In this document: positions 1 to 64,000 of the stretch, piece by piece
Layout of the letters: each line of letters starts with the position of its first letter
How positions within the stretch are numbered: position 1 is the first letter of the stretch
From: a virus
Length of the DNA stretch: 64,000 nt
Reading direction: 5' to 3' (one strand)
Virus record (IMG/VR): IMGVR_UViG_3300042197_003251
Span: 1 to 64,000 of that record
The notes under the pieces: model-generated
Told to the model about the DNA's origin: nothing
Databases searched by the model: none
What the model saw: only the letters and a program-made list of their open reading frames with translations
Made by a program: the position numbers and the translations under genes

Positions 1-309
1 AGCAGTTTCAATATCTCCAATATATTCTCCTTTGTTAGTTAGAAAAGAATTATAGAGAGTATGTTCCCCGTTGTGAAAAGTGTGAGTTCCGATTTTTCCT
101 CCAGTATATTTGGTTATAAGTTTTGTGCATTCACTATTAATAACCCATCCTTCCAAACTTTTATATGGAATCATCCGGCTTACCAGTTTTGTAAAGCCAA
201 GATTTAGATGGATTTTATTTAATACACCACTACGACCTCCTCTGTAATGAGGATATTTTTCAAACTTAAATCTTAATCTGCCAACATATGGCGTTTTATT
301 TTTTATCAT
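1..309 (-). CDS. Hypothetical protein, cut by window edge
   Basis: The start codon is at 309 and the frame stays open to base 1, so only the first 103 residues are visible. The protein is basic and rich in aromatic residues and begins MIKNKTPYVGRLRFKF. No signal peptide or recognisable motif is seen. It is the last visible member of a minus-strand run of small genes that includes exported proteins. Function is unknown. Confidence 0.7.
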   Translation of the reverse strand, partial: MIKNKTPYVGRLRFKFEKYPHYRGGRSGVLNKIHLNLGFTKLVSRMIPYKSLEGWVINSECTKLITKYTGGKIGTHTFHNGEHTLYNSFLTNKGEYIGDIETA

Positions 310-321
310 ATTATTTATTTT

Positions 322-717
322 TTATCTTATTAAAATTACATATCCGTTATTCTCTTTTGAAACACCTTGAGCATCCTTATAGAAGATAACCCAATTATAA
401 ACACCATCTTCAGAATAATAACCAGTTCCGTTATCGCCGTTCCAACCTCTATAAAGGTCATTTGTTTCAAAAAAAGGATTTCCCCATTTATCAAATATTA
501 ACAATCTTGGTTCATATATTCCAATCCCACTTACTCTAAAAATATCATTAACTCCATCATTATCAGGTGTAAAACTATTTGGAGCATATACTCTTGTACA
601 AGCGATTGTATCTGGTGGTGAACTAATATAATCAATAGTTACGTTTCCACTACATTGCGAATAACTTACAAATGAAGTTATAACTAGAAATAAACTTAAT
701 ATATATTTTTTAAACAT
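322..717 (-). CDS. Secreted protein made of a T9SS type B sorting domain
   Basis: The predicted product is 131 aa. Residues 1-21 form a signal peptide (basic MFKK, hydrophobic core, SYSQ cleavage region). Residues about 44-131 match the gliding-motility-associated C-terminal (CHU_C/TIGR04131) domain: APNSFTPDNDGVNDIF, then IFDKWGNPFFET, GWNG, GVYNW and a final GYVILIR. In Bacteroidota this domain sends cargo through the type IX secretion system to the cell surface. Here almost nothing precedes it, so the domain itself seems to be the product. I start at 717 rather than the longer upstream frame because that places the signal peptide at the N-terminus; the start overlaps the end of the upstream gene by 8 nt. 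Inference: it may modify the host surface or occupy the secretion machinery. Confidence 0.85.
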   Translation of the reverse strand: MFKKYILSLFLVITSFVSYSQCSGNVTIDYISSPPDTIACTRVYAPNSFTPDNDGVNDIFRVSGIGIYEPRLLIFDKWGNPFFETNDLYRGWNGDNGTGYYSEDGVYNWVIFYKDAQGVSKENNGYVILIR

Positions 718-1003
718 CGTAAATTGTTTTTTCGGGAACACTAGTTGGTTGAGCGTCTTCAGGTGATTCATAGTTGTTATTATAATTTAAATTAGTTACA
801 TCCATATAGTAGGGTTTATTTTTTTCAAATTTTCTTAAACTACACCCAAGTTCAAACCACAAAAATTTAATAGATAGAACAATCATATATTCATAATGTC
901 CCATCACTTTATTATAGTGATTTAATTGAATTGAGAATGGCAAAACAATTTCAGTATGAATTTTATTTTTTAACGAGTGCGAAAATAATTTAAACTTTAT
1001 CAT
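710..1003 (-). CDS. Hypothetical protein, 97 aa
   Basis: The ORF is continuous from ATG at 1003. Its 3' end overlaps the signal-peptide start of the T9SS-domain gene, so the two are probably translated from one message. A mildly hydrophobic stretch lies mid-protein (YMIVLSIKFLWFELG); the C-terminus is acidic and Asn-rich. No family is recognised. Confidence 0.6.
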   Translation of the reverse strand: MIKFKLFSHSLKNKIHTEIVLPFSIQLNHYNKVMGHYEYMIVLSIKFLWFELGCSLRKFEKNKPYYMDVTNLNYNNNYESPEDAQPTSVPEKTIYDV

Positions 1004-1008
1004 AATTT

Positions 1009-1341
1009 TTATCTGTTTCCAAATGAAGTTAATACAAAATCAATTTCAATTATCGTAGGTTCTCCTCCTTCGTAGTCCCTAAACATTTTAATCTCAAACC
1101 CACCTGAACCTGTTGTATATTCTTTTTGTTTTGGGTTATTTCTCATTGAATCAAATGCATATTTGGATAATTCTCTTACCCAATCTTTCATTTCTGAAAT
1201 TTGTGGAGTGTCGTTAATAAACGCCCATTGCCAATTAAGATAGAGCATTATATCTCTAACTTTAGAAAATTCAAAATGCTCAATAATCTCTTCAAGAAGT
1301 TCTTCTCCTGTTTTTTCTTTTACCAAATTTACCACTTTCAT
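1009..1341 (-). CDS. Hypothetical protein, leaderless-type start
   Basis: The product is 110 aa and begins MKVVNLVKEKTGEELL. The ATG lies four bases after a TATATTTG promoter element, which supports this start and suggests a leaderless mRNA. The C-terminal half contains GSGGFEIKMFRDYEGGEP. No family is recognised. It appears to head a short operon with the two genes downstream on the minus strand. Confidence 0.7.
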   Translation of the reverse strand: MKVVNLVKEKTGEELLEEIIEHFEFSKVRDIMLYLNWQWAFINDTPQISEMKDWVRELSKYAFDSMRNNPKQKEYTTGSGGFEIKMFRDYEGGEPTIIEIDFVLTSFGNR

Positions 1342-1345
1342 ATGG

Positions 1346-1353
1346 CAAATATA
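1346..1353 (-). promoter_or_regulatory. TATATTTG promoter, leaderless
   Basis: Read on the minus strand, TATATTTG is followed by CCAT and then the ATG at 1341. It fits the Bacteroidetes -7 consensus TAnnTTTG. Transcription would start at or next to the start codon. Confidence 0.7.
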
Positions 1354-1364
1354 TTAAATAAAAA

Positions 1365-1742
1365 TTACTTAATCAAATTTTTCTGACACTCAAAATAACA
1401 AACTGAATCAAAATAATTTTCAATAACTTTAAATGATTTAACATTTTTTGAAATTGTGGTATCAGTTTGATTGTCGTTTAAACACCAAATTTTTGTATTT
1501 GGTTTTTGACACCTAACAAAATTTGGTTGTTCTTTAAGATTTCCGATGGTCTCGGTCGTATTATCATTATGAGTCACCAGTACTTTAAATTTGAAACTTT
1601 CTCCGTAACAAATTGAGGTTGTATCAACAACAAGTTGTTCTGCAACATTTTCTTTTGGTACGTCAGGTGTTGATTGTTTTGTTTTATTCTTACAAGAAAA
1701 AGAAAATAAAACAAAAGATAGAATTAAAAAAATTTTTTTCAT
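1365..1742 (-). CDS. Putative lipoprotein, 125 aa
   Basis: The N-terminus MKKIFLILSFVLFSFSC is a type II signal peptide with a lipobox-like FSFSC, followed by a Lys/Thr/Ser-rich linker. Several further cysteines lie in the mature part (SICYGES, FVRCQ, IWCLN, VCYFEC), so disulfides are possible. The start at 1742 was chosen because it begins the signal peptide; the ATG lies one base past the stop of the upstream membrane-protein gene. A host-envelope role such as superinfection exclusion is an inference from location only. Confidence 0.7.
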   Translation of the reverse strand: MKKIFLILSFVLFSFSCKNKTKQSTPDVPKENVAEQLVVDTTSICYGESFKFKVLVTHNDNTTETIGNLKEQPNFVRCQKPNTKIWCLNDNQTDTTISKNVKSFKVIENYFDSVCYFECQKNLIK

Positions 1743-1743
1743 A

Positions 1744-1971
1744 TTAAACATTTTGATTTGTATTATCTGACGATTTAAAGTCCCACCCAAATTCATCAAG
1801 AACTTTTATCCAAAGTATGAATGATAAAAACAAGTAAGTTATTTTTCCATACATTGGCCAAGCAAATAGATAAATTTCAGATGAAATAATCCAGCCAAGT
1901 AAAAACCAAAACCCAAACCCTAAAATAAAAGATATTAGAAATTGAAATGTCTTTATAATTGTCATCAACAT
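1744..1971 (-). CDS. Small membrane protein, 75 aa
   Basis: Two hydrophobic segments are visible (residues about 5-30 and 38-57, with FLISFILGFGFWFLLG and ITYLFLSFILWI), then a short polar tail. It lies between nusG and a lipoprotein gene on the same strand. No family is recognised. Confidence 0.65.
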   Translation of the reverse strand: MLMTIIKTFQFLISFILGFGFWFLLGWIISSEIYLFAWPMYGKITYLFLSFILWIKVLDEFGWDFKSSDNTNQNV

Positions 1972-1986
1972 ATAAATATATCTTTT

Positions 1987-2508
1987 TTACTTTCTAACTT
2001 GTGTTTCTTCAAGCTCAACTGTAGTTGGTCTTCCGAAGATTGATATATTGACTTTCAATTTTCCTCTGTCAACATCAACCCATTCAATTGTCCCTTTAAA
2101 AGATGCGAATGGTCCTTCTGTTACCATAACTTCTTCCCCGACATTAAATGTGTCCCCAAATTGTTTTTCTTTATTTGCTTCGTGAATTCCAATCATTCTA
2201 TTAACTTCAGCCTCATTAACAACCTGAACATTGCCAGCTCTGTCGCTCAATATACCTGTTGCTCCTTTAATTTTTTTGATTGATTGTTTAAGTTCACCAA
2301 TTGCCGATGTTTCAACAAATACATAACCTGGAAACATAACTTTTTCCCTCTGTGTTTTTTTACCATCTTTTGCGGAAAAAACTTTCTCAATTGGAACAAT
2401 TACTCTTCCGACTATTCCATTAAGTTCCCCTTTTTCGGTTTCTTTAATAATTGCTTCACTTACTTTTCGCTCACGATTTGCCTGAGCTCTGACAATATAC
2501 CATTCCAT
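1987..2508 (-). CDS. nusG: NusG-like transcription elongation factor
   Basis: At 173 aa this is near the usual NusG length. The N-terminal NGN domain starts MEWYIVRAQANRERKV and has the conserved KVMFPGYVFVE strand. The C-terminal KOW domain is VTEGPFASFKGTI through VDVDRGKLKVNISIFGR. NusG binds RNA polymerase across the cleft and affects pausing, termination and coupling. A phage copy could favour readthrough of the long phage operons or compete with host NusG; that part is inferred. Confidence 0.93.
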   Translation of the reverse strand: MEWYIVRAQANRERKVSEAIIKETEKGELNGIVGRVIVPIEKVFSAKDGKKTQREKVMFPGYVFVETSAIGELKQSIKKIKGATGILSDRAGNVQVVNEAEVNRMIGIHEANKEKQFGDTFNVGEEVMVTEGPFASFKGTIEWVDVDRGKLKVNISIFGRPTTVELEETQVRK

Positions 2509-2527
2509 ATTTATTTGTTTTTAAAAA

Positions 2528-3022
2528 TTAGTCCCACCAACCATCTATGTGTTTTGCAATAAACTTATATGCCTCTTTCTTATCTTTCATATAGTCCTTA
2601 CGGGCTTGCTTCATCGCTTCTCTAAACTCCTTTGAGTATTCTTCTTTATGTTCGGGAGTTTTCACATTTTCGTGTTCAATTTCCAAATACTTGGAGTCAG
2701 TTCCGTCATTAGTTGGAATCCAATTAAACTTACTTTTACCCCATTTTTTTTCTATCTCTTCTTGAGCGGGGTTCTCATAGAATTCCCAACTATCACGGGT
2801 CTTTTGTAATCTGTCGATTGCTTCTTGGATTTCACCCGCAACTTCAACAGCACTCGCAATATGAGTATCTTCGGACAAGAAAAAATCTCTTGTGTGCTCA
2901 AGTTTTTTAATTAGGATTTCATTTATGAAATGATAATCATAATCTTCATCTTTCCAAATTGTAGGAAGCCAACGATAAAGATTTTTTAATCTTTTAAAAA
3001 AACGTTTAATTGCGTATTTCAT
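2528..3022 (-). CDS. Phage hypothetical protein, FFKRLKNLYRWLP type
   Basis: The protein begins MKYAIKRFFKRLKNLYRWLP and continues with WKDEDYDYHFINEIL, a pattern seen in hypothetical proteins of many large phages. An in-frame ATG 24 bases upstream (3046) is possible, but 3022 starts the conserved part. It is rich in charged residues and Trp, with probable helices through EIQEAIDRLQKTRDSWEFYE. Function is unknown. Confidence 0.75.
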   Translation of the reverse strand: MKYAIKRFFKRLKNLYRWLPTIWKDEDYDYHFINEILIKKLEHTRDFFLSEDTHIASAVEVAGEIQEAIDRLQKTRDSWEFYENPAQEEIEKKWGKSKFNWIPTNDGTDSKYLEIEHENVKTPEHKEEYSKEFREAMKQARKDYMKDKKEAYKFIAKHIDGWWD

Positions 3023-3145
3023 ATTTTTAAAGCTTTCCCCAACCATTTTTATATTGTGTTTTATCTATTCCTTCGGATACAATATTACAAAAGTTTCTTA
3101 TGCGTATCCAAATTTTTTTTAATCTATATTTGAAATTAATTTTTT

Positions 3146-3394
3146 TCATACGATTAGTTTATCAGGTATAACTCCGTGTTCTTCAAGTAAAGAATATAAC
3201 TCTTTATAAACTGCCATTACTCCTTTTTCGTAATCTTCAAAATTTGTACCTTCTTCAACACTATTAAGAATTTTTTTACGGGAGTTAAGTGTTAATTCCC
3301 AAAGAACAAGAGCCATATCAGTTGCCTTTAAACATCTTTCGTGTTCTATTCGGTCATCATAATCGGTAAGGTCAAATTTTAATTTTGCTTTCAT
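3146..3394 (-). CDS. Hypothetical protein, 82 aa
   Basis: The product begins MKAKLKFDLTDYDDRIEHERC and looks mainly helical and acidic. Similar short proteins occur in phages, but I cannot name a family. It lies between two better supported minus-strand genes. Confidence 0.65.
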   Translation of the reverse strand: MKAKLKFDLTDYDDRIEHERCLKATDMALVLWELTLNSRKKILNSVEEGTNFEDYEKGVMAVYKELYSLLEEHGVIPDKLIV

Positions 3395-3415
3395 AGTGTA
3401 AAATTATTTTAATAT

Positions 3416-3817
3416 TTAACTCATAAATGGCACAACCCATGTCATATTTTCTTGCGGTAAATGGTTTACATGTCTATAATTCCAAATTAATCCACAAATA
3501 TTTGCGCTTCCTATAGGATTAGCGGAATGTACCTTAACTTCCACAACAGGTTGTCCTTCAATCCATTTTTCAACTAACCATTTGGCACAATCCATTCCGG
3601 TTTTCTCAAGTATATTGCTATAGTCCAACTTATAGTTTTTGTGAACATTATTATACCACTCCCTCATTGCGGTGTCGCCTAAATCATGGTCTAAAGAAAT
3701 TAATTCAATGTTCTCAAGTCCAATTTCAGTAACTTTTTTTACGAACTCATCATAACTGCGCACAACAATCCAACTATTGTCAACTGGTGTACGAACATCG
3801 TCTAAATAAATTTTCAT
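3416..3817 (-). CDS. Cyclic-phosphate processing receiver (cREC) domain protein
   Basis: The 133-aa protein has the receiver-like order MKIYLDDVRTP, WIVVRSYDEF, ISLDHDLGD and VKVHSANPIG, matching the cREC_REC family. The family is predicted to act in RNA repair or signalling with 2',3'-cyclic phosphates. Here it may belong to an RNA-repair response against host tRNA nucleases, but no ligase is visible nearby. The ATG sits four bases after a TATATTTG element. Confidence 0.8.
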   Translation of the reverse strand: MKIYLDDVRTPVDNSWIVVRSYDEFVKKVTEIGLENIELISLDHDLGDTAMREWYNNVHKNYKLDYSNILEKTGMDCAKWLVEKWIEGQPVVEVKVHSANPIGSANICGLIWNYRHVNHLPQENMTWVVPFMS

Positions 3818-3821
3818 AGTG

Positions 3822-3829
3822 CAAATATA
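3822..3829 (-). promoter_or_regulatory. TATATTTG promoter, leaderless
   Basis: On the minus strand TATATTTG, then CACT, then the ATG at 3817. Same spacing as at 1341, 7625, 8354, 13024, 22443, 24007 and 24645. Confidence 0.7.
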
Positions 3830-3844
3830 GTAAACATATTAAAC

Positions 3845-4216
3845 TTAATCAACTAATTTCTTTTTTGATTTAATTTCTGTAATATTTGTGACTTCAGTAC
3901 TTCTAATACCAAGAGCTTTACATATAATTAAAACCTCATTTCGCATATTATACATTAGTTCATTTTTTATTTTATAATTTCGTTCCTTACCATACGATAT
4001 TTTACTTCTCCAACGAAAACTATTCTCATTAATTTTTTTGAATTTAACTTTAAAATCGGCCTGTATTCCTCCCCAAGAATAAAAAGTAAAATCTACTTTA
4101 TTGATAAAAACTTCCACTTCACCAAACCCTCCTTTAATTTTAAATGCAGGTAAAGATTTCAATTTATCTGATGCAAATTTGCAATACTTTTCTTTATTGA
4201 TTTCATTAGTTTTCAT
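3845..4216 (-). CDS. Hypothetical protein, 123 aa
   Basis: Start at ATG 4216 (MKTNEINKEKYCKFA). A longer frame would begin with a GTG that overlaps the promoter element at 4240-4247, so it is rejected. The sequence is basic with alternating beta-like segments (EVEVFINKVDFTFYSW, ADFKVKFKKI). No family is recognised. Confidence 0.7.
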   Translation of the reverse strand: MKTNEINKEKYCKFASDKLKSLPAFKIKGGFGEVEVFINKVDFTFYSWGGIQADFKVKFKKINENSFRWRSKISYGKERNYKIKNELMYNMRNEVLIICKALGIRSTEVTNITEIKSKKKLVD

Positions 4217-4239
4217 AGGGGTGTTGTGTAATTGTACCA

Positions 4240-4247
4240 CAAATATA
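4240..4247 (-). promoter_or_regulatory. TATATTTG promoter with short leader
   Basis: TATATTTG on the minus strand lies 23 bases upstream of the ATG at 4216, giving a leader of about 15-17 nt rather than a leaderless start. Confidence 0.6.
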
Positions 4248-4264
4248 CGGCAAAATTTGTATTA

Positions 4265-4624
4265 TCAAAAATTAATTGACTTAATTTCAATTTCAAAATT
4301 GTCTTTTACAAACTTATTTAAAGGTTCTTCCCACAAATGGCCAAACATACTATTTAAATGTCTTTCAAATTCCATTTCTAATCTAATAATTGGACTTTTT
4401 TCTTTCATATTTAATCCTTCTTGAGTATCATCACTCCAATATTCCGGCATGTAAATAACAAATAACTCTTCATATTCTGAATTTGATAATTCATAAATAC
4501 CTTCATACCCTCCAATTCCACCTTCAACTAACCCATATTCATCAAGGTCAATATAGTCCTCAATATAGTTGTATATTCGTTGGAATAACATTAAATGTTG
4601 TCTATTTGTTATTTTGTACTCCAT
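4265..4624 (-). CDS. ITxxQ-start phage protein, 119 aa
   Basis: It begins MEYKITNRQHLMLFQRIYNYIEDYID, the same layout as the next two genes and the gene at 9732-10247: a short basic start, (I/V)(T/S)xxQ, then a helix. The body is acidic and aromatic. The three adjacent genes look like diverged paralogues. Related start sequences are common in large marine-type phages and may be a head-targeting signal, although this copy lacks the Glu of the (I/L)xE step. Confidence 0.7.
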   Translation of the reverse strand: MEYKITNRQHLMLFQRIYNYIEDYIDLDEYGLVEGGIGGYEGIYELSNSEYEELFVIYMPEYWSDDTQEGLNMKEKSPIIRLEMEFERHLNSMFGHLWEEPLNKFVKDNFEIEIKSINF

Positions 4625-4625
4625 A

Positions 4626-4970
4626 TCACCAATCTATCCCTGGTCCTGAAGTTCTATTGTCAATTACGTTTCTTTCATTTACTGAATTCATTCCAATATA
4701 TCTTCTTAAATCATAACTTAAATTATATAACACTCCTTCAAAACTATATCTATTAGTATTTTTATAAATATCTACTAATATTACCCATCCTTCTTTTTTT
4801 TCAACATCAACAACTCTAATTTCATCTATTGAATCAACCTCGAATGCCTCATCATATGATAAATCACCATCTTCAGAATATTTTTTTAATATTTCTAATT
4901 CAGAGTTAATAAATTTCTGTATTAGATTAATTGTCTTTTCTTTTTGTTTGGTGCTAATTCTATATATCAT
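4626..4970 (-). CDS. ITxxQ-start phage protein, 114 aa
   Basis: It begins MIYRISTKQKEKTINLIQKFI and ends GPGIDW. It is followed one base later by the 4265-4624 gene, so the two are probably co-translated. The body has IRVVDVEKKEGWVILVDIYK. It is probably a paralogue of its two neighbours. No enzyme motif is seen. Confidence 0.7.
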   Translation of the reverse strand: MIYRISTKQKEKTINLIQKFINSELEILKKYSEDGDLSYDEAFEVDSIDEIRVVDVEKKEGWVILVDIYKNTNRYSFEGVLYNLSYDLRRYIGMNSVNERNVIDNRTSGPGIDW

Positions 4971-4978
4971 AGTATCCT

Positions 4979-5359
4979 TTAATAATTTGCTGGTTTTTGT
5001 CTATAAGGATAAATTGACGCTTCATCAATATCAACATCATATGTTTCGCTAACCCAATCCGAAATAATATCAATAACTTTAGTTTCTCTTATCTTAATAG
5101 TTTTACGGAGTTCATCAACTATATCAGGGTGAATGTGTATCATTCCAACACCATAATGAGGATTATCGTCATCGTCTGTTCCTGGCCCATACCAAAAATA
5201 TGTAATCATATTTTTTCCATAATTGTCGTGCAAATTAAGTGTATAAGCATCAGGATTATAATTACATTCTTCTTTTTTAGTATTTGATTTAGAAAACATA
5301 CCATCCAAATATTTGTAAATTATTTGGTGTAATTGGTTTTTTGTAATTACATATCTCAT
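4979..5359 (-). CDS. ITxxQ-start phage protein, 126 aa
   Basis: It begins MRYVITKNQLHQIIYKYLDGMF. A TATTTATA element lies three bases before the ATG. The second half contains YGVGMIHIHPDIVDELRK and an acidic C-terminus. First gene of the three-paralogue block; function unknown. Confidence 0.7.
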   Translation of the reverse strand: MRYVITKNQLHQIIYKYLDGMFSKSNTKKEECNYNPDAYTLNLHDNYGKNMITYFWYGPGTDDDDNPHYGVGMIHIHPDIVDELRKTIKIRETKVIDIISDWVSETYDVDIDEASIYPYRQKPANY

Positions 5360-5405
5360 AACTATAAATACAAGTAATCCATAAAAATGAGTTTAACTAA
5401 TAATA

Positions 5406-6518
5406 CTAATCTTCTTTTACCTTATCCCAAAGTCTAACCGCCTTCCTAAAAAGTTCATCGGCTCTATCGTTAAATCTTTTTTTCCAGTATATGAAAAATT
5501 GTCTTGGGTTATTTCTTATTGAAGGACTTAATCCTCTAAAGTTATTTACAGTAACACCATTTTGTCTTAAAGATTCAGATATATAATTTAAGGCTTCGTT
5601 CCAATTTTCCAAATTTTCCGATACTTCTTGAGCCCTTTTTTGTGAATAAACCAAATCAAAAAAACTTTCAATTTTTGTAATTGAGTCTATCATATCATCA
5701 ACCGAAAAACTTTTTAAAAAATTAATTTCTTTCGATAGTTCAGTTTTTTCAAACTCTCGCATAAAGTCATCATAATCTTTAATACCCTTTCCTTTAAGTG
5801 TATAATAAAGTTGGGGAGCTCTTGCTTGTTGTTCAAATCTTAATGACAAATATAATCTTCGTAAAAATCCATTCCATTCATTATTAATATTACTCCTCAT
5901 AATTTGTTGGAGTGAATTATACGTAGACTCTTTTCCATATCCGACTTTACCTGTCGATTTATTTATTTTAAATAATTGATAAGCATGGAATACTTCATGT
6001 GAAACAACCGCCGATAATTCATTCCTAATTGATTCAAAATCTTTAGTTTGTGATTGTCTCATATGGATTGTAAATTCATATGTACTAATATCATAAACTT
6101 CCCCTTTGGTTTTTAATGTTCTAATTTTAAAATCTTTCGGAACAAAAATATGTGAAGCCTCAATCATCGGGGACTTGTATTTCTTATCATCAAAAAACTC
6201 ATCAGGTAATACTTTAACAACTACAAATATTTTGTTTCTATAAGTTGGAAACTTTCTCCATTCCTCTTTATCGTATTTCGGTGAGTTTTTCAGGTATTCC
6301 CAACTTTCTTTAGGGGAAATTTCAAAACTATACTCATAGCCCTCCAATTCTTGGAATTGAGGTTCGTTAAATTCAAGAACGTCTGGTGCTTGACTTTTAA
6401 TGTTATTTTCAATTACACTAATAATTAAATCAGTATAAATGTGAACGACCATATCAATGTCGTCTGGTACACCTAAAGCTTCGGTTAAAAGAAGTTTATT
6501 TACTTTTTTTAACTTCAT
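5406..6518 (-). CDS. HExxH protein with N-terminal LLLTEA tag
   Basis: The product is 370 aa. The N-terminus MKLKKVNKLLLTEALGV contains L-x-E-A, like T4 internal-protein sequences cleaved by the prohead protease. A zinc-peptidase-like HEVFH (in VVSHEVFHAYQ) lies near residue 175, and the C-terminal half is helical and basic. If the motif is catalytic this could be a packaged metalloprotease; no third zinc ligand can be assigned by eye. The start overlaps the 3' end of the 41-aa gene upstream. The length and the clean HExxH in a helical context are the support for the call. Confidence 0.7.
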   Translation of the reverse strand: MKLKKVNKLLLTEALGVPDDIDMVVHIYTDLIISVIENNIKSQAPDVLEFNEPQFQELEGYEYSFEISPKESWEYLKNSPKYDKEEWRKFPTYRNKIFVVVKVLPDEFFDDKKYKSPMIEASHIFVPKDFKIRTLKTKGEVYDISTYEFTIHMRQSQTKDFESIRNELSAVVSHEVFHAYQLFKINKSTGKVGYGKESTYNSLQQIMRSNINNEWNGFLRRLYLSLRFEQQARAPQLYYTLKGKGIKDYDDFMREFEKTELSKEINFLKSFSVDDMIDSITKIESFFDLVYSQKRAQEVSENLENWNEALNYISESLRQNGVTVNNFRGLSPSIRNNPRQFFIYWKKRFNDRADELFRKAVRLWDKVKED

Positions 6519-6621
6519 TTTTCTTTTTTACAACAGGAAATTTATCTTGTATCTCCTTGTTTCTAGCCTCATCGGTTCTAATTACCAATTTTTTTGGAAA
6601 TTTTATTTCGGAAGATTTCAT
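6496..6621 (-). CDS. Small basic protein, 41 aa
   Basis: The frame from ATG 6621 to TAA 6496 reads MKSSEIKFPKKLVIRTDEAR and ends in a Lys-rich tail. A TATTTATC element lies four bases upstream of the ATG. Its 3' end overlaps the start of the HExxH gene by 23 nt, so the two are probably co-expressed. Function unknown. Confidence 0.55.
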   Translation of the reverse strand: MKSSEIKFPKKLVIRTDEARNKEIQDKFPVVKKKNEVKKSK

Positions 6622-6639
6622 ATTGATAAATATATAATA

Positions 6640-7184
6640 ATTCAAAAAAGAGTTGGCTTCTCTGTCCGTGTGGGATTATCACGAGCCAACCCTAAGGAGT
6701 AGTTTCCCATAATAGTATTTCTTCGGATATGACTCAAGAGAGTGAGTCCGTAGTAACCATCCACCGAAGACCTATACTCTCACGCCATCGTGCTTGTGGA
6801 TTTGGACATCCTTATCGGACCTCAAGCCTTACAATTAACGATTTGGCGTTACCCTCAGGACATCTTCGCCCTACCACCATAGTTACTTGGCAGTCCCACT
6901 CGGAAGTTAGAGTGTGTATTGTAGAATTGTCCAGTTTTTCTACAACTTGTGGATTACAACACGACCATTTAAAGTCCCTAATCCCCTAAATCCATAATGG
7001 GGAACCCATAATTTAAAGATTCACATAATACCTGACGGAACTTCCCCCTATCAGTTAACTCGTTTATTAGAGTACATATATGTTTCACTTTTGTGTTACC
7101 TCCCCCATAGCCTTGGAGCCTTCTTGCCAGGTTCACACACCATAACGAACAGGTACATTCGTTAATCGTGGGGTCTTTTAGTTT
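6640..7184 (-). ncRNA. Large structured noncoding RNA candidate, about 545 nt
   Basis: No credible protein frame covers this stretch, yet its GC content is clearly above the neighbourhood and it contains many complementary segments. A TATATTTG promoter at 7192-7199 points into it on the minus strand. The 3' end has a stem with GTTGGCT arms (6653-6690) followed by a T run, like an intrinsic terminator. Size and phage context resemble the ROOL class of large phage RNAs, but I could not verify class-specific motifs; tmRNA and RNase P signatures were not found. Confidence 0.6.
6651..6690 (-). terminator. Hairpin and T-run ending the 545-nt RNA
   Basis: On the minus strand GTTGGCT pairs with AGCCAAC across an internal loop, followed by CTCTTTTTT. 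It sits exactly where the high-GC block returns to AT-rich sequence. Confidence 0.6.
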
Positions 7185-7191
7185 ATGAATA

Positions 7192-7199
7192 CAAATATA
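7192..7199 (-). promoter_or_regulatory. TATATTTG promoter of the 545-nt RNA
   Basis: TATATTTG on the minus strand upstream of the noncoding block. Predicted start about seven bases downstream, near 7184. Confidence 0.6.
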
Positions 7200-7223
7200 C
7201 GTTAGAATTTTAAATTTGTAAAA

Positions 7224-7625
7224 TTAATTTTGAGTTGGATTTAATAAATAAACCCAAGAATAATCAGAATATTCAACAGAAAAGAATATTTCATTATACT
7301 TGTTTGAATACAAATAAACAATACATTTTATATCATCATTATCCGAAGCATACCAATAAGAACCCTTTTCACACCCGTTCATATCATGTGAAGTTGGTTC
7401 CAAATAGTAGAATTGTTGTCTAATTGAATTAATTGTGATTTTTCTATCTTCAATAATAACAAAGACTTCATTTATGTTTTCAAACGGAGCGTACTTCATT
7501 TCACCAGTAGAATAATCTTTCTTTCCGAATGACATTCTTTCAGATTTAGTAACAACAACATCCTGCGATAAACAGGATGTTATTAAACTGACCAATATAA
7601 AAAGTGTGAGGAATATTTTTTTCAT
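7224..7625 (-). CDS. Putative lipoprotein, 133 aa
   Basis: MKKIFLTLFILVSLITSC is a lipoprotein signal with lipobox LITSC; the mature part starts CLSQDVVV. The rest looks like a small beta-rich extracytoplasmic domain (VFVIIEDRKITINSI, IKCIVYLYSNKYNEIFF). The TATATTTG element at 7630-7637 lies four bases before the ATG. A role at the host envelope is inferred from the lipid anchor only. Confidence 0.75.
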   Translation of the reverse strand: MKKIFLTLFILVSLITSCLSQDVVVTKSERMSFGKKDYSTGEMKYAPFENINEVFVIIEDRKITINSIRQQFYYLEPTSHDMNGCEKGSYWYASDNDDIKCIVYLYSNKYNEIFFSVEYSDYSWVYLLNPTQN

Positions 7626-7629
7626 ATAC

Positions 7630-7637
7630 CAAATATA
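7630..7637 (-). promoter_or_regulatory. TATATTTG promoter, leaderless
   Basis: TATATTTG, then GTAT, then ATG at 7625 on the minus strand. Confidence 0.7.
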
Positions 7638-7650
7638 GTTAATTTTACGA

Positions 7651-8220
7651 TTAAATCAAAAATTTAATAACCTTTTCTTTAATTCCGCATTGTTTAATAC
7701 CTTCATTTGACCTTGGAACCAATACAAAATTGTCAAGTCCCCAATCATGTTTAAATTCAACACCATAAGAAATTCCAGTTTTACCCATATCAAGGTCATC
7801 AATTGCAACCCATTTTGTAACTTCAGGGTGTTCTTTTAACCATTGTTGAATCTCCAAACTTCTTGTACCTTCTAAGTCCCAATCCCGATGCCATGTAACC
7901 CTTTCACCATCAATCATATTGCCAGTAAAATCAATTGGTCTTTTGATAATTCCCTGACTTTCATAATAGTCACCCATTTCATTAACTGAAGCCCAACTTT
8001 TCCAATCTGAAGATACAACGATTTCAGCACCAGTCTTTTCCAAGATTTCGTTTAATACTTTGACCGCCCTTTTATTAAAGTTATCAAAACGAGCGTCAAC
8101 GGGCAAACTCATAATATCTTGAGATAATTTTCGTTTGGCTTTAGTTTGCTTTTTAAACCGCGAGCCCCATTCGGTTGATAAACAAATTACAGAGTCGTGG
8201 TCCAAAAATAATACGTTCAC
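7651..8220 (-). CDS. HAD-like hydrolase domain protein
   Basis: The 189-aa protein has FLDHDSVI near the N-terminus (HAD motif I region), VVSSDWKSW (motif II) and WVAIDDLD (motif IV), matching the compact 'Swiss army knife' HAD family seen in phages and bacteria. Such domains are often phosphatases or nucleic-acid end-processing enzymes; the substrate here is unknown. The start is a GTG overlapping the stop of the 45-aa gene upstream (GTGA), which implies translational coupling. Confidence 0.75.
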   Translation of the reverse strand: MNVLFLDHDSVICLSTEWGSRFKKQTKAKRKLSQDIMSLPVDARFDNFNKRAVKVLNEILEKTGAEIVVSSDWKSWASVNEMGDYYESQGIIKRPIDFTGNMIDGERVTWHRDWDLEGTRSLEIQQWLKEHPEVTKWVAIDDLDMGKTGISYGVEFKHDWGLDNFVLVPRSNEGIKQCGIKEKVIKFLI

Positions 8221-8354
8221 TTTCTTTTTCTTTTAACAGGTTCGGGGTTTTTATCAATAATTTCAACTGAAATTGGTCCGTTTTTAAACTTTTCCAAATC
8301 ATAAGTCCAAATCGCGGTGGACTCTTCGTTTTCGTACTTTACTATTTTTTTCAT
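8217..8354 (-). CDS. Small protein, 45 aa
   Basis: The frame begins MKKIVKYENEESTAIWTYDL and ends with KRKRK. TATATTTG at 8359-8366 precedes the ATG by four bases, so this is the leaderless first gene of the HAD operon. The stop overlaps the GTG start of the HAD gene. Function unknown. Confidence 0.65.
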   Translation of the reverse strand: MKKIVKYENEESTAIWTYDLEKFKNGPISVEIIDKNPEPVKRKRK

Positions 8355-8358
8355 ACCA

Positions 8359-8366
8359 CAAATATA
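8359..8366 (-). promoter_or_regulatory. TATATTTG promoter, leaderless
   Basis: TATATTTG, then TGGT, then ATG at 8354, with a TTG about 17 bases upstream as -33 box. It drives the 45-aa gene and the HAD protein. Confidence 0.7.
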
Positions 8367-8374
8367 CAAAAAAA

Positions 8375-8398
8375 AATCCCGACAACAATGCCGGGATT
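8375..8398 (-). terminator. Intrinsic terminator after the DoxX gene
   Basis: AATCCCG...CGGGATT hairpin followed on the minus strand by a run of nine T. It separates the DoxX gene from the next promoter. Confidence 0.75.
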
Positions 8399-8417
8399 AA
8401 AATAAAATTATTTTTTT

Positions 8418-8777
8418 TTAACCTTTAAGTTGATAAGTCCTGAGGCAATGTCCCGACCAAGCAAGGAGACCAAGAAGTATTGGCATAAATATGCCAGTTC
8501 CACCAAGCATTGCGAAATGAACCGCAACGGCTCCACTCATCATCGTTGAAACTCCAAGAGCTCCAAATAATGATGTCCTTGGTACCATAAGAAGAATAAC
8601 AGCCAATAATTCAACAACTCCAACCGCAACCATTGTTGGAAGCATGTTAAAGAATGTAAAATTTTGAACCATTTCTTCGGAAGAAGTAATCTTTGAAATT
8701 GCTCCCATACCAAGCATAAGAGCAACAATTCCTGAAAATACCCAACCTAAAGTTTTAAGTGTAAATAAATTTTTCAT
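8418..8777 (-). CDS. DoxX-like membrane protein
   Basis: The 119-aa protein has four hydrophobic segments and the DoxX-family layout: a first helix ending LMLGMGAISKI, then VAVGVVELLAVILLMVP, then SGAVAVHFAMLGG, then a short C-terminal helix. Members are integral membrane proteins linked to quinone or redox functions. It looks like a host-derived auxiliary gene. A terminator follows it closely. An imperfect promoter (TACTATTG) lies four bases before the ATG. Confidence 0.75.
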   Translation of the reverse strand: MKNLFTLKTLGWVFSGIVALMLGMGAISKITSSEEMVQNFTFFNMLPTMVAVGVVELLAVILLMVPRTSLFGALGVSTMMSGAVAVHFAMLGGTGIFMPILLGLLAWSGHCLRTYQLKG

Positions 8778-8798
8778 ATGACAATAGTAATATAAAGA

Positions 8799-8864
8799 TT
8801 ACATATAGTCAATATTTATATATCCGATTGCAACTCCCAGATTAGAAAAAAATTTATTAAATAT
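8799..8864 (-). pseudogene. Remnant of the 3' end of the 9732-10247 gene
   Basis: These 22 codons, ending in TAA, read IFNKFFSNLGVAIGYINIDY plus M. The intact gene ends IFNKFFSFYSNLGVTIGHIS plus VDYM. No start or upstream part remains. Together with the intact 3' end at 9730 onward, it flanks the plus-strand gene 8889-9728 as a diverged direct repeat. Confidence 0.8.
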
Positions 8865-8888
8865 ATTTTTTTATGGATATTTATTTGT

Positions 8889-9728
8889 ATGGTTAATCAA
8901 TTAATTAAAGAAGAATTAAATAGGATTAAAACTTTGATGGGTCTAATCACAGAAGAAGAAAAAAATGGAACATTTAAAGTTGTTTTCAGAACAGATAATG
9001 GAATAGATTTGGGAGCTTGTATTGGAATTGCTCACGGTGGAACTATTGATTTACCTGAAGAAGTAATTAAAAGAATTAATAATATAGATAATCTACATTT
9101 CATTGCGGAAGGAGCTGCGGCGAAGAACCCCGAACTTGAGCCAGGAATGATGAAATTTATTGATGAGCATTTTTCTGGTTATAAAATTGAAGATAAATCT
9201 TGGGACGAAATAACAGAAGAGCAAGGTTTGGGTGTTGGTAATCCAAAATATAATATTAATTATGTTTTTATGCAACACAAATACAACAATTACATAGACG
9301 ATTATTCGTATTCAGGTGGTACAATGTTGGATGCATTAGCAAAAACCACAAGACCTGAATTTCCTCCGAATTCGCCAACCGAACCAGAAGAAAGAAAAAA
9401 ATGGTTAAAATATCATATGGAACAATCAGGATTTCTTGAAAATCTTGAACAACCTTATAATAGAGAAAAATTATATGATTTATTAACAGAAATGGAAGAA
9501 ACTGTTTATCCTGAAGGACAGCAAGTTCCGAACAAAAAAACTTATTTTGGTGTCATGCAACAAAGTATTGAAGATGAAAGAAATAAAACAATATACGATT
9601 TAATGGAAAACGGTGGAGTGTCAATTGCAGGAGAAGGACATGTAGATGAATTAAAACAACAATTTCCTGATTTGGAATTCCTACCGCAAAAAAATGAAAA
9701 GACAGACTTTGTTGGTCAGCATAAATGA
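8889..9728 (+). CDS. Tagged cargo-type protein, 279 aa
   Basis: The N-terminus MVNQLIKEELNRIKTLMGL continues ITEEEK, giving two (I/L)xE steps, and the ELNRIKTLMG piece resembles the C-terminus of the 51042-52427 protein. Near the C-terminus, SIAGEGHVDELKQQFP is weakly reminiscent of GxGH segments in TraB/Tiki-type proteins, which I do not regard as proof. The gene is on the opposite strand to its neighbours and sits between duplicated copies of a neighbour's 3' end, so it looks inserted. Confidence 0.75.
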   Translation: MVNQLIKEELNRIKTLMGLITEEEKNGTFKVVFRTDNGIDLGACIGIAHGGTIDLPEEVIKRINNIDNLHFIAEGAAAKNPELEPGMMKFIDEHFSGYKIEDKSWDEITEEQGLGVGNPKYNINYVFMQHKYNNYIDDYSYSGGTMLDALAKTTRPEFPPNSPTEPEERKKWLKYHMEQSGFLENLEQPYNREKLYDLLTEMEETVYPEGQQVPNKKTYFGVMQQSIEDERNKTIYDLMENGGVSIAGEGHVDELKQQFPDLEFLPQKNEKTDFVGQHK

Positions 9729-9731
9729 AGA

Positions 9732-10247
9732 TTACATATAGTCAACACTTATGTGTCCGATTGTAACTCCCAGATTAGAATAAAATGAAAAGAATTTATT
9801 AAAAATTATTTCATTAACTTCACTATTAATTTCCCAACCAAATTTATCATTTGCCAAAGCTTCTTCCAAAGATATGGTTGGTTCATTATCATCAAATATT
9901 AAGGTTACAGTTCCCCCTTTTTTTACTCTAATGTACAGATAAACTTCTTCATTTACAACAACTTCATCCAATATAATTTTAAAATTATACCCCCCATCCA
10001 CAATATCAAAAGTTTCACCTTCATCTTTTTTCAAATACTGAATAAACTTTTCATTCCCTCCGAACCATTCAATCATCAATTCCAAAAAATAAGGTTCAAT
10101 TTCATACGCCGTTTTAGAGTCAAGTCCAATTAGTTTATACATTTGTCTAGATAAACTTGGTCCATTAACATTCCAATATTTAAAAAGAATTGGTTTAAAT
10201 TTATCAACAATTTTATTAAATTGATTTTCAGTAATTATAAATTTCAT
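9732..10247 (-). CDS. ITENQ-start phage protein, 171 aa
   Basis: Start at ATG 10247: MKFIITENQFNKIVDKFKPI. A longer frame adds a short Leu-rich start that overlaps the upstream TATTTATT element and is rejected. The (I)TE step matches the tag found in other proteins of the window. The body is acidic, with a beta-rich centre (NFKIILDEVVVNEEVYLYIRV). Its 3' end is duplicated at 8799-8864. Confidence 0.72.
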   Translation of the reverse strand: MKFIITENQFNKIVDKFKPILFKYWNVNGPSLSRQMYKLIGLDSKTAYEIEPYFLELMIEWFGGNEKFIQYLKKDEGETFDIVDGGYNFKIILDEVVVNEEVYLYIRVKKGGTVTLIFDDNEPTISLEEALANDKFGWEINSEVNEIIFNKFFSFYSNLGVTIGHISVDYM

Positions 10248-10280
10248 TAACAATAAATATAACAAAAGTATTTATGACAT

Positions 10281-11012
10281 ATGTCAATCAATATCATATT
10301 AAATAAATTAGTATATCCTCACATTAAGAAAATGAATTTTAATGGAATTCAGATGGAGGTGATTGGAAAAGAAAAAAAGGAATATTATACTATAGGAGAT
10401 TACGACAAATACATAATTGATGTATATAACCCAAAAAATTTACCATACACAAAATCGTCTTTATCCGAATTTATTGAGTCAAAAATTGATGAATACTCTA
10501 AATTGGCTTCATATAAAGGTAAAATTCGTGGAGCTGGAATAAATATTTGGCGTTTTTCAGAAAATGTTAAAGACGTATATATTCCGGCGAACTTAAAACA
10601 ACAAATTATTAATTGTATTTCTTCAAAAAAAGTCACTAAATTATATACATTAGATAGAGGTATTACAAATCATGAAATTCCAATAAGATTTGATTTAGAG
10701 TTTACCGGTGATGTTCATTTTTCAATACAATATGAATCAGTATTAGTTGAAGTTAACGTTATACTATCAAACATACTAATGTTTCACGACATAAAAAAAG
10801 AATATGTTCATTTCGTATATGATAACGAATTTATTGGTGATTTATACGATAGTTTATCTCAAGACAGATATGATAATAATGAATTTTTTGAGTCCGTTAT
10901 TTGGGAATGTTTTGAACCATTATTAGAATCAGACTTTCAATTTTATGACCCCAGTTGGATGGGATTTCATATTTCAGTTGAGTCAATGAAAATTGATGAT
11001 ATACGTTTTTAA
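10281..11012 (+). CDS. Hypothetical protein, 243 aa
   Basis: The frame begins MSINIILNKLVYPHIKKMNF. It is an AT-rich gene of mixed alpha/beta character, with an acidic aromatic C-terminus (PSWMGFHISVESMKI). It is divergent from the 9732-10247 gene and convergent with an HNH gene. General composition resembles the 38658-39365 gene. No family is recognised. Confidence 0.7.
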   Translation: MSINIILNKLVYPHIKKMNFNGIQMEVIGKEKKEYYTIGDYDKYIIDVYNPKNLPYTKSSLSEFIESKIDEYSKLASYKGKIRGAGINIWRFSENVKDVYIPANLKQQIINCISSKKVTKLYTLDRGITNHEIPIRFDLEFTGDVHFSIQYESVLVEVNVILSNILMFHDIKKEYVHFVYDNEFIGDLYDSLSQDRYDNNEFFESVIWECFEPLLESDFQFYDPSWMGFHISVESMKIDDIRF

Positions 11013-11013
11013 G

Positions 11014-11713
11014 AGGTCGGAGATGGAGTAGTAAACATACGGTAATAATTACTCTCATTTAACATTTATGTTTTCAAATTATTGTCATGTAACTCAGCAT
11101 GACAATTAGAACATACTAACATACATTTTTCCAATTCCTTTAAAATTTTTTCATCTATCTTTAAAAATTTACTGATATTAAAGTCTTTCTCAGATGGGTC
11201 TTTATGGTGAAATTCTAAAGCTCTTAAAGATTTAGAATAGCCACATATTTCACATTTTCCTCCCTTATAATCTACCAAATATTTTTTTGCTTCAAATCTT
11301 TTATTTCTATAATATTCTTTAGGAACATAGTCCCTTGAAGTGCCTTTGCTTCCCTTTTTATAAAAATTATTATAAAAATATCTTTTTTCCGAATGACTTA
11401 ATAATTTTGAATATTGAAGGTCAAAAGTAACTCTATCTTTTGGTAAATTTTGTTCAATATCTTTTATTAATTTTTTTTTCTTTATTTTTCTCTCAGTAAT
11501 AAAAATTTTCAAGTGATGACTAATCGTCCCTTTACTACAACTTAATTCTTTCTGAATCATTCTATAAGAATATCCTTTGTGAAATAAGTTTAAAATTTTT
11601 TCTTTCAAACCTTTGTTCATAATTTTACTTTATATTAAATAAATATTATGAAAGTTCAAATAAACTACATATTGTAAAAGTTTTACTTTACTACTCGGAC
11701 ATCCGACCTTATT
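11014..11713. repeat. Inverted repeats bracketing an HNH gene
   Basis: The left arm near 11014-11035 reads AGGTCGGAGATGGAGTAGTA and the right arm near 11688-11713 contains the reverse complement of AGGTCGG and GAGTAGTAAA. The two arms would pair over about 17 of 25 bases and enclose the HNH gene 11066-11620. They may be ends of an insertion or a long-range hairpin. Confidence 0.55.
11066..11620 (-). CDS. HNH endonuclease with N-terminal helix-turn-helix
   Basis: The 184-aa protein starts with an HTH-like region (KGYSYRMIQKELSCSKGTIS). The HNH part has CEICGY, LEFHHKDP and CMLVCSNCHAELH, giving two Cys pairs and the catalytic His. It resembles freestanding homing endonucleases. It lies downstream of two tRNA genes and between inverted repeats. 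Confidence 0.85.
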   Translation of the reverse strand: MNKGLKEKILNLFHKGYSYRMIQKELSCSKGTISHHLKIFITERKIKKKKLIKDIEQNLPKDRVTFDLQYSKLLSHSEKRYFYNNFYKKGSKGTSRDYVPKEYYRNKRFEAKKYLVDYKGGKCEICGYSKSLRALEFHHKDPSEKDFNISKFLKIDEKILKELEKCMLVCSNCHAELHDNNLKT

Positions 11714-11725
11714 TATGTCTATTTG

Positions 11726-11797
11726 TAGTCGGTAGGGGATTCGAACCCCTATGACAAGAATGAAAATCTTGTATCCTAACCCTTAGATGAACCGACC
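11726..11797 (-). tRNA. tRNA-Glu (UUC)
   Basis: Acceptor GGTCGGT pairs with ACCGACT, discriminator A. Anticodon stem CAAGA/TCTTG carries the loop TTTTCAT with anticodon UUC. The T arm is GGGG TTCGAAT CCCC. No CCA is encoded. It is co-transcribed with tRNA-Thr and the leader RNA. Confidence 0.9.
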
Positions 11798-11807
11798 TTA
11801 TTTTTAG

Positions 11808-11879
11808 TAGTCAGAATAGGACTCGAACCTACATCTCCCATTTACAATAATGAGGCGTTACCAATTACGCTACCTGACT
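11808..11879 (-). tRNA. tRNA, probably Thr (UGU), with odd anticodon arm
   Basis: Acceptor AGTCAGG/TCTGACT with A73, D arm GCGT...ACGC and T arm GTAGG TTCGAGT CCTAT are all clear. The anticodon arm fits either CTCAT/ATGGG with an eight-base loop TATTGTAA or a six-pair stem with a six-base loop. The UGU reading aligns with normal Thr tRNAs, but the loop size is non-canonical. Confidence 0.7.
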
Positions 11880-12082
11880 ATGTTGAGGATGAGAAGTCCT
11901 CGGTGTTGGTAGAGCCATAATCACCTTACTACTAAAGTTTGTTCGCCTTTCATCTCATAGAAAGCAACACCACAAATTAGGATAAGTAGAAGATGGGGGA
12001 GTGGACATCTACTTTTACGATTGGCGTTTCTTGCTATTCGCTAGCCCCGAATTCCCAATCAACCTTTTAATATTTCAAACAA
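11880..12082 (-). ncRNA. Structured leader RNA upstream of the tRNA pair
   Basis: Between a TATATTTG promoter (12089-12096) and tRNA-Thr lie about 200 bases of higher GC without a protein frame. Visible stems on the minus strand are GATTGG/CCAATC, AAGTAGA/TCTACTT, CTTTC/GAAAG, GGTGTTG/CAACACC and GAGGA/TCCTC. It could be an independent small RNA cut from the tRNA precursor. No known class is recognised. Confidence 0.5.
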
Positions 12083-12088
12083 CTTACA

Positions 12089-12096
12089 CAAATATA
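12089..12096 (-). promoter_or_regulatory. TATATTTG promoter of the tRNA operon
   Basis: TATATTTG with TTTG about 20 bases upstream, pointing to the leader RNA, tRNA-Thr and tRNA-Glu. Confidence 0.65.
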
Positions 12097-12135
12097 CATA
12101 AAACTTTCTCTTCTTCCAAATCTTGTTCTGTCATT

Positions 12136-12318
12136 TTACTTTTCTTTTAATTGTGTTATTGAACAAGCTTTTCCAAAACTAAAACCTCCTTGACTAACGT
12201 GACCTTCGGGTATTACTTTATAATATCTTCCGTCGGTATTTGATAATTCCAACCAAACCGCTTTTGATGGGTTAAGTTTGTCACCACATCTTTCACAATA
12301 AATTGTTTTTTCTTTCAT
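12136..12318 (-). CDS. Small zinc-ribbon-like protein, 60 aa
   Basis: It begins MKEKTIYCERCGDKLNPSKA; one CxxC pair is visible, with a further Cys near the C-terminus. TAAATTTG lies four bases before the ATG. It overlaps the 3' end of the 62-aa gene upstream by 26 nt. Function unknown. Confidence 0.65.
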   Translation of the reverse strand: MKEKTIYCERCGDKLNPSKAVWLELSNTDGRYYKVIPEGHVSQGGFSFGKACSITQLKEK

Positions 12319-12481
12319 TTGACAAATTTAAGAAGTTTTTTCCATTTTCAAAAACATTTTCGGATATTTTTTTAAACTCATATCTTTTGTGTTTCAATTC
12401 ATGCAAAAATTTAACTGATACATCATCAAGATTAAGAACTCCCAACATTTTTCCTTCTTTATATACTGATACAAATTCCAT
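12293..12481 (-). CDS. Hypothetical protein, 62 aa
   Basis: It begins MEFVSVYKEGKMLGVLNLDD and is basic towards the C-terminus. A TATCTTTG element (12502-12509) lies about 20 bases upstream of the ATG. Function unknown. Confidence 0.6.
   Translation of the reverse strand: MEFVSVYKEGKMLGVLNLDDVSVKFLHELKHKRYEFKKISENVFENGKNFLNLSNERKNNLL
12323..12330 (-). promoter_or_regulatory. TAAATTTG promoter, leaderless
   Basis: TAAATTTG, then TCAA, then ATG at 12318. The promoter lies inside the coding end of the upstream gene. Confidence 0.5.
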
Positions 12482-12538
12482 AGATTTTATTTTTAACTAT
12501 ACAAAGATAGGAAATATTATTTTATCAAATCATTAAAG

Positions 12539-13024
12539 TTATTCACAAACTTTAAATGCGTTATTAATAACTCGTTTCTTCATTTTTGCATCACCATAGT
12601 TACCAACAACATTACCATCAATAATTGAAAAGGTGTGACCACGAACAACCACAAGATACTTGCCGACAGGGTATTTCTTGATGAATGTACCAGTTGTCAT
12701 CTTGCGTTTAACAATCTGACCTTTAACTTTAACGTCATACATCATATTGCCGTTCTCATTGCCCATACTTTCAAAAGACTTACCGTTGATTTGAACTTTA
12801 TCATCAACCATACGACGCAATCCACCAACAAAGAATTTTGTTCCTTTGCGGTTTTCACGACCAAACTTAACTTTAACAAACTGATGAGCTTCATCATAAT
12901 GCATTTCAAACGCTGATGAAATTGCTCTAACAGCACAATCGTTTGATTCATTTTTGGCAATTACTGAATCACTATAACCAATAATCGCTTCTTTTGTGGG
13001 TACGTATTTTAGTTCGTTATTCAT
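12539..13024 (-). CDS. Papain-like cysteine peptidase candidate
   Basis: Start at ATG 13024 (MNNELKYVPTKEA). The frame extends six codons upstream as MPYICG, but that is only the promoter read as codons. The protein has ESNDCAVRAISSAF (possible nucleophile Cys), GKYLVVVRGHTFSI (possible catalytic His) and DGNVVGN. This Cys-His-Asp/Asn order is typical of small C39/papain-like folds found in phages. The target is unknown. Confidence 0.7.
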   Translation of the reverse strand: MNNELKYVPTKEAIIGYSDSVIAKNESNDCAVRAISSAFEMHYDEAHQFVKVKFGRENRKGTKFFVGGLRRMVDDKVQINGKSFESMGNENGNMMYDVKVKGQIVKRKMTTGTFIKKYPVGKYLVVVRGHTFSIIDGNVVGNYGDAKMKKRVINNAFKVCE

Positions 13025-13028
13025 ACCA

Positions 13029-13036
13029 CAAATATA
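13029..13036 (-). promoter_or_regulatory. TATATTTG promoter, leaderless
   Basis: GCCG TATATTTG TGGT then ATG at 13024, with TTTTTG about 19 bases upstream. The same string occurs at 24007 and, slightly varied, at 24645. Confidence 0.75.
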
Positions 13037-13071
13037 CGGCAAGTAATCTGAACTACAAAAATTTAGTTATT

Positions 13072-13105
13072 AACAGGAATGTCAAATTCCGGATTTTTTG
13101 TTTTT
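13072..13105. repeat. Direct repeat, left copy, at the R-M cassette
   Basis: About 34 bases beginning TATTAACAGGAATGT are repeated at 14518-14551 with two mismatches. The repeat covers the last eight codons and a few bases past the stop of both the methyltransferase and the CYTH gene. Confidence 0.85.
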
Positions 13106-13906
13106 TTTTCTATCACTATAGGTTTTTTCAACCTTATGTAAAGATATTTCGTGATTAAATCTATCAATTTCTTTTTCAGAAATATTAGCTATTCTATAAT
13201 TTGATTTATCAATATATTCTTGTGATATCTCAATTCCAAAATAATTATGTCCGAGTAGTTTACTTGAAACCGCACTTGTTCCACTTCCCATATACGGGTC
13301 TATTACTAAACAATTTTTTAAATCATCTAAAACTGAATATATGCACCTTGTTGGTATTTCTATTGGGAATGGTGCTGGATGATTCATAACTATTTTTTTA
13401 TCCATCTCAGGTCTTAATTCCCATACTGAAGTCATTAAAGCATGTTTTGACATTAATTCCGCTCCATTATCTTTCATATATTTTGGTTTATACAACCAGT
13501 ATATTCTTTCTTCAACCTGCCAAAATCTCCAACCTCTTATATTTGCCGCAATATTTCTATTCCAAACTATTTCCTGTTTTATAATCCAATCGGTCTTACC
13601 TAACCAAACAATCGGATGGAACATTTCACCCTTATCCCATCTTATTTTGTGATTATAAAAAAATGAACCTCCAGGCTTAATTGTTCTGTATAATTCATTT
13701 AATACCCTTATTTGTACATCTTGATATTCACTCTCATCTAAATTATCAGTAATGTTTGAGTATTTAATATCTTTAACTAAAATACCTTTTCTATTTTTCT
13801 GTTTATTATAAGGAGGTGAAGTAACCCCGATATCAAAAACATTTGATGGTATTTGGTTAAGCGTATCAAGAACATCTCCAAGAACTATGTTATCAATTAA
13901 ATTCAT
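13082..13906 (-). CDS. DNA methyltransferase (TSPPY class)
   Basis: The 274-aa protein has catalytic motif IV (VTSPPYNKQ) near residue 30 and the AdoMet-binding motif (DPYMGSGTSAVSS) near the C-terminus, the beta-type order of N4-cytosine or N6-adenine methyltransferases. It overlaps the upstream gene by four bases (ATGA type), suggesting a coupled pair. Its last residues (KKNKKSGI) copy the end of the CYTH protein at 14531, marking a cassette border. Confidence 0.88.
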   Translation of the reverse strand: MNLIDNIVLGDVLDTLNQIPSNVFDIGVTSPPYNKQKNRKGILVKDIKYSNITDNLDESEYQDVQIRVLNELYRTIKPGGSFFYNHKIRWDKGEMFHPIVWLGKTDWIIKQEIVWNRNIAANIRGWRFWQVEERIYWLYKPKYMKDNGAELMSKHALMTSVWELRPEMDKKIVMNHPAPFPIEIPTRCIYSVLDDLKNCLVIDPYMGSGTSAVSSKLLGHNYFGIEISQEYIDKSNYRIANISEKEIDRFNHEISLHKVEKTYSDRKKNKKSGI

Positions 13907-14505
13907 TTTTTAAATATAAACCCATAAAATGGTTTTGTAAATTTATTTTCAATCTCTGAAATAATAGGATTTAAATATTCTATATTACAACTTTCAGAGT
14001 TTATAAAATGTTTATATGAAAATTTAATACTTCTTACATATCGGTTTTTAATATCCCCATAAGGTAAATGTTTTTTTAATTGTTTCTCAATTTCAAAAAT
14101 AAAATCAGCCGAATTATATTTGAAACTTAAAACAAAAATTAATTTACCATCTAAAAAACCAGATACAATCATTTTAACATCATCTGTTGAGTATTTTTTA
14201 TGTCTAGCCCAGGTAAAATCGCTAAAATTGCCTGAACCATCAAATTTATTTTTTGAATTAAACATAATGTTTTTTGGCTTAACCTCTAAACATTCATCTT
14301 CAGAATCATAACCTAATTTTTTTTTACTTTGTTTTTTACCTAAAATTCCTAAAGTTACACCTTCACGAAAAGATGATGAATTTTTATCAGAAGAATATTC
14401 AGACAATAACTCTAGTAATACTTTTTTTGTTTGATTTAAATTTAAATTATTTATTCCATTTAACTCATTTGTGGAAAATGCTAATTTTATTTCTTCTAAA
14501 TTCAT
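13903..14505 (-). CDS. Putative restriction endonuclease partner
   Basis: Start at ATG 14505 (MNLEEIKLAFSTNEL). A longer frame would translate the flanking repeat and is rejected. The 200-aa protein contains DSEDECLEVKPKN, compatible with a PD-(D/E)xK site, and later GSGNFSDFTW, like type II enzymes. It directly precedes and overlaps the methyltransferase, the usual restriction-modification arrangement. The assignment rests on context plus one motif. Confidence 0.55.
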   Translation of the reverse strand: MNLEEIKLAFSTNELNGINNLNLNQTKKVLLELLSEYSSDKNSSSFREGVTLGILGKKQSKKKLGYDSEDECLEVKPKNIMFNSKNKFDGSGNFSDFTWARHKKYSTDDVKMIVSGFLDGKLIFVLSFKYNSADFIFEIEKQLKKHLPYGDIKNRYVRSIKFSYKHFINSESCNIEYLNPIISEIENKFTKPFYGFIFKK

Positions 14506-14517
14506 GATTTTAAAAAT

Positions 14518-14551
14518 ATTAACAGGAATGTTAAATTCCAGATTTTTTGTT
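14518..14551. repeat. Direct repeat, right copy, at the R-M cassette
   Basis: Second copy of the repeat at 13072-13105. It is the native 3' end of the CYTH gene; the left copy is fused in frame to the methyltransferase. Confidence 0.85.
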
Positions 14552-14971
14552 TTTCTTGGCAATACTTAGGTTGGACCACTCTTTATTTCCCGTTATTTCA
14601 TCCCCACAATAGTCGGGAAGATTTATAAGGTCAATTTCATATTCTATTTCTGCGGACATTTTACCATCAGGATAAACATCAATATCTACTTTATTACCCT
14701 CAAATGTGGTCTTATACCTTGTTTTTTCAAGTTTAACGTCAGTTGATTGATATAGATGGTTTGCATCTTGGATTGGAATTTCGTATTCATACTCGGACTT
14801 TGTTGTCCTGTCAATCTTAACTTTATATGCAACCCAAGCTCTTTCGTCGTCAATAATTCTAACACGAAATTGTTTTTTCTTGTCAGACATAAGATATGCC
14901 TGTTTGATATGGACTGGAGTCAGTCCTTCAGGCATATACTTTAGTTTGAATTTTCTTTCTCTTTCAATCAT
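14531..14971 (-). CDS. CYTH-domain protein
   Basis: The 146-aa protein starts MIERERKFKL, the ExExK signature of CYTH enzymes (class IV cyclase/triphosphatase tunnel fold). Further alternating charged strands follow (QFRVRIIDDERAWVAYKVK, DIDVYPDGKMSAEIEYEID). Typical substrates are triphosphates or thiamine triphosphate. The start overlaps the stop of the upstream gene. Its C-terminus is duplicated downstream. Confidence 0.85.
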   Translation of the reverse strand: MIERERKFKLKYMPEGLTPVHIKQAYLMSDKKKQFRVRIIDDERAWVAYKVKIDRTTKSEYEYEIPIQDANHLYQSTDVKLEKTRYKTTFEGNKVDIDVYPDGKMSAEIEYEIDLINLPDYCGDEITGNKEWSNLSIAKKNKKSGI

Positions 14972-15231
14972 TTGTATTTATTATAAAGAGTCTCAATAAA
15001 TTCAATCTCTTCAACTGACATTTGATAAAATTTATCAGACAAAATTGACATCTTATCACAAAAATCAATTTCGCTTGCCGTCATTTTTGTTAAATCTTTA
15101 GTTTTTTCTAAATGGCCTTCAGCCGTTAGATAATTAACCAAATCTTTTATTTCTCTCGGATTACAAGAATCAACAAATTCATCAATTTCAATGTCAACAT
15201 CAACGTCGACGTTAGTGTAAATGGTTGCCAT
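14968..15231 (-). CDS. Acidic hypothetical protein, 87 aa
   Basis: It begins MATIYTNVDVDVDIEIDEFV and is strongly acidic, followed by helical segments. Such VDVDV starts occur in phage hypotheticals. It overlaps the CYTH start by four bases and probably forms an operon with it. Confidence 0.65.
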   Translation of the reverse strand: MATIYTNVDVDVDIEIDEFVDSCNPREIKDLVNYLTAEGHLEKTKDLTKMTASEIDFCDKMSILSDKFYQMSVEEIEFIETLYNKYK

Positions 15232-15251
15232 ATCTTTTATAATTTTTAAAT

Positions 15252-15917
15252 TTATATTTTTTTATTTATTTTGATTCTGCCTCTTTTCCATCCAATTTCT
15301 AAAAACGAATTCAAATCACTTTTTTTAACTTTCTTATTTAACCCATCTTTAGTTATCCAACAAGTTCCGTATTGAGAATTTTTATCCCCAACTCCATTAC
15401 CTTTATTTTTTTTACCAATCTTATTTTTCGTTTCGATTGTATGTTTTTTCCCTGAAAATGTATTGTGATTATAATTTATTTTTCTAAGCCCATTTATTAT
15501 TTTTTCTCTATGTTTTGTTTTCCACTCATCATCATTTAAAAATAACCACTTCACTTTCTCGTTTCCTAAATGTCTAGTTTTTTTAGAGCCTTCTATGAAT
15601 TTTTTTCTGTGCTCCCCATCAACAAACCCCCCTTCTCCACCTTCTTTTAAATTCATACATTTATTGTCTGATAATAAAGATGAATTTACTACTAATTTTT
15701 CAGATTCAATTAAGGATTTTCTATTTGGATAAAATTTTAGTATTTCTTTTTTATGGTTTTCAACTCCATACTTACGAATACTTCGTCTTAATCTTTTTCC
15801 GCTACCCATATAACCATCTTCAATATTAGAGGTACTATGGATACCAACATAGTACTTTCCTGTTACCAAACAAGTTGTTTTATACAAATAATGTATTTTT
15901 TTTTGTTTCCTAGGCAT
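15252..15917 (-). CDS. GIY-YIG homing endonuclease
   Basis: The 221-aa protein has HYLYKTTCLVTGKYYVGIHS at the N-terminus (YLY...YVG form of GIY-YIG), MGSGKRLRRSIRKYG and a conserved Glu-containing helix. The C-terminal half has NUMOD-type DNA-binding repeats around TFSGKKHTIETKNKIGKKN. It is freestanding, next to a tRNA-Leu gene with an intron. A TATTTATT element lies upstream. Confidence 0.88.
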   Translation of the reverse strand: MPRKQKKIHYLYKTTCLVTGKYYVGIHSTSNIEDGYMGSGKRLRRSIRKYGVENHKKEILKFYPNRKSLIESEKLVVNSSLLSDNKCMNLKEGGEGGFVDGEHRKKFIEGSKKTRHLGNEKVKWLFLNDDEWKTKHREKIINGLRKINYNHNTFSGKKHTIETKNKIGKKNKGNGVGDKNSQYGTCWITKDGLNKKVKKSDLNSFLEIGWKRGRIKINKKI

Positions 15918-16019
15918 ATATCTATTAATTTAATAATAAATATATCATAGGTACAAAAAAGTTCCCGGTACTGGGTGTGGGACTCGAACCCACACGGCCG
16001 TTTCAGGCCACAGGATTTT

Positions 16020-16708
16020 CTTACCACTATAGTTTTCACTACCATTTCTGTTTGTGGTCTGGACTATACCTTCACCATATCTTACGATTTAGGTGCTCCG
16101 TGTCTAGTCTCTACACCTTCCCTTACGGGCTTGGCTCGGGGTTCCCATTATTAAAGGGTTCACCGAATTTACGGAGTTCTACTTAAAGGGTTTCCCCTCT
16201 AGCACTCATATTTTTTCCCCGATAGTTATCAGTAAATGAATGACAGTTAGGACATAGTAATTGAATGTTTTCAATCCTATTATCAAACCTATTTCCATTT
16301 ACGTGGTGGAGTTCCAAAGGAATTTTTTCTCCGAGCCATTCAAGACCTCCGCACATTTCACAAACGTGTTCCTTATAACCCAACTTCAATAATTGATTTT
16401 TCAATTTGAAGCTTGACCTAGGTAGTCCGCTTGAGTATGTCGAGTGTTCAACTAGTTTATCTGAGATGTCCTTTTGTTTGGACCATTTTTTACCTTTACT
16501 CCACAACATCCCGTGGAAGTGAGAAGTATCAATCTCAAATTTTTTAATTCTTGTCTTGATGTTTTCGTAGTTACCTCCAGCCTCTTTAAGACCTAATTTT
16601 TGTAAAACTTGTCTTATTGACCCTGACTCCTTAACTATCAGTTCTAAATTTTCTTTCGTATATTTCTGGTTCATACATATAAATATATACAGAATACGAA
16701 AAAGATTA
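16020..16708 (-). mobile_element. Group I intron in the tRNA-Leu anticodon loop
   Basis: The 689-nt insert follows a U at the 5' splice site and ends in G, as group I introns do. The P7-type pair GACTA (16105-16109) and TAGTCC (16061-16066) is present near the 3' end with the usual AAGATATGG...AAGG spacing. An HNH gene lies in the 5' part. The site is within the UAA anticodon, as in bacterial and plastid tRNA-Leu introns, though the intron boundaries are my reading. Confidence 0.85.
16183..16674 (-). CDS. Intron-encoded HNH homing endonuclease
   Basis: Start at ATG 16674 (MNQKYTKENLELIVKESG); a longer frame would run back into the tRNA 5' exon and is rejected. The N-terminus resembles an IENR/HTH-type DNA-binding region, and the HNH part has CEMCGGLEWLG, LELHHVNGNRFDNRI and LLCPNCHSFTDNY. 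The stop lies within the intron core. It is the likely mobility enzyme of the intron. Confidence 0.88.
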   Translation of the reverse strand: MNQKYTKENLELIVKESGSIRQVLQKLGLKEAGGNYENIKTRIKKFEIDTSHFHGMLWSKGKKWSKQKDISDKLVEHSTYSSGLPRSSFKLKNQLLKLGYKEHVCEMCGGLEWLGEKIPLELHHVNGNRFDNRIENIQLLCPNCHSFTDNYRGKNMSARGETL

Positions 16709-16760
16709 AAGTCCTGAATATATACCAATTTCATCAACCCAGCATTTCAAATAACTTCTA

Positions 16761-16768
16761 CAAATATA
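16761..16768 (-). promoter_or_regulatory. TATATTTG promoter of tRNA-Leu
   Basis: TATATTTG with TTG about 20 bases upstream; the tRNA begins 17 bases downstream. Confidence 0.65.
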
Positions 16769-16779
16769 AGGTTAAAACC

Positions 16780-16896
16780 TTATCCAATCAACTTAAAAAC
16801 CAAAACAACTAAATTTAAAACGATTACGGTTACTCCGAAGAATACCGCAAATCGGTACGCAAATTCTTCAAAAGGTGTGTTATTGTTGTATCTCAT
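16780..16896 (-). CDS. Single-span membrane peptide, 38 aa
   Basis: The frame begins MRYNNNTPFEEFAYRFAVFF and continues as one hydrophobic helix (GVTVIVLNLVVLVF) to KLIG. It lies between two tRNA-type genes. Coding status is supported only by the clean frame and the membrane helix. Confidence 0.5.
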   Translation of the reverse strand: MRYNNNTPFEEFAYRFAVFFGVTVIVLNLVVLVFKLIG

Positions 16897-16912
16897 ATTA
16901 TTTAAATTTTTG

Positions 16913-17049
16913 TAGTCAAGGAAGGATTCGAACCTTCACGGGCTGCCATTATAGGGACCACATCAAAACGATGTTTTTTTACCCACAGTGCTATAACCAT
17001 CTGTTGCGTCTACCGGGATAGTACTTAATCCACATTCCGCCACTTAACT
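16913..17049 (-). tRNA. tRNA-like RNA, type II (Leu-like), with extra hairpins
   Basis: Acceptor AGTTAAG/CTTGACT with A73, TGGCGGAAT and GGTAGACGC D-arm segments, and T arm GAAGG TTCGAAT CCTTC are all intact. Total length is 137 nt. An extra 18-19-nt hairpin (GGAT...ATCC) lies in the D loop, and the anticodon and variable region is replaced by about 60 nt with ACATC/GATGT and GGG/CCC stems. No normal seven-base anticodon loop can be drawn. TATATTTG at 17059-17066 precedes it. Confidence 0.6.
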
Positions 17050-17058
17050 ATATATCCA

Positions 17059-17066
17059 CAAATATA
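17059..17066 (-). promoter_or_regulatory. TATATTTG promoter of the tRNA-like RNA
   Basis: TATATTTG with TTTTG about 20 bases upstream; the tRNA-like RNA begins nine bases downstream. Confidence 0.6.
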
Positions 17067-17125
17067 ATTGTTTTTGTCTAACTTTCAAAATATTTATATA
17101 AAAATAAAAACTAATTTTTTTAAAA

Positions 17126-17296
17126 ATGGTACAAAAAGAACAAGTATTAGGTTTAATTAGACACGCACTTACATTTATCGGTGGAGTCGTTGTTGCTAAA
17201 GGTTTAGCGACTGATAGTCAAATGATGGATATCGTTGGTATGACTATGACTCTTGTAGGTGCAGTATGGTCTGTTATGTCTAACAAAACTGCTTAA
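17126..17296 (+). CDS. Small holin-like membrane protein, 56 aa
   Basis: The protein begins MVQKEQVLGLIRHALTFIGG, with a second hydrophobic segment MTMTLVGAVWSVMSNK. The spacing RHxLTxxGG...GxxWS matches small phage holins of the Pam3 gp28 type. It would form membrane lesions that time lysis. ATATTTATATAAAAATA upstream is a TATTTATA-class (late-type) promoter, and a strong terminator follows, so it is a single-gene unit. Confidence 0.75.
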   Translation: MVQKEQVLGLIRHALTFIGGVVVAKGLATDSQMMDIVGMTMTLVGAVWSVMSNKTA

Positions 17297-17321
17297 TTTA
17301 AAATTTACATTTTTTTAAAAT

Positions 17322-17351
17322 GTGGGGTGCCCGTATTGACACCCCACTTTT
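17322..17351. terminator. Bidirectional-type terminator between holin and DUF932
   Basis: Perfect eight-pair stem GTGGGGTG/CACCCCAC followed by TTTT. It lies between convergent genes. Confidence 0.85.
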
Positions 17352-17356
17352 GTTTA

Positions 17357-18106
17357 TCAGATATATGTTTCAGCGAGTTCCCACAATTTTGTATTAATCA
17401 TTGTGTCCATAGTAAGAGATGTGATTGGTCTAACTGTACGAACGTTTGAGCCATTTCCTCTTACAAACCCACCGCGAATTAGTTTCTCCTGTATAACATT
17501 AAATGTATTCCAAAGTGTATCATCTTTATCACCATCACGAAGTGGGCTGATGATTGTTTCAAGTTGGAGTGTTGATACGTCTTCAACATTTTTCCAACGA
17601 ATTCCAATTGCTTTGTTTGCGAAGTCAATTTTCTTTTCGGTGTCCATTTTAACATCCATCATTTTAACAACCGACCTTTCAATAACTGGTGCCATTTTGA
17701 TGAAGTTTTCTGTAATTTGGTTAACCTCGTCCATCTGAATATTCATATGTCGTTGGTTTAGGTTACCAAAATCTTGCATTGGAACCACAAGTCCGTTTGA
17801 ACATACAAGTCGGAATAAACCAGCTCCGACTTGGAGTTTTGTTCTTCCATCATGTGAGTTAGTTATAATCGCTTCAACAAGTGAATCACCTACTTTTGGT
17901 AATTCGGAGTTACGGAGTCTCACCGAATGTTTCGCGTATTTGCTAATTCCAACTTGTTTTGCTCCTGATACTTCCCAACCTGCGTTCATAAATTGGTTTA
18001 CGACATCAATTGTTGGGACAACTGAATATCGGTCTGATAGTTTTGCAGCTTTTTCTGTGTTAAACACCGAAGGTGTTAGTGATTGTAGTTCTGATAGTGT
18101 AATCAT
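17357..18106 (-). CDS. DUF932 (phage/plasmid-like) protein
   Basis: The 249-aa protein has the DUF932 core, including VGDSLVEAIITNSHDGRTKL, the FRLVCSNGLVVP strand and RHMNIQMDEV. These proteins are common in phages and plasmids; the biochemical role is unknown, with suggestions of a host-interaction role. The promoter TATATTTG (18133-18140) lies 26 bases upstream of the ATG. Confidence 0.85.
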   Translation of the reverse strand: MITLSELQSLTPSVFNTEKAAKLSDRYSVVPTIDVVNQFMNAGWEVSGAKQVGISKYAKHSVRLRNSELPKVGDSLVEAIITNSHDGRTKLQVGAGLFRLVCSNGLVVPMQDFGNLNQRHMNIQMDEVNQITENFIKMAPVIERSVVKMMDVKMDTEKKIDFANKAIGIRWKNVEDVSTLQLETIISPLRDGDKDDTLWNTFNVIQEKLIRGGFVRGNGSNVRTVRPITSLTMDTMINTKLWELAETYI

Positions 18107-18132
18107 AATTTTATTGGTTTTAATTGTGAGTA

Positions 18133-18140
18133 CAAATATA
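18133..18140 (-). promoter_or_regulatory. TATATTTG promoter of DUF932
   Basis: TATATTTG with a leader of about 20 nt before ATG 18106, not leaderless. Confidence 0.65.
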
Positions 18141-18179
18141 CAACCAATAATTGATTCTCCAAACTTTTTTTAAAAAAAA

Positions 18180-18911
18180 TTACTTTTCTATTCTTGGGGG
18201 TTTAATTTTTTTTGTTTTTAAAACTTTTAATACCAAATCTCCTGTTCCCCATGTTTTCAGGTCAGAACTACATCCCGCAATTTTTTCAGCCCCAACGTCA
18301 TTTCTTAAACCATTAATAATACAAGGATATCTTTTATTTAAAAGTGTTTTAATTGTCGCCTCAATTCCAATATCTTTTGATGAATAATTTTTAACTCCAA
18401 CTTTATTGTAGTCAGATATTCTTGGGTCATCTTTCATGCCTTGTGTGGTGTTAAATGGGTTGTTTTTTGCCTTAGCTCCTTCTGCCTGTCTCCAAGCATA
18501 AAGAAATTTAAAATTTTCATCCGTGTATGGAGCATCAATTCCGTCAAGTATTTTTTTGTAAAAATCTTTGTCTGCAACTCCCTCTACATCAAATTTTGTT
18601 TCAACTTCTTTTTCTGAACTTTTTTCTCCCCTTGAAGTTTTTTCTTTTTTATAACCGACTTCTTTTTCTAATTCATCTCTTTCACTGGAAGTTAATTTTT
18701 TTAATTTATCTAACACACCTTCTTTATCATCCGAATCATCCGAACCTGTTATTTTGTTTATCATATCAATTGCCTTTCCACCTTTATCTTTTATAAAATT
18801 ATAAAGGTCAACAAACCAAAGCCCTTCATTAAGATTTTTATCTTCATTAATTTGATATAAATTTCTTATTTGTTTTTTTTCTTCTTCTGATATGATAATT
18901 CTTTTGCCCAT
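18180..18911 (-). CDS. Tagged muramidase/transglycosylase-like lysin
   Basis: The 243-aa protein starts with the tag MGKRIIISEEEKKQIRNLYQ, then a charged linker, then a lysozyme-like domain: WRQAEGAKAKNNPFNTTQG, GVKNYSSKDIGIEATIKTLL and NDVGAEKI. AEG...NNPxNTT is typical of phage virion-associated peptidoglycan hydrolases. The tag suggests a virion component rather than the free endolysin. TATTTATAAATA upstream supports late expression. Confidence 0.78.
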   Translation of the reverse strand: MGKRIIISEEEKKQIRNLYQINEDKNLNEGLWFVDLYNFIKDKGGKAIDMINKITGSDDSDDKEGVLDKLKKLTSSERDELEKEVGYKKEKTSRGEKSSEKEVETKFDVEGVADKDFYKKILDGIDAPYTDENFKFLYAWRQAEGAKAKNNPFNTTQGMKDDPRISDYNKVGVKNYSSKDIGIEATIKTLLNKRYPCIINGLRNDVGAEKIAGCSSDLKTWGTGDLVLKVLKTKKIKPPRIEK

Positions 18912-18939
18912 AATTTTTTATTTATAAATATTATGAAAA

Positions 18940-18965
18940 ATAAAAAACCCACCATTTGGTGGGTT
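18940..18965 (-). terminator. Intrinsic terminator after dnaK
   Basis: AACCCACC/GGTGGGTT hairpin followed on the minus strand by TTTTTTA. It separates dnaK from the lysin gene. Confidence 0.8.
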
Positions 18966-18985
18966 TTAACTATTTTTAATTTATG

Positions 18986-20866
18986 TTATTTTGCCGAAAC
19001 TTCCTCAAAATCCACATCCTGGACTTCAGAGTTTGCATCACCTGTCATATTTGAAGCCATATCTTGAGCTTGTTGATACATCTTCATTGAAATATCTTGG
19101 AAGGTCTTATTTGTTTTTTCAACACATTCTTTGATTTTTTCAATGTTCTTGTCGGCGTTTGCCTTTTTAAGTTCATCAAGACTTTCATTAATTTGGGTTT
19201 TTTCTTCTTCTGAAATTTTATCTTCCAAATCTTTTAATGATTTTTCAACTTGGAATACAGTTGCGTCCCCAGTGTTAATTGTTTCAGCTTCTTCTTTTGC
19301 CAATTTATCTGATTCAGCATTTGCTTCAGCCTCTTGTTTCATCTTTTCAATCTCTTCTTTTGATAGTCCTGAAGATGATTCAATTCGGATATTTTGTTTT
19401 TTGTTTGTTCCCTTATCAAGAGCTGATACATTTATAATACCATTTGCATCAATATCAAACGATACTTCAATTTGCGGAACACCTCTCATTGATGGTGGAA
19501 TTCCATCAAGGTGGAACCTTCCGATTGTTCTATTGTCTTTCGCCATTGACCTTTCTCCCTGAAGAACGTGAATTTCAACTGATGGTTGATTATCAACTGC
19601 GGTTGAAAATACTTGGGAAGCTTTGGTTGGAATTGTTGTGTTTGCATTTATAAGTTTTGTAAACACTCCGCCCATCGTTTCAATTCCAAGTGATAATGGT
19701 GTTACGTCAAGAAGAAGAACATCTGTTACATCACCAGCAAGAACCCCTCCTTGAATTGCCGCTCCAAGAGCAACAACTTCATCAGGATTAACTCCTTTTG
19801 ATGGTTCTTTTCCGAAGAATTTCTTAACCGCATCTTGAATTGCCGGAATACGAGTTGAACCTCCAACCAAAATAATCTCATCAATATCGCTGATTTTTAG
19901 ATTTGCATTTGCCAATGCTTTTTTACAAGGTTCAATAGTTCTTTGAACTAATGGGTCAACAAGTTGCTCAAATTTAGCCTTTGTTAATGTTCTAACCAAG
20001 TGTTTTGGAACACCATCAACTGGCATAATGTAAGGAAGATTAATTTCTGTTGATTGTGAAGATGATAATTCAATCTTTGCTTTTTCTGCCCCTTCACGAA
20101 GACGCTGAAGAGCCATTGAATCTTGTGTTAAATCAATACCATTTTCATCTTTAAATTCTGAAACAAGCCAATCAATAATTGACTGGTCAAAGTCATCACC
20201 ACCAAGATGTGTATCACCATCGGTTGATAATACCTCAAACACACCATCACCTAAATCCAAAATGGATACATCGTGAGTTCCACCACCACAGTCAAATACA
20301 ACAATTTTTGAATCTTTTCCTTTCTTGTCAAGTCCATACGCAAGTGCTGCTGCTGTTGGTTCATTAATGATACGTTTTACTGTAAGTCCCGCAATTTCAC
20401 CAGCTTCTTTTGTTGCCTGTCTTTGGGCATCGTTAAAGTAGGCCGGTACTGTAATAACCGCCTCTGTAACTTCTTGTCCCAAATAATCTTCTGCGGTTTG
20501 TTTCATCTTTTGAAGAACAATTGCCGAAATTTCTTGGGGGCTATACTTTTTGTCATCAATTTGAACTCTTGGTGTATTACCCTCACCTTTAACTACTTTA
20601 TAAGGAACTCGTTTTGCTTCCTTTTTTGTTTCATCATAAGATGACCCCATAAAACGTTTAATTGAATTAACAGTTTTATCAGGATTTGTGACCGCTTGTC
20701 TTTTTGCTGGGTCACCAATCTTTCTTTCACCACCTTTTGTAAATCCTACGATTGAAGGGGTGGTTCTTTTTCCTTCACTGTTCGCAATAACTTTAGGTTC
20801 TCCGTTTTCCATAACGGCTACACATGAATTTGTAGTTCCTAAATCTACACCAATAATTTTTCCCAT
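18986..20866 (-). CDS. dnaK: Full-length Hsp70 chaperone DnaK
   Basis: The 626-aa protein has [19 protein letters not shown] at the N-terminus, ATPase motifs [18 protein letters not shown] and [10 protein letters not shown], the linker region [15 protein letters not shown], a full substrate domain and a lid ending [13 protein letters not shown] as in Bacteroidota. The usual GGGTFDVS carries His instead of Phe here. A DnaJ gene is at 47772. A complete Hsp70 is rare in phages; it could assist capsid or replication complex assembly. No GrpE is seen. Confidence 0.97.
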
Positions 20867-20937
20867 AATTTTTTTTATTTAATAATAAAGTTTATTTTAA
20901 TGGAATCAAGTTCCAAAAAAATATTTCTTAAAAAATA

Positions 20938-20968
20938 TGCCAAACTTACTAACCTGACAGATTGTCAG
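20938..20968 (-). promoter_or_regulatory. Palindrome and TTGGCA element upstream of dnaK
   Basis: CTGACA-ATC-TGTCAG (20954-20968) is a perfect six-base inverted repeat; about ten bases later TTTGGCATA occurs, 72 bases before the dnaK ATG. The layout resembles a regulated heat-shock promoter, possibly sigma-54-like (TTGGCA). No TATATTTG element precedes this gene. Confidence 0.45.
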
Positions 20969-21041
20969 TGTTTTTTTTATTTTTATGACAATAATTAAAC
21001 TTAACGCTTTAATAATCGCCTACTGAAGATTAATGTCAGGA

Positions 21042-21335
21042 TTAATTTAAAATAATCATAAAATTAGTAACGGTTAGTACCATAAATATTAAAGGGTACC
21101 AATCACTTCTTTCAATTTGTTTTTTAGGTTTTAGACTTATTTCACCTTTTTTATTTGTAATAGTTTTATAATTAGTCATAGGAAAAACATTGTAATTCAC
21201 ATTAACTTCATCAAAACTAACAACCGCGGCTTTTAACTTTTTTACTCTATTTGACATTTCTAAGTTAGATGCATGTATAACTGAATCTTTTGTAATTTTT
21301 ACAGTAGTACTATCAATCCAATTACTTTGATTCAA
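21042..21335 (-). CDS. Hypothetical protein with C-terminal membrane helix, 97 aa
   Basis: It begins MNQSNWIDSTTVKITKDSVI and ends with a hydrophobic tail WYPLIFMVLTVTNFMIILN, as in tail-anchored proteins. Its 5' end overlaps the truncated endonuclease gene on the other strand, so its true N-terminus may have been altered by that insertion. Confidence 0.55.
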   Translation of the reverse strand: MNQSNWIDSTTVKITKDSVIHASNLEMSNRVKKLKAAVVSFDEVNVNYNVFPMTNYKTITNKKGEISLKPKKQIERSDWYPLIFMVLTVTNFMIILN

Positions 21336-21782
21336 TTCATTATTTCAGGTTCTTATGAACAAGATTGGTCTTCACTTATTAATATTTGTAAAAAACTGAA
21401 AATAAATTACAAAATAGATAGATTCATTACAAATAAAAACCACAAGTATTCTAGATTCTTAATACATAGGAATGAAGATGTTCTGAATTTTGGAAACTTC
21501 ATATACTCAGGAAAAAATTTAGGTCTATCAAGAAAGTTTGGAAAATTTTTTGAGATTAAGCAATATATAATGGAGAAAAAAACAAACCTTTTTCAATGCT
21601 TTGACAAAAATAATATATTAATAAAGAATTTTGATTCTTTGAAATCCGCGTCTGACTGGATTAATAGAGGTAAGTATGTTGGCAGCTCAATTAATGACTG
21701 TATAATTGACCGCCAACCTACCGCATATGGTTATATGTGGAAAAAAATTAAAACTGAATTACCTCCCATTCACCAGTTTTGA
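21327..21782 (+). pseudogene. Truncated LAGLIDADG endonuclease fragment with NUMOD tail
   Basis: The 151 codons contain SRFLIHRNEDVLNFGNFIYS and LSRKFGKFFEI, typical of the second half of a LAGLIDADG endonuclease, then a NUMOD1-like tail (SLKSASDWINRGK, TAYGYMWKKI). No LAGLIDADG motif is present and the upstream region does not encode one, so this is a 5'-deleted remnant. It overlaps genes on the other strand at both ends. Confidence 0.65.
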
Positions 21783-22443
21783 AGTCAAAATCAATAGTTA
21801 TTGGTTTCTGCATGTATTGATATTGTTCATCAAGCACTGAGGCGTTTATAAATAATGTTCCATTATCAAAAACAATATTACGCCCACTATGGATATGACC
21901 ACAAACGTGAATTTTAGGTTTGATTGTTTTAATACGATTGGTTAAAAGTTGACAACCAAGATTTTCATATGAACCAACAACTCTATCGTTATAACCAAAT
22001 GCCGGTCCGTGTGTTACCAAAATATCAACATCATCAGGTACCATATTCCATTTTTCACTTAACTCATTTCCGTTTCTTGGAAGATTAAATGCCCAACTAT
22101 GAAATTCTGGTTGCCAAGGACTACCATAAACTTTTATAAGTTCATCCAAATTTGGTGCAAAAGATAGATAATCGTCCTGAAGATAATTAATCCACTTATA
22201 AGAGTTTAAAATTTCTTCTGTTTCTAAAACTCTATCTTGAAATCCAAAATCGTGATTTCCAGCAATGAAAACTACTGTAGTATAGTTGTTCAAACCATTA
22301 AGCCACTTACAAAAGTTTTTAATTTCGTGTCTATGACCCATTGAAGATATATCACCGGCGTGAATGAGCAAATCTCCACCAGGTAAATCTTTAGTAATCT
22401 GATTGTGCTTATTGTGTGTATCTGATATGAATGTTATTCTCAT
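21748..22443 (-). CDS. Metallophosphoesterase
   Basis: The 231-aa protein has the calcineurin-like motifs FISDTHNKH, GDLLIHAGDIS, FIAGNHDFG, LVTHGP and KIHVCGHIHSG in order. The family hydrolyses phosphodiesters, often in nucleotides, RNA ends or phosphoproteins; the substrate here is not predictable. TATATTTG lies four bases upstream, giving a leaderless start. Its 3' end overlaps the endonuclease fragment by 35 nt. Confidence 0.9.
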   Translation of the reverse strand: MRITFISDTHNKHNQITKDLPGGDLLIHAGDISSMGHRHEIKNFCKWLNGLNNYTTVVFIAGNHDFGFQDRVLETEEILNSYKWINYLQDDYLSFAPNLDELIKVYGSPWQPEFHSWAFNLPRNGNELSEKWNMVPDDVDILVTHGPAFGYNDRVVGSYENLGCQLLTNRIKTIKPKIHVCGHIHSGRNIVFDNGTLFINASVLDEQYQYMQKPITIDFDFKTGEWEVIQF

Positions 22444-22447
22444 ACCA

Positions 22448-22455
22448 CAAATATA
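22448..22455 (-). promoter_or_regulatory. TATATTTG promoter, leaderless
   Basis: TATATTTG, then TGGT, then ATG at 22443. Confidence 0.7.
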
Positions 22456-22460
22456 AGAAA

Positions 22461-23324
22461 TTAAATTAAATTAACCAAATCTTTAAATTGTTGTTTGTTG
22501 TCTTTAATCCATTTTAACATATCTGGACGAATTTTGTTTGAGTATGGTCCAAATATTTTTGAAATTTCATTTTCTTCTTGATTAATTGTTAAAAATTGGT
22601 CATATTCTTTTTGTGAAATTCTTGGAACCACAATATCAAATGTGTTTCCCTGTGTTCTAACCGCCGAACTTTTAATTCTAATTTGATGGCCTCCCTTTTG
22701 TTTTGGTGCCGAGCAATTTGAAGCTCTTGAAAAAACTTCAACAAATTGTTCTTTTGTAAAATAATGACTTCTTATTCTGTCAGGAAGTTTTGTTGAAACA
22801 CAAACAACATCGGCAATTATATTTTGTAGTATTAGTTTTTTAATGTCAACAATTTCTGGGTCTTCAATTAAAAATAAATTTGTTTCATTGTAGTCTGACA
22901 TTACCTTATTTACAATTTGATTTACGTTTTCTCCCATCTTTGATAAAACTGTTTTGTATCCACCAATAACTGGACTTTCTCCATCATCTTCAATATACTT
23001 TTGTTCAACCGTACCAATATCAACTCTGTAGTCCCAACTTCCTGATTTATCCTTGTTCAATTCTCCATTATAAATTCCACACATAAGTCCTTCAAAAGAA
23101 TGCCCTCTAATTTCTTTATATTTAACAATCCTGTTAATATAATCTTTCATTCTCATCTTATTAACCGTATCCAACTGGTTTAGGTCAGCAGTTTTTCCAA
23201 ATTCAAATGACATTCCATGTACCATCATAATTCTTTTAATAACTTCAGTTGCCTCTTGTTTAACAATAGGAATTGGGTTATATAAATAAAATTTGTTCTT
23301 ATCTTCTTTAATTACTTTTTTCAT
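22461..23324 (-). CDS. Tagged protein, possible PD-(D/E)xK nuclease
   Basis: The 287-aa protein begins MKKVIKEDKNKFYLYNP, with a VIKED step. RGHSFEGLMCGIYNGEL followed by SWDYRVDIGTVEQKYIED has the spacing of a restriction-endonuclease-like core (Glu...Asp...ExK), but is not a certain match. It overlaps the next gene by four bases and forms an operon with it. Packaged nuclease is an inference. Confidence 0.6.
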   Translation of the reverse strand: MKKVIKEDKNKFYLYNPIPIVKQEATEVIKRIMMVHGMSFEFGKTADLNQLDTVNKMRMKDYINRIVKYKEIRGHSFEGLMCGIYNGELNKDKSGSWDYRVDIGTVEQKYIEDDGESPVIGGYKTVLSKMGENVNQIVNKVMSDYNETNLFLIEDPEIVDIKKLILQNIIADVVCVSTKLPDRIRSHYFTKEQFVEVFSRASNCSAPKQKGGHQIRIKSSAVRTQGNTFDIVVPRISQKEYDQFLTINQEENEISKIFGPYSNKIRPDMLKWIKDNKQQFKDLVNLI

Positions 23325-23632
23325 TTTCCAATAACTAATTCATTATAATTAAGCGTGTCCATTCCTTTCATGTCATCTGTTATTTCGTCATACATATAAG
23401 CTTTAACAACACTTGTAATTGATTGTTCGGCTTGAGCAATTTTGCTTTCCATCCAATCATCAAGTTCCTCATCTTCGGGCATTTCTTCCCACATTTTATA
23501 TGCAAGAGTTGCAATAATGAATAATTGTTGTTTTGCCATATAATTTCCATCCTTCCCCTCCTTAACTTCACCTTTGGTGATTGTTTCTTGGAGTTTCTTT
23601 AATTGGGATTCACTTAATATAAATTTTGCCAT
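23321..23632 (-). CDS. ILSES-tagged small protein, 103 aa
   Basis: It begins MAKFILSESQLKKLQETITK, close to the start of the 9732-10247 protein (KFIITENQFNKI). The rest is an acidic helical domain. A CTATTTATATAAAAA element precedes it, a late-type promoter. It probably heads an operon with the 22461-23324 gene. Confidence 0.75.
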   Translation of the reverse strand: MAKFILSESQLKKLQETITKGEVKEGKDGNYMAKQQLFIIATLAYKMWEEMPEDEELDDWMESKIAQAEQSITSVVKAYMYDEITDDMKGMDTLNYNELVIGK

Positions 23633-23663
23633 TTTTCTTTTTTTATATAAATAGATTGTTATA

Positions 23664-23689
23664 ACAAAAAAACAGGACCCGAAGGTCCT
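23664..23689 (-). terminator. Intrinsic terminator with UUCG-like loop
   Basis: AGGACC/GGTCCT stem with TTCG loop on the minus strand, followed by GTTTTTTT. It ends the transcript of the 23750-24007 gene. A second GC stem (CTCC/GGAG, 23705-23725) lies just upstream. Confidence 0.85.
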
Positions 23690-23749
23690 ATTTTTAAGCC
23701 CATCCTCCGAAATTTGGAGGAGTCCACCACTTTGTTAAACAAAGATTAT

Positions 23750-24007
23750 TTAAGCCTTTAATTTTGCCAATACTTGTTCAGTATGAGTTACTTTGGTTGG
23801 GGTTGTGAATATTAAACACTCTTTAAGTATTTTGGAAGGAATTTGAATAAGAGTATCAGTCACATTAAAGTGATGAAACCCTTTATCTGAATCAATTGAC
23901 GCTTGAACCATTCCCAAAAATAATTTGGTCTGTGTAGCATCAGAAAAAGTTTCAGTCATTATCGTTCCAAATTCTGGATGTATTATGTTCAGAGTTGTAA
24001 TTTTCAT
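23750..24007 (-). CDS. Hypothetical protein, 85 aa
   Basis: It begins MKITTLNIIHPEFGTIMTET and ends VTHTEQVLAKLKA. The ATG is four bases after TATATTTG; a terminator follows. A single-gene early-type unit of unknown function. Confidence 0.7.
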   Translation of the reverse strand: MKITTLNIIHPEFGTIMTETFSDATQTKLFLGMVQASIDSDKGFHHFNVTDTLIQIPSKILKECLIFTTPTKVTHTEQVLAKLKA

Positions 24008-24011
24008 ACCA

Positions 24012-24019
24012 CAAATATA
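24012..24019 (-). promoter_or_regulatory. TATATTTG promoter, leaderless
   Basis: GCCG TATATTTG TGGT then ATG at 24007, identical to the promoter at 13029-13036. Confidence 0.75.
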
Positions 24020-24043
24020 CGGCTAAATTATTGTTGAACCAAA

Positions 24044-24307
24044 TTATTTTTCAACTTTGACTATAAAATCAGTCTTGCTTTTTGAAAAATCTTCTTCTTT
24101 GATTTCATTCCAGGTTAATTCATTCAAAAAACTTTGAAAATCCTTATCCTTTATTTTTTTTAGGTATTTGAGTAAGTCCTCTTCCGTCGCATTAGGATTT
24201 ACCTCAAGAAATTGTTTGATTAAAGGGAACTTTTCCAAATCTACTATTTGGAGTTCTCTTACCCCTTTGTAGTAGTGCGATTCTACTACGCCAATTTTAA
24301 TTTCCAT
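24044..24307 (-). CDS. Acidic hypothetical protein, 87 aa
   Basis: It begins MEIKIGVVESHYYKGVRELQ and contains a helical acidic stretch (ATEEDLLKYLKKIKDKDF). ATATTTATAGATAA about 23 bases upstream is a late-type element. Function unknown. Confidence 0.65.
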   Translation of the reverse strand: MEIKIGVVESHYYKGVRELQIVDLEKFPLIKQFLEVNPNATEEDLLKYLKKIKDKDFQSFLNELTWNEIKEEDFSKSKTDFIVKVEK

Positions 24308-24351
24308 ATCAATAGATTGTTATCTATAAATATTTTTAAAATCGTTAATGT

Positions 24352-24645
24352 CTAATCTTGGTAAGTAAAATCTATATTAACTGATAGGGGTAAATTCGCA
24401 ATATCCTCATTACAAGTAAATCTGCCAGTATCACCGACTATAAAAATAATTTTCATAAGGTCATTATCTTGTAAGTCTGAATCCGTTTTAATGAAAACAT
24501 TTGTCTTAAATATTCGTCTATCTTCATCGTCAGACCATAGATAAACACCTTTATCATATTCAATATCAAGAACTTCAGTTTTTTCAAACTGCTTCTTAAC
24601 TTGTGAATTAATTATTTTGATATAATTTTTACTTATTTTATTCAT
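24352..24645 (-). CDS. Hypothetical protein, 97 aa
   Basis: Start at ATG 24645 (MNKISKNYIKIINSQVKKQF). The frame extends upstream as MPYICS, which is the promoter read as codons, just as at 13024. The protein is beta-rich and acidic. Function unknown. Confidence 0.7.
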   Translation of the reverse strand: MNKISKNYIKIINSQVKKQFEKTEVLDIEYDKGVYLWSDDEDRRIFKTNVFIKTDSDLQDNDLMKIIFIVGDTGRFTCNEDIANLPLSVNIDFTYQD

Positions 24646-24649
24646 AGAG

Positions 24650-24657
24650 CAAATATA
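24650..24657 (-). promoter_or_regulatory. TATATTTG promoter, leaderless
   Basis: GCCG TATATTTG CTCT then ATG at 24645. Confidence 0.7.
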
Positions 24658-24662
24658 CGGCA

Positions 24663-24689
24663 AAAAAAATGGTGAGCCAAAAGCTCACC
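24663..24689 (-). terminator. Terminator after the initiator-tRNA transcript
   Basis: GGTGAGC/GCTCACC stem with a four-base loop, followed on the minus strand by ATTTTTTTT. Confidence 0.8.
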
Positions 24690-24799
24690 TTATTTTTATA
24701 GTCCATAGTGTTCACATTTACCACTACGGAAGATTACGACCAGTCAAGTTGTGATTCTTACTTTATGTTGCCCGCAACAGGTGCAATCTACTTCTATAG
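24690..24799 (-). other. Transcribed noncoding tail of the tRNA unit
   Basis: The 110 bases between tRNA-fMet and its terminator have no protein frame. Possible small stems are TGTTGC/GCAACA and TAGTG/CACTA. It is either a processed spacer or a small RNA; no class is recognised. Confidence 0.35.
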
Positions 24800-24872
24800 T
24801 TGCAACTGAAGGATTCGAACCTCCGACCTTCAGGTTATGAGCCTGACGAGCTGGCCTCTGCTCTAAGTTGCG
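24800..24872 (-). tRNA. Initiator-like tRNA-Met (CAU)
   Basis: Acceptor CGCAACT/AGTTGCA leaves a C1-A72 mismatch, the hallmark of bacterial initiator tRNA. The anticodon stem TCAGG/CCTGA carries CTCATAA with CAU. The T arm is GGAGG TTCGAAT CCTTC. Only two of the usual three G-C pairs close the anticodon stem, the third being A-U. No CCA is encoded. The promoter at 24906-24936 is close to consensus. Confidence 0.85.
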
Positions 24873-24905
24873 ATGTAATAGTTAAACATTAAATATCTAA
24901 CAATA

Positions 24906-24936
24906 CAAATATACTAATAATTTTCACATTTGTCAA
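24906..24936 (-). promoter_or_regulatory. TTGAC / TATATTTG promoter of the initiator-like tRNA
   Basis: TTGAC and TATATTTG separated by 18 bases, one of the clearest two-box promoters in the window. The tRNA begins 33 bases downstream. Confidence 0.75.
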
Positions 24937-24984
24937 TTTTTTTTAAAAATCGGTATTTTACTTTTTTTACGGATATTTATTAAT

Positions 24985-25140
24985 ATGAGACCAAGATTAG
25001 ACGAAACAAAAAAAAGAGTTAAAGTATCAATAACTCTTAGTCAAAAAATTAATAATAAATTAGAAGGAGACATAATTAACAAATCAAAATTAATTGAAAA
25101 ATTATTATCGGATTACTATGGTAAAAAAGATTTGCAGTAA
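24985..25140 (+). CDS. Ribbon-helix-helix protein of an RHH-HNH module
   Basis: The 51-aa protein reads MRPRLDETKKRVKVSITLSQ and then a two-helix segment (IINKSKLIEKLLSDYYG), the RHH/CopG layout. GATATTTATTAATATG is its upstream element. The last 23 bases overlap the HNH start in the +1 frame. The same arrangement occurs at 46480-46632 and 63211-63372. Likely role: repression of the endonuclease operon or target-site binding. Confidence 0.75.
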   Translation: MRPRLDETKKRVKVSITLSQKINNKLEGDIINKSKLIEKLLSDYYGKKDLQ

Positions 25141-25801
25141 ATGTAGTATCGAAAAAAATACTAATGAGTTTCAAAAAAACAAATACTCCAAAGATGGATT
25201 CAGAAGTGAGTGCTCTGAGTGCTCCAAAAAAATAAAGAAACTAAAATCTAAAGAACTTATTAGAGAAGAATCAAAAAGATACAGAGAAAAAAATAGAGAA
25301 AAATTAAAGGAAAATTTCAAAATTTATTATATAAATAATAAGAAAAAAGAAAACGAACGAAGTAAAAAATATAGAGAAAAATTAAAAAACAACAAAGAAA
25401 ATGCGTTACCAGTAAAAAAAGAACCGTCAGTTCCTTGGAGGGTGAAAAACAAAAATTTGTTCAATAATAAAAAAAAAGAAAAATATCAAAAAGATATCAT
25501 CTTTAGGTTATCAACAAATCTTAGAAATAGGTTGAATAATTTTCTTAAAACAAAAGGTTATAATAAAAATAGTAAAACTTTTGAAATTATAGGTTGTTCC
25601 CCTCAACAACTATTAGAACATTTAGAAAACCAGTTTGTACCAGGTATGAGTTGGTCAAATAGAAATGAATGGCATATTGACCATATTATCCCCTTATCTT
25701 CAGCTAAAGATGAATCTGAAATATATAAATTATCTCATTACACAAATTTACAACCGCTATGGAAGGTGGATAATCTAAAAAAGGGTTGTAAGTTAATTTA
25801 A
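25118..25801 (+). CDS. HNH endonuclease of an RHH-HNH module
   Basis: Start at ATG 25118 inside the RHH gene (MVKKICSKCSIEKNTNEF). It has an N-terminal CxxC...CxxC zinc ribbon, a long Lys/Glu helix, then a conserved DNA-binding segment (FEIIGCSPQQLLEHLENQF) and an HNH core EWHIDHIIPLSSA...LQPLW. It is a close relative of the 62610-63230 protein, with the same architecture and partner. Confidence 0.88.
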   Translation: MVKKICSKCSIEKNTNEFQKNKYSKDGFRSECSECSKKIKKLKSKELIREESKRYREKNREKLKENFKIYYINNKKKENERSKKYREKLKNNKENALPVKKEPSVPWRVKNKNLFNNKKKEKYQKDIIFRLSTNLRNRLNNFLKTKGYNKNSKTFEIIGCSPQQLLEHLENQFVPGMSWSNRNEWHIDHIIPLSSAKDESEIYKLSHYTNLQPLWKVDNLKKGCKLI

Positions 25802-25804
25802 CGA

Positions 25805-26690
25805 AGCCTGAGATTACAGCTTTTATTGAGTACCTTTAGAGTCATTATTTTTTCTACTCTTATCCACAAGATTTTGTCTTGTATTACTCATCGCCAATTG
25901 GTTAGGCCAATCAATCCTTGACGATACAACTACTCTCTTACTACTCAGCTCTCTTTGAGAATGCCTTCCCAATTAATCCTTGCGAGATTAGAGGTTTTTC
26001 GTAAAAATACAGTTCAACTTGGGGTCTCACTATGCTCAGAACATCTCTAAGCTATGTGGGCGACTTCCGTTGTACCGTGATGGACACTTTTCCTTTAATT
26101 ATTTGTAATAATTTAAGTTTTGTGTCGTGGATGTGTCAGAGTAGTGGTCCACCGTAAGCTCCGTCTCCTTTTGGGCGACAGAATACTAAACTACTCCGTG
26201 AAATATCCCTATTTCCATACTCTCAGATTACTTCATAAAGTGACCTTGGTAGGTCATCCTTAGGGGTAGTAGCGACACCACTCGTTCTCTACCTTACCTT
26301 TCGGTTTTAAGTACCCTTTGGTATTGGGACCCGCAATTGTGTAGTTGGAGCTACATTTCTTGCTTGGTTCCTATGGGTTATTCTTGTTGGTGTTCCCACC
26401 TCAACCTGACAATCCACTTTGCCAAGTCACCTGACCACTTTCCCTACAGTGTTACCCTCGGTACTAAAGGTCTTGCGATATCCCACTTGTGTACTTGAGT
26501 TCAAATCCCCTTTCGGGTTTTTAAACCGCAACCTCCTCAACACGGGGGAAGTCACTTTATCCTACTTTCGTAGTTTATTTAAAGACCATACACGGCCCAT
26601 TATCGTTTATCAGTTATCATTATCCCGAAGGACTACTTTCACTGAATGGATAATCTAACTTTCAAAGAACTTTTCGGACATTTCCGATTT
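25805..26690 (-). ncRNA. Very large structured noncoding RNA candidate, about 885 nt
   Basis: Roughly 900 bases with no credible protein frame but raised GC and many internal complementary segments lie between an HNH gene and a Nudix operon. A TTTG/TAAATTTG promoter (TAAATTTG at 26698-26705, TTTG about 20 bases upstream) points into it on the minus strand. Size, phage origin and closeness to a tRNA gene resemble the GOLLD class. Class-specific motifs were not verified. Confidence 0.55.
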
Positions 26691-26697
26691 CGTTTTA

Positions 26698-26705
26698 CAA
26701 ATTTA
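26698..26705 (-). promoter_or_regulatory. TAAATTTG promoter of the 885-nt RNA
   Basis: TTTG, 20 bases, TAAATTTG on the minus strand; predicted start near 26690. Confidence 0.55.
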
Positions 26706-26780
26706 AGTCAAATTTTTCGTTCTGTCAAATTTTTCTTAAACTTTTTTTGAGATTTTGGATTTTTCATCGTTTATGAACCT

Positions 26781-26939
26781 TCATCTCAAATGTTTTACAA
26801 ATTTACTATCTTTTCTTTCGTATGTCAAGTACTTTTGTAATTTTTTTTTAGATTTAACTTCCGAGTATCTTTCATTACCTTTAGGTGTCAAATCTTTTAC
26901 AAATGTAAGTATAAATATTGTCAGAACAAGCAAAATCAA
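26781..26939 (-). CDS. Possible membrane peptide, 52 aa, TTG start
   Basis: The frame overlaps the Nudix stop and reads LILLVLTIFILTFVKDLTPK, then a basic tail. It has one membrane helix. Only the clean frame and hydrophobic profile support it. The same region contains a second TAAATTTG-type element. Confidence 0.3.
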   Translation of the reverse strand: MILLVLTIFILTFVKDLTPKGNERYSEVKSKKKLQKYLTYERKDSKFVKHLR

Positions 26940-27328
26940 AAAATTATTTTCAAAATAAATTTTTTTAAACTTTCAATCATATTAAGGTCTTCTATTTCTT
27001 TTCTTGTATAATAATTACATTCTGTATGTTCATAACCATCCATTGCTTTATTTAAGTCAGGTTGGATTTTTGAATCTGTTTCAAATAAAAATATATGCAT
27101 TATTTTTTTAACTCTACCCTTTTTTAAATTTTTAATTCTTCCCAAATATTTTATCTTGTCCGTTATTTCCAAGTTTGTTTCTTCATAAAACTCTCTATAT
27201 GCACATTCAAGTGGAGTTTCACCTTCTTCCATATGACCCATAGGAATTGCCCAAGAACCATCATCCGACCTTTGACAAATTAACAATTTGTTACCACTTT
27301 TTACGGCAATTCCCGCAGTTTCTTTCAT
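26936..27328 (-). CDS. Nudix hydrolase
   Basis: Start at ATG 27328 (MKETAGIAVKSGNKLLIC). The Nudix box GHMEEGETP...REFYEET is complete at residues about 36-56. The 130-aa size is typical. Nudix enzymes cleave nucleoside diphosphates linked to another group; the substrate is unknown (dNTP sanitation or RNA cap/NAD-type are options). It shares a palindromic TATTTATAAATA promoter with the divergent DUF192 gene. Confidence 0.9.
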   Translation of the reverse strand: MKETAGIAVKSGNKLLICQRSDDGSWAIPMGHMEEGETPLECAYREFYEETNLEITDKIKYLGRIKNLKKGRVKKIMHIFLFETDSKIQPDLNKAMDGYEHTECNYYTRKEIEDLNMIESLKKFILKIIF

Positions 27329-27334
27329 TTTTTT

Positions 27335-27350
27335 TCGTATATTTATAAAT
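27335..27350. promoter_or_regulatory. Divergent TATTTATAAATA promoter
   Basis: The near-palindrome TATATTTATAAAT ends on the ATG of the DUF192 gene (27351) and lies about 10 bases before the Nudix ATG (27328) on the other strand. It is the clearest case of a TATTTATA element serving both directions. Confidence 0.55.
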
Positions 27351-27701
27351 ATGTTTGTAAAAATAAATAACGACATTAATTTAAAAGTAAAAACTTGCAT
27401 CTCCAAAAATGAAATATCAAAAGGGATGATGAATAAAAGATTTAGGGATTTTGATGGAATGTTATTCTTTATGGGTCCTGATAGTCATTGTTTCTATATG
27501 AAAAATTGTATTATACCCCTTGATATTATTTTTATTGATTCAGATTTAACAATATTAAAAATTTTTGATAATTGTCCTCCATGTATGGAAGATGAATGTG
27601 AACATTATTGCGCCGACGGCAAATATGTTTTGGAAGTCCCTGGTGGTTTTTGTGAAAAAAACAATATAACCGAAGGTGATATGTGTTCCATAGAATTTTA
27701 A
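27351..27701 (+). CDS. DUF192 family protein
   Basis: The 116-aa protein has GMMNKRF, GMLFFMGPDSHCFYMKNC and IPLDIIFIDSDLTILKI, the DUF192 core. There is no signal peptide, unlike many bacterial members. Extra cysteines (CPPCMEDECEHYC) stand in for part of the usual loop and could bind metal. Function of the family is unknown. Confidence 0.85.
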   Translation: MFVKINNDINLKVKTCISKNEISKGMMNKRFRDFDGMLFFMGPDSHCFYMKNCIIPLDIIFIDSDLTILKIFDNCPPCMEDECEHYCADGKYVLEVPGGFCEKNNITEGDMCSIEF

Positions 27702-27725
27702 AATAAACTTTAAAAATTAAATATT

Positions 27726-28298
27726 ATGAAAAAAACTTATTTTTTCTTATCTCTATTACTATTACCTGTCGCTTGGTTAATTTTGAATAGTTTTTCAAAT
27801 AAAACAAAAACAATTAATGAAGAACTTTATGAAATTGGGTCTAATGAAAATGCTCTGCCTTGTGAAAGAATGTATTATCTAATTGAAACTTATTCAGATA
27901 GTTTTTGTGTTCCAAGATATATCGCATATAATGTGGCATATACTGAAACAAAATATAGAGGTCCCCTTGATACATTATATAACCCTTATCTTAAATCAAA
28001 AGCTGGAGCGATTGGGGCAATGCAAATTATGCCACAATATGCATCATACTTTGCCGGAAGAAATATCACCAAAAATGAATTGATGCATAACCTTGAAACA
28101 AATGTTTGGTTGTCCATGAAAATACTTGCAATGCATTATGAAAAATATAATAGCTGGTCTCTTGCTTGCGGAACATATAATACAGGTAAACCTAAATTAA
28201 ACAAGTATGCAAAGTTTTGTGGAAGTAATATTGAATTTGTTAATAAGTGGGTTAACCTTGATTCTTTGATGACTCAATCTTTTCTTGCAGAATTTTAA
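27726..28298 (+). CDS. Membrane-anchored lytic transglycosylase
   Basis: The 190-aa protein has an N-terminal hydrophobic signal or anchor (FFLSLLLLPVAWLILNSF). The SLT domain follows: YNVAYTETKYRGP with catalytic Glu, AGAIGAMQIMPQYA, then LSMKILAMHY and LACGTYNTG. It would cut murein between MurNAc and GlcNAc. It may act during lysis or DNA entry. It overlaps the convergent DHH gene by 47 nt. Confidence 0.87.
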   Translation: MKKTYFFLSLLLLPVAWLILNSFSNKTKTINEELYEIGSNENALPCERMYYLIETYSDSFCVPRYIAYNVAYTETKYRGPLDTLYNPYLKSKAGAIGAMQIMPQYASYFAGRNITKNELMHNLETNVWLSMKILAMHYEKYNSWSLACGTYNTGKPKLNKYAKFCGSNIEFVNKWVNLDSLMTQSFLAEF

Positions 28299-29664
28299 CA
28301 AATTCATTTTGCAACATCTTTAAAAACTTGATGTATGCGGCATCTTCTTTTTCGGGGTCATATTTGTATTTTCCTTGTGGTGGTCTTTTTGCTCTTCCAA
28401 AGAAATTAAGACCAGATATATTGGTTATACACTTATGACCTCCACTATTTGCTTGAATAATGTCCCAAGCCGGTACTGAAATTTTATCAAGAGCTTCCCA
28501 TTCATTTTCATCCAATTTTTCAGATGGTTTTTCCATTAAGTTTTTAATCTCAAGAAGATATTTTGTCCCATTTTCCATATCCAAAAATTTTTCTCCATAA
28601 ATGGCGGCAAAATCTTTAAATGTGAACCCGACTGAATCTTCACCTATGCTTCCTTCTGAAACCCATTTTATTGTTGATAATGGAACTTTTCTATCTTTTA
28701 ATTGACCTTCCCATTTTGATAATACTTCTTGAGCAATATCACCAAGATTAACTCCCTTTAATTCCCTTTCTTTTTTAAATGGATTACACGATGCTTGTAG
28801 AAGCCCTAATGGCCATGCAATAACAAGAAAATCTGCTTCAGGGTTGTTTCTAAATGGTGTATATCTATCATAAGAACCTGGTTTTATCATACTACCTCCA
28901 CCATATTGAACTATAATATTGTCCTGAACGCTGGGGTATGATTTCATTCTTTCAACATAATCTTCTTTGTTTTTTTCAAGTGATTGTAAATTAGCATAAC
29001 CTTTTTCTTCCATTATTTCCTTAATCTTTAAAAATAAATTAAGGAGTGAAGGTTTTGACTCCATAACAAGTCTCTCAAGAAACTGAGGTTTGTTTTTAAA
29101 TGCCAGTAATAATTTATTGGTAACTAAACCAAGCATCATTCTATTTTTTCTTGCCGATATGTCTTTGTCAAACTTATAAACATAATTCATCACAATCTCA
29201 GGTGTAATTTCATTTTTGGCAAAATCGGCGCTGTCAACCATTGAAATTGTTGCAACGTCTTCTGGCGTAAAAATTTCACTAGGTGAAACTATTTGGGATA
29301 TGGTTTCAACGTTTGACCTAGCTTGTCTGAAACTAGTAGTTTGGGTTTCTTCAGCGCCTGCCTGTCTATCGTGGTGGTCCAAGTGAATTTGAAACATTGG
29401 TTTTCCGTGAGCAAAATCACATAAACAATAAAGAATTTTTTCGTTGGGGTCTGATTTTTTAAGTGACCATTCTTTATCCCCGTATTGTATAACTTGAGCT
29501 CCTATTACTTTAAATCCATATTTTTCAAAGTAACTTTTCATTCCCAACCCACTGACCACTCCATCCAAATCTTGGTGAAACACAATCATTACCTTATCAA
29601 ACTCTTCTCGTAGTTTATTAATATTTTTAAGTCCTGATTCTTTAATTAGCATTTTCAATTTCAT
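28252..29664 (-). CDS. DHH/DHHA1 phosphoesterase with N-terminal tag
   Basis: The 470-aa protein has MKLKMLIKESGLKNINKLRE (tag LIKES), then VFHQDLDGVVSGLG, LCDFAHGK and IHLDHHDR of the DHH domain, and a C-terminal DHHA1-like NSGGHKCITNISGLN. Relatives include RecJ and NrnA/GdpP nucleases. It may degrade oligonucleotides or cyclic dinucleotides; the latter would fit counter-defence. The tag suggests it travels in the virion, an inference. Confidence 0.82.
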   Translation of the reverse strand: MKLKMLIKESGLKNINKLREEFDKVMIVFHQDLDGVVSGLGMKSYFEKYGFKVIGAQVIQYGDKEWSLKKSDPNEKILYCLCDFAHGKPMFQIHLDHHDRQAGAEETQTTSFRQARSNVETISQIVSPSEIFTPEDVATISMVDSADFAKNEITPEIVMNYVYKFDKDISARKNRMMLGLVTNKLLLAFKNKPQFLERLVMESKPSLLNLFLKIKEIMEEKGYANLQSLEKNKEDYVERMKSYPSVQDNIIVQYGGGSMIKPGSYDRYTPFRNNPEADFLVIAWPLGLLQASCNPFKKERELKGVNLGDIAQEVLSKWEGQLKDRKVPLSTIKWVSEGSIGEDSVGFTFKDFAAIYGEKFLDMENGTKYLLEIKNLMEKPSEKLDENEWEALDKISVPAWDIIQANSGGHKCITNISGLNFFGRAKRPPQGKYKYDPEKEDAAYIKFLKMLQNEFVKILQEKIESSKNQG

Positions 29665-30406
29665 TAATTTTTAAAGAGCATTTTATTCCTTTCTTTAGAT
29701 TTTCTTTTGCCGGAATTACTTCCAAATTTTTAACCCCACCAATTAATTCAGGAGATATGTTATTTTTAAACCCTTCATAAATTGAGAATTTGTGGTCCAA
29801 ATGGAAATTTTTACCTCTTCTATATCTATTTGGATTTATCTCATTTCTGTTTTTTATATAGTTTTTTTCGGAATAATACCAAACAAGAAAATAATACCGT
29901 TCCCACCCTTCCTTATTCTTAATAGAATTTTCTAATTTATTATTCTCGTAACATACTCTACATCTTTTACCTTTATTCCAATTGTTCCAAGTTGTGGTCA
30001 AATTGTGGTTTTTATTGCAAATAATATTCATTTTAAACTGCGATTTATTATTTGCAGAATTATATTCATCTTCCGTTGTTAGTAATTTATATCCAGAATC
30101 AACTATAGACTTTTCAAAAAAATTAAAAGGAATAAAATTATTTTTTACTTTATATTCAGAATATCGGCTCCTACAAGACCTACACATTTGTTTATCTAAT
30201 GTATTAAGATATGTGTTATGATTAAAAAAAACTTTTGATTTTGTAGTTTCTAGTTTACAAGAATTACATTCATCACAGTAATATCTGACCGTCCATCCTG
30301 TTTTTTTTTCTGAAACCATTTTTTCAATAGAAACTAGTTCATAGTTTGAGGTCGTTTTAACCCCATTAATCATAGTAAATTTAGGTTTCCAAATAGAGTG
30401 AATCAT
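29642..30406 (-). CDS. HNH-type homing endonuclease
   Basis: The 254-aa protein has two CxxC zinc pairs (YYCDECNSC, MCRSCRSR; later CRVCYEN) and a C-terminal core KNFHLDHKFSIYEGFKNNIS with NLEVIPAKENLKKG, typical of this HNH class. Its 3' end overlaps the start of the DHH gene by 23 nt, so it is lodged within a former operon. Confidence 0.8.
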   Translation of the reverse strand: MIHSIWKPKFTMINGVKTTSNYELVSIEKMVSEKKTGWTVRYYCDECNSCKLETTKSKVFFNHNTYLNTLDKQMCRSCRSRYSEYKVKNNFIPFNFFEKSIVDSGYKLLTTEDEYNSANNKSQFKMNIICNKNHNLTTTWNNWNKGKRCRVCYENNKLENSIKNKEGWERYYFLVWYYSEKNYIKNRNEINPNRYRRGKNFHLDHKFSIYEGFKNNISPELIGGVKNLEVIPAKENLKKGIKCSLKINEIENAN

Positions 30407-30407
30407 T

Positions 30408-30779
30408 CTATTCTAGTGTCAAAAGATATTTCAATTTATTAAATCCATGCAACATCTCATCTCTTAAATTTAATAAATCTGAATCTTCCTGTTGGTCAAA
30501 AATTTCTGTAAACGAAATTAAAAATAGACAAACACCATCCACAAAATTTTGAACTGATATTTCAGATATGTCTTGTCCCTGTATTGTATATCCCCCTTGA
30601 TAAGATGGTCTACCGTGTTTACCCATACAAGCTTCTACAAAATCATCAATAAGTTCATCTAAGTCTCCATATAGATTTCCATAAGCTTGGTGTTTAGCGT
30701 ATGATTTGGTTTGCCAGTGTAAGAATTTTAATTGTATTTGCAATTCTACGAGTCTTTTAATAATTTCTGAGTGATTCAT
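30408..30779 (-). CDS. DUF5856-like helical protein
   Basis: The 123-aa protein has LKFLHWQTKSYAKHQAYGNL and ELIDDFVEACMGKHGRP, a pattern shared by virus-encoded DUF5856 proteins. The HW and repeated acidic/His helix positions recall ferritin/Dps-like four-helix bundles, but metal binding is unproven. AATATTTATTAAAA lies upstream. Confidence 0.7.
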   Translation of the reverse strand: MNHSEIIKRLVELQIQLKFLHWQTKSYAKHQAYGNLYGDLDELIDDFVEACMGKHGRPSYQGGYTIQGQDISEISVQNFVDGVCLFLISFTEIFDQQEDSDLLNLRDEMLHGFNKLKYLLTLE

Positions 30780-30829
30780 ACTTTTTTTTAATAAATATTA
30801 AATATTTTTGTTTGAGTGATTTTTTTTTG

Positions 30830-30837
30830 TATATTTG
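30830..30837 (+). promoter_or_regulatory. TATATTTG promoter of the CAP gene
   Basis: TATATTTG on the plus strand followed by an 18-base A-rich stretch before ATG 30856. Confidence 0.7.
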
Positions 30838-30855
30838 TACTCTAAATTAAAAAAA

Positions 30856-31401
30856 ATGAAAAAACTCACTTTCTTCTTTGTTTTTTTGTCCACACTTTGT
30901 TTTTCTCAAACAACTAAACCTGTAAAAACTTTTCCAGTTGTTGAGAAGGCGGTTTTTGAATCAATTAATAAATATAGAGAAGAGAAAGGTCTTAAAAAAG
31001 TTATTTGGTGTGAAAAAGCCTATCAAGCTGCCTACCATCACTCTTATTATCTTTCAGATATGAAGAAGATTCCCAAAATTATACATGAGGAAACAGTTGA
31101 TGTAGAAAATTTTGAGGAATTAGTTTATTTAGGTGATAGATTGAGAAAATATATTTCACATGGTGGTTCTCCATATGGAGTAGAAAATATCATTACAAAT
31201 AATTTTAACGATTGGTGGTTTCAAAGAAAGGATATAGACCCTATTGAGACTTATATTAGATGTATCTTCGGTAATTGGAAAAATTCTCCTGGCCATAATG
31301 AAAGTATGCTAGACAAAAGAGTAACCCACGGGGCAATTGCCATTGTTCGGGAATTAGATGGTTCTTATTGTAGGGTTGTTATGGTTTTTTATAAATATTA
31401 A
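30856..31401 (+). CDS. Secreted CAP (SCP/PR-1) domain protein
   Basis: Start at ATG 30856, giving a clean signal peptide MKKLTFFFVFLSTLCFSQ. The CAP domain has INKYREEKGLKKVIW, AYHHSYYLSDM and WKNSPGHNESML. Bacterial CAP proteins act in the envelope or outside the cell, with no single activity. It is followed directly by a terminator. A phage-coded secreted CAP protein suggests host-surface modification. Confidence 0.87.
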   Translation: MKKLTFFFVFLSTLCFSQTTKPVKTFPVVEKAVFESINKYREEKGLKKVIWCEKAYQAAYHHSYYLSDMKKIPKIIHEETVDVENFEELVYLGDRLRKYISHGGSPYGVENIITNNFNDWWFQRKDIDPIETYIRCIFGNWKNSPGHNESMLDKRVTHGAIAIVRELDGSYCRVVMVFYKY

Positions 31402-31426
31402 AAGGGGATAAACCCCCTTTTTTTTT
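31402..31426. terminator. Terminator between CAP and OmpA-like genes
   Basis: AAAGGGG/CCCCTTT stem followed by T8. Usable in both directions between convergent genes. Confidence 0.85.
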
Positions 31427-32552
31427 ATTGTTGTGCGTAGGTAGTTCCCCAATTTGTAATAATTTGTTGGTACATATCTTCACCAACCTCTTTTCCAGGT
31501 ATGCTCCAATCAGTTCCTTCTCTACCTTCTCTATATCTGTAAGAATAATTTGGCCATTTATCATAAAAAGCCTGACAATTTTCTTTATCTTTTCCTGAAG
31601 TTTCATACTGAAAACATTTCATTGCGCCACCTGCAAATTCTCCAGTTCCAAGTTCAGCTTGACTTCCAGTCCAAACAATTCCTCTTTTGGTATCCGATGG
31701 AGGTATAGGAATCCATCTTGTGGTTCCTTTAACAACATTATCACCATTATTAGAATAATACAAAGCCTTCCAACCATTATTTGGGCACATATATACACCG
31801 TTCGTTTGAGTGTAAAATCCACTAACACAAAACTCAACAAATCCTATATTAGGGAGATTACCTATCGGTAATACTCTATATGGTTGGAATGATATATCTC
31901 TTCTTGTCTCAATATTTACATCACCTTTTGCACTTATTCTTATTTTTACAAATTGATAAGGTTGATATTGGGGTTCGGTGCTTTTATTTGTACCAGGAAT
32001 ATATTCAGGTCCTTGATGAGCCCCTGTTATATCTTCAGAGTATTTTACTTGAGATTGTAATTCAGGGTCCAAAATGGTATCTAAATATGTTTTTATCACA
32101 TTATTTCCTGTGTTTGCTCTTTTTTTAGCCAATTCAGTATTAAAAGTTTTTCTTTCTTCATCTGTTTTTCCAGGACCTGATTTAGAACTCCCTGCAATTA
32201 CTGTTACTGAAATCTCAGCACCCAAAAAATCCGTACCATCAAACCAATTTTTAATTTTAGTTTCATCTTCTTCTGAAAGTTTGACGTATTTATCTTCGAA
32301 TTTACCAGGGTCAAACTCAACATTAAGATTTACTAATAAATCTGGTTTTTTTACTTTTTTTACTGATAATATTTTACCATCCTCAGTCATTGATTCTCCA
32401 GGTTGGAGTTTTGGTGGCTCGTGTTTTTCCAATAAAACTTTTCGGATTTTATTTTCTAAAGTCTCAAAATAATTATTTTCATTTCTAACACTTTCATGAA
32501 GTGTTAATATTTGACTTTTTTCTGATTCTGAAATATATGTTCTGTTATTCAT
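31425..32552 (-). CDS. ISESE-tagged virion-type protein with OmpA-like part
   Basis: The 375-aa protein begins MNNRTYISESEKSQILTLHE. The centre (VIAGSSKSGPGK then ELAKKRANTG) resembles the OmpA C-terminal fold with G-x-S and N-x-x-L-A-xx-R-A. The C-terminal 150 aa are Trp/Tyr/Gly-rich, as in tail or fibre proteins. It is directly downstream of a second OmpA-like gene and probably in the same operon. Confidence 0.7.
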   Translation of the reverse strand: MNNRTYISESEKSQILTLHESVRNENNYFETLENKIRKVLLEKHEPPKLQPGESMTEDGKILSVKKVKKPDLLVNLNVEFDPGKFEDKYVKLSEEDETKIKNWFDGTDFLGAEISVTVIAGSSKSGPGKTDEERKTFNTELAKKRANTGNNVIKTYLDTILDPELQSQVKYSEDITGAHQGPEYIPGTNKSTEPQYQPYQFVKIRISAKGDVNIETRRDISFQPYRVLPIGNLPNIGFVEFCVSGFYTQTNGVYMCPNNGWKALYYSNNGDNVVKGTTRWIPIPPSDTKRGIVWTGSQAELGTGEFAGGAMKCFQYETSGKDKENCQAFYDKWPNYSYRYREGREGTDWSIPGKEVGEDMYQQIITNWGTTYAQQ

Positions 32553-32561
32553 AACTTTTTA

Positions 32562-33107
32562 TTATTTTGGTAATTGAAAATTAACTTTAACCCACTGGTC
32601 CTGTAAATACTTTGGGTCATCTGGATTTCCTTCGTATGGTATTTTTCCCTCCTCATATCTACCAGAAAATCCAGTAAAATTACTATCATCAATTAAATTA
32701 TTTCTTTCGAGTTCCGATTTTATATAATCTCTAATGTTACTCAATCTTTTTTTTGCATAACCCCATCTATCAACACCTTTAGCCGCAGGAATTAATGATT
32801 CAGAAGCAACAGTACCGAAACCCATAATTTTTTTATTTTTACTTTTTAAGTAATTTATAATACCCTTTACAAATTCATCAAACTCATTTTTGTTAGTTAT
32901 TGAATTCACATCGGTTTTACCCTTTTCAAAAAAAAATTGGTTTTTCAAATTAGGTAAAACTTCGTGGTGCGTTTTTGTGAATTGTTGACTCATACTCACT
33001 TCAGCTTCTGGTTCAGTTCCCTCAACCTCGAAAAGATAATTTCTTTTAGTTGCATTTATATGCATTTTAAGTATTCTTTCTCTTTCCTCATTCAAGATTT
33101 TGAGCAT
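32562..33107 (-). CDS. ILNEE-tagged OmpA-like protein
   Basis: The 181-aa protein begins MLKILNEERERILKMHINAT. FFFEKGKTDVNSITNKNEFD and the later AKKRLSNIRDYI follow the OmpA-family pattern for a peptidoglycan-binding fold. GTATTTATATTATAA precedes it, a late-type element. It is probably a virion component. Confidence 0.7.
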   Translation of the reverse strand: MLKILNEERERILKMHINATKRNYLFEVEGTEPEAEVSMSQQFTKTHHEVLPNLKNQFFFEKGKTDVNSITNKNEFDEFVKGIINYLKSKNKKIMGFGTVASESLIPAAKGVDRWGYAKKRLSNIRDYIKSELERNNLIDDSNFTGFSGRYEEGKIPYEGNPDDPKYLQDQWVKVNFQLPK

Positions 33108-33152
33108 AATCTAATTTTATAATATAAATACTTTATATAATAAAAAAGGAGG

Positions 33153-34022
33153 TCATTGACCCCCATTTTCAAATACTATTTCTTGTTGTTTCTTTTTATC
33201 CACAAAGGCTTGTATTCTTTCCCTAGCAATTTCTGTGTAGTTTGGACTGAGTTCAATTCCAATCCATCTTCTTTCTAATATCTCGGCAGCAACACAACTT
33301 GTTCCACTTCCATTGAATGGGTCAAGAATAACGTCATTTTTATAACTCAATATCTTAATCGCCTTTGTTGGAATATCCATACTAAAAGTTGCCTTGGTTA
33401 GTGGTCTACTATCATTAAGATATTTCCACTGCCCAAATACCAGTTCCATAAATTCTTTCTTGTCTTCTTCCTGATAAACTACTTTGGTTTTAAATGTTCC
33501 ATCCTCCTGTTCTACTTGTGTTGGAACTCCTTTCCATTGCGGTTCACCTTTAACTTTTTTGATGTGGTGTTTTTTGTATGCAAGAATTACACATTCCTTT
33601 GGGTTATAAATATAAGGGCTAGACGGACTCATCCACGAACCCCAAGCCGTTGTCTTACTTCTATGGGGACTATCTTCTTCCAAATCCACAATACCAAAGA
33701 ATTTGAAACCAATTTGTTTCATTACCTGATAAACTTCGGAAACCAAAAATATTCTTCCACCTTTTTCTTGTCTATTAATCTCGTAAGGAATGTTTAATGC
33801 GATACGACCATCATCTTTTAAAACTCTAAAGGCTTGAGTCATCCAATTACGAGTGAAGTCCAAGTATTGGTCTATCTCCATATCATCATCATGAACATCG
33901 TATTTAATATTAACTCCATAAGGTGGTGATGTGACAATCAAATCAATAAATGAATTGGGCATTTCCTTCATTACCTCAATGCAGTTACCATTGAGTATTT
34001 TACCTACGTAATTTTCAATCAT
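33153..34022 (-). CDS. DNA methyltransferase (TSPPY class)
   Basis: The 289-aa protein has motif IV VTSPPYGVNIKYDVHD near residue 30 and AdoMet motif DPFNGSGTSCVAAE near residue 240, followed by RRWIGIELSP. It belongs to the beta-class N4-C/N6-A enzymes. It could protect phage DNA from host restriction. It overlaps the DUF3310 gene by four bases. No nuclease partner is visible here. Confidence 0.92.
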   Translation of the reverse strand: MIENYVGKILNGNCIEVMKEMPNSFIDLIVTSPPYGVNIKYDVHDDDMEIDQYLDFTRNWMTQAFRVLKDDGRIALNIPYEINRQEKGGRIFLVSEVYQVMKQIGFKFFGIVDLEEDSPHRSKTTAWGSWMSPSSPYIYNPKECVILAYKKHHIKKVKGEPQWKGVPTQVEQEDGTFKTKVVYQEEDKKEFMELVFGQWKYLNDSRPLTKATFSMDIPTKAIKILSYKNDVILDPFNGSGTSCVAAEILERRWIGIELSPNYTEIARERIQAFVDKKKQQEIVFENGGQ

Positions 34023-34249
34023 TTTTTTTCTAAATTTTGTATTTTTCTATCAAGGTACCATGCCGCTTTTTTTAAATCCTGTAATTCTTTATCGGCATCT
34101 TTCTTACCCGCTCTTGCAACATACTTAACCACATTGAATAAGTATGCGTCTTTATCTAATGACCAAGCCTCGCATACCTTAACGACCTCGTAAACATTCT
34201 CCTCTCCGCCATAATGGTCAGGATGATTTACCATTTCTTTATTTTGCAT
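34019..34249 (-). CDS. DUF3310 protein
   Basis: The 76-aa protein has VNHPDHYGGEENVYEVVKVC and VVKYVARAGKKD plus DLKKAAWYLDRKI, the complete DUF3310 pattern found in many phages, possibly nucleotide-metabolism linked. It overlaps the methyltransferase start. Confidence 0.9.
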   Translation of the reverse strand: MQNKEMVNHPDHYGGEENVYEVVKVCEAWSLDKDAYLFNVVKYVARAGKKDADKELQDLKKAAWYLDRKIQNLEKK

Positions 34250-34316
34250 AATTTTAAAATTTTAAAAGTAAGTGATGTGCTTTTGGACTCATTTACACCA
34301 TAATTAACTTTGGCTT

Positions 34317-34496
34317 TCACTTACTTTTTTGTACGTAATACCCACTTTCTTTTTCAACAATTAGTTCATCTTCAATCATTTCATTTAAGATTTCTTTGGT
34401 TTGAAACAGAGTTAATTTTGTTATGTTCTCTGAAATAAAAGAAATGTGAAGAGGACTTCTTAATTTAGCTAATAGGGTTTGTTTTAAGGAATTCAT
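34317..34496 (-). CDS. Small winged-helix-like protein, 59 aa
   Basis: The frame begins MNSLKQTLLAKLRSPLHISF and ends GYYVQKSK. A helix-helix-hairpin pattern (LFQTKEILNEMIEDELIVE) suggests a DNA-binding fold. It overlaps the upstream small gene by 32 nt in another frame. Found by manual translation. Confidence 0.55.
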   Translation of the reverse strand: MNSLKQTLLAKLRSPLHISFISENITKLTLFQTKEILNEMIEDELIVEKESGYYVQKSK

Positions 34497-34632
34497 CTTT
34501 TAAAGTTTCAAATTCTTTTTCTACTTCTTCGTCTGAAAAATTTATTGATTCAGCTCTCAAATATAATTCAATTATCGCGGGATGTGATTTTAATTCCTCA
34601 ATAACTGCTTTATTTACCAATTTTTTATTCAT
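34465..34632 (-). CDS. Small acidic protein, 55 aa
   Basis: The frame begins MNKKLVNKAVIEELKSHPAI; the acidic helix INFSDEEVEKEFETLKDEF follows. The ATG overlaps the stop of the upstream 256-aa gene, implying co-translation. Function unknown. Confidence 0.55.
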   Translation of the reverse strand: MNKKLVNKAVIEELKSHPAIIELYLRAESINFSDEEVEKEFETLKDEFLKTNPIS

Positions 34633-35395
34633 TATTTTGTTTTTTTAAATTTTCAATTGTTTTTCTTTGTATTAAATAACTCAATACTTTTCTTTTTGAT
34701 GCGGGTATTAACGAAGCTTCAAAAGGAAAATCATAAGTTGCCGTTATAAGAAAAACTGGTAATTTTTTTCTTCCATCGTGAAGTTCTATCAATGTATTAA
34801 TATCGTCCAAATTTTCGGGAATGTCAAGTTTTGTCAAATTCATTTTTGTGTCAATTGTCAACCTGTCCCTTTTTTCAATATCATATATCCATAAATGATT
34901 TTCTTTTCCTTTTTTCATATGGATAAAACCTGAATTAAGATTGAAATTCTTTTCGTTCTTGGTAATTTGAACTGATATTGAATCGTAAATAATTGTATAG
35001 ACTGATTTTACGATGTTGAAATAATTTAATATTTTTTGTCCAGCAAATTTAACTATCTCATTAAATTCATCAAACTCTTTTTCTGATTTTATCTCTAAAG
35101 GTTTATATTTTAATTCTGATATCAAAATTTCATCATCAATATTTTGAAATACTTTGGTAAAGTATAAAGATTTAAATTCATTTGATATTGATTGAAGATT
35201 TGCCAAATGAAGTGAAATTTCTGTGTATATTGGGTAAATTTCAAACTTCTCTATCTTTTTGTCGGCGTATTGAAGAAAATCATAAAGAAGGTATTGTTTA
35301 TGCTCAAAATCAATTGGTTCGGATAAAATCCAATTTGTTTCAAGTTTAAACATTGGTTTTTCTTTCTTTTTTCTATTTTTTTCAGTTGTCACCAT
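34625..35395 (-). CDS. Phage hypothetical protein, 256 aa
   Basis: After a Lys-rich start the conserved part begins MFKLETNWILSEPIDFEHKQ, then LLYDFLQYADKKIEKFEIYP. Proteins with this pattern recur in large environmental phages. The start shares its ATG base with the stop of the 35395-36726 gene. No enzyme motif is seen. Confidence 0.75.
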   Translation of the reverse strand: MVTTEKNRKKKEKPMFKLETNWILSEPIDFEHKQYLLYDFLQYADKKIEKFEIYPIYTEISLHLANLQSISNEFKSLYFTKVFQNIDDEILISELKYKPLEIKSEKEFDEFNEIVKFAGQKILNYFNIVKSVYTIIYDSISVQITKNEKNFNLNSGFIHMKKGKENHLWIYDIEKRDRLTIDTKMNLTKLDIPENLDDINTLIELHDGRKKLPVFLITATYDFPFEASLIPASKRKVLSYLIQRKTIENLKKQNNE

Positions 35396-36726
35396 TAATT
35401 GTGTCTAAATATATAATAATCTTCTCCATTAAATTCAATAGTGTCATAATCACTATTGTAACTTGACATTTGACCATAATCTTCGTTTCTCATAAGATAA
35501 TTGGTTAGTTCATCTTTGTCAACATATTTTTTTATATCATACCCCATATTACTTAAAAATTCATCGTAATTGTCAACATAGTAATCTACAGTTTCTTCAA
35601 CTTTTTCATCAATCGCATCTTCACTATAATCTCCATCAGGTGAGTCTTTAATTTCATCAATTTCAACTTCTATTTCTGAAATTCTATCTGTTGTTTCATC
35701 ATATTCTTCATCTTCTGGATTCATTCCTTCCAATTTTTCTTCAAGTTGTGATTTTTCTGTTTCAAGATTATTTATTTCTTCTTCTTGGGCTCCACTTAAT
35801 TCTTTATCTTCATCACTTAAATAAGCTTCAGGATTGTCCCTAACATCATTTTCATAAACGTCTTCAATATCACTTCTTAATTCATCCATATCTATACAAT
35901 CTTCAATAACGTGTCTATTAAATGCTTCTAAACCAACATCGTCAATATATTGTCTCCAATAGTCCTTAAAAGCGACATCAACTTCATTTGAATTGGCAAT
36001 AAAATATTCTTCACCTTCTGAATCTGTAATCATTGATTTAAAAGCGGCAAGACCATACATTTCACCATCAGGAATTAAATCATAAACATCCCCATAATCT
36101 TTATCGTTTAATTCATCTATTTGACTTTCAATTTGATTTATTTGTCTTTCTATTTCATCGTATTCATCTCCAACACTATCAAGTTGTTCTTGTCTAATTT
36201 CAAGTTCAGATTTTCTATTTTCAAGTTCATCAATTCTTTCTTGTAAATCTTTGGGTCTTAATTCAACTCCGTCTCTATTTTTTAAGTATTCAAAAAGAGC
36301 ATGAGCCTTTGCATTATAACCATCAGATAAATCATCCCAATCACCATCCTCTCTTCTTGATTGTGCAAGTGCTTTTATTTGCGCCTCTTCTTTAGCTTTC
36401 TTAATTCTCCATCTTTTTGAGTTATAATCAGAAACATATCCAGTTGTTTCAATTCCTTCCAAAGAAGCAATTTCTGTCCCTGAAATATCAAGCCTTCCAG
36501 TAACTTTAACTATTGGTCCTAAATTTTGAATTTTTGGGTATAATGATAAGTCAAGAGGTCCGTTAACAACTAATTTTTTTCCCCTGAATTTTGGTATTCT
36601 TGAAAGTCCATTTAAATTACCTGACATTAATTTTAAGAATTCTAACACTTCATCTTGAGTAATGAATGCATAATCTTCTTCGGATTGTTCTTTTAATATT
36701 TTTGATACCAAATTAATTAAGTTCAT
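35395..36726 (-). CDS. ILKEQ-tagged large acidic protein, 443 aa
   Basis: It begins MNLINLVSKILKEQSEEDYA. A short LRR-like stretch (LDLSLYPKIQNLGPI, GRLDISGTEIASLEG) is followed by two coiled-coil regions rich in Glu/Asp and a Tyr-rich acidic C-terminus. ATATTTATAAGTAAAA upstream is late-type. It may be an internal head or tail protein; its function is unknown. Confidence 0.72.
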   Translation of the reverse strand: MNLINLVSKILKEQSEEDYAFITQDEVLEFLKLMSGNLNGLSRIPKFRGKKLVVNGPLDLSLYPKIQNLGPIVKVTGRLDISGTEIASLEGIETTGYVSDYNSKRWRIKKAKEEAQIKALAQSRREDGDWDDLSDGYNAKAHALFEYLKNRDGVELRPKDLQERIDELENRKSELEIRQEQLDSVGDEYDEIERQINQIESQIDELNDKDYGDVYDLIPDGEMYGLAAFKSMITDSEGEEYFIANSNEVDVAFKDYWRQYIDDVGLEAFNRHVIEDCIDMDELRSDIEDVYENDVRDNPEAYLSDEDKELSGAQEEEINNLETEKSQLEEKLEGMNPEDEEYDETTDRISEIEVEIDEIKDSPDGDYSEDAIDEKVEETVDYYVDNYDEFLSNMGYDIKKYVDKDELTNYLMRNEDYGQMSSYNSDYDTIEFNGEDYYIFRHN

Positions 36727-36831
36727 GAAACACTTTTACTTATAAATATGCAAAAATAAGATATACTATTTCCTTTTGAAACTTTAATTAAAATATTTAT
36801 CAGTAATAAACTAAACTAAAAATTAAACAAA

Positions 36832-36981
36832 ATGGCAGGATGTGGGTGCAAGAACAACCAAAAAACTGAGCCTGTTAACGTTCAGACAAGTGAGGCTCAA
36901 AAATCACAGCAAAATGAATCAGTTCAAAAAGCTGTTCAGCAGACTATTGAGAAATATTATAAACAAAAAACAAAAGGTTAA
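36832..36981 (+). CDS. Cys-start micro-protein, 49 aa
   Basis: It begins MAGCGCKNNQKTEPVNVQTS and continues as a Gln-rich helix. The ATATTTATCAGTAATAAA element upstream and a terminator at 37013-37037 make it a single-gene late-type unit. The GCGCK start recurs at the C-terminus of the next micro-protein. Confidence 0.6.
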   Translation: MAGCGCKNNQKTEPVNVQTSEAQKSQQNESVQKAVQQTIEKYYKQKTKG

Positions 36982-37012
36982 AACTTTTGTTATATTTCCG
37001 ACTAGTCAATTA

Positions 37013-37037
37013 AAAGGGGGATTATTTCCCCTTTTTT
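37013..37037 (+). terminator. Terminator after the 49-aa gene
   Basis: AAAGGGG/CCCCTTT hairpin followed by TTTT. Matches the next terminator closely. Confidence 0.85.
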
Positions 37038-37075
37038 TATATTTATAGGTAATAAACCATTTAAAAAATAGTACT

Positions 37076-37123
37076 ATGAAAAACGGTGGTGGTAATGGCG
37101 GTGGTTGTGGATGCGGTAAGTAA
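37076..37123 (+). CDS. Gly/Cys micro-peptide, 15 aa
   Basis: The peptide reads MKNGGGNGGGCGCGK. It has its own TATTTATAGGTAATAAA element and its own terminator. The length is below usual gene-calling limits, but the promoter-ORF-terminator arrangement mirrors the preceding unit. Two vicinal cysteines could bind metal or form a redox bridge. Confidence 0.5.
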   Translation: MKNGGGNGGGCGCGK

Positions 37124-37154
37124 TCCTAACTACAAAAAAATTAATCTAGATTGT

Positions 37155-37181
37155 AAAGGGGGGAATATTTCCCCCTTTTTT
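37155..37181 (+). terminator. Terminator after the 15-aa gene
   Basis: AAAGGGGG/CCCCCTTT hairpin followed by a T run. Confidence 0.85.
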
Positions 37182-37194
37182 AGTATTTATATAT

Positions 37195-38616
37195 ATGGAT
37201 TTGCAGACAGGTGACTACATAATTGTAAGAGATTGGGACAAAAACAATTTTTTTCGTAATAAGTATTATAAAGATTTAGAAAATAAACCAACAAGAGTTT
37301 GGGATTGGGGTGACGGAAGAATTTTTATTGCTCATCCTCATTTAGATTTAGTAGAATTACACGATGATGTAGTTTATGATAAAATTATAAACACCGATGA
37401 TTTACCCGACCACAAGGGATATAAAAATAAAGTAAAGGAATTTAGCAAACTCACAACGGGTCAAGATATTAAAAGTGAAAAACCTTTATTGAAATTTTTG
37501 AAAAAAAAATCTTTAAAAGAAGAACAAGAAAAAACTTTATCTAAAAATGATGAAAAAATTATTAACTTAATTGGTTCAATAGAAAATGGTGAATTTGAAG
37601 TTGGGTATTTAGATAAAATGTTTGGAAGTTTAGATAATTTTATTAATCTATTGAAAAAAAGAAATCTTTTAGAATATATTAATCCATATGATTCAGCATA
37701 TGAAGAAATTCAAAATAAATTATTTTACGAAATTTACTTTAATGATAATAATTTTGTATGGGAATTAGTTGATAAATTTATGTCTGACGCGATTAAAATT
37801 GGAAATGACTATTACCTACAATTAGATGAAGATGATTTATCTGATTTTTTTGAAACTTCTTGGAGGAACGATGTAAGTAAAGAATCAATAAAACAAATTT
37901 TAAGTGGTGAATACAATTTTGATTTTTGGGATTTAGATGCAAATGAATACGAAGATGTATATGACGATTTGGTCCCTGAAAATAAAAAAATTGTGGATAA
38001 TGTAATAGTTTCTGAATTGAAAAACATAAAAAAACTTGATGTTACTTCAAAAACTCCAAGTTTAATTGATAAAATTGCTTTAGAGCAGGGAAATGAAGGT
38101 GAAATTCAGTTAAATGATGATGTAATTTCCAGATTAATGGATGATGATGAATGTATTGAATACTTAATAATGGAAGAATTTCCTGATGATATAAAGTCAA
38201 ATTTATATAGTCTATATAGTAGTTGTTATAGTGGCACATTATATGATGAGTGGTATGATGATTTGATGAACGAGCTTGAAGGTTACATTATTGACTCTAG
38301 AAATGCTGAAGATTTTTCTTATGAAAAAGAAACTTGGGATAAAGAAGGTAAAAGAATTAAAAAAACTTTTTATGCTAGAAGGTATAAAGCAACAAATTGT
38401 ATTTATGACATAATATCTGGTTGGCTTTATGATAATAAAGATAAAAATGGATATTCCCAAAATTCTTTAGACTACTTTGGTAGTATTGCTCAAGTATTAA
38501 AAGATTCCACAGAATATGGCTCAAAGGATAAATTAAGAGTCCCGAATTTGAGCGATTATCCGGACCATACAAAAGTAGATAATTGTATGAATGAAAATGT
38601 TGGTGATTATTTTTGA
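37195..38616 (+). CDS. Acidic hypothetical protein, 473 aa
   Basis: It begins MDLQTGDYIIVRDWDKNNFF, with an SH3/KOW-like first 60 residues (TGDYIIVRDW, RVWDWGDGRIFIAHP). A Lys-rich segment LKFLKKKSLKEEQEKTLS follows, then a long Asp/Tyr-rich body like that of the 35395-36726 protein. GTATTTATAT ends just before the ATG. Function unknown; probably a virion or late protein. Confidence 0.72.
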   Translation: MDLQTGDYIIVRDWDKNNFFRNKYYKDLENKPTRVWDWGDGRIFIAHPHLDLVELHDDVVYDKIINTDDLPDHKGYKNKVKEFSKLTTGQDIKSEKPLLKFLKKKSLKEEQEKTLSKNDEKIINLIGSIENGEFEVGYLDKMFGSLDNFINLLKKRNLLEYINPYDSAYEEIQNKLFYEIYFNDNNFVWELVDKFMSDAIKIGNDYYLQLDEDDLSDFFETSWRNDVSKESIKQILSGEYNFDFWDLDANEYEDVYDDLVPENKKIVDNVIVSELKNIKKLDVTSKTPSLIDKIALEQGNEGEIQLNDDVISRLMDDDECIEYLIMEEFPDDIKSNLYSLYSSCYSGTLYDEWYDDLMNELEGYIIDSRNAEDFSYEKETWDKEGKRIKKTFYARRYKATNCIYDIISGWLYDNKDKNGYSQNSLDYFGSIAQVLKDSTEYGSKDKLRVPNLSDYPDHTKVDNCMNENVGDYF

Positions 38617-38657
38617 AATTAGTTTATAAATAAAAATTTAATTACTAAATTTGTTAT

Positions 38658-39365
38658 ATGAAAAGATATAAACTCAATACAAGGCAAGGTATGTGTAACT
38701 TTTTTGCCGAATATGTTTCTAATGAAATTAGTGAAAATGGAAAATATGATACTGTAATTTCAGTTTCAGATTGTGAATCATTACTTTTGATAAAAGGATA
38801 TACAAGTAAAGAAGAAGCAAGAGATGTTAAAGAAATAGTAAATAAATTTATATCAAATTATTCGGTTGAATTTGATTTTGTTGACTTAACAAAAATTAGT
38901 ACCATTGACATGGTTACCTTTAATGAATCAAAAAAGTTTAAAAATAAAAAGTTAGATTTTAGATTTGATAGAGATGTTAGTCATCCCAAGTATAATCTTA
39001 ATATGGTTAATTTACCGATTATAACATCCGAGTTTCCTTATGGATTTTCTAAAAACTATTTAAAAAACTTATACTTTTATTTGGAGCATATTCTTTATAA
39101 CGCTCAATCGCATTTTATATACAATTTTATTGAGTTGTCGGTTGAAGAAGATGGTGATGGAAATGTTGAAATAACAAATATTATAACTGACTCTGTGTAT
39201 AACCCTCAGAAATTAAAGTCAATTATTTATGACAATTTCCAAATGAACGTTAAAGAAATTTCACGAACACTTGAAAATCATAACATAGTTCATGACTTGC
39301 TATATTCACTCAATAACTCGCCTTGGTTGTTTAAAAAAGAAAATTCGGAATTTTTGGTTGTTTAA
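38658..39365 (+). CDS. Hypothetical protein, 235 aa
   Basis: It begins MKRYKLNTRQGMCNFFAEYV. The first 80 residues look like an alpha/beta domain (YDTVISVSDCESLLLIKGYT). TTATAAATA lies about 30 bases upstream. Its end overlaps the convergent gene by four bases. No family is recognised. Confidence 0.7.
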   Translation: MKRYKLNTRQGMCNFFAEYVSNEISENGKYDTVISVSDCESLLLIKGYTSKEEARDVKEIVNKFISNYSVEFDFVDLTKISTIDMVTFNESKKFKNKKLDFRFDRDVSHPKYNLNMVNLPIITSEFPYGFSKNYLKNLYFYLEHILYNAQSHFIYNFIELSVEEDGDGNVEITNIITDSVYNPQKLKSIIYDNFQMNVKEISRTLENHNIVHDLLYSLNNSPWLFKKENSEFLVV

Positions 39366-39889
39366 ACTCTTTTTGAGTGTCCAACCACCTGGTAGAAATC
39401 TTTTTTCCCGTCGCAATAGTCTTCCATAAACTTTAGAAGATTTTTAAACATAAACGCTCCAGACGTTCTTTTTTCGCAACGAATAAAAAGTTCAATAAAT
39501 GCGGATAATGTTTCAACAGAATAACCTCCATCGTTATTCATTTCTTCATATTCCGTAAGATGTTTTTTGTTGTAAATAAGTTTATAAGAATTTCTTTCCT
39601 CCTGTGTTTCAAAAGGAAATATTGTGTCGTAAATTTCAATCCATTCTTTAATGTATTTGCCGACAAGTATTGGTTGTTTTTGTGATTTTAAAAGTAAATC
39701 AACAATCCAATGAGTATGTGATGGAGCCCTTAATCTTTTATTTTTTTCCTTATACTTTAAAATGAAATCCAAATCCGGTCTTTCACCTCGTCCACCCTGA
39801 TAAATGGCAACAACGACCCCATCTTCCATTAACCAATGATTGACGGGTTCGTGTCTTGTGCCTTTCTTATTGAAGATTAATTCCTTCAA
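39362..39889 (-). CDS. Phage hypothetical protein, 175 aa
   Basis: It has APSHTHWIVDLLLKSQKQP and FIELFIRCEKRTSGAFMF, with helical character throughout. The first 25 residues include MKELIFNKKGTRHEPVNHWL. It overlaps the glutaredoxin gene by four bases and ends a four-gene operon. Function unknown. Confidence 0.7.
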   Translation of the reverse strand: MKELIFNKKGTRHEPVNHWLMEDGVVVAIYQGGRGERPDLDFILKYKEKNKRLRAPSHTHWIVDLLLKSQKQPILVGKYIKEWIEIYDTIFPFETQEERNSYKLIYNKKHLTEYEEMNNDGGYSVETLSAFIELFIRCEKRTSGAFMFKNLLKFMEDYCDGKKDFYQVVGHSKRV

Positions 39890-40155
39890 ATTTTTTGTTT
39901 GATGATGTTCAACGCTTCGTCTAGTGTTTTGTAATCCATTTCAGCTGCAAATAATTCTGAGTTTTCTGTATTCTCATCATCAATTATCATAAAACTTGGA
40001 ACAAAATCATTTTTTGCATTTTTAAACATTTCATATTCTTCAGGATGTTGGTGAATATCCCTATCATGAAATTCTATTTTGTTTTCATTCAACATTCCTT
40101 TAAAGTGTTGGCAATGTCCGCAACCTTGCATTGTAAAAAGAACAATCTGTTTCAT
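39886..40155 (-). CDS. Glutaredoxin-like protein
   Basis: The 89-aa protein has the redox site QGCGHCQHFKG and the cis-Pro loop DFVPSFMIID. It probably reduces disulfides, for example in a ribonucleotide reductase, or alters host redox state. It lies next to a thioredoxin gene, separated by no spacer. Confidence 0.85.
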   Translation of the reverse strand: MKQIVLFTMQGCGHCQHFKGMLNENKIEFHDRDIHQHPEEYEMFKNAKNDFVPSFMIIDDENTENSELFAAEMDYKTLDEALNIIKQKI

Positions 40156-40454
40156 TATACATTCTCCATTATAAGTTTATTAATATCTTGAGCCATTTTA
40201 ACTCCTACAGTTGTACTAACAACTGAACCCTCTTTAAACATTTTCATAGTAGGGACAGACCTAACATTATGTTCTTTTGAAAAATAAATGTCTTCTTCAG
40301 CGTTCACCCTATATATAGGGGTAGTTGTTGTGACTTTTTTTAGTTCTTCTTTTAACATCTTACATGGACCGCACCAGTCCGTGCTAAAACTAACCAACAT
40401 TGTTTCTTTGTTTGCAATTTTTTCTCTTAATTCTTTAATTGATATTTCTTTCAT
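40155..40454 (-). CDS. Thioredoxin
   Basis: The 99-aa protein has STDWCGPCKMLKEEL and the cis-Pro loop VRSVPTMKMF. It is a standard thioredoxin fold of minimal length. Phage thioredoxins supply electrons to ribonucleotide reductase; no reductase gene is visible in this window. Confidence 0.93.
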   Translation of the reverse strand: MKEISIKELREKIANKETMLVSFSTDWCGPCKMLKEELKKVTTTTPIYRVNAEEDIYFSKEHNVRSVPTMKMFKEGSVVSTTVGVKMAQDINKLIMENV

Positions 40455-40457
40455 TTT

Positions 40458-41117
40458 TTATATTTTTTTCCATCTAATATTTGTCCTAATTTCTTGGAAA
40501 AGTCCTTTTCTTATTTCAGGATAAATTTCAGATAATTGTTTATTTGTTAAACCTTCAGATATCTTATCTTTTATATCTTTTATTATTTCTATTTTTATTT
40601 TTGATTTTGCCTGTGTTTTTTTTCTTATATTTTCTTCTCTTTGAACCCTTTCTTCCGCAGTAAGATTTTCCCAACCTTTTTTTACTGACAACTTTCTTTT
40701 ATTTTTTTCTTCTTCAGCTCTATCCCCATATAAAACCTCATATGTTTTATTTTTATGAGAATTACCGTTTTTTGTATTTTCAGAAATTTTTTTTCTTGTC
40801 GTTTCAGAATGTTTATAACCTAAACATCCTTCACCACCAGTTGTCGTATTTAAACCATTTTCAAAAGTACCTAAATTTTTAATATAAAATTGCTCCATTT
40901 GATAAATTTTATCTATATCACACTCCTCAATTAATTCTATCCTAAAATTTTCTAATCCATACTTTCTAATAGAGTTACAAAATTTTGTATTTGAGTCAGT
41001 ATTTAAACATCTATAAAAGTGCTCATTCAGTCTTTTAGTTAACGAATAAATTGTACATCCCACATATTGCTTACCATTAACCTCATTTATTACTTTATAT
41101 ATTTTTCCCGAGTCCAT
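40458..41117 (-). CDS. GIY-YIG homing endonuclease with NUMOD3
   Basis: The 219-aa protein has GKIYKVINEVNGKQYVGCTI, SIRKYGLENFRIELIEECD and a NUMOD3 motif GCLGYKHSETTRKKISEN, then a helical C-terminal tail. It is freestanding upstream of the thioredoxin gene. ATATTTATAAGTAAATA precedes it. Confidence 0.9.
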   Translation of the reverse strand: MDSGKIYKVINEVNGKQYVGCTIYSLTKRLNEHFYRCLNTDSNTKFCNSIRKYGLENFRIELIEECDIDKIYQMEQFYIKNLGTFENGLNTTTGGEGCLGYKHSETTRKKISENTKNGNSHKNKTYEVLYGDRAEEEKNKRKLSVKKGWENLTAEERVQREENIRKKTQAKSKIKIEIIKDIKDKISEGLTNKQLSEIYPEIRKGLFQEIRTNIRWKKI

Positions 41118-41157
41118 GCTAATTGGTGTTATTTACTTATAAATATCACCAAGTTGC

Positions 41158-41481
41158 CTATTTTTTAAAACTTGTTAATAATAAATTTATTTGTTGTCTA
41201 TCTTTATAATCATAATAAATCCTCATTTTATAAGCATCCTGTCCATCAAGATTAACAATTGTACTTAAAGTTAAGTAAATATAATATAATCCCTGCACTT
41301 TACAAATATATTCAAAAATAGTTTCTTTTCTATCGTTTATGATAGAATTTTGAAGTATAACAACTACATTCTTTTTTTCTGTAAGAATTTCAGGTGTAAA
41401 TCCGTGAGTATCATTGTATTCAATAATACTCATATTTGGATTGTTATTTAATATTATATTTTCTTTATCAAATGACATCAT
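41158..41481 (-). CDS. Hypothetical protein, 107 aa
   Basis: Start at ATG 41481 (MMSFDKENIILNNNPNMSII); the TTG option nine bases upstream is less likely. Mixed alpha/beta, ending QINLLLTSFKK. It overlaps the end of the PcfJ-like gene by 14 nt. Function unknown. Confidence 0.65.
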   Translation of the reverse strand: MMSFDKENIILNNNPNMSIIEYNDTHGFTPEILTEKKNVVVILQNSIINDRKETIFEYICKVQGLYYIYLTLSTIVNLDGQDAYKMRIYYDYKDRQQINLLLTSFKK

Positions 41482-43126
41482 AATAGTCAAATTCTTCTTT
41501 TAATGCTACCATAGCTGTTATGCTTCCGCTTAAATCCCAAGTTAAATTAATTGGTCTTTTTGATTTGAAATTAATATAATAAAGATTTGGTAATTGGAAA
41601 TCCGTAACATATGATAATTTATTTTCAACAACTGAAATGGCCTCATTCCATTTTTCAGATGGTTTATAATTGAACCTTGCTCTTGTTTGGGCGTTTTTCC
41701 AAGTTACTTTTCCGTTTTCAAACTTTTTAGGGATAAATTGCATTGTAAGTCTTTCGTTATTTTCATCTCTTAATGAAATAATTATTGACCCTATGTTTCC
41801 ATTATAAGTTTTAACACAATTTGATTGATGAGCACTTTCCTCAATATATTGCGCGTTTGTTTGAAGTAAAACTGGTGAATACCTTAGTCCATCAACAATA
41901 AATGGTTGTTGAATGTAATTCAAAAAACTTTCATTATACTCTCTTTCATAATATCCTTTAGTGTAAAAACTATACTTATCGGCAAAGATGGAATGTTCGG
42001 TGCCAAAGGTTTCTGAATCAACAGAGTTCCATCTAACATTTTCATATTTACTTATTTCTTTATAAAATTTTATATGGTCGTTAAATGCATGGAGGCCAAA
42101 GTCATGTTTATAAAATGATAATAGTGTTTGGTATATATTCATTTTTTCTTTTTTGGTGACCTTGTTTATGAATTCGGTAACTTCACTTACTCCTTCATAA
42201 AAATGAAGAAAATTTGGACTTTCTATTAAAAATGTAAGTTCAGTTTCAGGTCTCTGTGTTAGAAAATCAATACCAAATAAATTAATAAGATTTTTAATTT
42301 CATTAAAATCAAGTTTGTTAACCTTATGTAATACCTTTCTAAACTTATCTCCTTTAATATCATAATATTGCATATAAGTTTCAACAAGTTTGTTTCCATT
42401 TTTCTTAAACAATCTTGCCGGAGGTTTTTTTCCTGCGTGTTTATATGTCATAAAATTGTTTGGTGCTTTTATCTGTTTGTCTTTAAGATATTTTGAATAC
42501 AAATCAGAAGTTATATCATAATAATTGTCTCTTTTGTCTATTCCCAATTTTAAATAAAACTTTGAATAAAGTTCATTTATTTGGTCAATCAGAGGATTTG
42601 GTTCCTTACTATTAAATTCTTCGTTTGGTTGTCGTAATAATACAATCATTGAACTATAGGCGGCATTCATATGATTATAAAAATGGTTACAATTAATTTT
42701 TTTTGACTTTTTTCTTTTGTCGTAATTTGAAATTCGTCCAGAATAAAAGTTTTTAGTTTTCTTGTTATAGGTAACAAAACTTATATCACTTTTTCTTTTA
42801 AACCATGTACATCCAACTCGTCTACTTTTTGAAGTTTGAAAAAATTTTAATGAAATTTTATTTTCATCTTCTTCTAAACAAAGTGTACCTCTTGAAATGT
42901 CTACACTACATAAGGGATTACCAAAATCTTTTAGTGTTTTATCCTCATCTAAATATCTAAGTTTGAATACCCATTCATTATTTTTTGAAAGTTTAATACC
43001 TGTATAGTTAATTCCAAGTATTTCGTCTTCAAAAGAAAGGTTTTCGGGTTTTTCTGGTAGAGGACAATGGTCAAGATATTCTGTAACCCATATTTTTTCA
43101 ATTACAATTTTATCAATCGTTTCCAT
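41468..43126 (-). CDS. PcfJ-like protein, 552 aa
   Basis: The C-terminal third has YIEESAHQSNCVKTYNGNIG followed by SIIISLRDENNERLTMQF, the PcfJ-like pattern seen in phages and integrative elements. The N-terminal part includes a Lys-rich region (NYDKRKKSKK) and no other known motif. Function of the family is unknown. Confidence 0.7.
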   Translation of the reverse strand: METIDKIVIEKIWVTEYLDHCPLPEKPENLSFEDEILGINYTGIKLSKNNEWVFKLRYLDEDKTLKDFGNPLCSVDISRGTLCLEEDENKISLKFFQTSKSRRVGCTWFKRKSDISFVTYNKKTKNFYSGRISNYDKRKKSKKINCNHFYNHMNAAYSSMIVLLRQPNEEFNSKEPNPLIDQINELYSKFYLKLGIDKRDNYYDITSDLYSKYLKDKQIKAPNNFMTYKHAGKKPPARLFKKNGNKLVETYMQYYDIKGDKFRKVLHKVNKLDFNEIKNLINLFGIDFLTQRPETELTFLIESPNFLHFYEGVSEVTEFINKVTKKEKMNIYQTLLSFYKHDFGLHAFNDHIKFYKEISKYENVRWNSVDSETFGTEHSIFADKYSFYTKGYYEREYNESFLNYIQQPFIVDGLRYSPVLLQTNAQYIEESAHQSNCVKTYNGNIGSIIISLRDENNERLTMQFIPKKFENGKVTWKNAQTRARFNYKPSEKWNEAISVVENKLSYVTDFQLPNLYYINFKSKRPINLTWDLSGSITAMVALKEEFDYYDVI

Positions 43127-43152
43127 ATTTGAATAATAATAAAAAAATTTGA

Positions 43153-43449
43153 TTAGTTCAAATTTAAATCACCCCATTTTGTTTTGTGTATTGGAACCAA
43201 TACTTCTTTTAGAGTTTGTCTTTTTGACTCTCCATGAAATTTAACAAGAATATCTAAAATTTGTTGTTGAGTAAGGACAATATCTTCTCCATTGTCAAAA
43301 TTCTTATAGACTGCAATTCTCAACTGCATATAAAATTTTTCTTTATCTAATTCGCCTATAAGGTTTTTTAAGTCCTTTGGATTTTTGTCAAAGAACCCAA
43401 TCAAACCTGAAATATAAATTTCACAATCCACATTGTTTTTCATTTTCAA
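43153..43449 (-). CDS. Phage hypothetical protein, 98 aa
   Basis: It has CEIYISGLIGFFDKNPKDLK and VLTQQQILDILVKFH, a pattern found in other large-phage hypotheticals. The C-terminus is THKTKWGDLNLN-like (HKTKWGDLNLN). It is upstream of the PcfJ-like gene on the same strand. Confidence 0.72.
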   Translation of the reverse strand: MKMKNNVDCEIYISGLIGFFDKNPKDLKNLIGELDKEKFYMQLRIAVYKNFDNGEDIVLTQQQILDILVKFHGESKRQTLKEVLVPIHKTKWGDLNLN

Positions 43450-43479
43450 ATATTTTTTGGACTGCTAATATAGTGAATA

Positions 43480-44838
43480 TTACTCTTCTTTCCTAAAATA
43501 AAGTCCATTTCCAATATCGTCAAACTTCTCAACAATCCCATTTGGTAATTTAAGATTTGAGTCACAGTTTTGTATATTAATAAATGTAAGTTCTCTCATT
43601 TGACTAATTGAATCAGGTAAATTCTTTAATTCTTTATTATTAGGTAATGACAAGAAATTAAGTGAAGAACATTTTGAAACTTCGTCTGATAATGACTTAA
43701 CAATATTGTCAAGCATCAATGTTTCCAAACTTTGGAATCTTGCGATTGACGGTGGAATGTCAATAGCCGCAGATGATTTTTTATTTTCAATAATTAAACT
43801 AGTAATATCATCAGGTAGATTATCAAATATTTCAGTTGCACCATAAAGAGCAATGAACTTACCTGCCGCGCTATCAGGAATTTGAATTGTAACTTTTCTT
43901 TCTCCACTTGAAACAAGTCCTTTCGCAAACTCAGGCTTAAAGTAATCTTTCAATTCTTTAAGTTTACCATTCAACATATCTACAAGATTTACTTGGTGGT
44001 CATGTCTATCCATAAATTGTGAATCAGGGAAGTGGAATTGGTATCTTTCAACTGGAAGACCTGATACTTTACCCAAGTCAGAAGATTCATTTGGAAGGAT
44101 TACATAAAGTGGTCCTTTACCCAAATATCTTTTCCACCAATCAGCTCCAGGTGCAGATGTACACCATCTTGATTCACCTTTTTCTGATTCGTGTGAACCA
44201 CCATAGAAACAAGCCGCATCTTTTTGAAGTTGCGATGTTCCTTCAATTTTAACTACGGTCCAGTTTTGTCCACGAAAAACTACATCAGCACCAGGGTGTT
44301 CATAACTTTTTTTAGCCTCTTCTTTTTCAGCCTTAGATGCTTTTTGTTTTTCCAAACTTAAATCTTTAACAAGTTCAAAAACATCATCTTTTGATAATTT
44401 TGCAATATCCCTTTTTTCTTGTGGGAATGTTCCTTTAAATCTTTCAAATTTTTTGAGGTCATCTGTTACTTTATACAAATCTTCCAAAAACAAATTCTGA
44501 TACGCCTTTACAGCCTGACTATAAGCCCTTTGGTCTTCAGGATTTGCCTGAATATTTGATGGCTTCATAAAGTTTTTAATAAGCCAGTTAGTGTATTTAC
44601 CAACTTTAACATTTTCCATGTCTTCAACTGAAGCCGTATCAATGTTAACTTCTGTACCTCTTGGAACTACAGTTGTAGGGTCAGCAAAGATTAATGCCTT
44701 TAATACCTCAAAAGGAATTTTCTTTGGGTCGGGTTTTGATTTCCCTTCAGGTGATGACTTTTGTACCAAAGTATCATATAATACTTTAAACCTTGAATTC
44801 TCAATAATTAACGATTTTAAAATATTTGTAAATTTCAT
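43480..44838 (-). CDS. LIIEN-tagged protein with leucine-rich repeats
   Basis: The 452-aa protein begins MKFTNILKSLIIENSRFKVL. The middle has GESRWCTSAPGADWWKRYLG and GPLYVILPN, a segment also seen in other phage virion proteins. The C-terminal 110 residues are leucine-rich repeats (SLETLMLDNIVKSL, LNFLSLPNNKELKNLP, LTFINIQNCDSNLKLP). ATATTTATATATAAAA upstream is late-type. It is a candidate packaged or adhesive protein. Confidence 0.75.
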   Translation of the reverse strand: MKFTNILKSLIIENSRFKVLYDTLVQKSSPEGKSKPDPKKIPFEVLKALIFADPTTVVPRGTEVNIDTASVEDMENVKVGKYTNWLIKNFMKPSNIQANPEDQRAYSQAVKAYQNLFLEDLYKVTDDLKKFERFKGTFPQEKRDIAKLSKDDVFELVKDLSLEKQKASKAEKEEAKKSYEHPGADVVFRGQNWTVVKIEGTSQLQKDAACFYGGSHESEKGESRWCTSAPGADWWKRYLGKGPLYVILPNESSDLGKVSGLPVERYQFHFPDSQFMDRHDHQVNLVDMLNGKLKELKDYFKPEFAKGLVSSGERKVTIQIPDSAAGKFIALYGATEIFDNLPDDITSLIIENKKSSAAIDIPPSIARFQSLETLMLDNIVKSLSDEVSKCSSLNFLSLPNNKELKNLPDSISQMRELTFINIQNCDSNLKLPNGIVEKFDDIGNGLYFRKEE

Positions 44839-44863
44839 AGATAATTTTTTATATATAAATATA

Positions 44864-45715
44864 TCAATAATTCATAATTAACAATTCCTCTCCCATATTT
44901 TGAGCCTTTCCTTTTTTTGCCGCCGCAGCTTTAGCAAATTCTTTCTTTTCCCATCTATATTGGTCTTGGGGAAACCACTCGTGCAAAAGTAAAAAATCAT
45001 AGTAAGATAATGAAAATTTTCCTTGAATAGTTTTCAACACATTTGCTAAACGTTCATGGTCATTTCTGTCAAAATCATGATTTGAATAATAATCACCTTC
45101 TCCGACTACGAAATATGGTGGGTCATTGTAAAAATACGTAGTTGGTGAATCGTATTTTTTTATTACGTCCTCAAAATCCATATTTTCAACAAAAGTGATT
45201 TTTTCAAACATTTTGTGCCATTCAGGATTTTTGAGTTTATTTTTGAATGAAGTAAATTTAGAATGATATTTTCCTTTTAAATCAATGAATTTGGATTTTG
45301 CCGGATTAGCTCCTGAAAAAACTTGGGTTAATACGTACACATATTTTGCAGCAACTTCATAATTTGGCTCATCTCCAATATTTAAATCTTCAGAATAAAG
45401 TTCTTTTTGAAAATTATTAAAATTTTCTTTACATATTGGGTTAGTTGGTTGGGTATCTTTTTGTTGAACAATTATTTTTTCACATTCTTCAAGTAGTCTT
45501 TGGTGATTACTGATACATCTATATAGATTATAATTTAAAGGATTAAAATCGTTGTAAACTACTGTTTTTAAATTTGGGAAATCTGCCAAATTCATACCAA
45601 AAAAAATCCAAAATTGCCCACTAAAGCTCTCAACATAAGTTTCAATATCTTTTGGTATTAATGGGATAATCCACGACTGCATTCTTTTTTTACCACCAAT
45701 ATAACTAATACACAT
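44864..45715 (-). CDS. D12-class DNA adenine methyltransferase
   Basis: The 283-aa protein has SYIGGKKRMQSWIIPLIP (AdoMet motif FxGxK region), VYNDFNP and the catalytic TYFYNDPPYFV. It belongs to the Dam/D12 family of N6-adenine enzymes. It is the third methyltransferase in the window and may modify phage DNA against host restriction. It is followed upstream by a LAGLIDADG module. Confidence 0.88.
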   Translation of the reverse strand: MCISYIGGKKRMQSWIIPLIPKDIETYVESFSGQFWIFFGMNLADFPNLKTVVYNDFNPLNYNLYRCISNHQRLLEECEKIIVQQKDTQPTNPICKENFNNFQKELYSEDLNIGDEPNYEVAAKYVYVLTQVFSGANPAKSKFIDLKGKYHSKFTSFKNKLKNPEWHKMFEKITFVENMDFEDVIKKYDSPTTYFYNDPPYFVVGEGDYYSNHDFDRNDHERLANVLKTIQGKFSLSYYDFLLLHEWFPQDQYRWEKKEFAKAAAAKKGKAQNMGEELLIMNY

Positions 45716-45716
45716 A

Positions 45717-46496
45717 TTATTTAAATTTTTCTTTTTTTCTTATTAAGAAGTTATCTTCAGATGAATTATACAAAATATTTTTAATTATCTCAATGTCTGA
45801 GGCGGAATTAATCTGAATTACGTAAATATTATTTTTTTTACTGATTTTTGGTTTTTTAATAACCCCATTATCATTAAAATACCCCAAAATCCAAGTTAAA
45901 ACTTCTTTAGTACCTAATAAAGTAAATTTTAATCTTCCGTTGTATTTTCCGATACTTCCATCACCATCAAAATAACCTCTAATAAAATGGCTAATGAACT
46001 CATTTTCTAACTTTGGTGGCAATAATATTAAACTTTTATTTGTCACACACCCTAAATTAATTAAATCGTCCGCCATTTTTGAACTATTAATTTCTAATTT
46101 ATAACTTAAAAAATTGTCTTTAATACTTTTTCTAAGTTTATAATTTGAATTAAGGTCTTTGATAAATTTTTCTATTAGATATTCGTCTCCATTTTTTAAA
46201 GATATTCCAACAACACCACCTTGTTTATGTTTACCATTACATTGTTTTCTTTTTCTGACATATCCATCCGCATATAATAAACCTAACCAATACGCCTTTT
46301 CATTACTATCAATCTTTTCAAAATAATCTTCATTACAATCATATTTACGTATTCTAGATTTGATATTTTGTTTAATTAAAATATTTCCAATACTCCAAGG
46401 GCTAACACTATACTTTTCAGATAAAAATTTGTAACTGTTACCTAACAAATATTCATTGCAAATGTTAATACAATCAATTTCACTTAATCTTTTCAT
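45717..46496 (-). CDS. LAGLIDADG endonuclease of an RHH module
   Basis: The 259-aa protein has an N-terminal HTH (KFLSEKYSVSPWSIGNIL) and two LAGLIDADG motifs, AYWLGLLYADGYV and FIRGYFDGDGSIG. It is a monomeric-type homing endonuclease with its own DNA-binding head. The ATG lies inside the RHH gene upstream in the +1 frame, as in the two HNH modules. Confidence 0.9.
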   Translation of the reverse strand: MKRLSEIDCINICNEYLLGNSYKFLSEKYSVSPWSIGNILIKQNIKSRIRKYDCNEDYFEKIDSNEKAYWLGLLYADGYVRKRKQCNGKHKQGGVVGISLKNGDEYLIEKFIKDLNSNYKLRKSIKDNFLSYKLEINSSKMADDLINLGCVTNKSLILLPPKLENEFISHFIRGYFDGDGSIGKYNGRLKFTLLGTKEVLTWILGYFNDNGVIKKPKISKKNNIYVIQINSASDIEIIKNILYNSSEDNFLIRKKEKFK

Positions 46497-46632
46497 AATA
46501 CTCCTTTACCAAATTCTGTATGAATTTGGATACGCTAATTTTTTCTAATCTCATTTTATCAAAAAGATACTTGTCAATACTAATCCCATATTTGACTTTT
46601 TTATCTTTTTCTTCTTTTTTTGGTCTTCCCAT
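46480..46632 (-). CDS. Ribbon-helix-helix protein of the LAGLIDADG module
   Basis: The 50-aa protein reads MGRPKKEEKDKKVKYGISID and then MRLEKISVSKFIQNLVKEYY, the RHH layout. GATATTTATATAATATG is the upstream element, almost identical to the one at 63372. It overlaps the LAGLIDADG start by 17 nt. Confidence 0.75.
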   Translation of the reverse strand: MGRPKKEEKDKKVKYGISIDKYLFDKMRLEKISVSKFIQNLVKEYYEKIK

Positions 46633-46728
46633 ATTATATAAATATCATGAAAATTAGTAAAAGTGCGTTATTAAATAAAAAAATAATTTTCTGTTGAAAA
46701 GTTAATTACGTTTTATTATTAATTACAT

Positions 46729-46971
46729 ATGGAAAATAACGATTTAAAAAACAATATTAGTAAAGTTTTAAATGCTAATGTTATTGAAGATAGTAAAACT
46801 TGCAAAAGTTGCGGTAAAGGTAATTCAACTGAAGAAAAAAAATGTAGAAGTTGTAATCAAGTTAAAAAGAAATTGACGCCATATATTTTAATTTCAGTTG
46901 GTGTTTTTATGTTTATGGTTTACGGAATTTATAAAGCTGCGGTTGAAATAATTTCATCATTTACCCAATAA
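46729..46971 (+). CDS. Zinc-ribbon membrane protein, 80 aa
   Basis: CKSCGKGNSTEEKKCRSCNQ is a four-Cys zinc ribbon, followed by one membrane helix (TPYILISVGVFMFMVYGIYK). It would sit at the membrane with a cytoplasmic zinc-binding head. It overlaps the convergent 46957 gene at its 3' end. Confidence 0.75.
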   Translation: MENNDLKNNISKVLNANVIEDSKTCKSCGKGNSTEEKKCRSCNQVKKKLTPYILISVGVFMFMVYGIYKAAVEIISSFTQ

Positions 46972-47424
46972 CCTTTTAAGTAGCTCTTGTTTTGTAATTA
47001 CGTTTGAATTTTTTACGGAATTAACTTTTTTGTTTTCAGTAACAACTTTGGTTGGTTTTGATTCTTCTTTTTGTTCTACGACCTGAACTCTCATTTTAGG
47101 TTTTTCTTCCTCTTGTTCAGCAATTTGTACACTTACCTTCTTATTTGTAACTACTGAAAAGTCTGAAGACCACGGCTCAAAATATACATCATCAGCGATT
47201 ACTTCAAGTCTCATGTTTCCAATTTTTCCTTCTTGTAGGAAATTTTTTGTTTTGGGTATGGTTACTTCACATTCACCATTGCTCTGAATTGAACCTTTAA
47301 ACATAAAGGACATTTCATCCGATTCAATTACTAATCTTACTTGTGATTTTGCTAAAGAAGTTCCTTCTACTTCAATATTGCAATTAAACTTGTTTGGTTT
47401 GTCAGTATATAATTTATAAGCCAT
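46957..47424 (-). CDS. Phage hypothetical, probable virion-related protein, 155 aa
   Basis: It begins MAYKLYTDKPNKFNCNIEVE and has a beta-rich domain ending EPWSSDFSVVTNKKVSVQ, a pattern common in large T4-like environmental phages. The C-terminus is a Lys/Glu/Pro-rich tail ending QELLKRLLGK. A TATTTATAAAGTGAT element precedes the ATG. A structural role is inferred. Confidence 0.68.
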   Translation of the reverse strand: MAYKLYTDKPNKFNCNIEVEGTSLAKSQVRLVIESDEMSFMFKGSIQSNGECEVTIPKTKNFLQEGKIGNMRLEVIADDVYFEPWSSDFSVVTNKKVSVQIAEQEEEKPKMRVQVVEQKEESKPTKVVTENKKVNSVKNSNVITKQELLKRLLGK

Positions 47425-47425
47425 A

Positions 47426-47752
47426 TCACTTTATAAATATATTGACTTTTACATTTTTCTGTTCTTTAAGTGACAATTCTATATCTTTTAATTTAATTTT
47501 TACTTTGGTGTTTTTGTTCTTGTTAACTCTTTTTTCAAATTCAATTTCATCAACATTAAGTCTAAGAAAAAGTTTTATTAAAATCTCTTTTTCATCGTCA
47601 GGAAGAGCATCTAATCTTTCCCTTATTTTATAAGAAGAAATGGCGCCACCACCTTTTAATAATTTTTCAATTATACACCCCTCAGCCCAAGTAAATGGTG
47701 CATCTAACCAAGCGTATGGAGCATCATCCCACGCATAACATATTGTTGCCAT
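47426..47752 (-). CDS. Phage hypothetical protein, 108 aa
   Basis: The N-terminus has repeated APYAWLDAPFTWAEG-type units, seen in phage structural-region proteins. The remainder is helical and Lys-rich. TATTTATA then ACTA and ATG at 47752. It is immediately upstream of the 46957 gene, with one base between them. Confidence 0.68.
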   Translation of the reverse strand: MATICYAWDDAPYAWLDAPFTWAEGCIIEKLLKGGGAISSYKIRERLDALPDDEKEILIKLFLRLNVDEIEFEKRVNKNKNTKVKIKLKDIELSLKEQKNVKVNIFIK

Positions 47753-47771
47753 TAGTTATAAATATGAAAAA

Positions 47772-48698
47772 CTACAATCTGGTGTGTTTAACATATAATC
47801 TGACATACAAGTCCCCATTCTCATTTGGGTAACCTTTTCCTTTAACTTTAAGTGGAACGCTTGTGTCCACAGTTTGTGGCATCTTAATTTTTAGTTCTCC
47901 GTGTGGATGCGGAATTTTAATCTCATCCAAATTCAAATCATTTATTGATAAGAAATTATTAAAAACCAAATCACCGGCGACTTTTTCAAAACCATCTTGT
48001 TGATTAACATTAATTTTGAAAATCATATCTCCAAACATTCCATTTGCAAAATCTCCCATAGATTGCGCTCTAACCAATTGTCCATCAGAAACTCCAACTG
48101 GTAAATTCATGCTTATTGTTTGATGTTCATCAATTCTTCCATCACCTCCGCAATGATTGCAAGTTGATTTAAAATGAAACCCTCTTCCACCACATGCCCC
48201 ACAAGCTGTTTGAATTATGTTTTGCATAAAATGATTTCCAACTCTTTGCATAATCCGGCCAGAACCTCCACAGTTTGAGCAGGTTTGTCTTTCCCCTCCT
48301 TGCCCACCACAAGGGTCACAATTTATTTTTCTTGTAAAATTAACATCAATTTTCTTTCCCAAAAATGAATCAACCGCTCCAACCTGAATGTCCATAACTC
48401 TGTCTGGTGCTCTTCTTTGTTGTTGTCCCCCAAAGATATTTGAAAATATGTCAAACGGATTTCCGCCCCCACCCATATCAAAACCAAACTGACTAAAAGG
48501 ATTGTTGTTTCTATTATCATATTCATTTTTTTTCTGTTCGTCTGACAGAGTTGAATAAGCTTCATTAATTTTTTTAAATACGTTTTCGTCCCCACCTTTA
48601 TCAGGATGAAATTCTTTTGATTTATTTCTAAACGCTTTTTTTATTTCATCTTGTGTTGCGGTTTCCTGAACCCCAAGAATATCATAATATGTTTCCAA
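47772..48698 (-). CDS. dnaJ: DnaJ co-chaperone
   Basis: The 308-aa protein has a J domain with HPDKGGDENVFKKINEAY, a short G/F region, four CxxCxGxG zinc repeats (CDPCGGQG, CSNCGGSG, CGACGGRG, CNHCGGDG) and a C-terminal substrate domain shorter than in cellular type I DnaJ. It would stimulate the phage DnaK (18986-20866) or host DnaK. It is far from dnaK in the genome. Confidence 0.95.
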   Translation of the reverse strand: METYYDILGVQETATQDEIKKAFRNKSKEFHPDKGGDENVFKKINEAYSTLSDEQKKNEYDNRNNNPFSQFGFDMGGGGNPFDIFSNIFGGQQQRRAPDRVMDIQVGAVDSFLGKKIDVNFTRKINCDPCGGQGGERQTCSNCGGSGRIMQRVGNHFMQNIIQTACGACGGRGFHFKSTCNHCGGDGRIDEHQTISMNLPVGVSDGQLVRAQSMGDFANGMFGDMIFKINVNQQDGFEKVAGDLVFNNFLSINDLNLDEIKIPHPHGELKIKMPQTVDTSVPLKVKGKGYPNENGDLYVRLYVKHTRL

Positions 48699-48736
48699 AA
48701 CTATATTTTTTTAAATTTTATTATATTATATATACG

Positions 48737-49378
48737 ATGAATAACTTTAACTTTCAAGTCATCCTTTTTAAAAATAATAAAAAAAAGAAAATTCTCAAAT
48801 CTTTTATTACAGAAAAAAGGGCAAATGAATTTTATAACAAAAAAATTGATGAGTCATCTAAAGTGATTTTTCCAGTTGAAATGGAAAATGGTAAAAAATG
48901 TAAATTTAAAATCGCTTTAGTTTCAAGTGAACCCAATTTTGACAACATTTATTATTTGGATGAACTCGGAAGAAATGTGTCAATTAATCCAAAAATATCT
49001 GATTCACTATACATTAAAAAAATTAATACATATAATAAAGAAGAAAAAATTTTTGATGTCCTAAAAAAAGAAAAACTAACAACAAACCAATTCTTTAAAA
49101 ACTATATTAAGAAGGGTGAAAATTATTTGTTATCAAAACTTAATAACAAACTTATTCTACAGAACGATGAAAATTTTGTTTTGTTTTCATTAAAAACGGA
49201 TGATGATTGTGGCAGATTTTTAAATTGTATTGAATATTCTTCTATACCAAAAACTTTTATGATAGTAAGGGATGTTTCATCACCTCAACGAAAATACATT
49301 TACGAATTACTTAAAAACGCCGGATTTGATATTGGGTTTTTATACAGGAGTTCTACGACTCATCCAAAAGAAAAATAA
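48737..49378 (+). CDS. Phage hypothetical protein, 213 aa
   Basis: Start at ATG 48737 (MNNFNFQVILFKNNKKKKIL). The first part is Lys-rich, then a mixed alpha/beta domain with NFDNIYYLDELGRNVSINPK. TATATTATATATACG lies upstream. Its end overlaps the convergent 49353 gene. Function unknown. Confidence 0.68.
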   Translation: MNNFNFQVILFKNNKKKKILKSFITEKRANEFYNKKIDESSKVIFPVEMENGKKCKFKIALVSSEPNFDNIYYLDELGRNVSINPKISDSLYIKKINTYNKEEKIFDVLKKEKLTTNQFFKNYIKKGENYLLSKLNNKLILQNDENFVLFSLKTDDDCGRFLNCIEYSSIPKTFMIVRDVSSPQRKYIYELLKNAGFDIGFLYRSSTTHPKEK

Positions 49379-49577
49379 AGTCCATACCTGAAATATCAAC
49401 TTTAAACTCTTTTACATCAGCGTCTGGAACATCTTCAAATTCCAAAAGCACTCTTCTAAAATCATTATATTTTAATTCAAGTACGAGCGTAGCTTTTGCG
49501 GTTAATTGAGTTTGTATCTCGTCCGTTAGGGTTGCAAGTTTCTTTAGAAATTGAGGGCTCTTTTTATTCTCTGCCAT
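49353..49577 (-). CDS. Phage hypothetical protein, 74 aa
   Basis: It begins MAENKKSPQFLKKLATLTDE and ends SGMDFIFLLDES, with a beta-hairpin-like middle. It overlaps the upstream 59-aa gene by 34 nt. Function unknown. Confidence 0.65.
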   Translation of the reverse strand: MAENKKSPQFLKKLATLTDEIQTQLTAKATLVLELKYNDFRRVLLEFEDVPDADVKEFKVDISGMDFIFLLDES

Positions 49578-49723
49578 AAACTTAATTTTTTTTCTTTTGG
49601 GATTATGTCGTCCTTTGTTTTTCCGACCAAATTAGAAATTAACTCTTTTTTATATTTTTCAATCTCTGCTTGGTCACTATTCTTGGACTTCTCCAAGTAT
49701 TTCAACATTCTCTGATGTTCCAT
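49544..49723 (-). CDS. Small helical protein, 59 aa
   Basis: It begins MEHQRMLKYLEKSKNSDQAE and ends SLWQRIKRALNF, similar to short hypotheticals in other phages. The ATG at 49723 lies in the end of the 49677 gene; a second ATG 15 bases on is possible. Found by manual translation. Confidence 0.6.
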   Translation of the reverse strand: MEHQRMLKYLEKSKNSDQAEIEKYKKELISNLVGKTKDDIIPKEKKLSLWQRIKRALNF

Positions 49724-50120
49724 TTGGTTTTAAAATGCTTTTCTTTGTTTGTTTTAAGTCAAAAGATAAATTTTTTAACTGGTCTAATGATTGATTGTTA
49801 AATATATTTTTAAGTTCATCAATTTTTGATTGGAGCAGGTTTTCTTTCATTTCTCTTTCCAAATTATAATTGATAATCCCAATAATGTTATCATGTGTTT
49901 TTTTAAGTGCTTCTGAATTCATTTCACTAACGAAAGAAAAAACATTTTTGGTTCCATCTTCGTTAATTCCCTGAGTTACAAATTTGTCTTCTATTACAAA
50001 TTTTTTGAGGATTTTCCAAGAATTTGGAAACTCAATATCAAATATCAAATAATCTTCCAACTTTCTTATTTGCTGAAGATATTCAAGTATATTACCTATT
50101 TCAAGATTTAAACTTTTCAT
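49677..50120 (-). CDS. Phage hypothetical protein, 147 aa
   Basis: It begins MKSLNLEIGNILEYLQQIRK, then DYLIFDIEFPNSWKILKKF and a coiled-coil C-terminal half (EREMKENLLQSKIDELKNIF). Overlaps genes on both sides by a few codons, which implies one operon. Function unknown. Confidence 0.68.
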   Translation of the reverse strand: MKSLNLEIGNILEYLQQIRKLEDYLIFDIEFPNSWKILKKFVIEDKFVTQGINEDGTKNVFSFVSEMNSEALKKTHDNIIGIINYNLEREMKENLLQSKIDELKNIFNNQSLDQLKNLSFDLKQTKKSILKPNGTSENVEILGEVQE

Positions 50121-50299
50121 GATTGGATTAAATATGTGATTATATAAGATAAACTTAAACCTAAAAATAAAAGCCCTGTTTTACCTAAATCAAAAAGTTC
50201 CGGCTTAACGAGGGCTTTTATAAATTTAAAAATTACATTGACAACATATAAAATGCTGAATATAAAGAAAAAGACAAATATTGTTTCTAAATTAAACAT
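50117..50299 (-). CDS. Two-helix membrane protein, 60 aa
   Basis: Two hydrophobic segments (ETIFVFFFIFSILYVVNVIF and TGLLFLGLSLSYIITYLI) flank a short loop. It overlaps the Hc1-like gene stop and the next gene start by four bases each. A lysis accessory function cannot be excluded. Confidence 0.65.
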   Translation of the reverse strand: MFNLETIFVFFFIFSILYVVNVIFKFIKALVKPELFDLGKTGLLFLGLSLSYIITYLIQS

Positions 50300-50468
50300 T
50301 ATCTTTTCTTTCTTTCAGAACTTCACCTCTAAAAGACTGCAATAGAGCTTTCAATTCCTGAGCGGTTTTGCGAGCTCTTGTACCAGCACTCTTATTTCCG
50401 TTATAAAATTTACCAGCATCAAGGGCTAGAGTTTCTGTCAATGATTTGATTTTTTCAACTGTTTCCAT
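50292..50468 (-). CDS. Histone H1-like (Hc1-type) protein, 58 aa
   Basis: The frame reads METVEKIKSLTETLALDAGK and then FYNGNKSAGTRARKTAQELK, matching the small histone H1-like family of Bacteroidota (KFY.GNK.AGTR.RK). It would bind and compact DNA or modulate host nucleoid structure. It is basic at the C-terminus. Found by manual translation. Confidence 0.8.
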   Translation of the reverse strand: METVEKIKSLTETLALDAGKFYNGNKSAGTRARKTAQELKALLQSFRGEVLKERKDNV

Positions 50469-50518
50469 TTATCAAATATTAAAAAATGTTTATTACAATA
50501 TCAATATTAATACTTTTT

Positions 50519-50998
50519 TTAACTATGTAAATTATTATTCTCCAAATTTTTATCTAACGTATAATAAATGTTTTGTAATAAATCAAGGTCTGACATTGTA
50601 TGCGTTGCATCCAAATTAAATATTTCTTGAAAAAACTTATTTAAGGAATATTTTACTTCAGTAATTTTTTGGTTGTAAAAAGTTTCAGCGATAAAGTTTT
50701 TTAGGAAATCGTAATGTATTCCACTTTTTTTAAAAAATATTTTTTCTTTTCCAAAATTATCAATGACTTTATCCCAACACCAATTGAAGTGATTTTGATT
50801 ATCACTTTCGTCTAATCTAATATTTGTTGTCTTATCTATATCATTACCCAAATAAGTTTCATACATTATTAAAATAAGTGAATTAACAAAATCTGAAAAA
50901 AGTTCAAATTTTTGATAACAAATATTGTTCTTATCAATCCAAAGTTGAAAATCTTCTTTATCTACTGGTTTAGATATATACGCAAAAAAATCCTCCAT
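50519..50998 (-). CDS. Phage hypothetical protein, 159 aa
   Basis: It begins MEDFFAYISKPVDKEDFQLW; FELFSDFVNSLILIMYETYLG is a helical core. It is acidic and aromatic. Function unknown; likely a structural-region gene because of its position before the 51042 gene. Confidence 0.68.
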   Translation of the reverse strand: MEDFFAYISKPVDKEDFQLWIDKNNICYQKFELFSDFVNSLILIMYETYLGNDIDKTTNIRLDESDNQNHFNWCWDKVIDNFGKEKIFFKKSGIHYDFLKNFIAETFYNQKITEVKYSLNKFFQEIFNLDATHTMSDLDLLQNIYYTLDKNLENNNLHS

Positions 50999-51041
50999 AC
51001 ATTATATATGGAGAATATAGTTCATTTATTTTTTTTGTAAA

Positions 51042-52427
51042 TTATTGAGTCTTTTTGTTATAACCCATCATATTTTTCATTTTCATCATTTCTTCAGATA
51101 AAATTTGTTTTTCTTCTGTAGATTCACCAAGTTTTTTGAACATGTTATCAAGTTTACCTGATTTAGTATTTTCACCAGCAATATCAACTGGTTGTTTTAC
51201 TCTGTTGTAACTTTTTCTTTTTTCTTGATTATATAAACCTAATTTTCTTCTTTTGTTAAGTTTTTTCCCTAACCCTGTATCTTCAGCGTTTGCATACTTT
51301 GGTGAATTTCCTGTCATTTCAGAACCCTCAATTGTTTTTTCTAACCAATCTTCATTGTATCCAACTTCATCTGGGTCCAAATCTAACATTCCACCACCAT
51401 AAGCAAAAGTATCAATATACTCCTCAACAGCGTCTGATGGGATATAACTCTTTTTATCCATTTTAGCAAGTTGTCCATTACCTTTTGGAAAATGTTTTGG
51501 GTTTTCTTCAAAACTTCCTTTTGAACCTGCCTTAACGTAATCCCTCATTTTCTTAAAAGACTCTTGGTTTGCTTTTTTATTAATATCGTCATCTTTTTTA
51601 TGAACTCTATCATATTCAACCATACCTTTTGACCTACCACCTGATGACTTTAAATTTGTTTTCTTTTCCTCAATAATGATTTCTTCAATCATACTAACAA
51701 GTTCGTTTTCGGATAAGGTAAGTTCTTCTCCACCAAAATTAATTGTATATTTATATGATTCATTTTTCACATCAAATTCTTTATTACCAACTTTAAATGT
51801 GCCTTTACCTTCCTCTTTCGCCCTTGCAAGTGCTCCAGTAAAAGCGTTTCCTTCTTCCATTTCATCGCCCTCAATTGATTCTTTAGTTTCTTTTTTATTA
51901 CTCCTTAACACCTCAAAGTCTTTTGCATCTATTTTATTTGTAGGCTTTGCCTGTTTTGCAATATATTTTTGTCCTTTAGAGTATTCTTCATCTTCATCAT
52001 CGTCTTCATCGTCCTCTTCGCCCTCATAGTCATATTTTTTCTTTAAACTTGCAGGAAATTTTTCACCAGGATGTTTTTTAGTGTAAGCCCTTTTTAATGC
52101 CTTTCTAAATTTTTCACCTTCTTTCATTTCACCACAATCCCCTTCCATACATTCTTTTTCTTGTACATAATCAAACTCACCTGACATAACATCAGTTTCT
52201 TCTTCAAGTTCAATATCTGATAATGAATCATCAGTATCCATATTTAACTTTTTATCTAATAATTTTTTAAATCTTCTATAGTCTGGCATATCTTCCTGTT
52301 CATAATCATAATCTTCAGGACCAAAATCCTCATCCATTTCACCATTTATTTTTTTTGTAAGTTCTTCCGCCTTCTCATTTAAAGACTCCATTAGAACTTT
52401 TTTTACGATGTTATCTATTTCTCTCAT
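51042..52427 (-). CDS. VLMES-tagged acidic core or scaffold-type protein, 461 aa
   Basis: It begins MREIDNIVKKVLMESLNEKA. The middle has very acidic stretches (DDEDDDEDEE) mixed with basic ones. The C-terminus QILSEEMMKMKNMMGYNKK resembles the N-terminal tag of the 8889 protein. Such charge patterns and (I/L)xE steps are typical of prohead core or internal proteins. GTATTTATATAAAAA upstream is late-type. Confidence 0.72.
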   Translation of the reverse strand: MREIDNIVKKVLMESLNEKAEELTKKINGEMDEDFGPEDYDYEQEDMPDYRRFKKLLDKKLNMDTDDSLSDIELEEETDVMSGEFDYVQEKECMEGDCGEMKEGEKFRKALKRAYTKKHPGEKFPASLKKKYDYEGEEDDEDDDEDEEYSKGQKYIAKQAKPTNKIDAKDFEVLRSNKKETKESIEGDEMEEGNAFTGALARAKEEGKGTFKVGNKEFDVKNESYKYTINFGGEELTLSENELVSMIEEIIIEEKKTNLKSSGGRSKGMVEYDRVHKKDDDINKKANQESFKKMRDYVKAGSKGSFEENPKHFPKGNGQLAKMDKKSYIPSDAVEEYIDTFAYGGGMLDLDPDEVGYNEDWLEKTIEGSEMTGNSPKYANAEDTGLGKKLNKRRKLGLYNQEKRKSYNRVKQPVDIAGENTKSGKLDNMFKKLGESTEEKQILSEEMMKMKNMMGYNKKTQ

Positions 52428-52451
52428 TTGAATATTTTTTTATATAAATAC

Positions 52452-53300
52452 TTATTTTTTTGTGTTTTTTCTTACATCCTCAATAATAATTTTCATAATC
52501 AACTTTTCACTAATTCCGTATTGTTCTGCCAATTTTTTTGCTTTTTTCTTAACAATTGGACTTCTACTCAATTTAAGAGCGTTAATGTCCCCCTGATTGC
52601 AATAAGGGAATGTTTTACACTTCTTTTTAACCTGAACAAATGCTCCACCAGGTATTTGTGTTTTTGACCTACCTCTCCAATCTTTTGGACTCATAGATTT
52701 TGCTCCAAATGCCGGTCCTGAATATTGTCCAGAAGAAGATGAACTTGTCGCTTCCTTTGTTTCTTTTTTTTCAACTTTTTCTAATTTATCATAATAAAAT
52801 GGATTTTCTTTTAAATGGTCTAAAGCGATTTGTTTTGCTTTTGATATTCCCATATCGTGTTCCATTTCAACTTTTGTTCCTTTTTTAAATTGCGTTTGAA
52901 TTATTTCAAGCATTTTTTCAATCTTTTCCTTTTGACTTTTACCTTCAGCGTCTTTGGAGTGTAATCTTGCAAGGTCTTTTAATTTTGCAATTTCTGTTCT
53001 TTCTGCTTCAGTTAAATTTTCTTTTAATTTCTTTTTTCTTCCTTGACAATGGGCTCTCTGACTAAAACCTTTTGGGTTTTTACAATCAATACTTCTTTTG
53101 TATTTTTCAGACCATTTTTCTTTCATTTCTCCTGAAATTGGCGGTTCAAATGCGCCTGCTCCTCCACTACCAGTCGCTTCTTTATTTTCACTTTTTTTAA
53201 TCATATTTTTAATATCTCGTAAATCTTCTTGACTTTTTGAGTCAGTATTACTTGAAAATGCTTTATCAAGTGCTTTCATAGTATTTTTTTTTATATCCAT
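52452..53300 (-). CDS. Virion-type protein with DUF5872- and DUF5661-like parts
   Basis: The 282-aa protein has EATGSGGAGAFEPPISG (linker typical of phage structural proteins), KYKRSIDCKNPKGFSQRAHC (DUF5872-like), GTKVEMEHDMGISKAKQIAL (DUF5661-like) and a second EATSSSSSGQYSGPAFG linker. It ends KLIMKIIIEDVRKNTKK, a reversed-position (I)xE element. It belongs to the virion cluster. Confidence 0.72.
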   Translation of the reverse strand: MDIKKNTMKALDKAFSSNTDSKSQEDLRDIKNMIKKSENKEATGSGGAGAFEPPISGEMKEKWSEKYKRSIDCKNPKGFSQRAHCQGRKKKLKENLTEAERTEIAKLKDLARLHSKDAEGKSQKEKIEKMLEIIQTQFKKGTKVEMEHDMGISKAKQIALDHLKENPFYYDKLEKVEKKETKEATSSSSSGQYSGPAFGAKSMSPKDWRGRSKTQIPGGAFVQVKKKCKTFPYCNQGDINALKLSRSPIVKKKAKKLAEQYGISEKLIMKIIIEDVRKNTKK

Positions 53301-53301
53301 T

Positions 53302-53550
53302 TTATCTTACGTTTTTAATTCTTGGTTCCCAATAACCTCTTTGAGTCCACATAAATTGATAAAATTCAGAAAACATTTTTGCAACCAAATCTTTTACTTC
53401 AGTTCCAACTTTTCCTCTTTTGATTTCCTTATTAATTAAATCAACCATATGTTCTTCAAATTGTTTTAAAGTATTAGAAGCAAGAAAATCTTTTATTTCT
53501 TTTCTAGCAATTGTTTCTATTTCTTTTTTTTCAGAAGCTGTAAGTGCCAT
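53302..53550 (-). CDS. Phage hypothetical protein, 82 aa
   Basis: It begins MALTASEKKEIETIARKEIK, then IKRGKVGTEVKDLVAKMF and FMWTQRGYWEPRIKNVR, a pattern recurring in structural regions of large phages. It shares its start base with the end of the 53550 gene. Role inferred as virion-related. Confidence 0.72.
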   Translation of the reverse strand: MALTASEKKEIETIARKEIKDFLASNTLKQFEEHMVDLINKEIKRGKVGTEVKDLVAKMFSEFYQFMWTQRGYWEPRIKNVR

Positions 53551-54149
53551 TACTTATTAACTTTTTGTGATGTCTTTTTTCTACCAGCAATTACTTTAGC
53601 CCATTTTGATTTGAACTTTTCGTAATATGTCTGTAGTTTATTAATCATATCAAGGTAATTTTCGTCAACTTTCATCATTTGACCCGATATATAAAGTCCA
53701 TTACTCTCACCAATTGTGAAGTAAAACTCAACATCAAAATCAACTACAAGACCTGACCAGTCTGCGTTATTACTATATAAATTAAGCTGTCCAAAATTTG
53801 CCATATCTGACACTTCATTAACGAACTCGTCCATAGTTTCTTGAAACGCAATTTTATCATCAGTTGTTAGTTCAGTTTCTTTTTTTGAGTCTCCGTGAAT
53901 AACAAGAATTCCACCTGAAATTCTATAACCTTCACTAAAATCATTTGGTTTTCCTTCACTATCCTCAATATCTTGTTCTGTTGATTTAGGGACATTATAT
54001 CTTTGAATGTCTCTTGGACTATCTTCGTCTTCTGTAATCAAATATCCTTTTTTAATTTGACTAATATGTTCGGATATAATAGGATTACTACCATCTTTTA
54101 AATCGTTGATGGCTTTAAGTTGTTTTTTAATTAACTCAATTTGGTTCAT
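53550..54149 (-). CDS. Phage structural-region protein with LITED tag, 199 aa
   Basis: It begins MNQIELIKKQLKAINDLKDG, then IISEHISQIKKGYLITEDED, two (I/L)xE steps before residue 45. The body has a beta-rich domain (LYSNNADWSGLVVDFDVEFY) and a Lys-rich end. It overlaps the amidase gene by 14 nt. Likely a virion component. Confidence 0.7.
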   Translation of the reverse strand: MNQIELIKKQLKAINDLKDGSNPIISEHISQIKKGYLITEDEDSPRDIQRYNVPKSTEQDIEDSEGKPNDFSEGYRISGGILVIHGDSKKETELTTDDKIAFQETMDEFVNEVSDMANFGQLNLYSNNADWSGLVVDFDVEFYFTIGESNGLYISGQMMKVDENYLDMINKLQTYYEKFKSKWAKVIAGRKKTSQKVNK

Positions 54150-54738
54150 CTTCTATCAGTTTTTTAAACTCGTCAAAATTAAATGACGGGTTTGGGTCAG
54201 TATATTTATTATCATAGTTGCTACGGCACACTATACCATTAAATATCTTGATACCATCAACTTTTGTGTTGTGACCGATAAAAGTTTTGTTAATTGAGAA
54301 TTTTTTTAATAATTTTTTTGAAATTTCAACGAGTGAATTAAATTGATTGTCTGTATAGTTGTCCCAATATAGTTTATCTCTCCATTTTTTTTCGTATGGT
54401 TTACCTTCAAAAAAAGAACCAATCCAATTTACAAAATGAGTTTCAATAGGAATTTTTTTTAACCATCCTAAATTTTCAACAACTATTATTATTGAATTTT
54501 TATTTACCTCAACATCGTGAAAAAAATTTGAATATGAATCATCAGGAAGAATACTAATTACGTCACCTTCTTTTGTTATAAGGTAATTTGGGATTTTTCT
54601 GTAATTACCATTAAATCTATATTTTAAACTTGCAAGATATTCGTTTTTTGGTCTTGAAGTGTTACAAAGGATTATCTGTTTTTTATTTTTGTTTTTTTCA
54701 AAGTTTTTAAACTCACCAAACTTTATAACATCAATCAC
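54136..54738 (-). CDS. N-acetylmuramoyl-L-alanine amidase (endolysin)
   Basis: The 200-aa protein has YRKIPNYLITKEGDVISIL, ILPDDSYSNFFHD, IIIVVENLGWL and SINKTFIGHNTKVDGIKIFN followed by YTDPNPSF, as in amidase-2 endolysins of T4-like environmental phages. One typical N-terminal zinc His is not obvious. It would cut murein at lysis. Followed by two membrane-protein genes. Confidence 0.78.
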   Translation of the reverse strand: MIDVIKFGEFKNFEKNKNKKQIILCNTSRPKNEYLASLKYRFNGNYRKIPNYLITKEGDVISILPDDSYSNFFHDVEVNKNSIIIVVENLGWLKKIPIETHFVNWIGSFFEGKPYEKKWRDKLYWDNYTDNQFNSLVEISKKLLKKFSINKTFIGHNTKVDGIKIFNGIVCRSNYDNKYTDPNPSFNFDEFKKLIEDEPN

Positions 54739-55663
54739 TTTTTTTAAAATAGTTTAAAACTTTATATTTTTGGTCAGCGTCAACTGGTTCAGGTTTAATA
54801 TCTTGAACCTCTGTTTCATTTTCTGATATTTCTTCAGGGACTTCCTTTTCTTGCTCTGAAATTGTTTCCACAATATTTTCTTCAAGATTATTTTCAACTG
54901 GTGTTGTAGGTTCAGTTTTATTATGAATATTAAATTTTGGCTTACTCAATATTTCTTCAAACTTTTTAATATCTTCTTCAGTTGGTTCGTATCTTAAATT
55001 ATCGTAATCAATATTTTCTTTTATTGGTCCCTGATATCCTATTTTACTTAAAAAATCATCAAACTTTTTAATATCTTCTTCAGTTGGTTTATACCTTATC
55101 TCGTCCTCTTCCTTTATTTTATTTTTAATAAATTCTTCTTTTTGTAATTCATAATCTTCAACATTAACTTCATCTTCAGTAGTTTGTTTTAATTCAGCGT
55201 TTTGTTCAGAATATTTAACAAGCATATGAGCAAAAGTTAATGATATGATTGGAAGTAGTCCACCAGTTAAAAAAGATAAAATTAATTTGTGTGATGCAAT
55301 GTCGTCAACTTCAACTCCCATATTTTCAAAAAGACCTCCGACCATTGAAACCCAATCTTTAAAAATTTCAGAAGTTTCGTCAATATATGAAAAAGAAAAG
55401 AATACATTACCAATCATTTGTATTAATGTGACAATTAAAAATGGTATATAGATAAATCTACCCATTCTGACTGATACTGCGGCAAGAGCGGACAAAGCCG
55501 CAATTTCAATACCGACTGATAAATAAAGAGCCCAACTCCAAGGGTTACTTATACCATAAAAACTTGTTACGTGTGATATAGAAACAAACGCAACAAGTAG
55601 TATGGGGATAACGAATGCAAAAACAATTATGTTTTTAAGATTTCTCTTAATCCAATTCCTCAT
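54731..55663 (-). CDS. Multi-pass membrane protein with tandem repeat, 310 aa
   Basis: Four hydrophobic segments occupy the first 175 residues, with HVTSFYGISNPWSWALYLSV and MIGNVFFSFSYIDETS, a pattern seen in other large phages. The cytoplasmic half has two copies of RYxPTEEDIKKFxxxLSK, repeated nearly exactly also at DNA level (about 54937-55000 and 55049-55105). The tail is acidic. Function unknown; possibly lysis or membrane remodelling. Confidence 0.72.
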   Translation of the reverse strand: MRNWIKRNLKNIIVFAFVIPILLVAFVSISHVTSFYGISNPWSWALYLSVGIEIAALSALAAVSVRMGRFIYIPFLIVTLIQMIGNVFFSFSYIDETSEIFKDWVSMVGGLFENMGVEVDDIASHKLILSFLTGGLLPIISLTFAHMLVKYSEQNAELKQTTEDEVNVEDYELQKEEFIKNKIKEEDEIRYKPTEEDIKKFDDFLSKIGYQGPIKENIDYDNLRYEPTEEDIKKFEEILSKPKFNIHNKTEPTTPVENNLEENIVETISEQEKEVPEEISENETEVQDIKPEPVDADQKYKVLNYFKKSD

Positions 55664-55938
55664 CGTTTTACCTCATTCTTGTAATGATTTATTGGCATAT
55701 TATTTTTGTCTGACAATTCTTCAACTTCAAGTGTTTTCCATAAAGTTGTATTTTCAAGTAAATTAATCATTTCCTGTTCTGTAATGATTAAATTTGTAAG
55801 TGAATCCACTTTTTGATTTAATGATTTATTTTCTTTCATTAAAGTTTTAACTTGTGTAGCGGTTCCGCAACTCTTTAGGAATACCAAGAAAACCATTACA
55901 AGTCCAGTAATCATTAGAATTTTTTGTATTTTTTCCAT
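55660..55938 (-). CDS. Membrane-anchored coiled-coil protein, 92 aa
   Basis: One N-terminal hydrophobic helix (ILMITGLVMVFLVFLKSC), ending in a Cys, is followed by a Leu-rich coiled coil (MKENKSLNQKVDSLTNLIIT). This resembles an inner-membrane spanin (Rz-type), close to the amidase gene. The spanin call is an inference. Confidence 0.6.
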   Translation of the reverse strand: MEKIQKILMITGLVMVFLVFLKSCGTATQVKTLMKENKSLNQKVDSLTNLIITEQEMINLLENTTLWKTLEVEELSDKNNMPINHYKNEVKR

Positions 55939-55981
55939 AATCTTTTTTATTAAATATTAGATATATAAATTTATTTGTAAA

Positions 55982-56800
55982 TTAAAGATAGTCAAAAAGG
56001 GTTGATGACTCATTTCTTAACTTGCGAAGTCCTCTTTCTTTAATTTGCCTAACCCTTTCTTTTGTTAAGTTAAAATCCATCCCTATGTCTTCAAGTGTTC
56101 TCGGTGTTCCCGATAGTCCATAGTAATCCATAATAATGTTTTTTTCTCTATCATCTAAAACATTAAGTATTTCCATAAGACCTTCTTTAACTTGTTTATC
56201 ACTATTAAAAACATGGTCGGGTCGGAGTGAGTCTTTATTCTCAATTAGGTCAATCAAGGTGTCCCCATCTTCATTAATATTTGTTTCAAGATTAATTACC
56301 GAAGGTAAGTTTAGGAACCTGTCATCCATGTCTCCACCTGATTTTTCAACCCTTTTCTTTTCCTTATGTAGGTCTTGTACTACATTGACGGGAATTCTAA
56401 TTGTTCTGGAATTTTCATTCAAGGATTGAAGGATTGATTGTTTAATCCACCAAACTGCGTATGATATAAATCTCAAGTTTTTGGACCAATCAAAACTATT
56501 AATTGCCCTCATAAGTCCAATATTACCTTCGGCAATTAAATCAGACAAATCAACTCCCTGATTTTGATATTGTTTTGCGATTGTAATAACGAACCTTAAA
56601 TTACCTTCAAGCAATTCTTTTTCAATCTCTTTCTTTTCATTAAGCGAAATGTTTCCTGATTGAATTAGTTTTGATAATTCTTTTTCCCTTTCAGGTGTCA
56701 TTACCTTAATTCTCCTCAATTCTTTAAGGTAATATTGAATTTCGTCTTGGTTAATTGCGGACACCATTTTGTCCTGTGTTTCATCCTTTTGAGTACTCAT
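55982..56800 (-). CDS. RpoD-like sigma-70 factor
   Basis: The 272-aa protein has region 1.2 (DEIQYYLKELRRIKVMTPER), regions 2.1-2.4 (LAEGNIGLMRAI-type DLIAEGNIGLMRAINSFDW, FISYAVWWIKQSI), region 3 and region 4 with LEDIGMDFNLTKERVRQIKE. The length is that of Bacteroidota RpoD, not of a reduced gp55-type factor. Its position next to SbcC/SbcD genes recalls gene 55 near 46/47 in T4. It would redirect host polymerase, possibly to TATTTATA promoters. Confidence 0.92.
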   Translation of the reverse strand: MSTQKDETQDKMVSAINQDEIQYYLKELRRIKVMTPEREKELSKLIQSGNISLNEKKEIEKELLEGNLRFVITIAKQYQNQGVDLSDLIAEGNIGLMRAINSFDWSKNLRFISYAVWWIKQSILQSLNENSRTIRIPVNVVQDLHKEKKRVEKSGGDMDDRFLNLPSVINLETNINEDGDTLIDLIENKDSLRPDHVFNSDKQVKEGLMEILNVLDDREKNIIMDYYGLSGTPRTLEDIGMDFNLTKERVRQIKERGLRKLRNESSTLFDYL

Positions 56801-57320
56801 TTAATAATTGTGTTTCTATTTCTGTTAAGTTGTTAATTCCGACTTCATTTATTTTGTCAAGAATTTGGTCTAATGTTGGGGGTGTTAGTTTTTCCAACAC
56901 TTCTTCAATATCCGCAATTCTTTTTACAAAGTTTCTAATTTCTTCTTCGGTCATAGTACGATTTTCATTTTGTGGCTCCGATTCCAAATTATGTTCCATA
57001 CCTTGTGTCTCTGACAAAATGTCATGCTCTTCATCGGGTCCCATAAGTTGGTTACAAATTTCTTCGTCTTGTATTCCGAAAATAACATCTTCTGTAAGCG
57101 GCGTTATAAAATACATCGCCGAAAATAGTGACAAATAACTATATAGATGTTCATCAATTTTGTCTGAACTATCCAACGATTCAAAATTGAATATTCCTCC
57201 CGTTGCTCCTAACCTATATCTAACTTCACTAGTTGATATTCTAGACACAATTTCACCAATCTTTTCAAGAACAAAATCATTTTCATCATAAGTCCCGAAT
57301 ACAAATAATAGATATTTCAT
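56781..57320 (-). CDS. Hypothetical protein, 179 aa, upstream of the sigma gene
   Basis: It begins MKYLLFVFGTYDENDFVLEK and has a ferredoxin-like or alpha/beta first half and acidic helical second half (MTEEEIRNFVKRIADIEEVL). It overlaps the sigma gene by 20 nt, so its level is coupled to sigma. A co-factor of sigma is an inference. Confidence 0.68.
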   Translation of the reverse strand: MKYLLFVFGTYDENDFVLEKIGEIVSRISTSEVRYRLGATGGIFNFESLDSSDKIDEHLYSYLSLFSAMYFITPLTEDVIFGIQDEEICNQLMGPDEEHDILSETQGMEHNLESEPQNENRTMTEEEIRNFVKRIADIEEVLEKLTPPTLDQILDKINEVGINNLTEIETQLLNEYSKG

Positions 57321-57369
57321 ATTTAATTTTTTACAAAAGTATTACTGAAGTTTCAATTTACCAAAAAAA

Positions 57370-59742
57370 CTAATTAACAATTTTACTGATGTTGTCAATT
57401 TTCTTTACTTTAATTGTGTTGTCAGCCCACTGCGAAATTAGTGGATTGTGGGTAATAACCAAAATATTTTCAAAATATTCTTTAATCTTAATGAAGAACT
57501 CATAAACCATTTCAAGATTGTCATTTGATATTTTTCCAAATACTTCATCAAATACGACTATATTAGGTTTGGGTAAAGAACAAACTTTTGATAAAACAGC
57601 CCTTAATGCTAATGATGCGATTGTTTTTTCATAACCTGAACCACTGGCCATTAATTTTTCAACTTGTGTATTATTATCAATCATCCAAAACTCAACTTCA
57701 TTTTTTTCAGATATTCTGACTTCCAATCTGAAATAACAAGAGTCTTGTAAAAGTCTTTGTAATTCTGAATTGATAAGTGGCATCATATTTTTCATTATTC
57801 TTTTTGAAATACCATTCTTACCATATAGTTCCAAATAGATTTTATATTTTGACTCTTTAGCTTGCTCGTCTTTTATTTTATCAATAAGTTCAAGATTTTT
57901 AATTACCTTTTCATTATTTTTAGATATTTCAAAATTCGCATTTGTTATTGTCCTTTCAGCATTTGATAATTCAGTTTTAAGTTCATTAATTCTGATGTCC
58001 GCCTTAACAATTAAACTATCGGTGTTATTATTCTTTTGAACAATGTCTTGAACCTCATAATACCTTTTAAGTTTATCTTCAAGTAATATTTTTTTGCTTT
58101 CCAAACTTTCAATTGTTGCCTGATACTTTTCAAATACAAGTTTATTTTTTTCATATTCATCAAACTCTTTTTTAAGTTGAATAAATCCTTGCTCTTTGCC
58201 TGATAATTCTTGTATTAACCCGTCAACCTTACCTTTCTGAGTAACAAAACCATCAAGTTCCGCAATTTTGGATTGGGTAATAGCTGCGTTCATAAGTTCA
58301 ATTCCACAATATTCACACTTTATTCCTCCGCTAACAGAACTTTTAAGTTTTTCAATTTCTTTAATTTTGCTCTCAACTTCAATCTTTGTTCTGAATTCTT
58401 TATTATATTCATCTTTGATTTTGTCGTGTTGGTCTTCGTGATAATATTCTTTTGGTTCAACGATTTTAACATTGTCTCGGTCATTTGTGTTCTTATCAAT
58501 TTCAAATTCATATTTTTTAATTTCATTTTTGGTGTTTTCTGGATTCAAAAGAGCAATTTCTTTGTCAACTGATACTTTAGATTTAAGAAGATTGTCTCTA
58601 TATTCCTGTCCTTTTTTTAATCTTTCATTTGCTTCTTCAACTTTTTTTTCACCTTCCGATATTACATTTTTCAGATTTTCGTTGTTTTCTTTAACTTGTT
58701 CAATTTCTTGTTTCAAACTTTCAGTATTATAAATGTTTGAAATCATAGATTTTGAAAATTCAGAATAAAGTTGTTTTCCCGTTTCTTCTTTTCTTTTAAG
58801 AAAATCTAACCCCAAAAATCTAGAAATAACTTGTCCTCTTGCCGTTGGTTTTGATTCAAGTAAATCCTCAAGATTACTTCCAGTTGTCAGGATTGTCATT
58901 AAAAAGTCATCATACTCACCAATTGATAGTTTGATAAAATTTTCAGTTTCTTTTCTTTGTTCTCCTGTAAATTTAACAAGTGAACCGTCAGGATATTTTT
59001 TAAAGAAGTCCAATTCAGTTTTGACATTCCATTCACCTGATTTTGCCTTTTTTCTTTCAAGTTCCCTTACAATTATGTAATCCTCACCATCAATAACAAT
59101 TTGTCCTTCAACATATACTTTATTGCTGTCAGAATACCTATTGAAAATTTCTTCAACCTTATTTGTCTTGGTTGTTGTATTAAAAAATAAAAACAATAAA
59201 AGGTCAACGGATAAAATTGTCTTTCCTCCAAAATTTGGTGGGTCCGATTCAATTACGGTAATTCCTCCAAGTTTTGAAAACTCAATTTTTTGTTTTTCAC
59301 CATATGATAAGAAATTTGAAAACTCAATTGTTTTAATATACCACTTTTTAAATGCTGGTATTTCTTCTTGTTCAGACAACATTTTATTTTCAACAGCATT
59401 GTCAATCTTAATAACTTCATCAAATAAGTCCGATTGTCCTTTTGATTCAAGAATACTTTTTAAAAGTTCATGTTGATAGTTTTTATCCATAATATTAATG
59501 GATACGTCAACATTGTCTTCTTTGTCTTCTTCAGATTTTTTAAGTTTGGTTACAACATTAACAGAGGTTGTGTTATATTTTTTCTGAAAATAATGTTTTA
59601 CACTTTTAAGTTTTTCTTGTGTAAAATTTTCAGGATAGTCTTCCCACACAACTTGAATTGGCGGATTATCCAATGTTGTTAAATCCAAATCTTTAATCAT
59701 TTTAATTTTTCTTAAATCTAATGGTTTACTGAATAGGTCCAC
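57370..59742 (-). CDS. SbcC/gp46-like recombination ATPase
   Basis: The 790-aa protein has an N-terminal ATP-binding loop variant (PPNFGGKTILSVD), long coiled coils, a central zinc-hook CEYCGIEL, and a C-terminal ABC half with MASGSGYEKTIASLALRAV (signature), NIVVFDEVFGKIS (Walker B) and ILVITHN. It works with the nuclease subunit at 60701-61480 on DNA ends, as T4 gp46/gp47. An extra ~115-residue segment precedes the ATPase domain. Confidence 0.95.
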   Translation of the reverse strand: MDLFSKPLDLRKIKMIKDLDLTTLDNPPIQVVWEDYPENFTQEKLKSVKHYFQKKYNTTSVNVVTKLKKSEEDKEDNVDVSINIMDKNYQHELLKSILESKGQSDLFDEVIKIDNAVENKMLSEQEEIPAFKKWYIKTIEFSNFLSYGEKQKIEFSKLGGITVIESDPPNFGGKTILSVDLLLFLFFNTTTKTNKVEEIFNRYSDSNKVYVEGQIVIDGEDYIIVRELERKKAKSGEWNVKTELDFFKKYPDGSLVKFTGEQRKETENFIKLSIGEYDDFLMTILTTGSNLEDLLESKPTARGQVISRFLGLDFLKRKEETGKQLYSEFSKSMISNIYNTESLKQEIEQVKENNENLKNVISEGEKKVEEANERLKKGQEYRDNLLKSKVSVDKEIALLNPENTKNEIKKYEFEIDKNTNDRDNVKIVEPKEYYHEDQHDKIKDEYNKEFRTKIEVESKIKEIEKLKSSVSGGIKCEYCGIELMNAAITQSKIAELDGFVTQKGKVDGLIQELSGKEQGFIQLKKEFDEYEKNKLVFEKYQATIESLESKKILLEDKLKRYYEVQDIVQKNNNTDSLIVKADIRINELKTELSNAERTITNANFEISKNNEKVIKNLELIDKIKDEQAKESKYKIYLELYGKNGISKRIMKNMMPLINSELQRLLQDSCYFRLEVRISEKNEVEFWMIDNNTQVEKLMASGSGYEKTIASLALRAVLSKVCSLPKPNIVVFDEVFGKISNDNLEMVYEFFIKIKEYFENILVITHNPLISQWADNTIKVKKIDNISKIVN

Positions 59743-59908
59743 TTGTTTTTTCTGTCATCTTGTTCTCTGTCGAGGCACTCATTTCATCAAGATATTTCAT
59801 CATCTCACTTTCAAATTTTTTCGCGTAAGATTTTCTTGCTGCTTCAATTTTTTGATTTCTCGCTTTCACTTTTTGTTTGTGATTTTTTCTGTTTCGTGAT
59901 ACTGGCAT
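59726..59908 (-). CDS. Small basic protein, 60 aa
   Basis: It begins MPVSRNRKNHKQKVKARNQK and has many Lys/Arg in the first half, then a short acidic helix. The strong basic head suggests nucleic-acid binding. It overlaps the SbcC-like gene start by 17 nt. Confidence 0.65.
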   Translation of the reverse strand: MPVSRNRKNHKQKVKARNQKIEAARKSYAKKFESEMMKYLDEMSASTENKMTEKTSGPIQ

Positions 59909-59920
59909 AATATATAAATT

Positions 59921-60280
59921 TTAATTGTTACTAGAAGAAGGTCGGTTCTGTTCAAACCATTCAATTATTGCGTTGATTGCCCATACAGCTCCTGATGATA
60001 ATATACCATCAAAAAACCAACTAATCCATAGGGGTAATGTGAAAATTTCTAAAGTTGGCGAATAAATGAACGCTCCAAGAAAAAATCCTCCCCAAGTAGA
60101 AAAACACATAGGGCAGGTTAAAATTCCTGAAATAAATCCTCCGACTGATTGAAATGGAGCATAATCATTATTTCCCCAATCAATAAAAAATTGTCTGAAT
60201 TTTTTAAATATGGAACCATACACCATAATGTTCATAAGCCCATAGCTTAAAATGAACCACGCTAAAATTTTTGTAATCAT
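59921..60280 (-). CDS. DUF1360-like membrane protein, 119 aa
   Basis: Three to four hydrophobic segments, with the CPMCFSTWGGFFLGAF motif of DUF1360-type proteins and PLWISWFFDGILSSGAVWAI. The function of this family is unknown. It sits inside the SbcC/SbcD operon. Confidence 0.75.
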   Translation of the reverse strand: MITKILAWFILSYGLMNIMVYGSIFKKFRQFFIDWGNNDYAPFQSVGGFISGILTCPMCFSTWGGFFLGAFIYSPTLEIFTLPLWISWFFDGILSSGAVWAINAIIEWFEQNRPSSSNN

Positions 60281-60729
60281 AATCTTTCTTTTAAATTTGA
60301 GTTTTTAAGGTAAAAAGCATAAGAAGTTTTTGTTAAATTCTCAAGCTCTAACGTTTTTGCTGTTAATTCTTTTATTCTTGTATTCTTATCTCCAAGTTGT
60401 CTATTTAATTCCATTACAGTTTCTTGTAGTTTACCACATTCAATTTCTTTTTGATTTTCCAATTTTCCTTTGAGGACATAGATTTCATTTTGAAGTTCTT
60501 CAATCTTTGATGTGTCCTCAACTTTAACTTCCTTTTCAAATTCTCTGTCTATCACTTCTGGAAGTTCACCCTGATTTAACATCCCGTATTTCTCTATGAA
60601 AAATCCTTTACGAAAACATAACATCATAAACCCATTTATGTCGGTGATTTCATTTGCATCGCAGAATGATTGAATGTCAAACGAATCACTTTTATTAATT
60701 TCAATAATTAACGAATTTTTCTGCTCCAT
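60277..60729 (-). CDS. Coiled-coil protein, 150 aa
   Basis: The first 60 residues include SFDIQSFCDANEITDINGFM; the rest is a long coiled coil (SKIEELQNEIYVLKGKLENQ onward). It overlaps the SbcD-like gene by 29 nt. It could bridge or regulate the SbcC/SbcD complex; the function is unproven. Confidence 0.7.
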   Translation of the reverse strand: MEQKNSLIIEINKSDSFDIQSFCDANEITDINGFMMLCFRKGFFIEKYGMLNQGELPEVIDREFEKEVKVEDTSKIEELQNEIYVLKGKLENQKEIECGKLQETVMELNRQLGDKNTRIKELTAKTLELENLTKTSYAFYLKNSNLKERL

Positions 60730-61480
60730 TTTCTATGTCCTCGTATGAATTAATTCTAAATGATAAGAATGGTTTTGGATTGTGTAAATCTATTGTTTGG
60801 TATTCATTTTTTTCAACATCATAAATTCCATATCCGTGTTTTGTTACGGTTTCCCCATAGTTTTGACAAATTGTGGAACCAATCATATACGCTTTCTTTC
60901 CCCCAGGAATATCAAATATTTGTCTTTTGTGAATATCTCCACAAAATACTAAATCACAACCTTCAAATTTTGAACTTTCAAACCCATCTTCAAATTTAAA
61001 TCCAAGATTTGTTGTGAGTCCCTGAACCGGTCCATGAAAAAGCCCAATCTTAACTCTATCTGATTTTTCAATATCAGGTGGGATGTTGTGGTCCATAAGT
61101 GAGTAAACACACCAATCAATATTTTCATCCTCATAAACCCCCCTGTTTTTATAATAAACCAAGTTGTTATTTTTAAGTGAGTCAACAACTGGTGTTAATG
61201 CGTCAAGTCTTTCCAAATTACTTTCAAGGAAGTCATGATTACCTGGTATAAGAATTGTTTTTGCAATTTTGGAACATTCACTTAACACCCAAGCAATAAA
61301 CTCAACAAGTTCAGGTGTCATTTGATTTTTTGAATGAACCAAATCTCCCGTAAATACTATTCGGTCAGGGGCAATTTTTTTCCATTGTTCAAAAGCATCT
61401 GTTAAAATACTTTTATAAAGTGTATGGTCTTTATACAACCTTATATGAAGGTCACTAAAATGAATAATTTTTTTTATCAT
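60701..61480 (-). CDS. SbcD/gp47-like nuclease
   Basis: The 259-aa protein has the Mre11-type motifs FSDLHIRLYKDH, FTGDLVHSKN, IPGNHDF, FHGPVQG and FCGDIHKRQ. It would be the nuclease partner of the SbcC-like ATPase in end processing and host DNA breakdown. It lies upstream of the zinc-ribbon gene, one base apart. Confidence 0.95.
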   Translation of the reverse strand: MIKKIIHFSDLHIRLYKDHTLYKSILTDAFEQWKKIAPDRIVFTGDLVHSKNQMTPELVEFIAWVLSECSKIAKTILIPGNHDFLESNLERLDALTPVVDSLKNNNLVYYKNRGVYEDENIDWCVYSLMDHNIPPDIEKSDRVKIGLFHGPVQGLTTNLGFKFEDGFESSKFEGCDLVFCGDIHKRQIFDIPGGKKAYMIGSTICQNYGETVTKHGYGIYDVEKNEYQTIDLHNPKPFLSFRINSYEDIENGAEKFVNY

Positions 61481-61716
61481 TATAGTTCTATTTTTGGAGC
61501 GTCTTCAAAAAATGGATTTAAATCATCGTTTACATGTCCGCAATCTTTACATGCATAAGTTGGAAAAGGAACAATTGTATCTTGTTCTGAACCAGTTAAA
61601 AGTGCTGAAACTTTTTTTAACATTGTTACTTCGGTAAAAAGTTTACATCCACATTTTTCACAAGTAACAGGTGGAATTTTACTTAATTCAATTTTTGGTC
61701 TTATAATTTCGTTCAT
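61480..61716 (-). CDS. Zinc-ribbon protein, 78 aa
   Basis: TCEKCGCKLFTEV and YACKDCGHVND form a four-Cys zinc ribbon. It is common in phage operons of this type. Role unknown; possibly DNA- or polymerase-binding. Confidence 0.75.
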   Translation of the reverse strand: MNEIIRPKIELSKIPPVTCEKCGCKLFTEVTMLKKVSALLTGSEQDTIVPFPTYACKDCGHVNDDLNPFFEDAPKIEL

Positions 61717-61753
61717 AATTTTTTATAAAATATAGTTTATTTTTCTTTAATAA

Positions 61754-62608
61754 TCAAATCAAATATTTTTTCATATCCATATCAAGAATGGTGTCAATGA
61801 CTTTTTGAGGAACTCTAAATTCTTCAAATTCTGAATCTTCTTTTAATAGAGTTATAATACATCCATATAGTTTTAAATTCTCATACTTTGTCCCTTCAAG
61901 CATTTTAAGTAATAACTTTCCGTAAAAAGGAAGTTGGAGGTAATAGTGTCCGAGCGCCGTATCATCAATATCACCGAATGGTTGTTTCATTTTTTTGGTG
62001 AATTTGGTTGGCATAAAGTTTTTTGGTTTATTTGTTTTATAGTCAGTTATCAAAAGCCCAAATTCATTACCTTTTTTATTTATTACTAGCCAAATTTTAT
62101 CAGGAGTACCGACATAACCAAATAATTGACTACCCAATATCATTTCAGTATCTAAAAGAACTACATTTCTGTCTTTCATTAATTTAAGAAATTTTTTACC
62201 AGCATTAATCATGCTGTCCCCTTTTAATATTTGAGTAAAATCACAATTAAATTCAGGTTTTCTAACAATTTTATCAATTTTAAAAATTTTATGGGACTCT
62301 TTTTCTAAAATATAGTGAACTCTACTACCCATATTTGTTGAGTAATCTCCAGCGGCAGCCCATTCCTCAATAAGTTGTTTTTTAAGTACAGGGTCTCCCT
62401 TAGATTTTTTTTCCGCAGCTTCATCAGTTGGGAATTCAAGATAAAACTTTTTTAAAACTTTAGATACTGAAGGCCAGTCACTCCTTAAATTACCATGTAT
62501 GTCTACCATAGTGTACTTATGTGTTTCTTCTTCAAAAGTTAATTGTAATTCTTTTTGTTTTTGGGAAATTATTTCCAATAATTCTTTTCTTACTTTATAT
62601 AAATCCAT
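61754..62608 (-). CDS. RecB-like PD-(D/E)xK exonuclease
   Basis: The 284-aa protein has GSRVHYILEKES, LDTEMILGSQLFGYVGTPDK, GLLITDYKTNKPKNF and LGHYYLQLPFY, matching motifs of the RecB/Cas4-like nuclease fold (D...D-Y-K plus Q-x-x-x-Y). It would act on DNA ends in recombination or host DNA degradation. Its neighbours support that. Confidence 0.87.
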   Translation of the reverse strand: MDLYKVRKELLEIISQKQKELQLTFEEETHKYTMVDIHGNLRSDWPSVSKVLKKFYLEFPTDEAAEKKSKGDPVLKKQLIEEWAAAGDYSTNMGSRVHYILEKESHKIFKIDKIVRKPEFNCDFTQILKGDSMINAGKKFLKLMKDRNVVLLDTEMILGSQLFGYVGTPDKIWLVINKKGNEFGLLITDYKTNKPKNFMPTKFTKKMKQPFGDIDDTALGHYYLQLPFYGKLLLKMLEGTKYENLKLYGCIITLLKEDSEFEEFRVPQKVIDTILDMDMKKYLI

Positions 62609-62609
62609 T

Positions 62610-63230
62610 TTAAACTATTTTATCACTTTTTTTATAATTTTCTTCGGCCCATAAAGGTTGTAAATTAGTATAGTGACACAAATTGTAAATCTCCTCCTCT
62701 GACTTTGCGGTTGATAGCGGTATTATGTGGTCAATGTGCCATCCATAAAATCCGTAATTATCCCAAGACATTCCATCTTTGAATTGTTTTTCAATATGTT
62801 CTTTAACAATTTCAGGTGTCGCTCCGACTATATCAAAAGTTTCATTATTTTTATTTATTTTTTTAGTTTTTAAAAATAATTTTAACCTATTTCTAATATT
62901 TGTTTTTAATTTGAAAATTAAATCATTATTATATCGGTTTTTTTCTCTTTTTGAAATTTTACTTCTATTATTTTTTCGGTATTCTTTTTCTTTTTCAGAA
63001 TATTTTTTGTGTTTTGCCTTGATACGTAATAGTTCTTTATCATGGTTTTTATAGTAATACTTTTTATAACCTTCTCTTTTTTTTTCTATATTTTTTAAAT
63101 AATATTCTTTGTGATATTTTCGTCTACACATTTTGCATTTAGACATAATACCAATTTTATTTCTACTATCTTTGTCAAACTCACATATATTTTTTTCTTC
63201 CCCACATTTTTTACAAATTTTTGTTTCCAT
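62610..63230 (-). CDS. HNH endonuclease of an RHH-HNH module
   Basis: The 206-aa protein begins METKICKKCGEEKNICEFDK with a zinc ribbon, then a basic linker, FDIVGATPEIVKEHIEKQF and the HNH core GWHIDHIIPLSTA...LQPLWAEENY. It is a close relative of the 25118-25801 protein. The ATG lies in the RHH gene in the +1 frame. Confidence 0.88.
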   Translation of the reverse strand: METKICKKCGEEKNICEFDKDSRNKIGIMSKCKMCRRKYHKEYYLKNIEKKREGYKKYYYKNHDKELLRIKAKHKKYSEKEKEYRKNNRSKISKREKNRYNNDLIFKLKTNIRNRLKLFLKTKKINKNNETFDIVGATPEIVKEHIEKQFKDGMSWDNYGFYGWHIDHIIPLSTAKSEEEIYNLCHYTNLQPLWAEENYKKSDKIV

Positions 63231-63372
63231 ATTGTTTGTAATTTTCTAATAATTCATTTACTAAAGAGGAAAGATTAATATGGTAATTCCTATAATACCT
63301 TAATAGTTCGGGTTTAATTGCGATAGAAATACTTTGTTTTTTTTCTTCATTATTTTTTTTTACTTTTCCCAT
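63211..63372 (-). CDS. Ribbon-helix-helix protein of an RHH-HNH module
   Basis: The 53-aa protein reads MGKVKKNNEEKKQSISIAIK and then NYHINLSSLVNELLENYKQY, the RHH layout. ATATATTTATATAATATG is the upstream element, nearly identical to that of 46632. It overlaps the HNH start by 20 nt. Confidence 0.75.
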   Translation of the reverse strand: MGKVKKNNEEKKQSISIAIKPELLRYYRNYHINLSSLVNELLENYKQYGNKNL

Positions 63373-63427
63373 ATTATATAAATATATTAATTTTCATAAA
63401 AATTGTTAAAATTAACAATTTTTAAAT

Positions 63428-63769
63428 TCATAAATTAGAAAAAAAATTTTTTAAATAAAAAAATAGAAAAATAATAAAAATTATTGAGCAGTATATTCCA
63501 ACTAAAAAAGTGAATATATATAATTTCTTACCGGTGTTAACTCTCTTTACTTTAATCCTGTAGTTCGGACCTTTTAACTTCATCAGAGCACAATATCTAT
63601 GGTTCCCATCAATAATTTCATTGTCTTTTGACACAAAAATATAATCTCCATCATATTTAAATCCCTCCCTTAAAATTACATTTGTCATTACATTTTTTCG
63701 TTTTGGGTATATGTATTGGGTGCAACATAAATCACCAACATTTACTTCATCAATAGTTTTTTTAAACAT
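63428..63769 (-). CDS. ParB-like protein with C-terminal membrane helix
   Basis: The 113-aa protein has EIIDGNHRYCALMKLKG, the ParB/sulfiredoxin-like catalytic loop (DGNHR), and ends in a hydrophobic segment (FLVGIYCSIIFIIFLFFYL). The fold often acts in nucleotide-dependent DNA binding or nicking. It is directly downstream of the primase gene with one base between stop and ATG. Confidence 0.75.
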   Translation of the reverse strand: MFKKTIDEVNVGDLCCTQYIYPKRKNVMTNVILREGFKYDGDYIFVSKDNEIIDGNHRYCALMKLKGPNYRIKVKRVNTGKKLYIFTFLVGIYCSIIFIIFLFFYLKNFFSNL

Positions 63770-63770
63770 G

Positions 63771-64000
63771 TTAATAATTCATTTTATAATAAAAATTGTT
63801 TATATCACCTTTTAAATCACAAACATCTTTGTCTGTTGGTAATTTTAATATTTTGATTTTCCCTCCGAGTTTTCCCCCGTTAAGTTGATTATATATTCTT
63901 TTTGCATTATCCCACGCATCCCCATCAAGACAAATAATAATGTCATTTTTTGATTTTTCATATAGTTCTGTAAATAATAATTCAGGAAGAACTTTTCCCA
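63771..64000 (-). CDS. Primase Toprim-domain protein, cut by window edge
   Basis: The last 76 codons are visible. They read NDIIICLDGDAWDNAKRIYN, then KIKILKLPTDKDVCDLKG, the DxDxW and KD pattern of the Toprim domain in DnaG-type primases. The start lies beyond base 64000. It would make primers for lagging-strand synthesis. Confidence 0.8.
   Translation of the reverse strand, partial: GKVLPELLFTELYEKSKNDIIICLDGDAWDNAKRIYNQLNGGKLGGKIKILKLPTDKDVCDLKGDINNFYYKMNY

Follow-up and report, generated by a model that had tools for sequence, protein, structure and literature searches.

A phage gene for little more than a signal peptide and a T9SS type B sorting domain

The bare sorting gene and its surroundings

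The stretch of DNA that we analyzed here (the window) comprises the first 64 kb of a virus record of 81,017 bases. About 320 bp from the contig end lies a small gene whose 131-aa product, P0001, consists of a signal peptide, a short spacer, and a sorting domain for the type IX secretion system (T9SS), a system that to our knowledge occurs only in Bacteroidota. The initial annotation had placed an open reading frame at 322–717. The frame indeed exists, but it is read on the minus strand, from 717 to 322, as the plus strand is full of stops over these positions.

All three parts of the gene thus lie on the minus strand. The N-terminus (MFKKYILSLFLVITSFVSYSQ; 655–717), which ends in YSQ, resembles on inspection a typical flavobacterial Sec signal peptide, and similar signal peptides are found at the syntenic locus of related phages, both on a bare protein (L137) and on full-length ones (L125 and L133). 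A linker of about 23 residues (CSGNVTIDYISSPPDTIACTRVY; residues 22–44; 586–654) leads to the CHU_C domain, or type B C-terminal domain (CTD), which occupies 322–585 together with the stop codon and runs from PNSFTPDNDGVND through IFDKWGN, WNGD, and GVYNW to GYVILIR. Residues 45–129 match Pfam CHU_C (PF13585; E=7e-15, 55.3 bits against a cut-off of 27), and residues 45–131 match NCBIfam TIGR04131, “T9SS type B sorting domain” (37.9 bits against a cut-off of 35). Since both scores exceed the curated cut-offs, the match is not a matter of chance. The sorting domain forms the extreme C-terminus of P0001, and the initial description of a signal peptide and a full CHU_C domain ending in GYVILIR, with little between them, is borne out. 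In the alignment, all invariant CTD columns are retained.

Structure prediction, proposed at the outset as a check, likewise yields a CTD fold. In the AlphaFold2 model (64-row alignment) the mean pLDDT is 83, with residues 41–130 at 93–96 and most others at 50–70, and neither the model nor a profile search revealed a second domain. The closest predicted viral structures, taken from BFVD, are phage proteins named “Gliding motility-associated, C-terminal domain.” One of them, A0A6J5L8Z9 (199 aa), is 41% identical to P0001 (E=4e-11), but these proteins are longer (187–199 aa) and carry an extra domain; we found no functional study of them in the literature. Matches in the PDB are Ig/Fn3-like domains, with the T9SS component PorZ at rank 9.

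The neighboring genes are encoded on the minus strand as well. Downstream, a gene truncated by the contig end (1–309) is 79–81% identical to the gene that follows the CTD gene for a 602-aa protein in L123 and L126; because the contig ends so close to the P0001 gene, the remainder of the downstream neighborhood is cut off. Upstream, a 97-aa frame (710–1003) overlaps the start of the bare gene and has a homolog in the L127/L128 locus, and its C-terminus, QPTSVPEK, recurs in L125 and L133 on the small gene immediately upstream of the one for the CTD protein. Further on lie a lipoprotein-like gene (1365–1757; syntenic with L126:1082–1423), a small membrane protein (1744–1971; syntenic with L126:577–810), a NusG-like antiterminator (1987–2508), and a conserved gene (2528–3046). 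The last two serve as synteny anchors, the former to L126 (74%, partial) and G003 (71%) and the latter to L125, L133, and L137 (55–57%).

The wider genome points to large phages. Viral contigs with relatives of the window's sigma factor are numerous; several measure 250–300 kb, and the jumbo-phage records among them reach 297 kb. The NusG of the window has homologs that are 55% and 45% identical in the huge uncultured phages LR756502 (642 kb) and LR745206 (635 kb). Homologs of DnaK and DnaJ (18986–20866 and 47772–48698) are found alongside NusG and the sigma factor.

That the gene comes from bacterial DNA wrongly assigned to a virus, or from faulty assembly, is very improbable. The CHU_C domain belongs to hosts, bacteria do have short type B genes (L249, L282, and L284), and the P0001 gene lies near a contig end, all of which would suit such an error. 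Its neighbors, on the other hand, are phage genes syntenic with jumbo-phage records, a terminase is present on 14 of the 27 CHU_C-bearing viral contigs (the one with the bare protein L151 included), and other bare forms lie within long records (G003, 294 kb; G011, 270 kb; W01, 642 kb; W02, 635 kb). P0001 can thus be taken as phage-encoded, as had been proposed.

Full-length relatives and other bare forms

A viral search with the P0001 sequence alone found no close relative, and an alignment profile was required to find relatives. An alignment made up of bare proteins only offered no stretch with enough conservation for scanning. The best viral matches to its CTD in the profile search (51–54% identical) are full-length proteins of 513–604 aa, which combine a P0001-like signal peptide and sorting domain with a beta-sandwich and about three Ig-like domains (L123–L127 and L133). 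Their genes occupy the same position. The window and L126 share the order NusG, small membrane protein, lipoprotein, CTD gene (a 602-aa protein in L126), and then the 81%-identical gene, and in L123 a 602-aa CTD protein is followed by the same next gene as in the window (79%). In L124, L125, and L133, CTD proteins of 513–602 aa adjoin thyA, and in L125 and L133, homologs of the window genes at 2528–3046 and 3146–3394 lie upstream. P0001 is the positional ortholog of these proteins. Since related phages encode a protein of 513–604 aa with a similar signal peptide and CTD at this locus, bare P0001 is a shortened version of it, and the notion of a bare domain as an isolated invention finds no support.

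What P0001 lacks are some 400–470 passenger residues, namely the N-terminal beta-sandwich and the Ig-like part, and a search of the rest of the 81 kb record gave no trace of them. For L125, structure prediction yields a beta-sandwich, about three Ig-like domains, and the CTD, with a domain packing that is unreliable (pTM 0.38); the best PDB match of this model is the grappling-hook protein GhpA of Aureispira. Several full-length relatives also have Cys-rich repeats (GCTDPxACNYDPxAxCDDGSC), which are likewise absent from P0001. The end of the linker matches the pre-CTD residues of the full-length relatives (shuffle p=0.02). Its start weakly resembles the start of their first domain, and at a shuffle p=0.08 we dropped the idea that the linker is a provable remnant of the passenger start. 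The near-identical full-length proteins of L127 and L128 differ in that one has lost 54 aa in frame close to its N-terminus, a sign that the full-length gene may be prone to losing internal segments.

CHU_C was found in 11 of the 50 records searched, both in large proteins (about 600–1675 aa) and in bare ones (111–133 aa, depending on the start codon). At least four other phages have bare forms at the P0001 locus; in the thyA neighborhood these are L137 (113 aa), L151 (116 aa), G003/G004 (111 aa), and G045 (133 aa). In a tree of the CTDs, P0001, L137, and L151 are nested in a clade (98/96) whose remaining members are mostly full length, with L137 as sister to full-length L125 (99/84). Going by the well-supported branches, the bare state must have changed at least three times. 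The passenger has therefore probably been lost more than once, and repeated in-frame loss is a simpler account than regain by recombination.

It is quite possible that such a gene is a deletion remnant, i.e., a leftover signal peptide and CTD with little or no function that is slowly decaying. Besides the positional orthology with full-length genes, the rates of change are in keeping with this. Terminal branches measure 0.47–0.69 for the bare forms against 0.04–0.36 for most full-length ones, where part of each bare branch may predate the deletion, and pairwise dN/dS is about 0.17–0.34 for pairs with P0001 against 0.05–0.13 for full-length pairs, with dS near saturation. A locus of the huge phages, flanked by a HAD-type gene and by a small gene that is conserved (L002:1330–6342 compared with L092:1363–1743), encodes a CHU_C protein of 1670 aa in W01 and a bare CTD of 126 aa in W02. 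Some bare CTDs (L091 and L092; those of W01 and W02) have lost conserved motifs; such loss and the long bare branches are what would be expected if constraint were relaxed.

Decay alone fits less well with the fact that all eight bare genes have intact frames and signal peptides, that the repeated deletions each preserve both ends in frame, and that P0001 itself retains every invariant CTD residue. In a neutral simulation, the probability that a reading frame of P0001 length acquires no stop is 0.011 at 0.2 and 0.001 at 0.45 substitutions per site, so that open frames are unlikely under neutrality after this amount of change. From these comparisons of sequences, we read the constraint on P0001 as weakened and not absent, which would fit a changed function and a slow remnant alike.

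CHU_C proteins of phages and bacteria, and their partners

Short CHU_C proteins (≤210 aa) account for 22 of 46 phage proteins against 1 of 78 bacterial ones after dereplication (Fisher p=1e-10), counted among the best 80 viral and best 80 bacterial loci found with the same profile and ranked by similarity to P0001, with the caveat that IMG/VR may contain some bacterial contigs. A second bacterial sample, from ten genomes, has six frames of ≤200 aa among the 150 CHU_C matches listed, three of these six at contig ends, and a median frame of 984 aa. Two candidates for reassignment were considered: MT839536, listed as a phage match, looks bacterial and has a uvrA-like neighbor, and the single short bacterial match, L249, was rejected as a misbinned phage since its neighbors are purA, a STAS-domain gene, and a Fur-like gene.

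The short type B genes of bacteria (L282:3799–5147, L284:3549–4979, and L249:3998–4426) resemble P0001 in encoding small proteins with a signal peptide and CHU_C. Unlike P0001, they are chromosomal, and they are rare among bacterial CHU_C proteins. In L282 (136 aa) and L284 (167 aa), a PorP/SprF-type gene directly follows, whereas L249 (142 aa) sits near purA and the Fur-like gene.

Such partners matter because type B CTDs require PorP/SprF-like shuttles and remain anchored on them at the cell surface (PMC12618676, PMC9143113). The cognate PorP/SprF gene usually adjoins that of its type B substrate, but this is not obligatory, and orphan substrates exist (PMC12618676). Among the viral loci examined, no PorP/SprF partner was found near the short phage CTD genes. 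The 81 kb record of P0001 itself gave no match to PorP/SprF (PF11751), so P0001 would depend on a shuttle of the host. One of the 14 relatives searched, G011 (270 kb), does encode a PorP/SprF-like shuttle (L120:1438–2427, minus strand; PF11751, E=3e-46). Its gene and that of a large CHU_C protein are about 7 kb apart, and the same genome also has a bare CTD. A search of further records gave 0 of 37 and, likewise, no positive-control match.

Other genes do accompany the short phage CHU_C loci. In 18 of 23 groups of these loci, the neighbors, mostly directly upstream, are secreted Ig/PKD-type proteins without a CTD. An I-x-H-[N/D] tail ends 41 of 208 signal-bearing viral open reading frames, 1 of 745 other viral ones, and 0 of 146 signal-bearing bacterial ones; the distinct tails number 30. 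Among loci L122–L201 (e.g., L187:2535–3122, 3141–3707, and 3710–4270, as well as L188 and L195), one or more CTD-less Ig/PKD genes precede a CHU_C protein of 187–199 aa, and several single-chain relatives have DITHN, the same letters as the tail, at a domain junction. To judge from these sequences, the tailed proteins and the CHU_C protein together look like a split adhesin, whose pieces would share a common terminal tag.

By extension, a bare or short CHU_C protein might serve as a carrier in trans that takes separate, CTD-less secreted partners across the outer membrane, much like the last subunit of a split adhesin. The neighbors in 18 of the 23 groups, the many I-x-H-[N/D] endings among them, and the DITHN junction would agree with this, as would G003, where a secreted PKD protein ending in IEHD is encoded downstream of the bare CTD gene. 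For P0001 we nevertheless hold such a role to be improbable: no partner of this kind was recognized in the 81 kb of its phage (relatives reach about 290 kb), and in the split operons the CTD is preceded by an Ig domain, which the bare forms lack. Next to the PKD protein, the same stretch of G003 (L107:14914–19584) encodes two more secreted proteins, a DNA/RNA non-specific endonuclease (PF01223) and a subtilase (PF00082); all three are phage-encoded.

A possible role at the host shuttle

Export of P0001 to the host surface via the host T9SS is the natural inference. SprB of Flavobacterium johnsoniae and PG1035 of Porphyromonas gingivalis share with P0001 a Sec signal and a C-terminal type B CTD, and docking on a PorP/SprF-like barrel is expected for all three. 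Unlike P0001, SprB (669 kDa) and PG1035 (about 50 kDa) are bacterial and have passengers, whereas P0001 has neither a passenger nor a linked shuttle gene. PG1035 has been speculated to cap PorP (PMC9143113); we rejected it as a bare homolog, since it runs at about 50 kDa.

The initial annotation envisaged that a displayed bare domain might mask receptors or block the attachment enzyme, leading to superinfection exclusion. Receptor block, an arrest of gliding, and superinfection exclusion are each conceivable, and the present comparisons favor none of them over the others. T9SS and gliding proteins are required for, or linked to, phage adsorption (PMC13288928, PMC7345892), mutations in gliding and T9SS genes can confer phage resistance (PMC13288928), and a role in superinfection was proposed earlier for T9SS cargo exported by a phage (PMC7468147). 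All the same, we regard this role as distinctly unlikely. P0001 has no ligand-binding part left, and type B substrates bypass the PorU/PorV route (PMC9143113). Occupation of the attachment enzyme in particular is disfavored, as type B CTD proteins need neither PorU nor PorV, have no A-LPS linkage, and stay bound to the shuttle (PMC9143113, PMC12618676).

The explanation that we tentatively prefer, without calling it probable, is that P0001 is a cargo-less type B substrate that arose by in-frame deletion of the passenger and acts as a decoy or cap for the shuttle. PorP/SprF shuttles are scarce, stoichiometric (one per substrate), and apparently not recycled (PMC12618676, PMC9143113). The passenger, namely one beta-sandwich and about three Ig-like domains, would have been deleted in frame from a phage surface adhesin. 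Going by the literature, the host Sec system would carry the product to the periplasm, and the T9SS translocon would hand it to a PorP/SprF-like shuttle barrel of the host, on which the type B CTD would stay docked. Each copy may in this way consume one scarce, single-use shuttle and, because it does so, leave fewer host type B adhesins (SprB-like) at the surface. SprB-like adhesins are linked to gliding and phage adsorption, and the decoy would thin them. Occupying scarce single-use shuttles, and thereby thinning the surface adhesins of the host, is as a hypothesis the likeliest function of P0001.

The size of the domain tempers this proposal. Five conserved motifs (A–E) are required for secretion by type B CTDs, and the known minimal functional type B CTDs measure 150–235 aa (PMC12618676), against only about 110 aa for mature P0001. 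Given that the known minimal signals are longer, export of a stub of about 90–110 residues may be poor or may fail altogether, and for the same reason the decoy is a hypothesis roughly as likely as the remnant. The broader claim that jumbo phages of Bacteroidota make dominant-negative shuttle decoys by stripping their own T9SS adhesin down to its export and docking signals, and that these decoys exhaust the host shuttles and would thereby remove gliding adhesins and the receptors of rival phages from the surface, is rather unlikely.

Phage use of the T9SS has so far been reported in passing, for the type A cargo of Cryophage and for T9SS-domain proteins near crAss-BACON genes (PMC6949934). The Cryophage cargo (PMC7468147) is, like P0001, phage-encoded and uses the host T9SS, but it consists of enzymes and a PA14 protein that bear type A domains, whereas P0001 is type B and cargo-less. 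Our literature search found no description of phage type B CTDs or of bare ones. To this the present analysis adds that, among the sampled loci, short type B proteins with little cargo are frequent in phages and scarce in bacteria, that a full-length phage adhesin exists at the P0001 locus, and that one phage has its own PorP/SprF-like shuttle. If the decoy hypothesis is true, a virus would here be making an inhibitor of the surface display that a secretion system confined to Bacteroidota carries out, and P0001 would be a natural minimal reagent for studying the size limit of type B signals and the consumption of shuttles.

The type A sorting domain of the T9SS (PF18962) is likewise present in large phages of this set (L114–L119, from W01, W02, G017, and G023). 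Finally, many unrelated small proteins of these phages have common N-terminal stretches such as M(K/R)(Y/F)(I/L)I(T/S)E(S/N)Q or RIKTLMG; they are found in the window at 4979–5359, 8889–9728, 9732–10265, 18180–18911, and 23321–23632, as well as in L107 and L108.

Follow-up and report, generated by a model that had tools for sequence, protein, structure and literature searches.

Exchangeable N-terminal stretches ending in (I/L/V)-x-E on unrelated proteins of T4-like Bacteroidota phages as probable capsid-targeting propeptides

The window analysed here, bases 1–64000 of an 81,017-base IMG/VR virus record (IMGVR_UViG_3300042197_003251), encodes a series of otherwise unrelated proteins starting with short stretches, or tags, that end in (I/L/V)-x-E. 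Three T4-like IMG/VR genomes, G001 (304 kb), G003 (290 kb) and G007 (233 kb), contain homologues of most window genes in conserved order. Among cultured Bacteroidota phages, Flavobacterium phage immuto (MW353175, host LMO8) comes nearest by capsid protein, with 41% identity across the aligned region. Proteins are named below by the lower coordinate of their gene (e.g. 5406 for 5406–6518), and ↓ marks the junction between tag and body.

4598–4624, minus strand: degenerate class B start MEYKITNRQ of protein 4265–4624; alike by eye only, with the E missing.
4944–4970, minus strand: degenerate class B start MIYRISTKQ of protein 4626–4970; its E is not conserved (G001 homologue MKIIISESQ).
5318–5359, minus strand: degenerate class B start MRYVITKNQLHQII of protein 4979–5359, alike by eye; TATTTAT upstream.
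6480–6518, minus strand: tag MKLKKVNKLLLTE↓ of HExxH protein 5406–6518; remote homologues in G001 and G003 have E↓A[VL]GVP after different tags.
8889–8954, plus strand: tag MVNQLIKEELNRIKTLMGLITE↓ of protein 8889–9728, like that of two immuto proteins, MKKQILSEQFRRMQKLAGIITE↓S.
10227–10247, minus strand: class B start MKFIITE of protein 9732–10247; the compared genomes yielded no homologue of its body, while class B recurs in G001 arrays.
18825–18911, minus strand: tag MGKRIIISEEEKKQIRNLYQINEDKNLNE↓ of lysin-like protein 18180–18911; two homologues keep I[ST]ExE...I, a second (I/L)xE and the C-terminal domain, with a variable linker; TATTTAT upstream.
23304–23324, minus strand: possible tag MKKVIKE↓ of protein 22461–23324 (VIKED), a strict motif match only and without homologue in the compared genomes; it may be a chance match.
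23609–23632, minus strand: class B tag MAKFILSE of protein 23321–23632; homologues with a conserved body start MSKNFMITE and MAKYIFTE; TATTTAT upstream.
29638–29664, minus strand: tag MKLKMLIKE↓SG of DHH-like protein 28252–29664; orthologues LILE↓SG, ILVE↓SG, LIKE↓SG and LISE↓SG.
32463–32552, minus strand: class A tag MNNRTYISESEKSQILTLHESVRNENNYFE of protein 31425–32552; class A profile score of 45 bits, the tag being itself among the 32 sequences that built the profile.
33027–33107, minus strand: class A tag MLKILNEERERILKMHINATKRNYLFE↓ of protein 32562–33107, with the core DNA pattern described below; TATTTAT upstream.
36688–36726, minus strand: class C tag MNLINLVSKILKE↓ of protein 35395–36726; orthologues carry other tags.
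44800–44838, minus strand: tag MKFTNILKSLIIE↓NS of protein 43480–44838, which has a weak C-terminal leucine-rich repeat match; orthologues SVIVE↓N, NIVKE↓N and RVIVE↓Q; TATTTAT upstream.
51042–51110, minus strand: C-terminal tag-like segment KQILSEEMMKMKNMMGYNKKTQ of protein 51042–52427; by eye, like the N-terminal tags of 8889 and the immuto proteins.
52386–52427, minus strand: tag MREIDNIVKKVLME↓SL of protein 51042–52427; orthologues VLLE↓SL, LVSE↓SL, VLTE↓TL and VLAE↓AI; TATTTAT upstream.
54030–54149, minus strand: N-terminal segment ending KKGYLITE↓DED of protein 53550–54149; orthologue equivalents MITE↓Q, LIKE↓D, LLTE↓Q, LIKE↓E and IVE↓E.

Well supported, through orthologues, related tags elsewhere or the class A profile, are the tags of 5406, 8889, 18180, 23321, 28252, 31425, 32562, 35395, 43480, 51042 and 53550. 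The proteins at about 51042–54149 may be core or scaffold components instead of cargo. Like 51042 with its C-terminal segment, a G003 head-module protein has a class D-like stretch, RITESHLVLLIKNILKEL, at its end.

The initial annotation proposed that (I/L/V)-x-E N-termini form one shared tag, and named equal frequency of the motif at internal positions as evidence against it. All peptides quoted there lie at true gene starts. The loose motif, however, is no more frequent there than inside the proteins: (I/L/V)xE falls within residues 2–13 of 26 of the 104 window proteins versus 22.8 in random internal windows, and within residues 2–23 of 38 versus 37.7. By itself, this short motif is not diagnostic. 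What stands is a strict form, [ILVY][ILV]xE[ESNDQAR], picked after inspection of the window and present in residues 2–13 of 12 window proteins versus 1.6 internally (maximum of 6 in 300 draws).

Since the strict motif had been chosen on the window, it was frozen and applied to unseen genomes. N-terminal matches numbered 43 in G001 (8.4 expected, maximum 17), 35 in G003 (8.2, maximum 17), 28 in G007 (5.9, maximum 12) and 35 in the 150 kb scanned of the huge phage LR756508 (484 kb; 4.3, maximum 11), each count exceeding every random draw. Chance would account for about 8 of the 43 matches in G001, or about one in five; the tag-matching proteins scanned include a thymidylate synthase. Enrichment was weak in immuto (11 versus 6.3, maximum 12), where tagged genes lie for example at 25061, 111675, 113188 and 118632. 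The controls gave 2 versus 2.6 (crAss001) and 8 versus 6.0 (Enterobacter T4-like phage EcL22g). When proteins of the clade's capsid-gene loci were grouped by body (residue 36 onwards), 13.9 of 133 clusters were tagged N-terminally versus 1.6 internally; the corresponding figures for crAss-like capsid loci were 1.8 of 134 and 3.4.

The tag behaves as an exchangeable module. The 5406 junction reads NKLLLTE↓ALGVP, and its two remote homologues (21–24% identity) carry different tags before an invariant E↓A-x-G-V-P junction (NNLLLNE↓AVGVP and SKKLISE↓AVGVP). Orthologues of 35395 have a class D tag (G001), a nine-residue tag (G007) or other class C tags. A gene marked by the peptide RYMFFSNL, collected from clade capsid loci and from G001, G003 and G007, shows 29 distinct N-termini that fall into three classes, and in all of them an [ILVM]xE leads into the same body. 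Variants of a pre-terminase gene read MVDKDLERLIRKIIKE↓APIDYGD, MKKKQIVRE↓APIDYGD and MAKKKLQE↓APIDYGD. Across 916 reciprocal pairs, a set of comparisons that are not independent, the N-terminal motif was conserved in 67% of comparisons at 20–35% flank identity, versus 27% for internal matches. In these orthologues, (I/L/V)xE stays at the junction while the tag in front of it is swapped; junctions have the form [ILVM]-x-E and typically follow 8–40 residues.

The single tag originally envisaged gives way to several interchangeable classes. Class A has the consensus IxExE[KR]xRILxMHxxATxxxYLxE↓Q. Its core, searched as a DNA pattern, occurs in at least 120 IMG/VR stretches, with 123 of 124 matches just inside ORF starts, and in these matches class A tags ending in YLxE↓Q precede many different bodies. 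A tblastn search with the 32562 N-terminus against named phages returned nothing at E ≤ 10. The conserved class A residues are encoded by freely varying synonymous codons (six for Leu, six for Arg and four for Thr among 84 distinct DNA versions), which places selection on this tag at the protein level. Class B (M[KR][FYI]IITE[NS]Q) is often arrayed. Its first E is sometimes lost, as in 4626 relative to the G001 homologue, so class B may act differently; many class B proteins also have no clear second site. The consensus is MKELIRHIIKE↓E for class C and MKKVIRLTESDLTRIVKRVINE↓N for class D. The ten residues before the E generally form a basic amphipathic segment, with a hydrophobic moment of 0.58 versus 0.34 in internal matches and a net charge of +1.4 versus −0.1.

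Genes for a gp21-type prohead protease (Pfam Peptidase_S77), sought at the suggestion of the initial annotation, and for the gp23 major capsid protein were found in G001, G003 and G007, and neither was found in the 81-kb window record, which is a fragment. Among 17 tag-bearing contigs longer than 100 kb, 15 encode Peptidase_S77 and 16 encode Gp23; both are absent from the 274-kb contig G004. A further 140-kb contig, retrieved via the 51042 protein instead of a tag, has neither. The protease is present in all tag-bearing named phages tested and absent from crAss001; in immuto it is gene 201. At the site of FLTE↓A in T4, the clade capsid protein reads LINE↓A, with E60-A61 invariant in four sequences including immuto, and a scaffold-like protein preceding the capsid gene has LVKESLNEQ close to its N-terminus.

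Tagged genes also share an upstream box. TATTTAT precedes 75 of 144 tagged and 183 of 836 untagged genes (p = 7e-13), heading an unbiased list of 7-mers, and within the window it precedes 9 of 16 tagged genes versus 14 of 87 others (p = 0.001). The same box also sits ahead of the genes for terminase, protease, scaffold and tail, and we infer that it may be a late promoter. The T4-type late promoter TATAAATA was not enriched upstream of tagged genes (p = 0.12), and a Bacteroidota-type TAnnTTTG box failed to tell tagged from other window genes.

Pfam and PHROGs gave almost no matches for tagged window proteins, and a scan of 90 tagged proteins yielded a single member of each of just 11 Pfam families. 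Of the functions assigned by the initial annotation, the HExxH peptidase-like character of 5406 is supported by conservation of HExxH in this protein and both remote homologues. The DHH phosphoesterase assignment of 28252 has a Pfam match and stays weak, with E = 4.6e-4 falling below the curated cut-off. The lysin reading of 18180 is unconfirmed by sequence or model: PDB sequence searches with 18180, 28252 and 5406 gave nothing useful, and the AlphaFold2 model of 18180 (pLDDT 58; 51 for 5406) had no meaningful Foldseek match. A separate reading of 'YRG' proteins of Atu_ph07 and LR756508 as ADP-ribosyltransferases was rejected for lack of Pfam support.

Parallel virion data are offered by S-CREM2, a T4-like cyanophage with a published table of proteins detected by mass spectrometry (PMC10665884). 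For proteins whose genes lie in the genome stretches examined, F[FILM]xE, a pattern picked after viewing this list, falls within the first 27 residues of 6 of 25 detected non-structural, 0 of 18 structural and 3 of 112 undetected proteins (p = 0.0012); with the window-type motif the counts are 5 of 25 versus 4 of 112 (p = 0.010). The six are a cytidylyltransferase (MKNFSSFLTE↓A), a kinase (MKRFDAFLTE↓E), a SAM hydrolase (MKDFDSFLEE↓F), a Cas9-like protein (RFASFMAE↓A) and two proteins of no assigned function. The authors of that study consider carry-over of abundant non-virion proteins possible (PMC10665884). The tags bear on their doubt as to whether the enzymes are truly inside the virion: of the six non-structural proteins that they name, the four examined here carry a T4-like tag, the other two being endolysins. 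Cyanophage nucleotidyltransferases start MKNFSSFLTE↓A, MKLFNQFFKE↓A, MKSFSQFLTE↓T, MKKFSAFLNE↓A and MRFRQFIIE↓A. Cytidylyltransferase homologues keep a tag-like start in 6 of 8 cyanophages, and in slurp01 and PAC2 the enzyme starts directly.

We consider the N-terminal stretches to be cleavable capsid-targeting propeptides of the T4 kind, much enlarged and diversified, with a probability of about 0.83. This reading rests on the enrichment in the window and its unseen relatives, the exchange of tags at the junction, the protease and capsid protein in syntenic relatives and the shared upstream box. The analogy with T4 internal proteins drawn by the initial annotation is supported by the same observations and by the tagged enzymes detected in cyanophage virions. 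Counting against the propeptide reading are the missing Peptidase_S77 and gp23 genes in the 81-kb record and G004, the weak signal in immuto, the lack of the T4 aromatic residues 4 and 7 in the window tags, the inconstant first E and frequent want of a clear second site in class B, the share of strict matches due to chance, and, for S-CREM2, possible carry-over and a pattern picked after the fact. Mechanistically, a basic amphipathic N-terminal helix would bind the prohead core during head assembly and carry the attached, otherwise unrelated protein into the head. The gp21-type serine protease would then cut after (I/L/V)-x-E and remove the tag, and the mature protein would remain in the head to be ejected along with the DNA.

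Alternatively, the tags might be uncleaved signals for docking to another structure, such as the tail, baseplate, injection apparatus or an intracellular compartment, the conserved E being part of a binding helix. This is improbable. It would accommodate the first ITE of class B, which falls within the conserved element, and the tag-like segments at C-termini. However, tag class and length change while only hydrophobic-x-E and the following body are fixed, as for a protease site; (I/L)xE↓A also occurs at the expected cleavage point of the capsid protein, and the large tag-bearing contigs encode a T4-type protease.

Shared ancestry of paralogous bodies, the composition of Lys/Ile-rich starts in an AT-rich genome or selective reading could also have produced an apparent signal, and the motif as first written indeed shows no enrichment in the window, with some quoted cases lacking homologues. 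We regard such an artefact as very unlikely and already largely refuted, given that enrichment persists with bodies clustered without their first 35 residues, recurs in unseen genomes and is absent from crAss-like phages of the same host phylum, and that orthologues with unrelated tags keep the junction. Hardly credible is an action of the conserved start on mRNA or translation, instead of as a protein signal: the tags do sit at start codons near shared upstream boxes, but synonymous codons at conserved residues vary widely and tag-like segments are found at C-termini too.

If the stretches are capsid-targeting propeptides, the tag-bearing proteins are likely to be a list of the proteins that the phage injects into its host. 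Infection begins with the action of the injected phage proteins, some of which, T4 IPI for one, counter restriction. Having no common fold, such proteins are difficult to recognize, and a loading label readable in sequence would list them from genomes alone. Because so few of the 90 tagged proteins match Pfam, the label would point to a large number of unexplored proteins that are likely to be early effectors. More tentatively, and at somewhat below even odds, we propose that this clade of large T4-like Bacteroidota phages loads and injects some 30–60 proteins, about a tenth of the proteome, via several interchangeable tag classes placed N-terminally and sometimes C-terminally. We speculate that a tag's class might determine in which order, where or in how many copies a protein is placed in the core.

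Among known systems, ejection-protein propeptides of phiKZ and SPN3US (PMC5694885) likewise concern many head proteins cut after Glu by the prohead protease, with N-termini shared by some paralogues. They differ in motif (A-x-E or S-x-E), in propeptides often exceeding 100 residues and in lineage; the tags described here do not follow that pattern and have [ILVM]-x-E junctions. S-CREM2 (PMC10665884) shares the MKxFxxFLxE-type N-termini on its detected SAM hydrolase, Cas9-like nuclease, kinase and cytidylyltransferase, but uses one FLxE-type tag close to that of T4, which the available text of the paper does not mention.

The closest counterpart is the T4 capsid targeting sequence of IPI, IPII, IPIII and Alt (PMC9026906), and the principle is already known from it. 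For IPIII, ten N-terminal residues are enough to bring the protein into the head, and gp21 removes them after (I/L)xE (PMC9026906). In both systems, unrelated bodies follow a short N-terminal extension that closes with (I/L)-x-E. Like T4, the syntenic relatives G001, G003 and G007 encode a gp21-type protease and gp23, two genes absent from the 81-kb fragment. Alt is also cut C-terminally (PMC9026906), and 51042 has a tag-like C-terminus. Packaging is a demonstrated property of the T4 proteins and a predicted one here. Aromatic residues 4 and 7, key to targeting in IPIII, are absent from the window tags, which mostly have Ile, Leu or Val there and share only the amphipathic hydrophobic pattern with T4; cyanophage tags keep MKxFxxF. 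As far as the literature searched goes (preprints and most subscription papers lay outside it), three aspects are new: the extent of the system in T4-like phages of Bacteroidota, the exchange between tag classes, and reading the label as a predictor of which proteins are injected. T4 has about four cargo proteins with nearly one tag sequence, whereas this clade has tens of candidates per genome in several classes.

The window encodes a sigma-70-like protein (55982–56800), which is kept in the relatives with 64–87% identity and is a candidate for driving late transcription from the TATTTAT box found upstream of tagged and head genes. Phage-encoded DnaK-like and DnaJ-like proteins (18986–20866 and 47772–48698, respectively) were recognized by reading the sequence only. 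A tRNA-like gene predicted by ARAGORN at 11807–11879 has an undefined, two-base anticodon and adjoins tRNA-Glu. Immediately beyond the window, at positions 64970–69706 of the record (2970–7706 of the fetched stretch L002), lies a gene for a 1578-aa protein containing long Thr/Pro-rich repeats.

Tagged genes are also numerous in the capsid gene region of the huge phage LR756508 (484 kb; stretches L213 and L214). Two matches to the S77 prohead protease in this region fall in 576-aa open frames, which hints at an enlarged or fused protease.

Phage Atu_ph07 possesses about 12 genes in tandem (L364:24484–37173, corresponding to MF403008 39484–52173), most of which begin with M[KR]Wx[QD]L[TNI]E|, followed in many of them by a YRGM-type body; one encodes a Zeta-toxin-like kinase domain (E = 1.5e-14). 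The array apparently lies inside or adjoins the CDS 31–76 cluster, for which 29 virion proteins identified by mass spectrometry (MS) have been reported. In phage S-CREM2, a Cas9-annotated nuclease (gp12, L361:7704–10313) and a SAM hydrolase (gp6, L361:3837–5081) both carry T4-like loading tags, and both are present in virions by MS.

The C-terminal part of the window's tagged protein at 43480–44838 weakly matches the leucine-rich repeat model LRR_14 (E = 2e-4, which does not reach the cut-off). A head-module protein of the syntenic T4-like genome G003 (L190:15328–16281) carries an N-terminal tag and, at its extreme C-terminus, a class D-like segment, RITESHLVLLIKNILKEL; in combining an N-terminal tag with a C-terminal tag-like segment, it resembles the window protein 51042 (51042–52427).

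Follow-up and report, generated by a model that had tools for sequence, protein, structure and literature searches.

The window that we analyzed (64,000 nucleotides) comes from an IMG/VR virus record of 81 kb. It encodes a structured noncoding RNA of about 545 nt on the minus strand. A first-pass annotation had placed such an RNA at 6640-7184, and these coordinates were nearly exact: BLAST homology with a related phage spans 7184 (the start) to 6656 (the end), and the U-run of the terminator, which follows a long hairpin, is U6 at 6644-6649. The features of the locus are listed below, along with the other large RNA in the window. (A3 is our alignment of the central domain, with 33 distinct rows, and R1 is a model of the 154 positions of that domain, built from 33 members.)

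7192..7199, minus strand: promoter element TATATTTG; the same 8-mer is also found before gene starts elsewhere in this phage
6644..7187, minus strand: structured noncoding RNA, ~545 nt; homology limits 7184-6656; model match of 173 bits; 73 homologous contigs
7144..7175, minus strand: 5' end, with near-invariant GACCCCAC and then a covarying hairpin, AACGAA.../UUCGUU (46 unique 5' domains aligned)
7012..7085 (approximate), minus strand: optional 5' peripheral domain, ~75 nt; present in the window, absent from about half of the members
6853..7006, minus strand: conserved central domain, 154 nt, with five hairpins and two long-range pairings (A3 covariation, R1)
6919..6945, minus strand: hairpin c, UUGUAGAA/UUCUACAA (A3)
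6897..6914, minus strand: hairpin d, CACUC/GAGUG (A3)
6873..6894, minus strand: hairpin e, loop GUAACU; double changes in 5 of 7 pairs
6775..6852 (approximate), minus strand: optional 3' peripheral arm, variable in length and sequence (comparison of members)
6720..6770, minus strand: long hairpin of the 3' domain, UCUUCGG/CCGAAGA; 100% of cells paired, 12 of 13 pairs double-changed
6671..6709, minus strand: pseudoknot 3, UGGGA (6705-6709) with terminator loop UCCCA (6671-6675); 5 of 5 pairs double-changed
6644..6693, minus strand: 3' terminator hairpin, AGGGUUGGCU/AGCCAACUCU, with an inner CGUG/CACG stem and then U6; 13 of 14 pairs double-changed
25805..26198, minus strand: conserved 3' part of a GOLLD RNA; 300 bits versus a cut-off of 150

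Among the 23 sites of TATATTTG in the window, 11 are within 30 nt before the ATG of an ORF of at least 50 aa, versus 5.7% of 2,033 sites for permuted 8-mers. The most common spacing to the ATG is 4 nt. This enrichment and this spacing imply that this phage truly uses TATATTTG as a promoter element. Given the same spacing as at the genes, the transcript of the RNA is expected to start near 7187, or 4-5 nt past TATATTTG. TAnnTTTG is a promoter element of Bacteroidota; TATATTTG fits this type, which is our clue to the host. (The sigma factor of the phage has no relative above 60% identity among cultured phages, with the best-ranked hit at 38%. A search with the neighboring protein at 5406-6518 found no relatives.)

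The body of the RNA is raised in G+C, as had been noticed from the sequence (0.44 in the central 154 nt versus about 0.3 in the surroundings). Minimum-free-energy folding of the candidate gave z = -1.1, which is uninformative by itself, so the proof of structure has to be comparative. Compensatory changes in related phages, which had been proposed as a check, turned out to be abundant and beyond what shuffled alignments give. Double substitutions are present in 48 of the 74 scored base pairs, and about 97-98% of cells pair. For the central domain (A3), 97.8% of cells are in standard pairs, 18 of 38 pairs changed on both sides, and the covariation score is 0.278, versus 0.157 +/- 0.006 for shuffles. 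For the 3' domain (alignment A4, 30 rows), 96.6% of cells are paired, 30 of 36 pairs have double changes, and the covariation score is 0.645, versus 0.228 +/- 0.012. For both alignments, 0 of 500 shuffles reached the observed paired cells, double-changed pairs, double-changed cells, or covariation score. The shuffle control carries a caveat about the relatedness of the sequences. This caveat is answered by a slid control and by the presence of up to five pair types per position: when the partners in A3 were moved by 1-3 columns, pairing fell to 37-47%. The helices and pseudoknots also recur in divergent members. The alignments clearly point to a fold that is preserved by evolution.

There are three predicted pseudoknots or loop contacts, of which two covary strongly and the other (pseudoknot 2) covaries weakly. 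Each can form within one molecule. In pseudoknot 1, the loop of hairpin c (GGACA, 6928-6932) pairs with a downstream UGUCC (6858-6862). The alternatives across members are GGACA/UGUCC, GAACA/UGUUC, and AGACA/UGUCU, with GAUU/AAUC in the divergent members L212 and L214. In pseudoknot 2, the loop of hairpin d (CUUC, 6903-6906) pairs with GAAG (6864-6867), which immediately precedes that UGUCC. This contact is mostly invariant in A3, with a double change at one pair; co-changes are seen in L212 (CCUCA/UGAGG) and in L155 (CCUUU/AAAGG). In pseudoknot 3, whose partner strand is a few tens of nt upstream of the terminator loop, the pairs take the forms CG, UA, GC, and AU. We also considered whether the first hairpin, through its palindromic loop, could offer a kissing site for a dimer, and rejected this because the site is not conserved across members.

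Outside of the central domain, there are two peripheral arms, each of which is either present or missing as a whole in a given member. L160, L176, and L213 carry another sequence of similar length (GATTCCGAAAGGACTCG...) in place of the optional 5' arm. In L172, L206, and L211, an unrelated conserved segment (GAGGAAATGGTGAAAAGAGTA...GGACCAAAGTACAAGA) takes the place of the optional 3' arm, as if the domain had been swapped. The long hairpin of the 3' domain encloses GACUCA/UGAGUC and a conserved strand, GGAUGGUUACUA. The hairpin and T-run reported at the left end of the RNA is borne out as a long hairpin followed by U6, with arms that covary across relatives. The form of this terminator hairpin is kept across members even where its arms are fully replaced; reading by eye, we found the same type of hairpin and a matching upstream strand in L146, L161, L169, L170, L212, and L214.

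To find relatives, we searched IMG/VR phage contigs with DNA patterns from conserved stretches and with covariance models. Successive pattern searches yielded 17 truly homologous contigs, then 43 more, and then 13 more, for a total of 73, on contigs of up to ~321 kb. A later pattern scan of IMG/VR gave zero additional homologs, and one pattern that we ran against 84,980 genomes from GTDB had only five chance hits. When we took an exact pattern from the 5' domain of the window copy, it had zero matches, because the relatives differ at a few bases. We rejected other pattern hits as due to chance (L135, L179-L183, L200, L201, L209, L215, L216, L220-L229, L231, and L232). Model R1 scores the window copy at 173 bits and the divergent L212 and L214 at 82-83 bits, and each of 50 RNA-bearing records has a single copy by this model.

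The distribution of the RNA is patchy. Among records related by the sigma factor, a search for the RNA found three strong matches. When the window is compared to a strong relative, only the RNA aligns (7184 to 6656), except for short chance words, so the neighbors of the RNA differ between the two. With R1, only these three of the 50 sigma-factor relatives had convincing hits, while 27 of the 50 carry GOLLD; we judged the weak R1 hits in other relatives (8-16 bits) to be chance. Some relatives that have GOLLD, and some records of over 270 kb, lack the new RNA, so it is dispensable in this group of phages. (GOLLD itself is found very often across this uncultured clade, including in records of 270-297 kb without the new RNA.) The carriers are large uncultured phages, probably of Bacteroidota, and the RNAs of the family are about 400-550 nt long.

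The RNA does not correspond to a known family. Across 4,227 Rfam families at E ≤ 10, the candidate had no match beyond one chance hit, to RUF1 (14 bits versus a cut-off of 70). When the whole window was searched with Rfam 15, only GOLLD (25805-26198, 300 bits) and three tRNAs were found. Five loci with diverse relatives had no Rfam match over the RNA at E ≤ 3. The first-pass annotation had pointed to ROOL and had proposed a covariance search. This search indicates that the candidate is not ROOL: the ROOL model (RF03087, cut-off 99.1 bits) had no match in the window at E ≤ 10, in the 50 RNA-bearing records at E ≤ 1, or in four large RNA-bearing records at E ≤ 10. As a positive control, the same search as for the four large records found the ROOL of plasmid pMP118 at 130.4 bits. 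What stands of the resemblance to ROOL is the size, the tRNA-island setting, and the several pseudoknots, but not the identity. The GOLLD model (RF02032, cut-off 150 bits) did not match the candidate, and its sole match in the window is at 25805-26198. At the sequence level, what the candidate shares with ROOL is limited to chance words, and the same is true of GOLLD, where these reach ~15 nt. BLASTN of the candidate against cultured phages and plasmids gave nothing meaningful.

The claim that the RNA is noncoding survived the tests that had been named for it: neither Rfam nor ARAGORN models for tmRNA, RNase P, or tRNA matched the candidate, and we found no ORF that is conserved across homologs. 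In 14 members, the longest ORFs on the RNA's strand encode 19-68 aa and are at differing positions. Homologs also differ by frame-shifting indels, and the two longest ORFs of the window candidate have no match to a Pfam family. The RNA makes no protein. That this RNA family exists is nearly certain. We found no description of it in Rfam 15 or in the literature that we searched (subscription papers were outside of this search), and it appears to be previously undescribed. In kind, it belongs with the large ornate phage RNAs: its members have hundreds of nucleotides, several pseudoknots, and a tRNA-island setting.

Most copies sit in tRNA islands that share their strand. In 37 loci that we scored, every tRNA called by ARAGORN is on the same strand as the RNA. 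There is a tRNA within 5 kb of the RNA in 31 of the 37, and a tRNA starts just 5-12 nt after the terminator in 17. The remaining six have none within 5 kb, in some cases because the contig ends. In L205, L206, and L211, a tRNA is a few nt upstream of the RNA, and in 19 contigs (such as L128), the stop codon of a small protein family is 8-9 nt before the RNA. Such copies have no room for their own promoter directly ahead of the RNA. Thus, the proposal that the RNA has its own promoter is credible for the window copy but does not hold for many relatives. The small upstream protein is conserved, acidic, and ~120 aa long, with no match in PHROG. The window lacks it (by tblastn), and in the tRNA-island subgroup we did not see it ahead of the RNA; the RNA therefore does not need it as a neighbor. 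The window copy is unusual in having no adjacent tRNA; the nearest is at 11.7 kb. The window also has a tRNA with an odd anticodon loop (11807-11879; ARAGORN reports tRNA-??? with anticodon "tg") beside a normal tRNA-Glu. In L146, the new RNA is followed at ~0.5 kb by a freshwater-1 RNA (RF02979; 996-1056, 61.9 bits, which is below the cut-off of 72, E = 1e-12), which is inside the tRNA array. Elsewhere in the window, we identified by eye a DnaK-like chaperone gene (626 aa, 18986-20866) and a DnaJ-like protein (47772-48698).

The full-size GOLLD RNA of the window is at 25805-26700 on the minus strand. Its 3' end directly abuts a convergent gene at 25094-25801 (zinc-finger or HNH-like, by eye), and there is a tRNA-Met at 24799-24872. 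This GOLLD is the second large RNA that the first-pass annotation had implied. That annotation had regarded such a pair in a single phage as unusual, which is wrong for this group: GOLLD co-occurs in 22 of the 50 RNA-bearing records. In all 22, as in the window, GOLLD and the new RNA are on the same strand, and they are about 5 to 29 kb apart. Because they coexist in these records, they are separate genes.

What does this RNA do? ROOL is a homo-octameric RNA cage, and GOLLD expression rises at lysis. With moderate confidence, and by analogy to these two, we propose that the new RNA self-assembles with its own copies into a stable and abundant structural complex. It would be transcribed on the strand of the tRNA array, with its own promoter in cases such as the window copy and otherwise within a gene or tRNA transcript, and the transcript would end at the conserved hairpin terminator. 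It folds into a compact multi-domain RNA (5' domain, central hairpins, and 3' domain): the loops of hairpins c and d dock downstream, on two strands that neighbor each other, and the terminator loop of the 3' domain docks back on the strand just upstream. During infection, copies may assemble into the complex, which might hold or protect phage tRNAs or engage ribosomes. Our comparisons establish the family, its fold, its ends, and its setting, whereas we infer the expression, the abundance, the self-assembly, and any cargo. An RNA that works as a particle would fit with the rigid conserved core and its disposable outer arms, with the lack of a conserved protein product, and with the location in tRNA islands. 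Self-assembly is the leading mechanism because GOLLD and ROOL, the closest phage RNAs that we found in size, setting, and complexity, form RNA-only cages in vitro; both are encoded near tRNA islands and have complex pseudoknotted folds (PMC12286853). The co-occurrence with GOLLD on one strand also speaks for this reading. Points that count against it are that the loop contacts can all be intramolecular, that the window copy and six of the 37 scored relatives have no tRNA close by, and that the RNA is dispensable in the group.

There are two main rivals. The RNA could fold alone and act as a monomer on the transcript of the tRNA array, in regulation or processing, rather than as a particle. For instance, it could be a terminator or spacer that sets the ratio of tRNA to mRNA, or a platform for tRNA-processing enzymes. 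The tRNAs 5-12 nt past the terminator in 17 of 37 loci, the members that directly follow a tRNA, and the fact that all three loop contacts can be intramolecular are consistent with this. But ~450 nt with near-invariant unpaired stretches is more than a spacer needs, and the window copy is intact without a tRNA beside it, so we consider this rather unlikely. It also seems unlikely, and a little more so, that the RNA serves as a scaffold for a protein of the phage or of the host. This would resemble OLE, a cellular RNA that is bound to Oap proteins and the membrane and has bS21 as another partner. The candidate partner would possibly be the ~120-aa protein, given that the same family ends 8-9 nt before the RNA in 19 contigs; the protein's absence from the window and from what we saw of the tRNA-island subgroup, and its lack of a PHROG, argue against this.

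If the RNA were catalytic (splicing or cleaving itself, or acting on other RNAs to process them), this might explain why unpaired motifs such as GGAUGGUUACUA and GUAACU are strongly conserved. However, there was no match to a ribozyme, intron, or RNase P family, and the RNA was never seen interrupting a gene, so we view catalysis as improbable. Finally, a divergent ROOL or GOLLD would be found in the same kind of phage and would share the setting, size class, and architecture. This is very improbable: neither model matches the window candidate or five diverse members, ROOL is silent at E ≤ 1 to 10 while the pMP118 control scores 130 bits, and GOLLD is present separately in the same genomes.

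If the self-assembling complex is correct, then the RNA could, more tentatively, represent a third class of phage RNA that forms cages or particles and that evolved independently, which would be deployed with GOLLD in the same infection. RNA-built compartments would then be a general strategy of phages that is tied to tRNA arrays. Because both are in one genome, the roles of GOLLD and the new RNA are probably not simply interchangeable.

To our knowledge, very few RNAs that are so large and conserved are known in phages. An independent case, in the same setting and with unrelated sequence, means that features that are common to GOLLD, ROOL, and the new RNA point to a shared job. Our alignment and model also supply base pairs that can be tested for the structure of the RNA.

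Our best reading is that the RNA forms a class of its own among the large ornate phage RNAs, new and separate from both GOLLD and ROOL. Like ROOL (RF03087), it is a large phage RNA of ~550 nt with tRNA islands nearby, multiple pseudoknots, and a variable periphery, but there is no similarity in sequence or covariance model. Like GOLLD (RF02032), it is found in the same phages and on the same strand, near tRNAs, with a conserved core and variable parts, but GOLLD is about 870 nt here and is unrelated in sequence and model. By its fold and setting, the new RNA resembles the cage-forming ROOL and GOLLD. One inter-chain kissing loop of ROOL was first detected as covariation (PMC12286853). OLE is also ornate, at ~600 nt, but it is bacterial and the new RNA has no Rfam match to it; OLE is a dimer in cryo-EM (PMC12286853). 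Staphylococcus phage K has two abundant lncRNAs beside its tRNA genes, which were likened to GOLLD and ROOL by their location (PMC9241854). The new RNA, compared by sequence, lacks meaningful BLAST similarity to any record in the phage collection.
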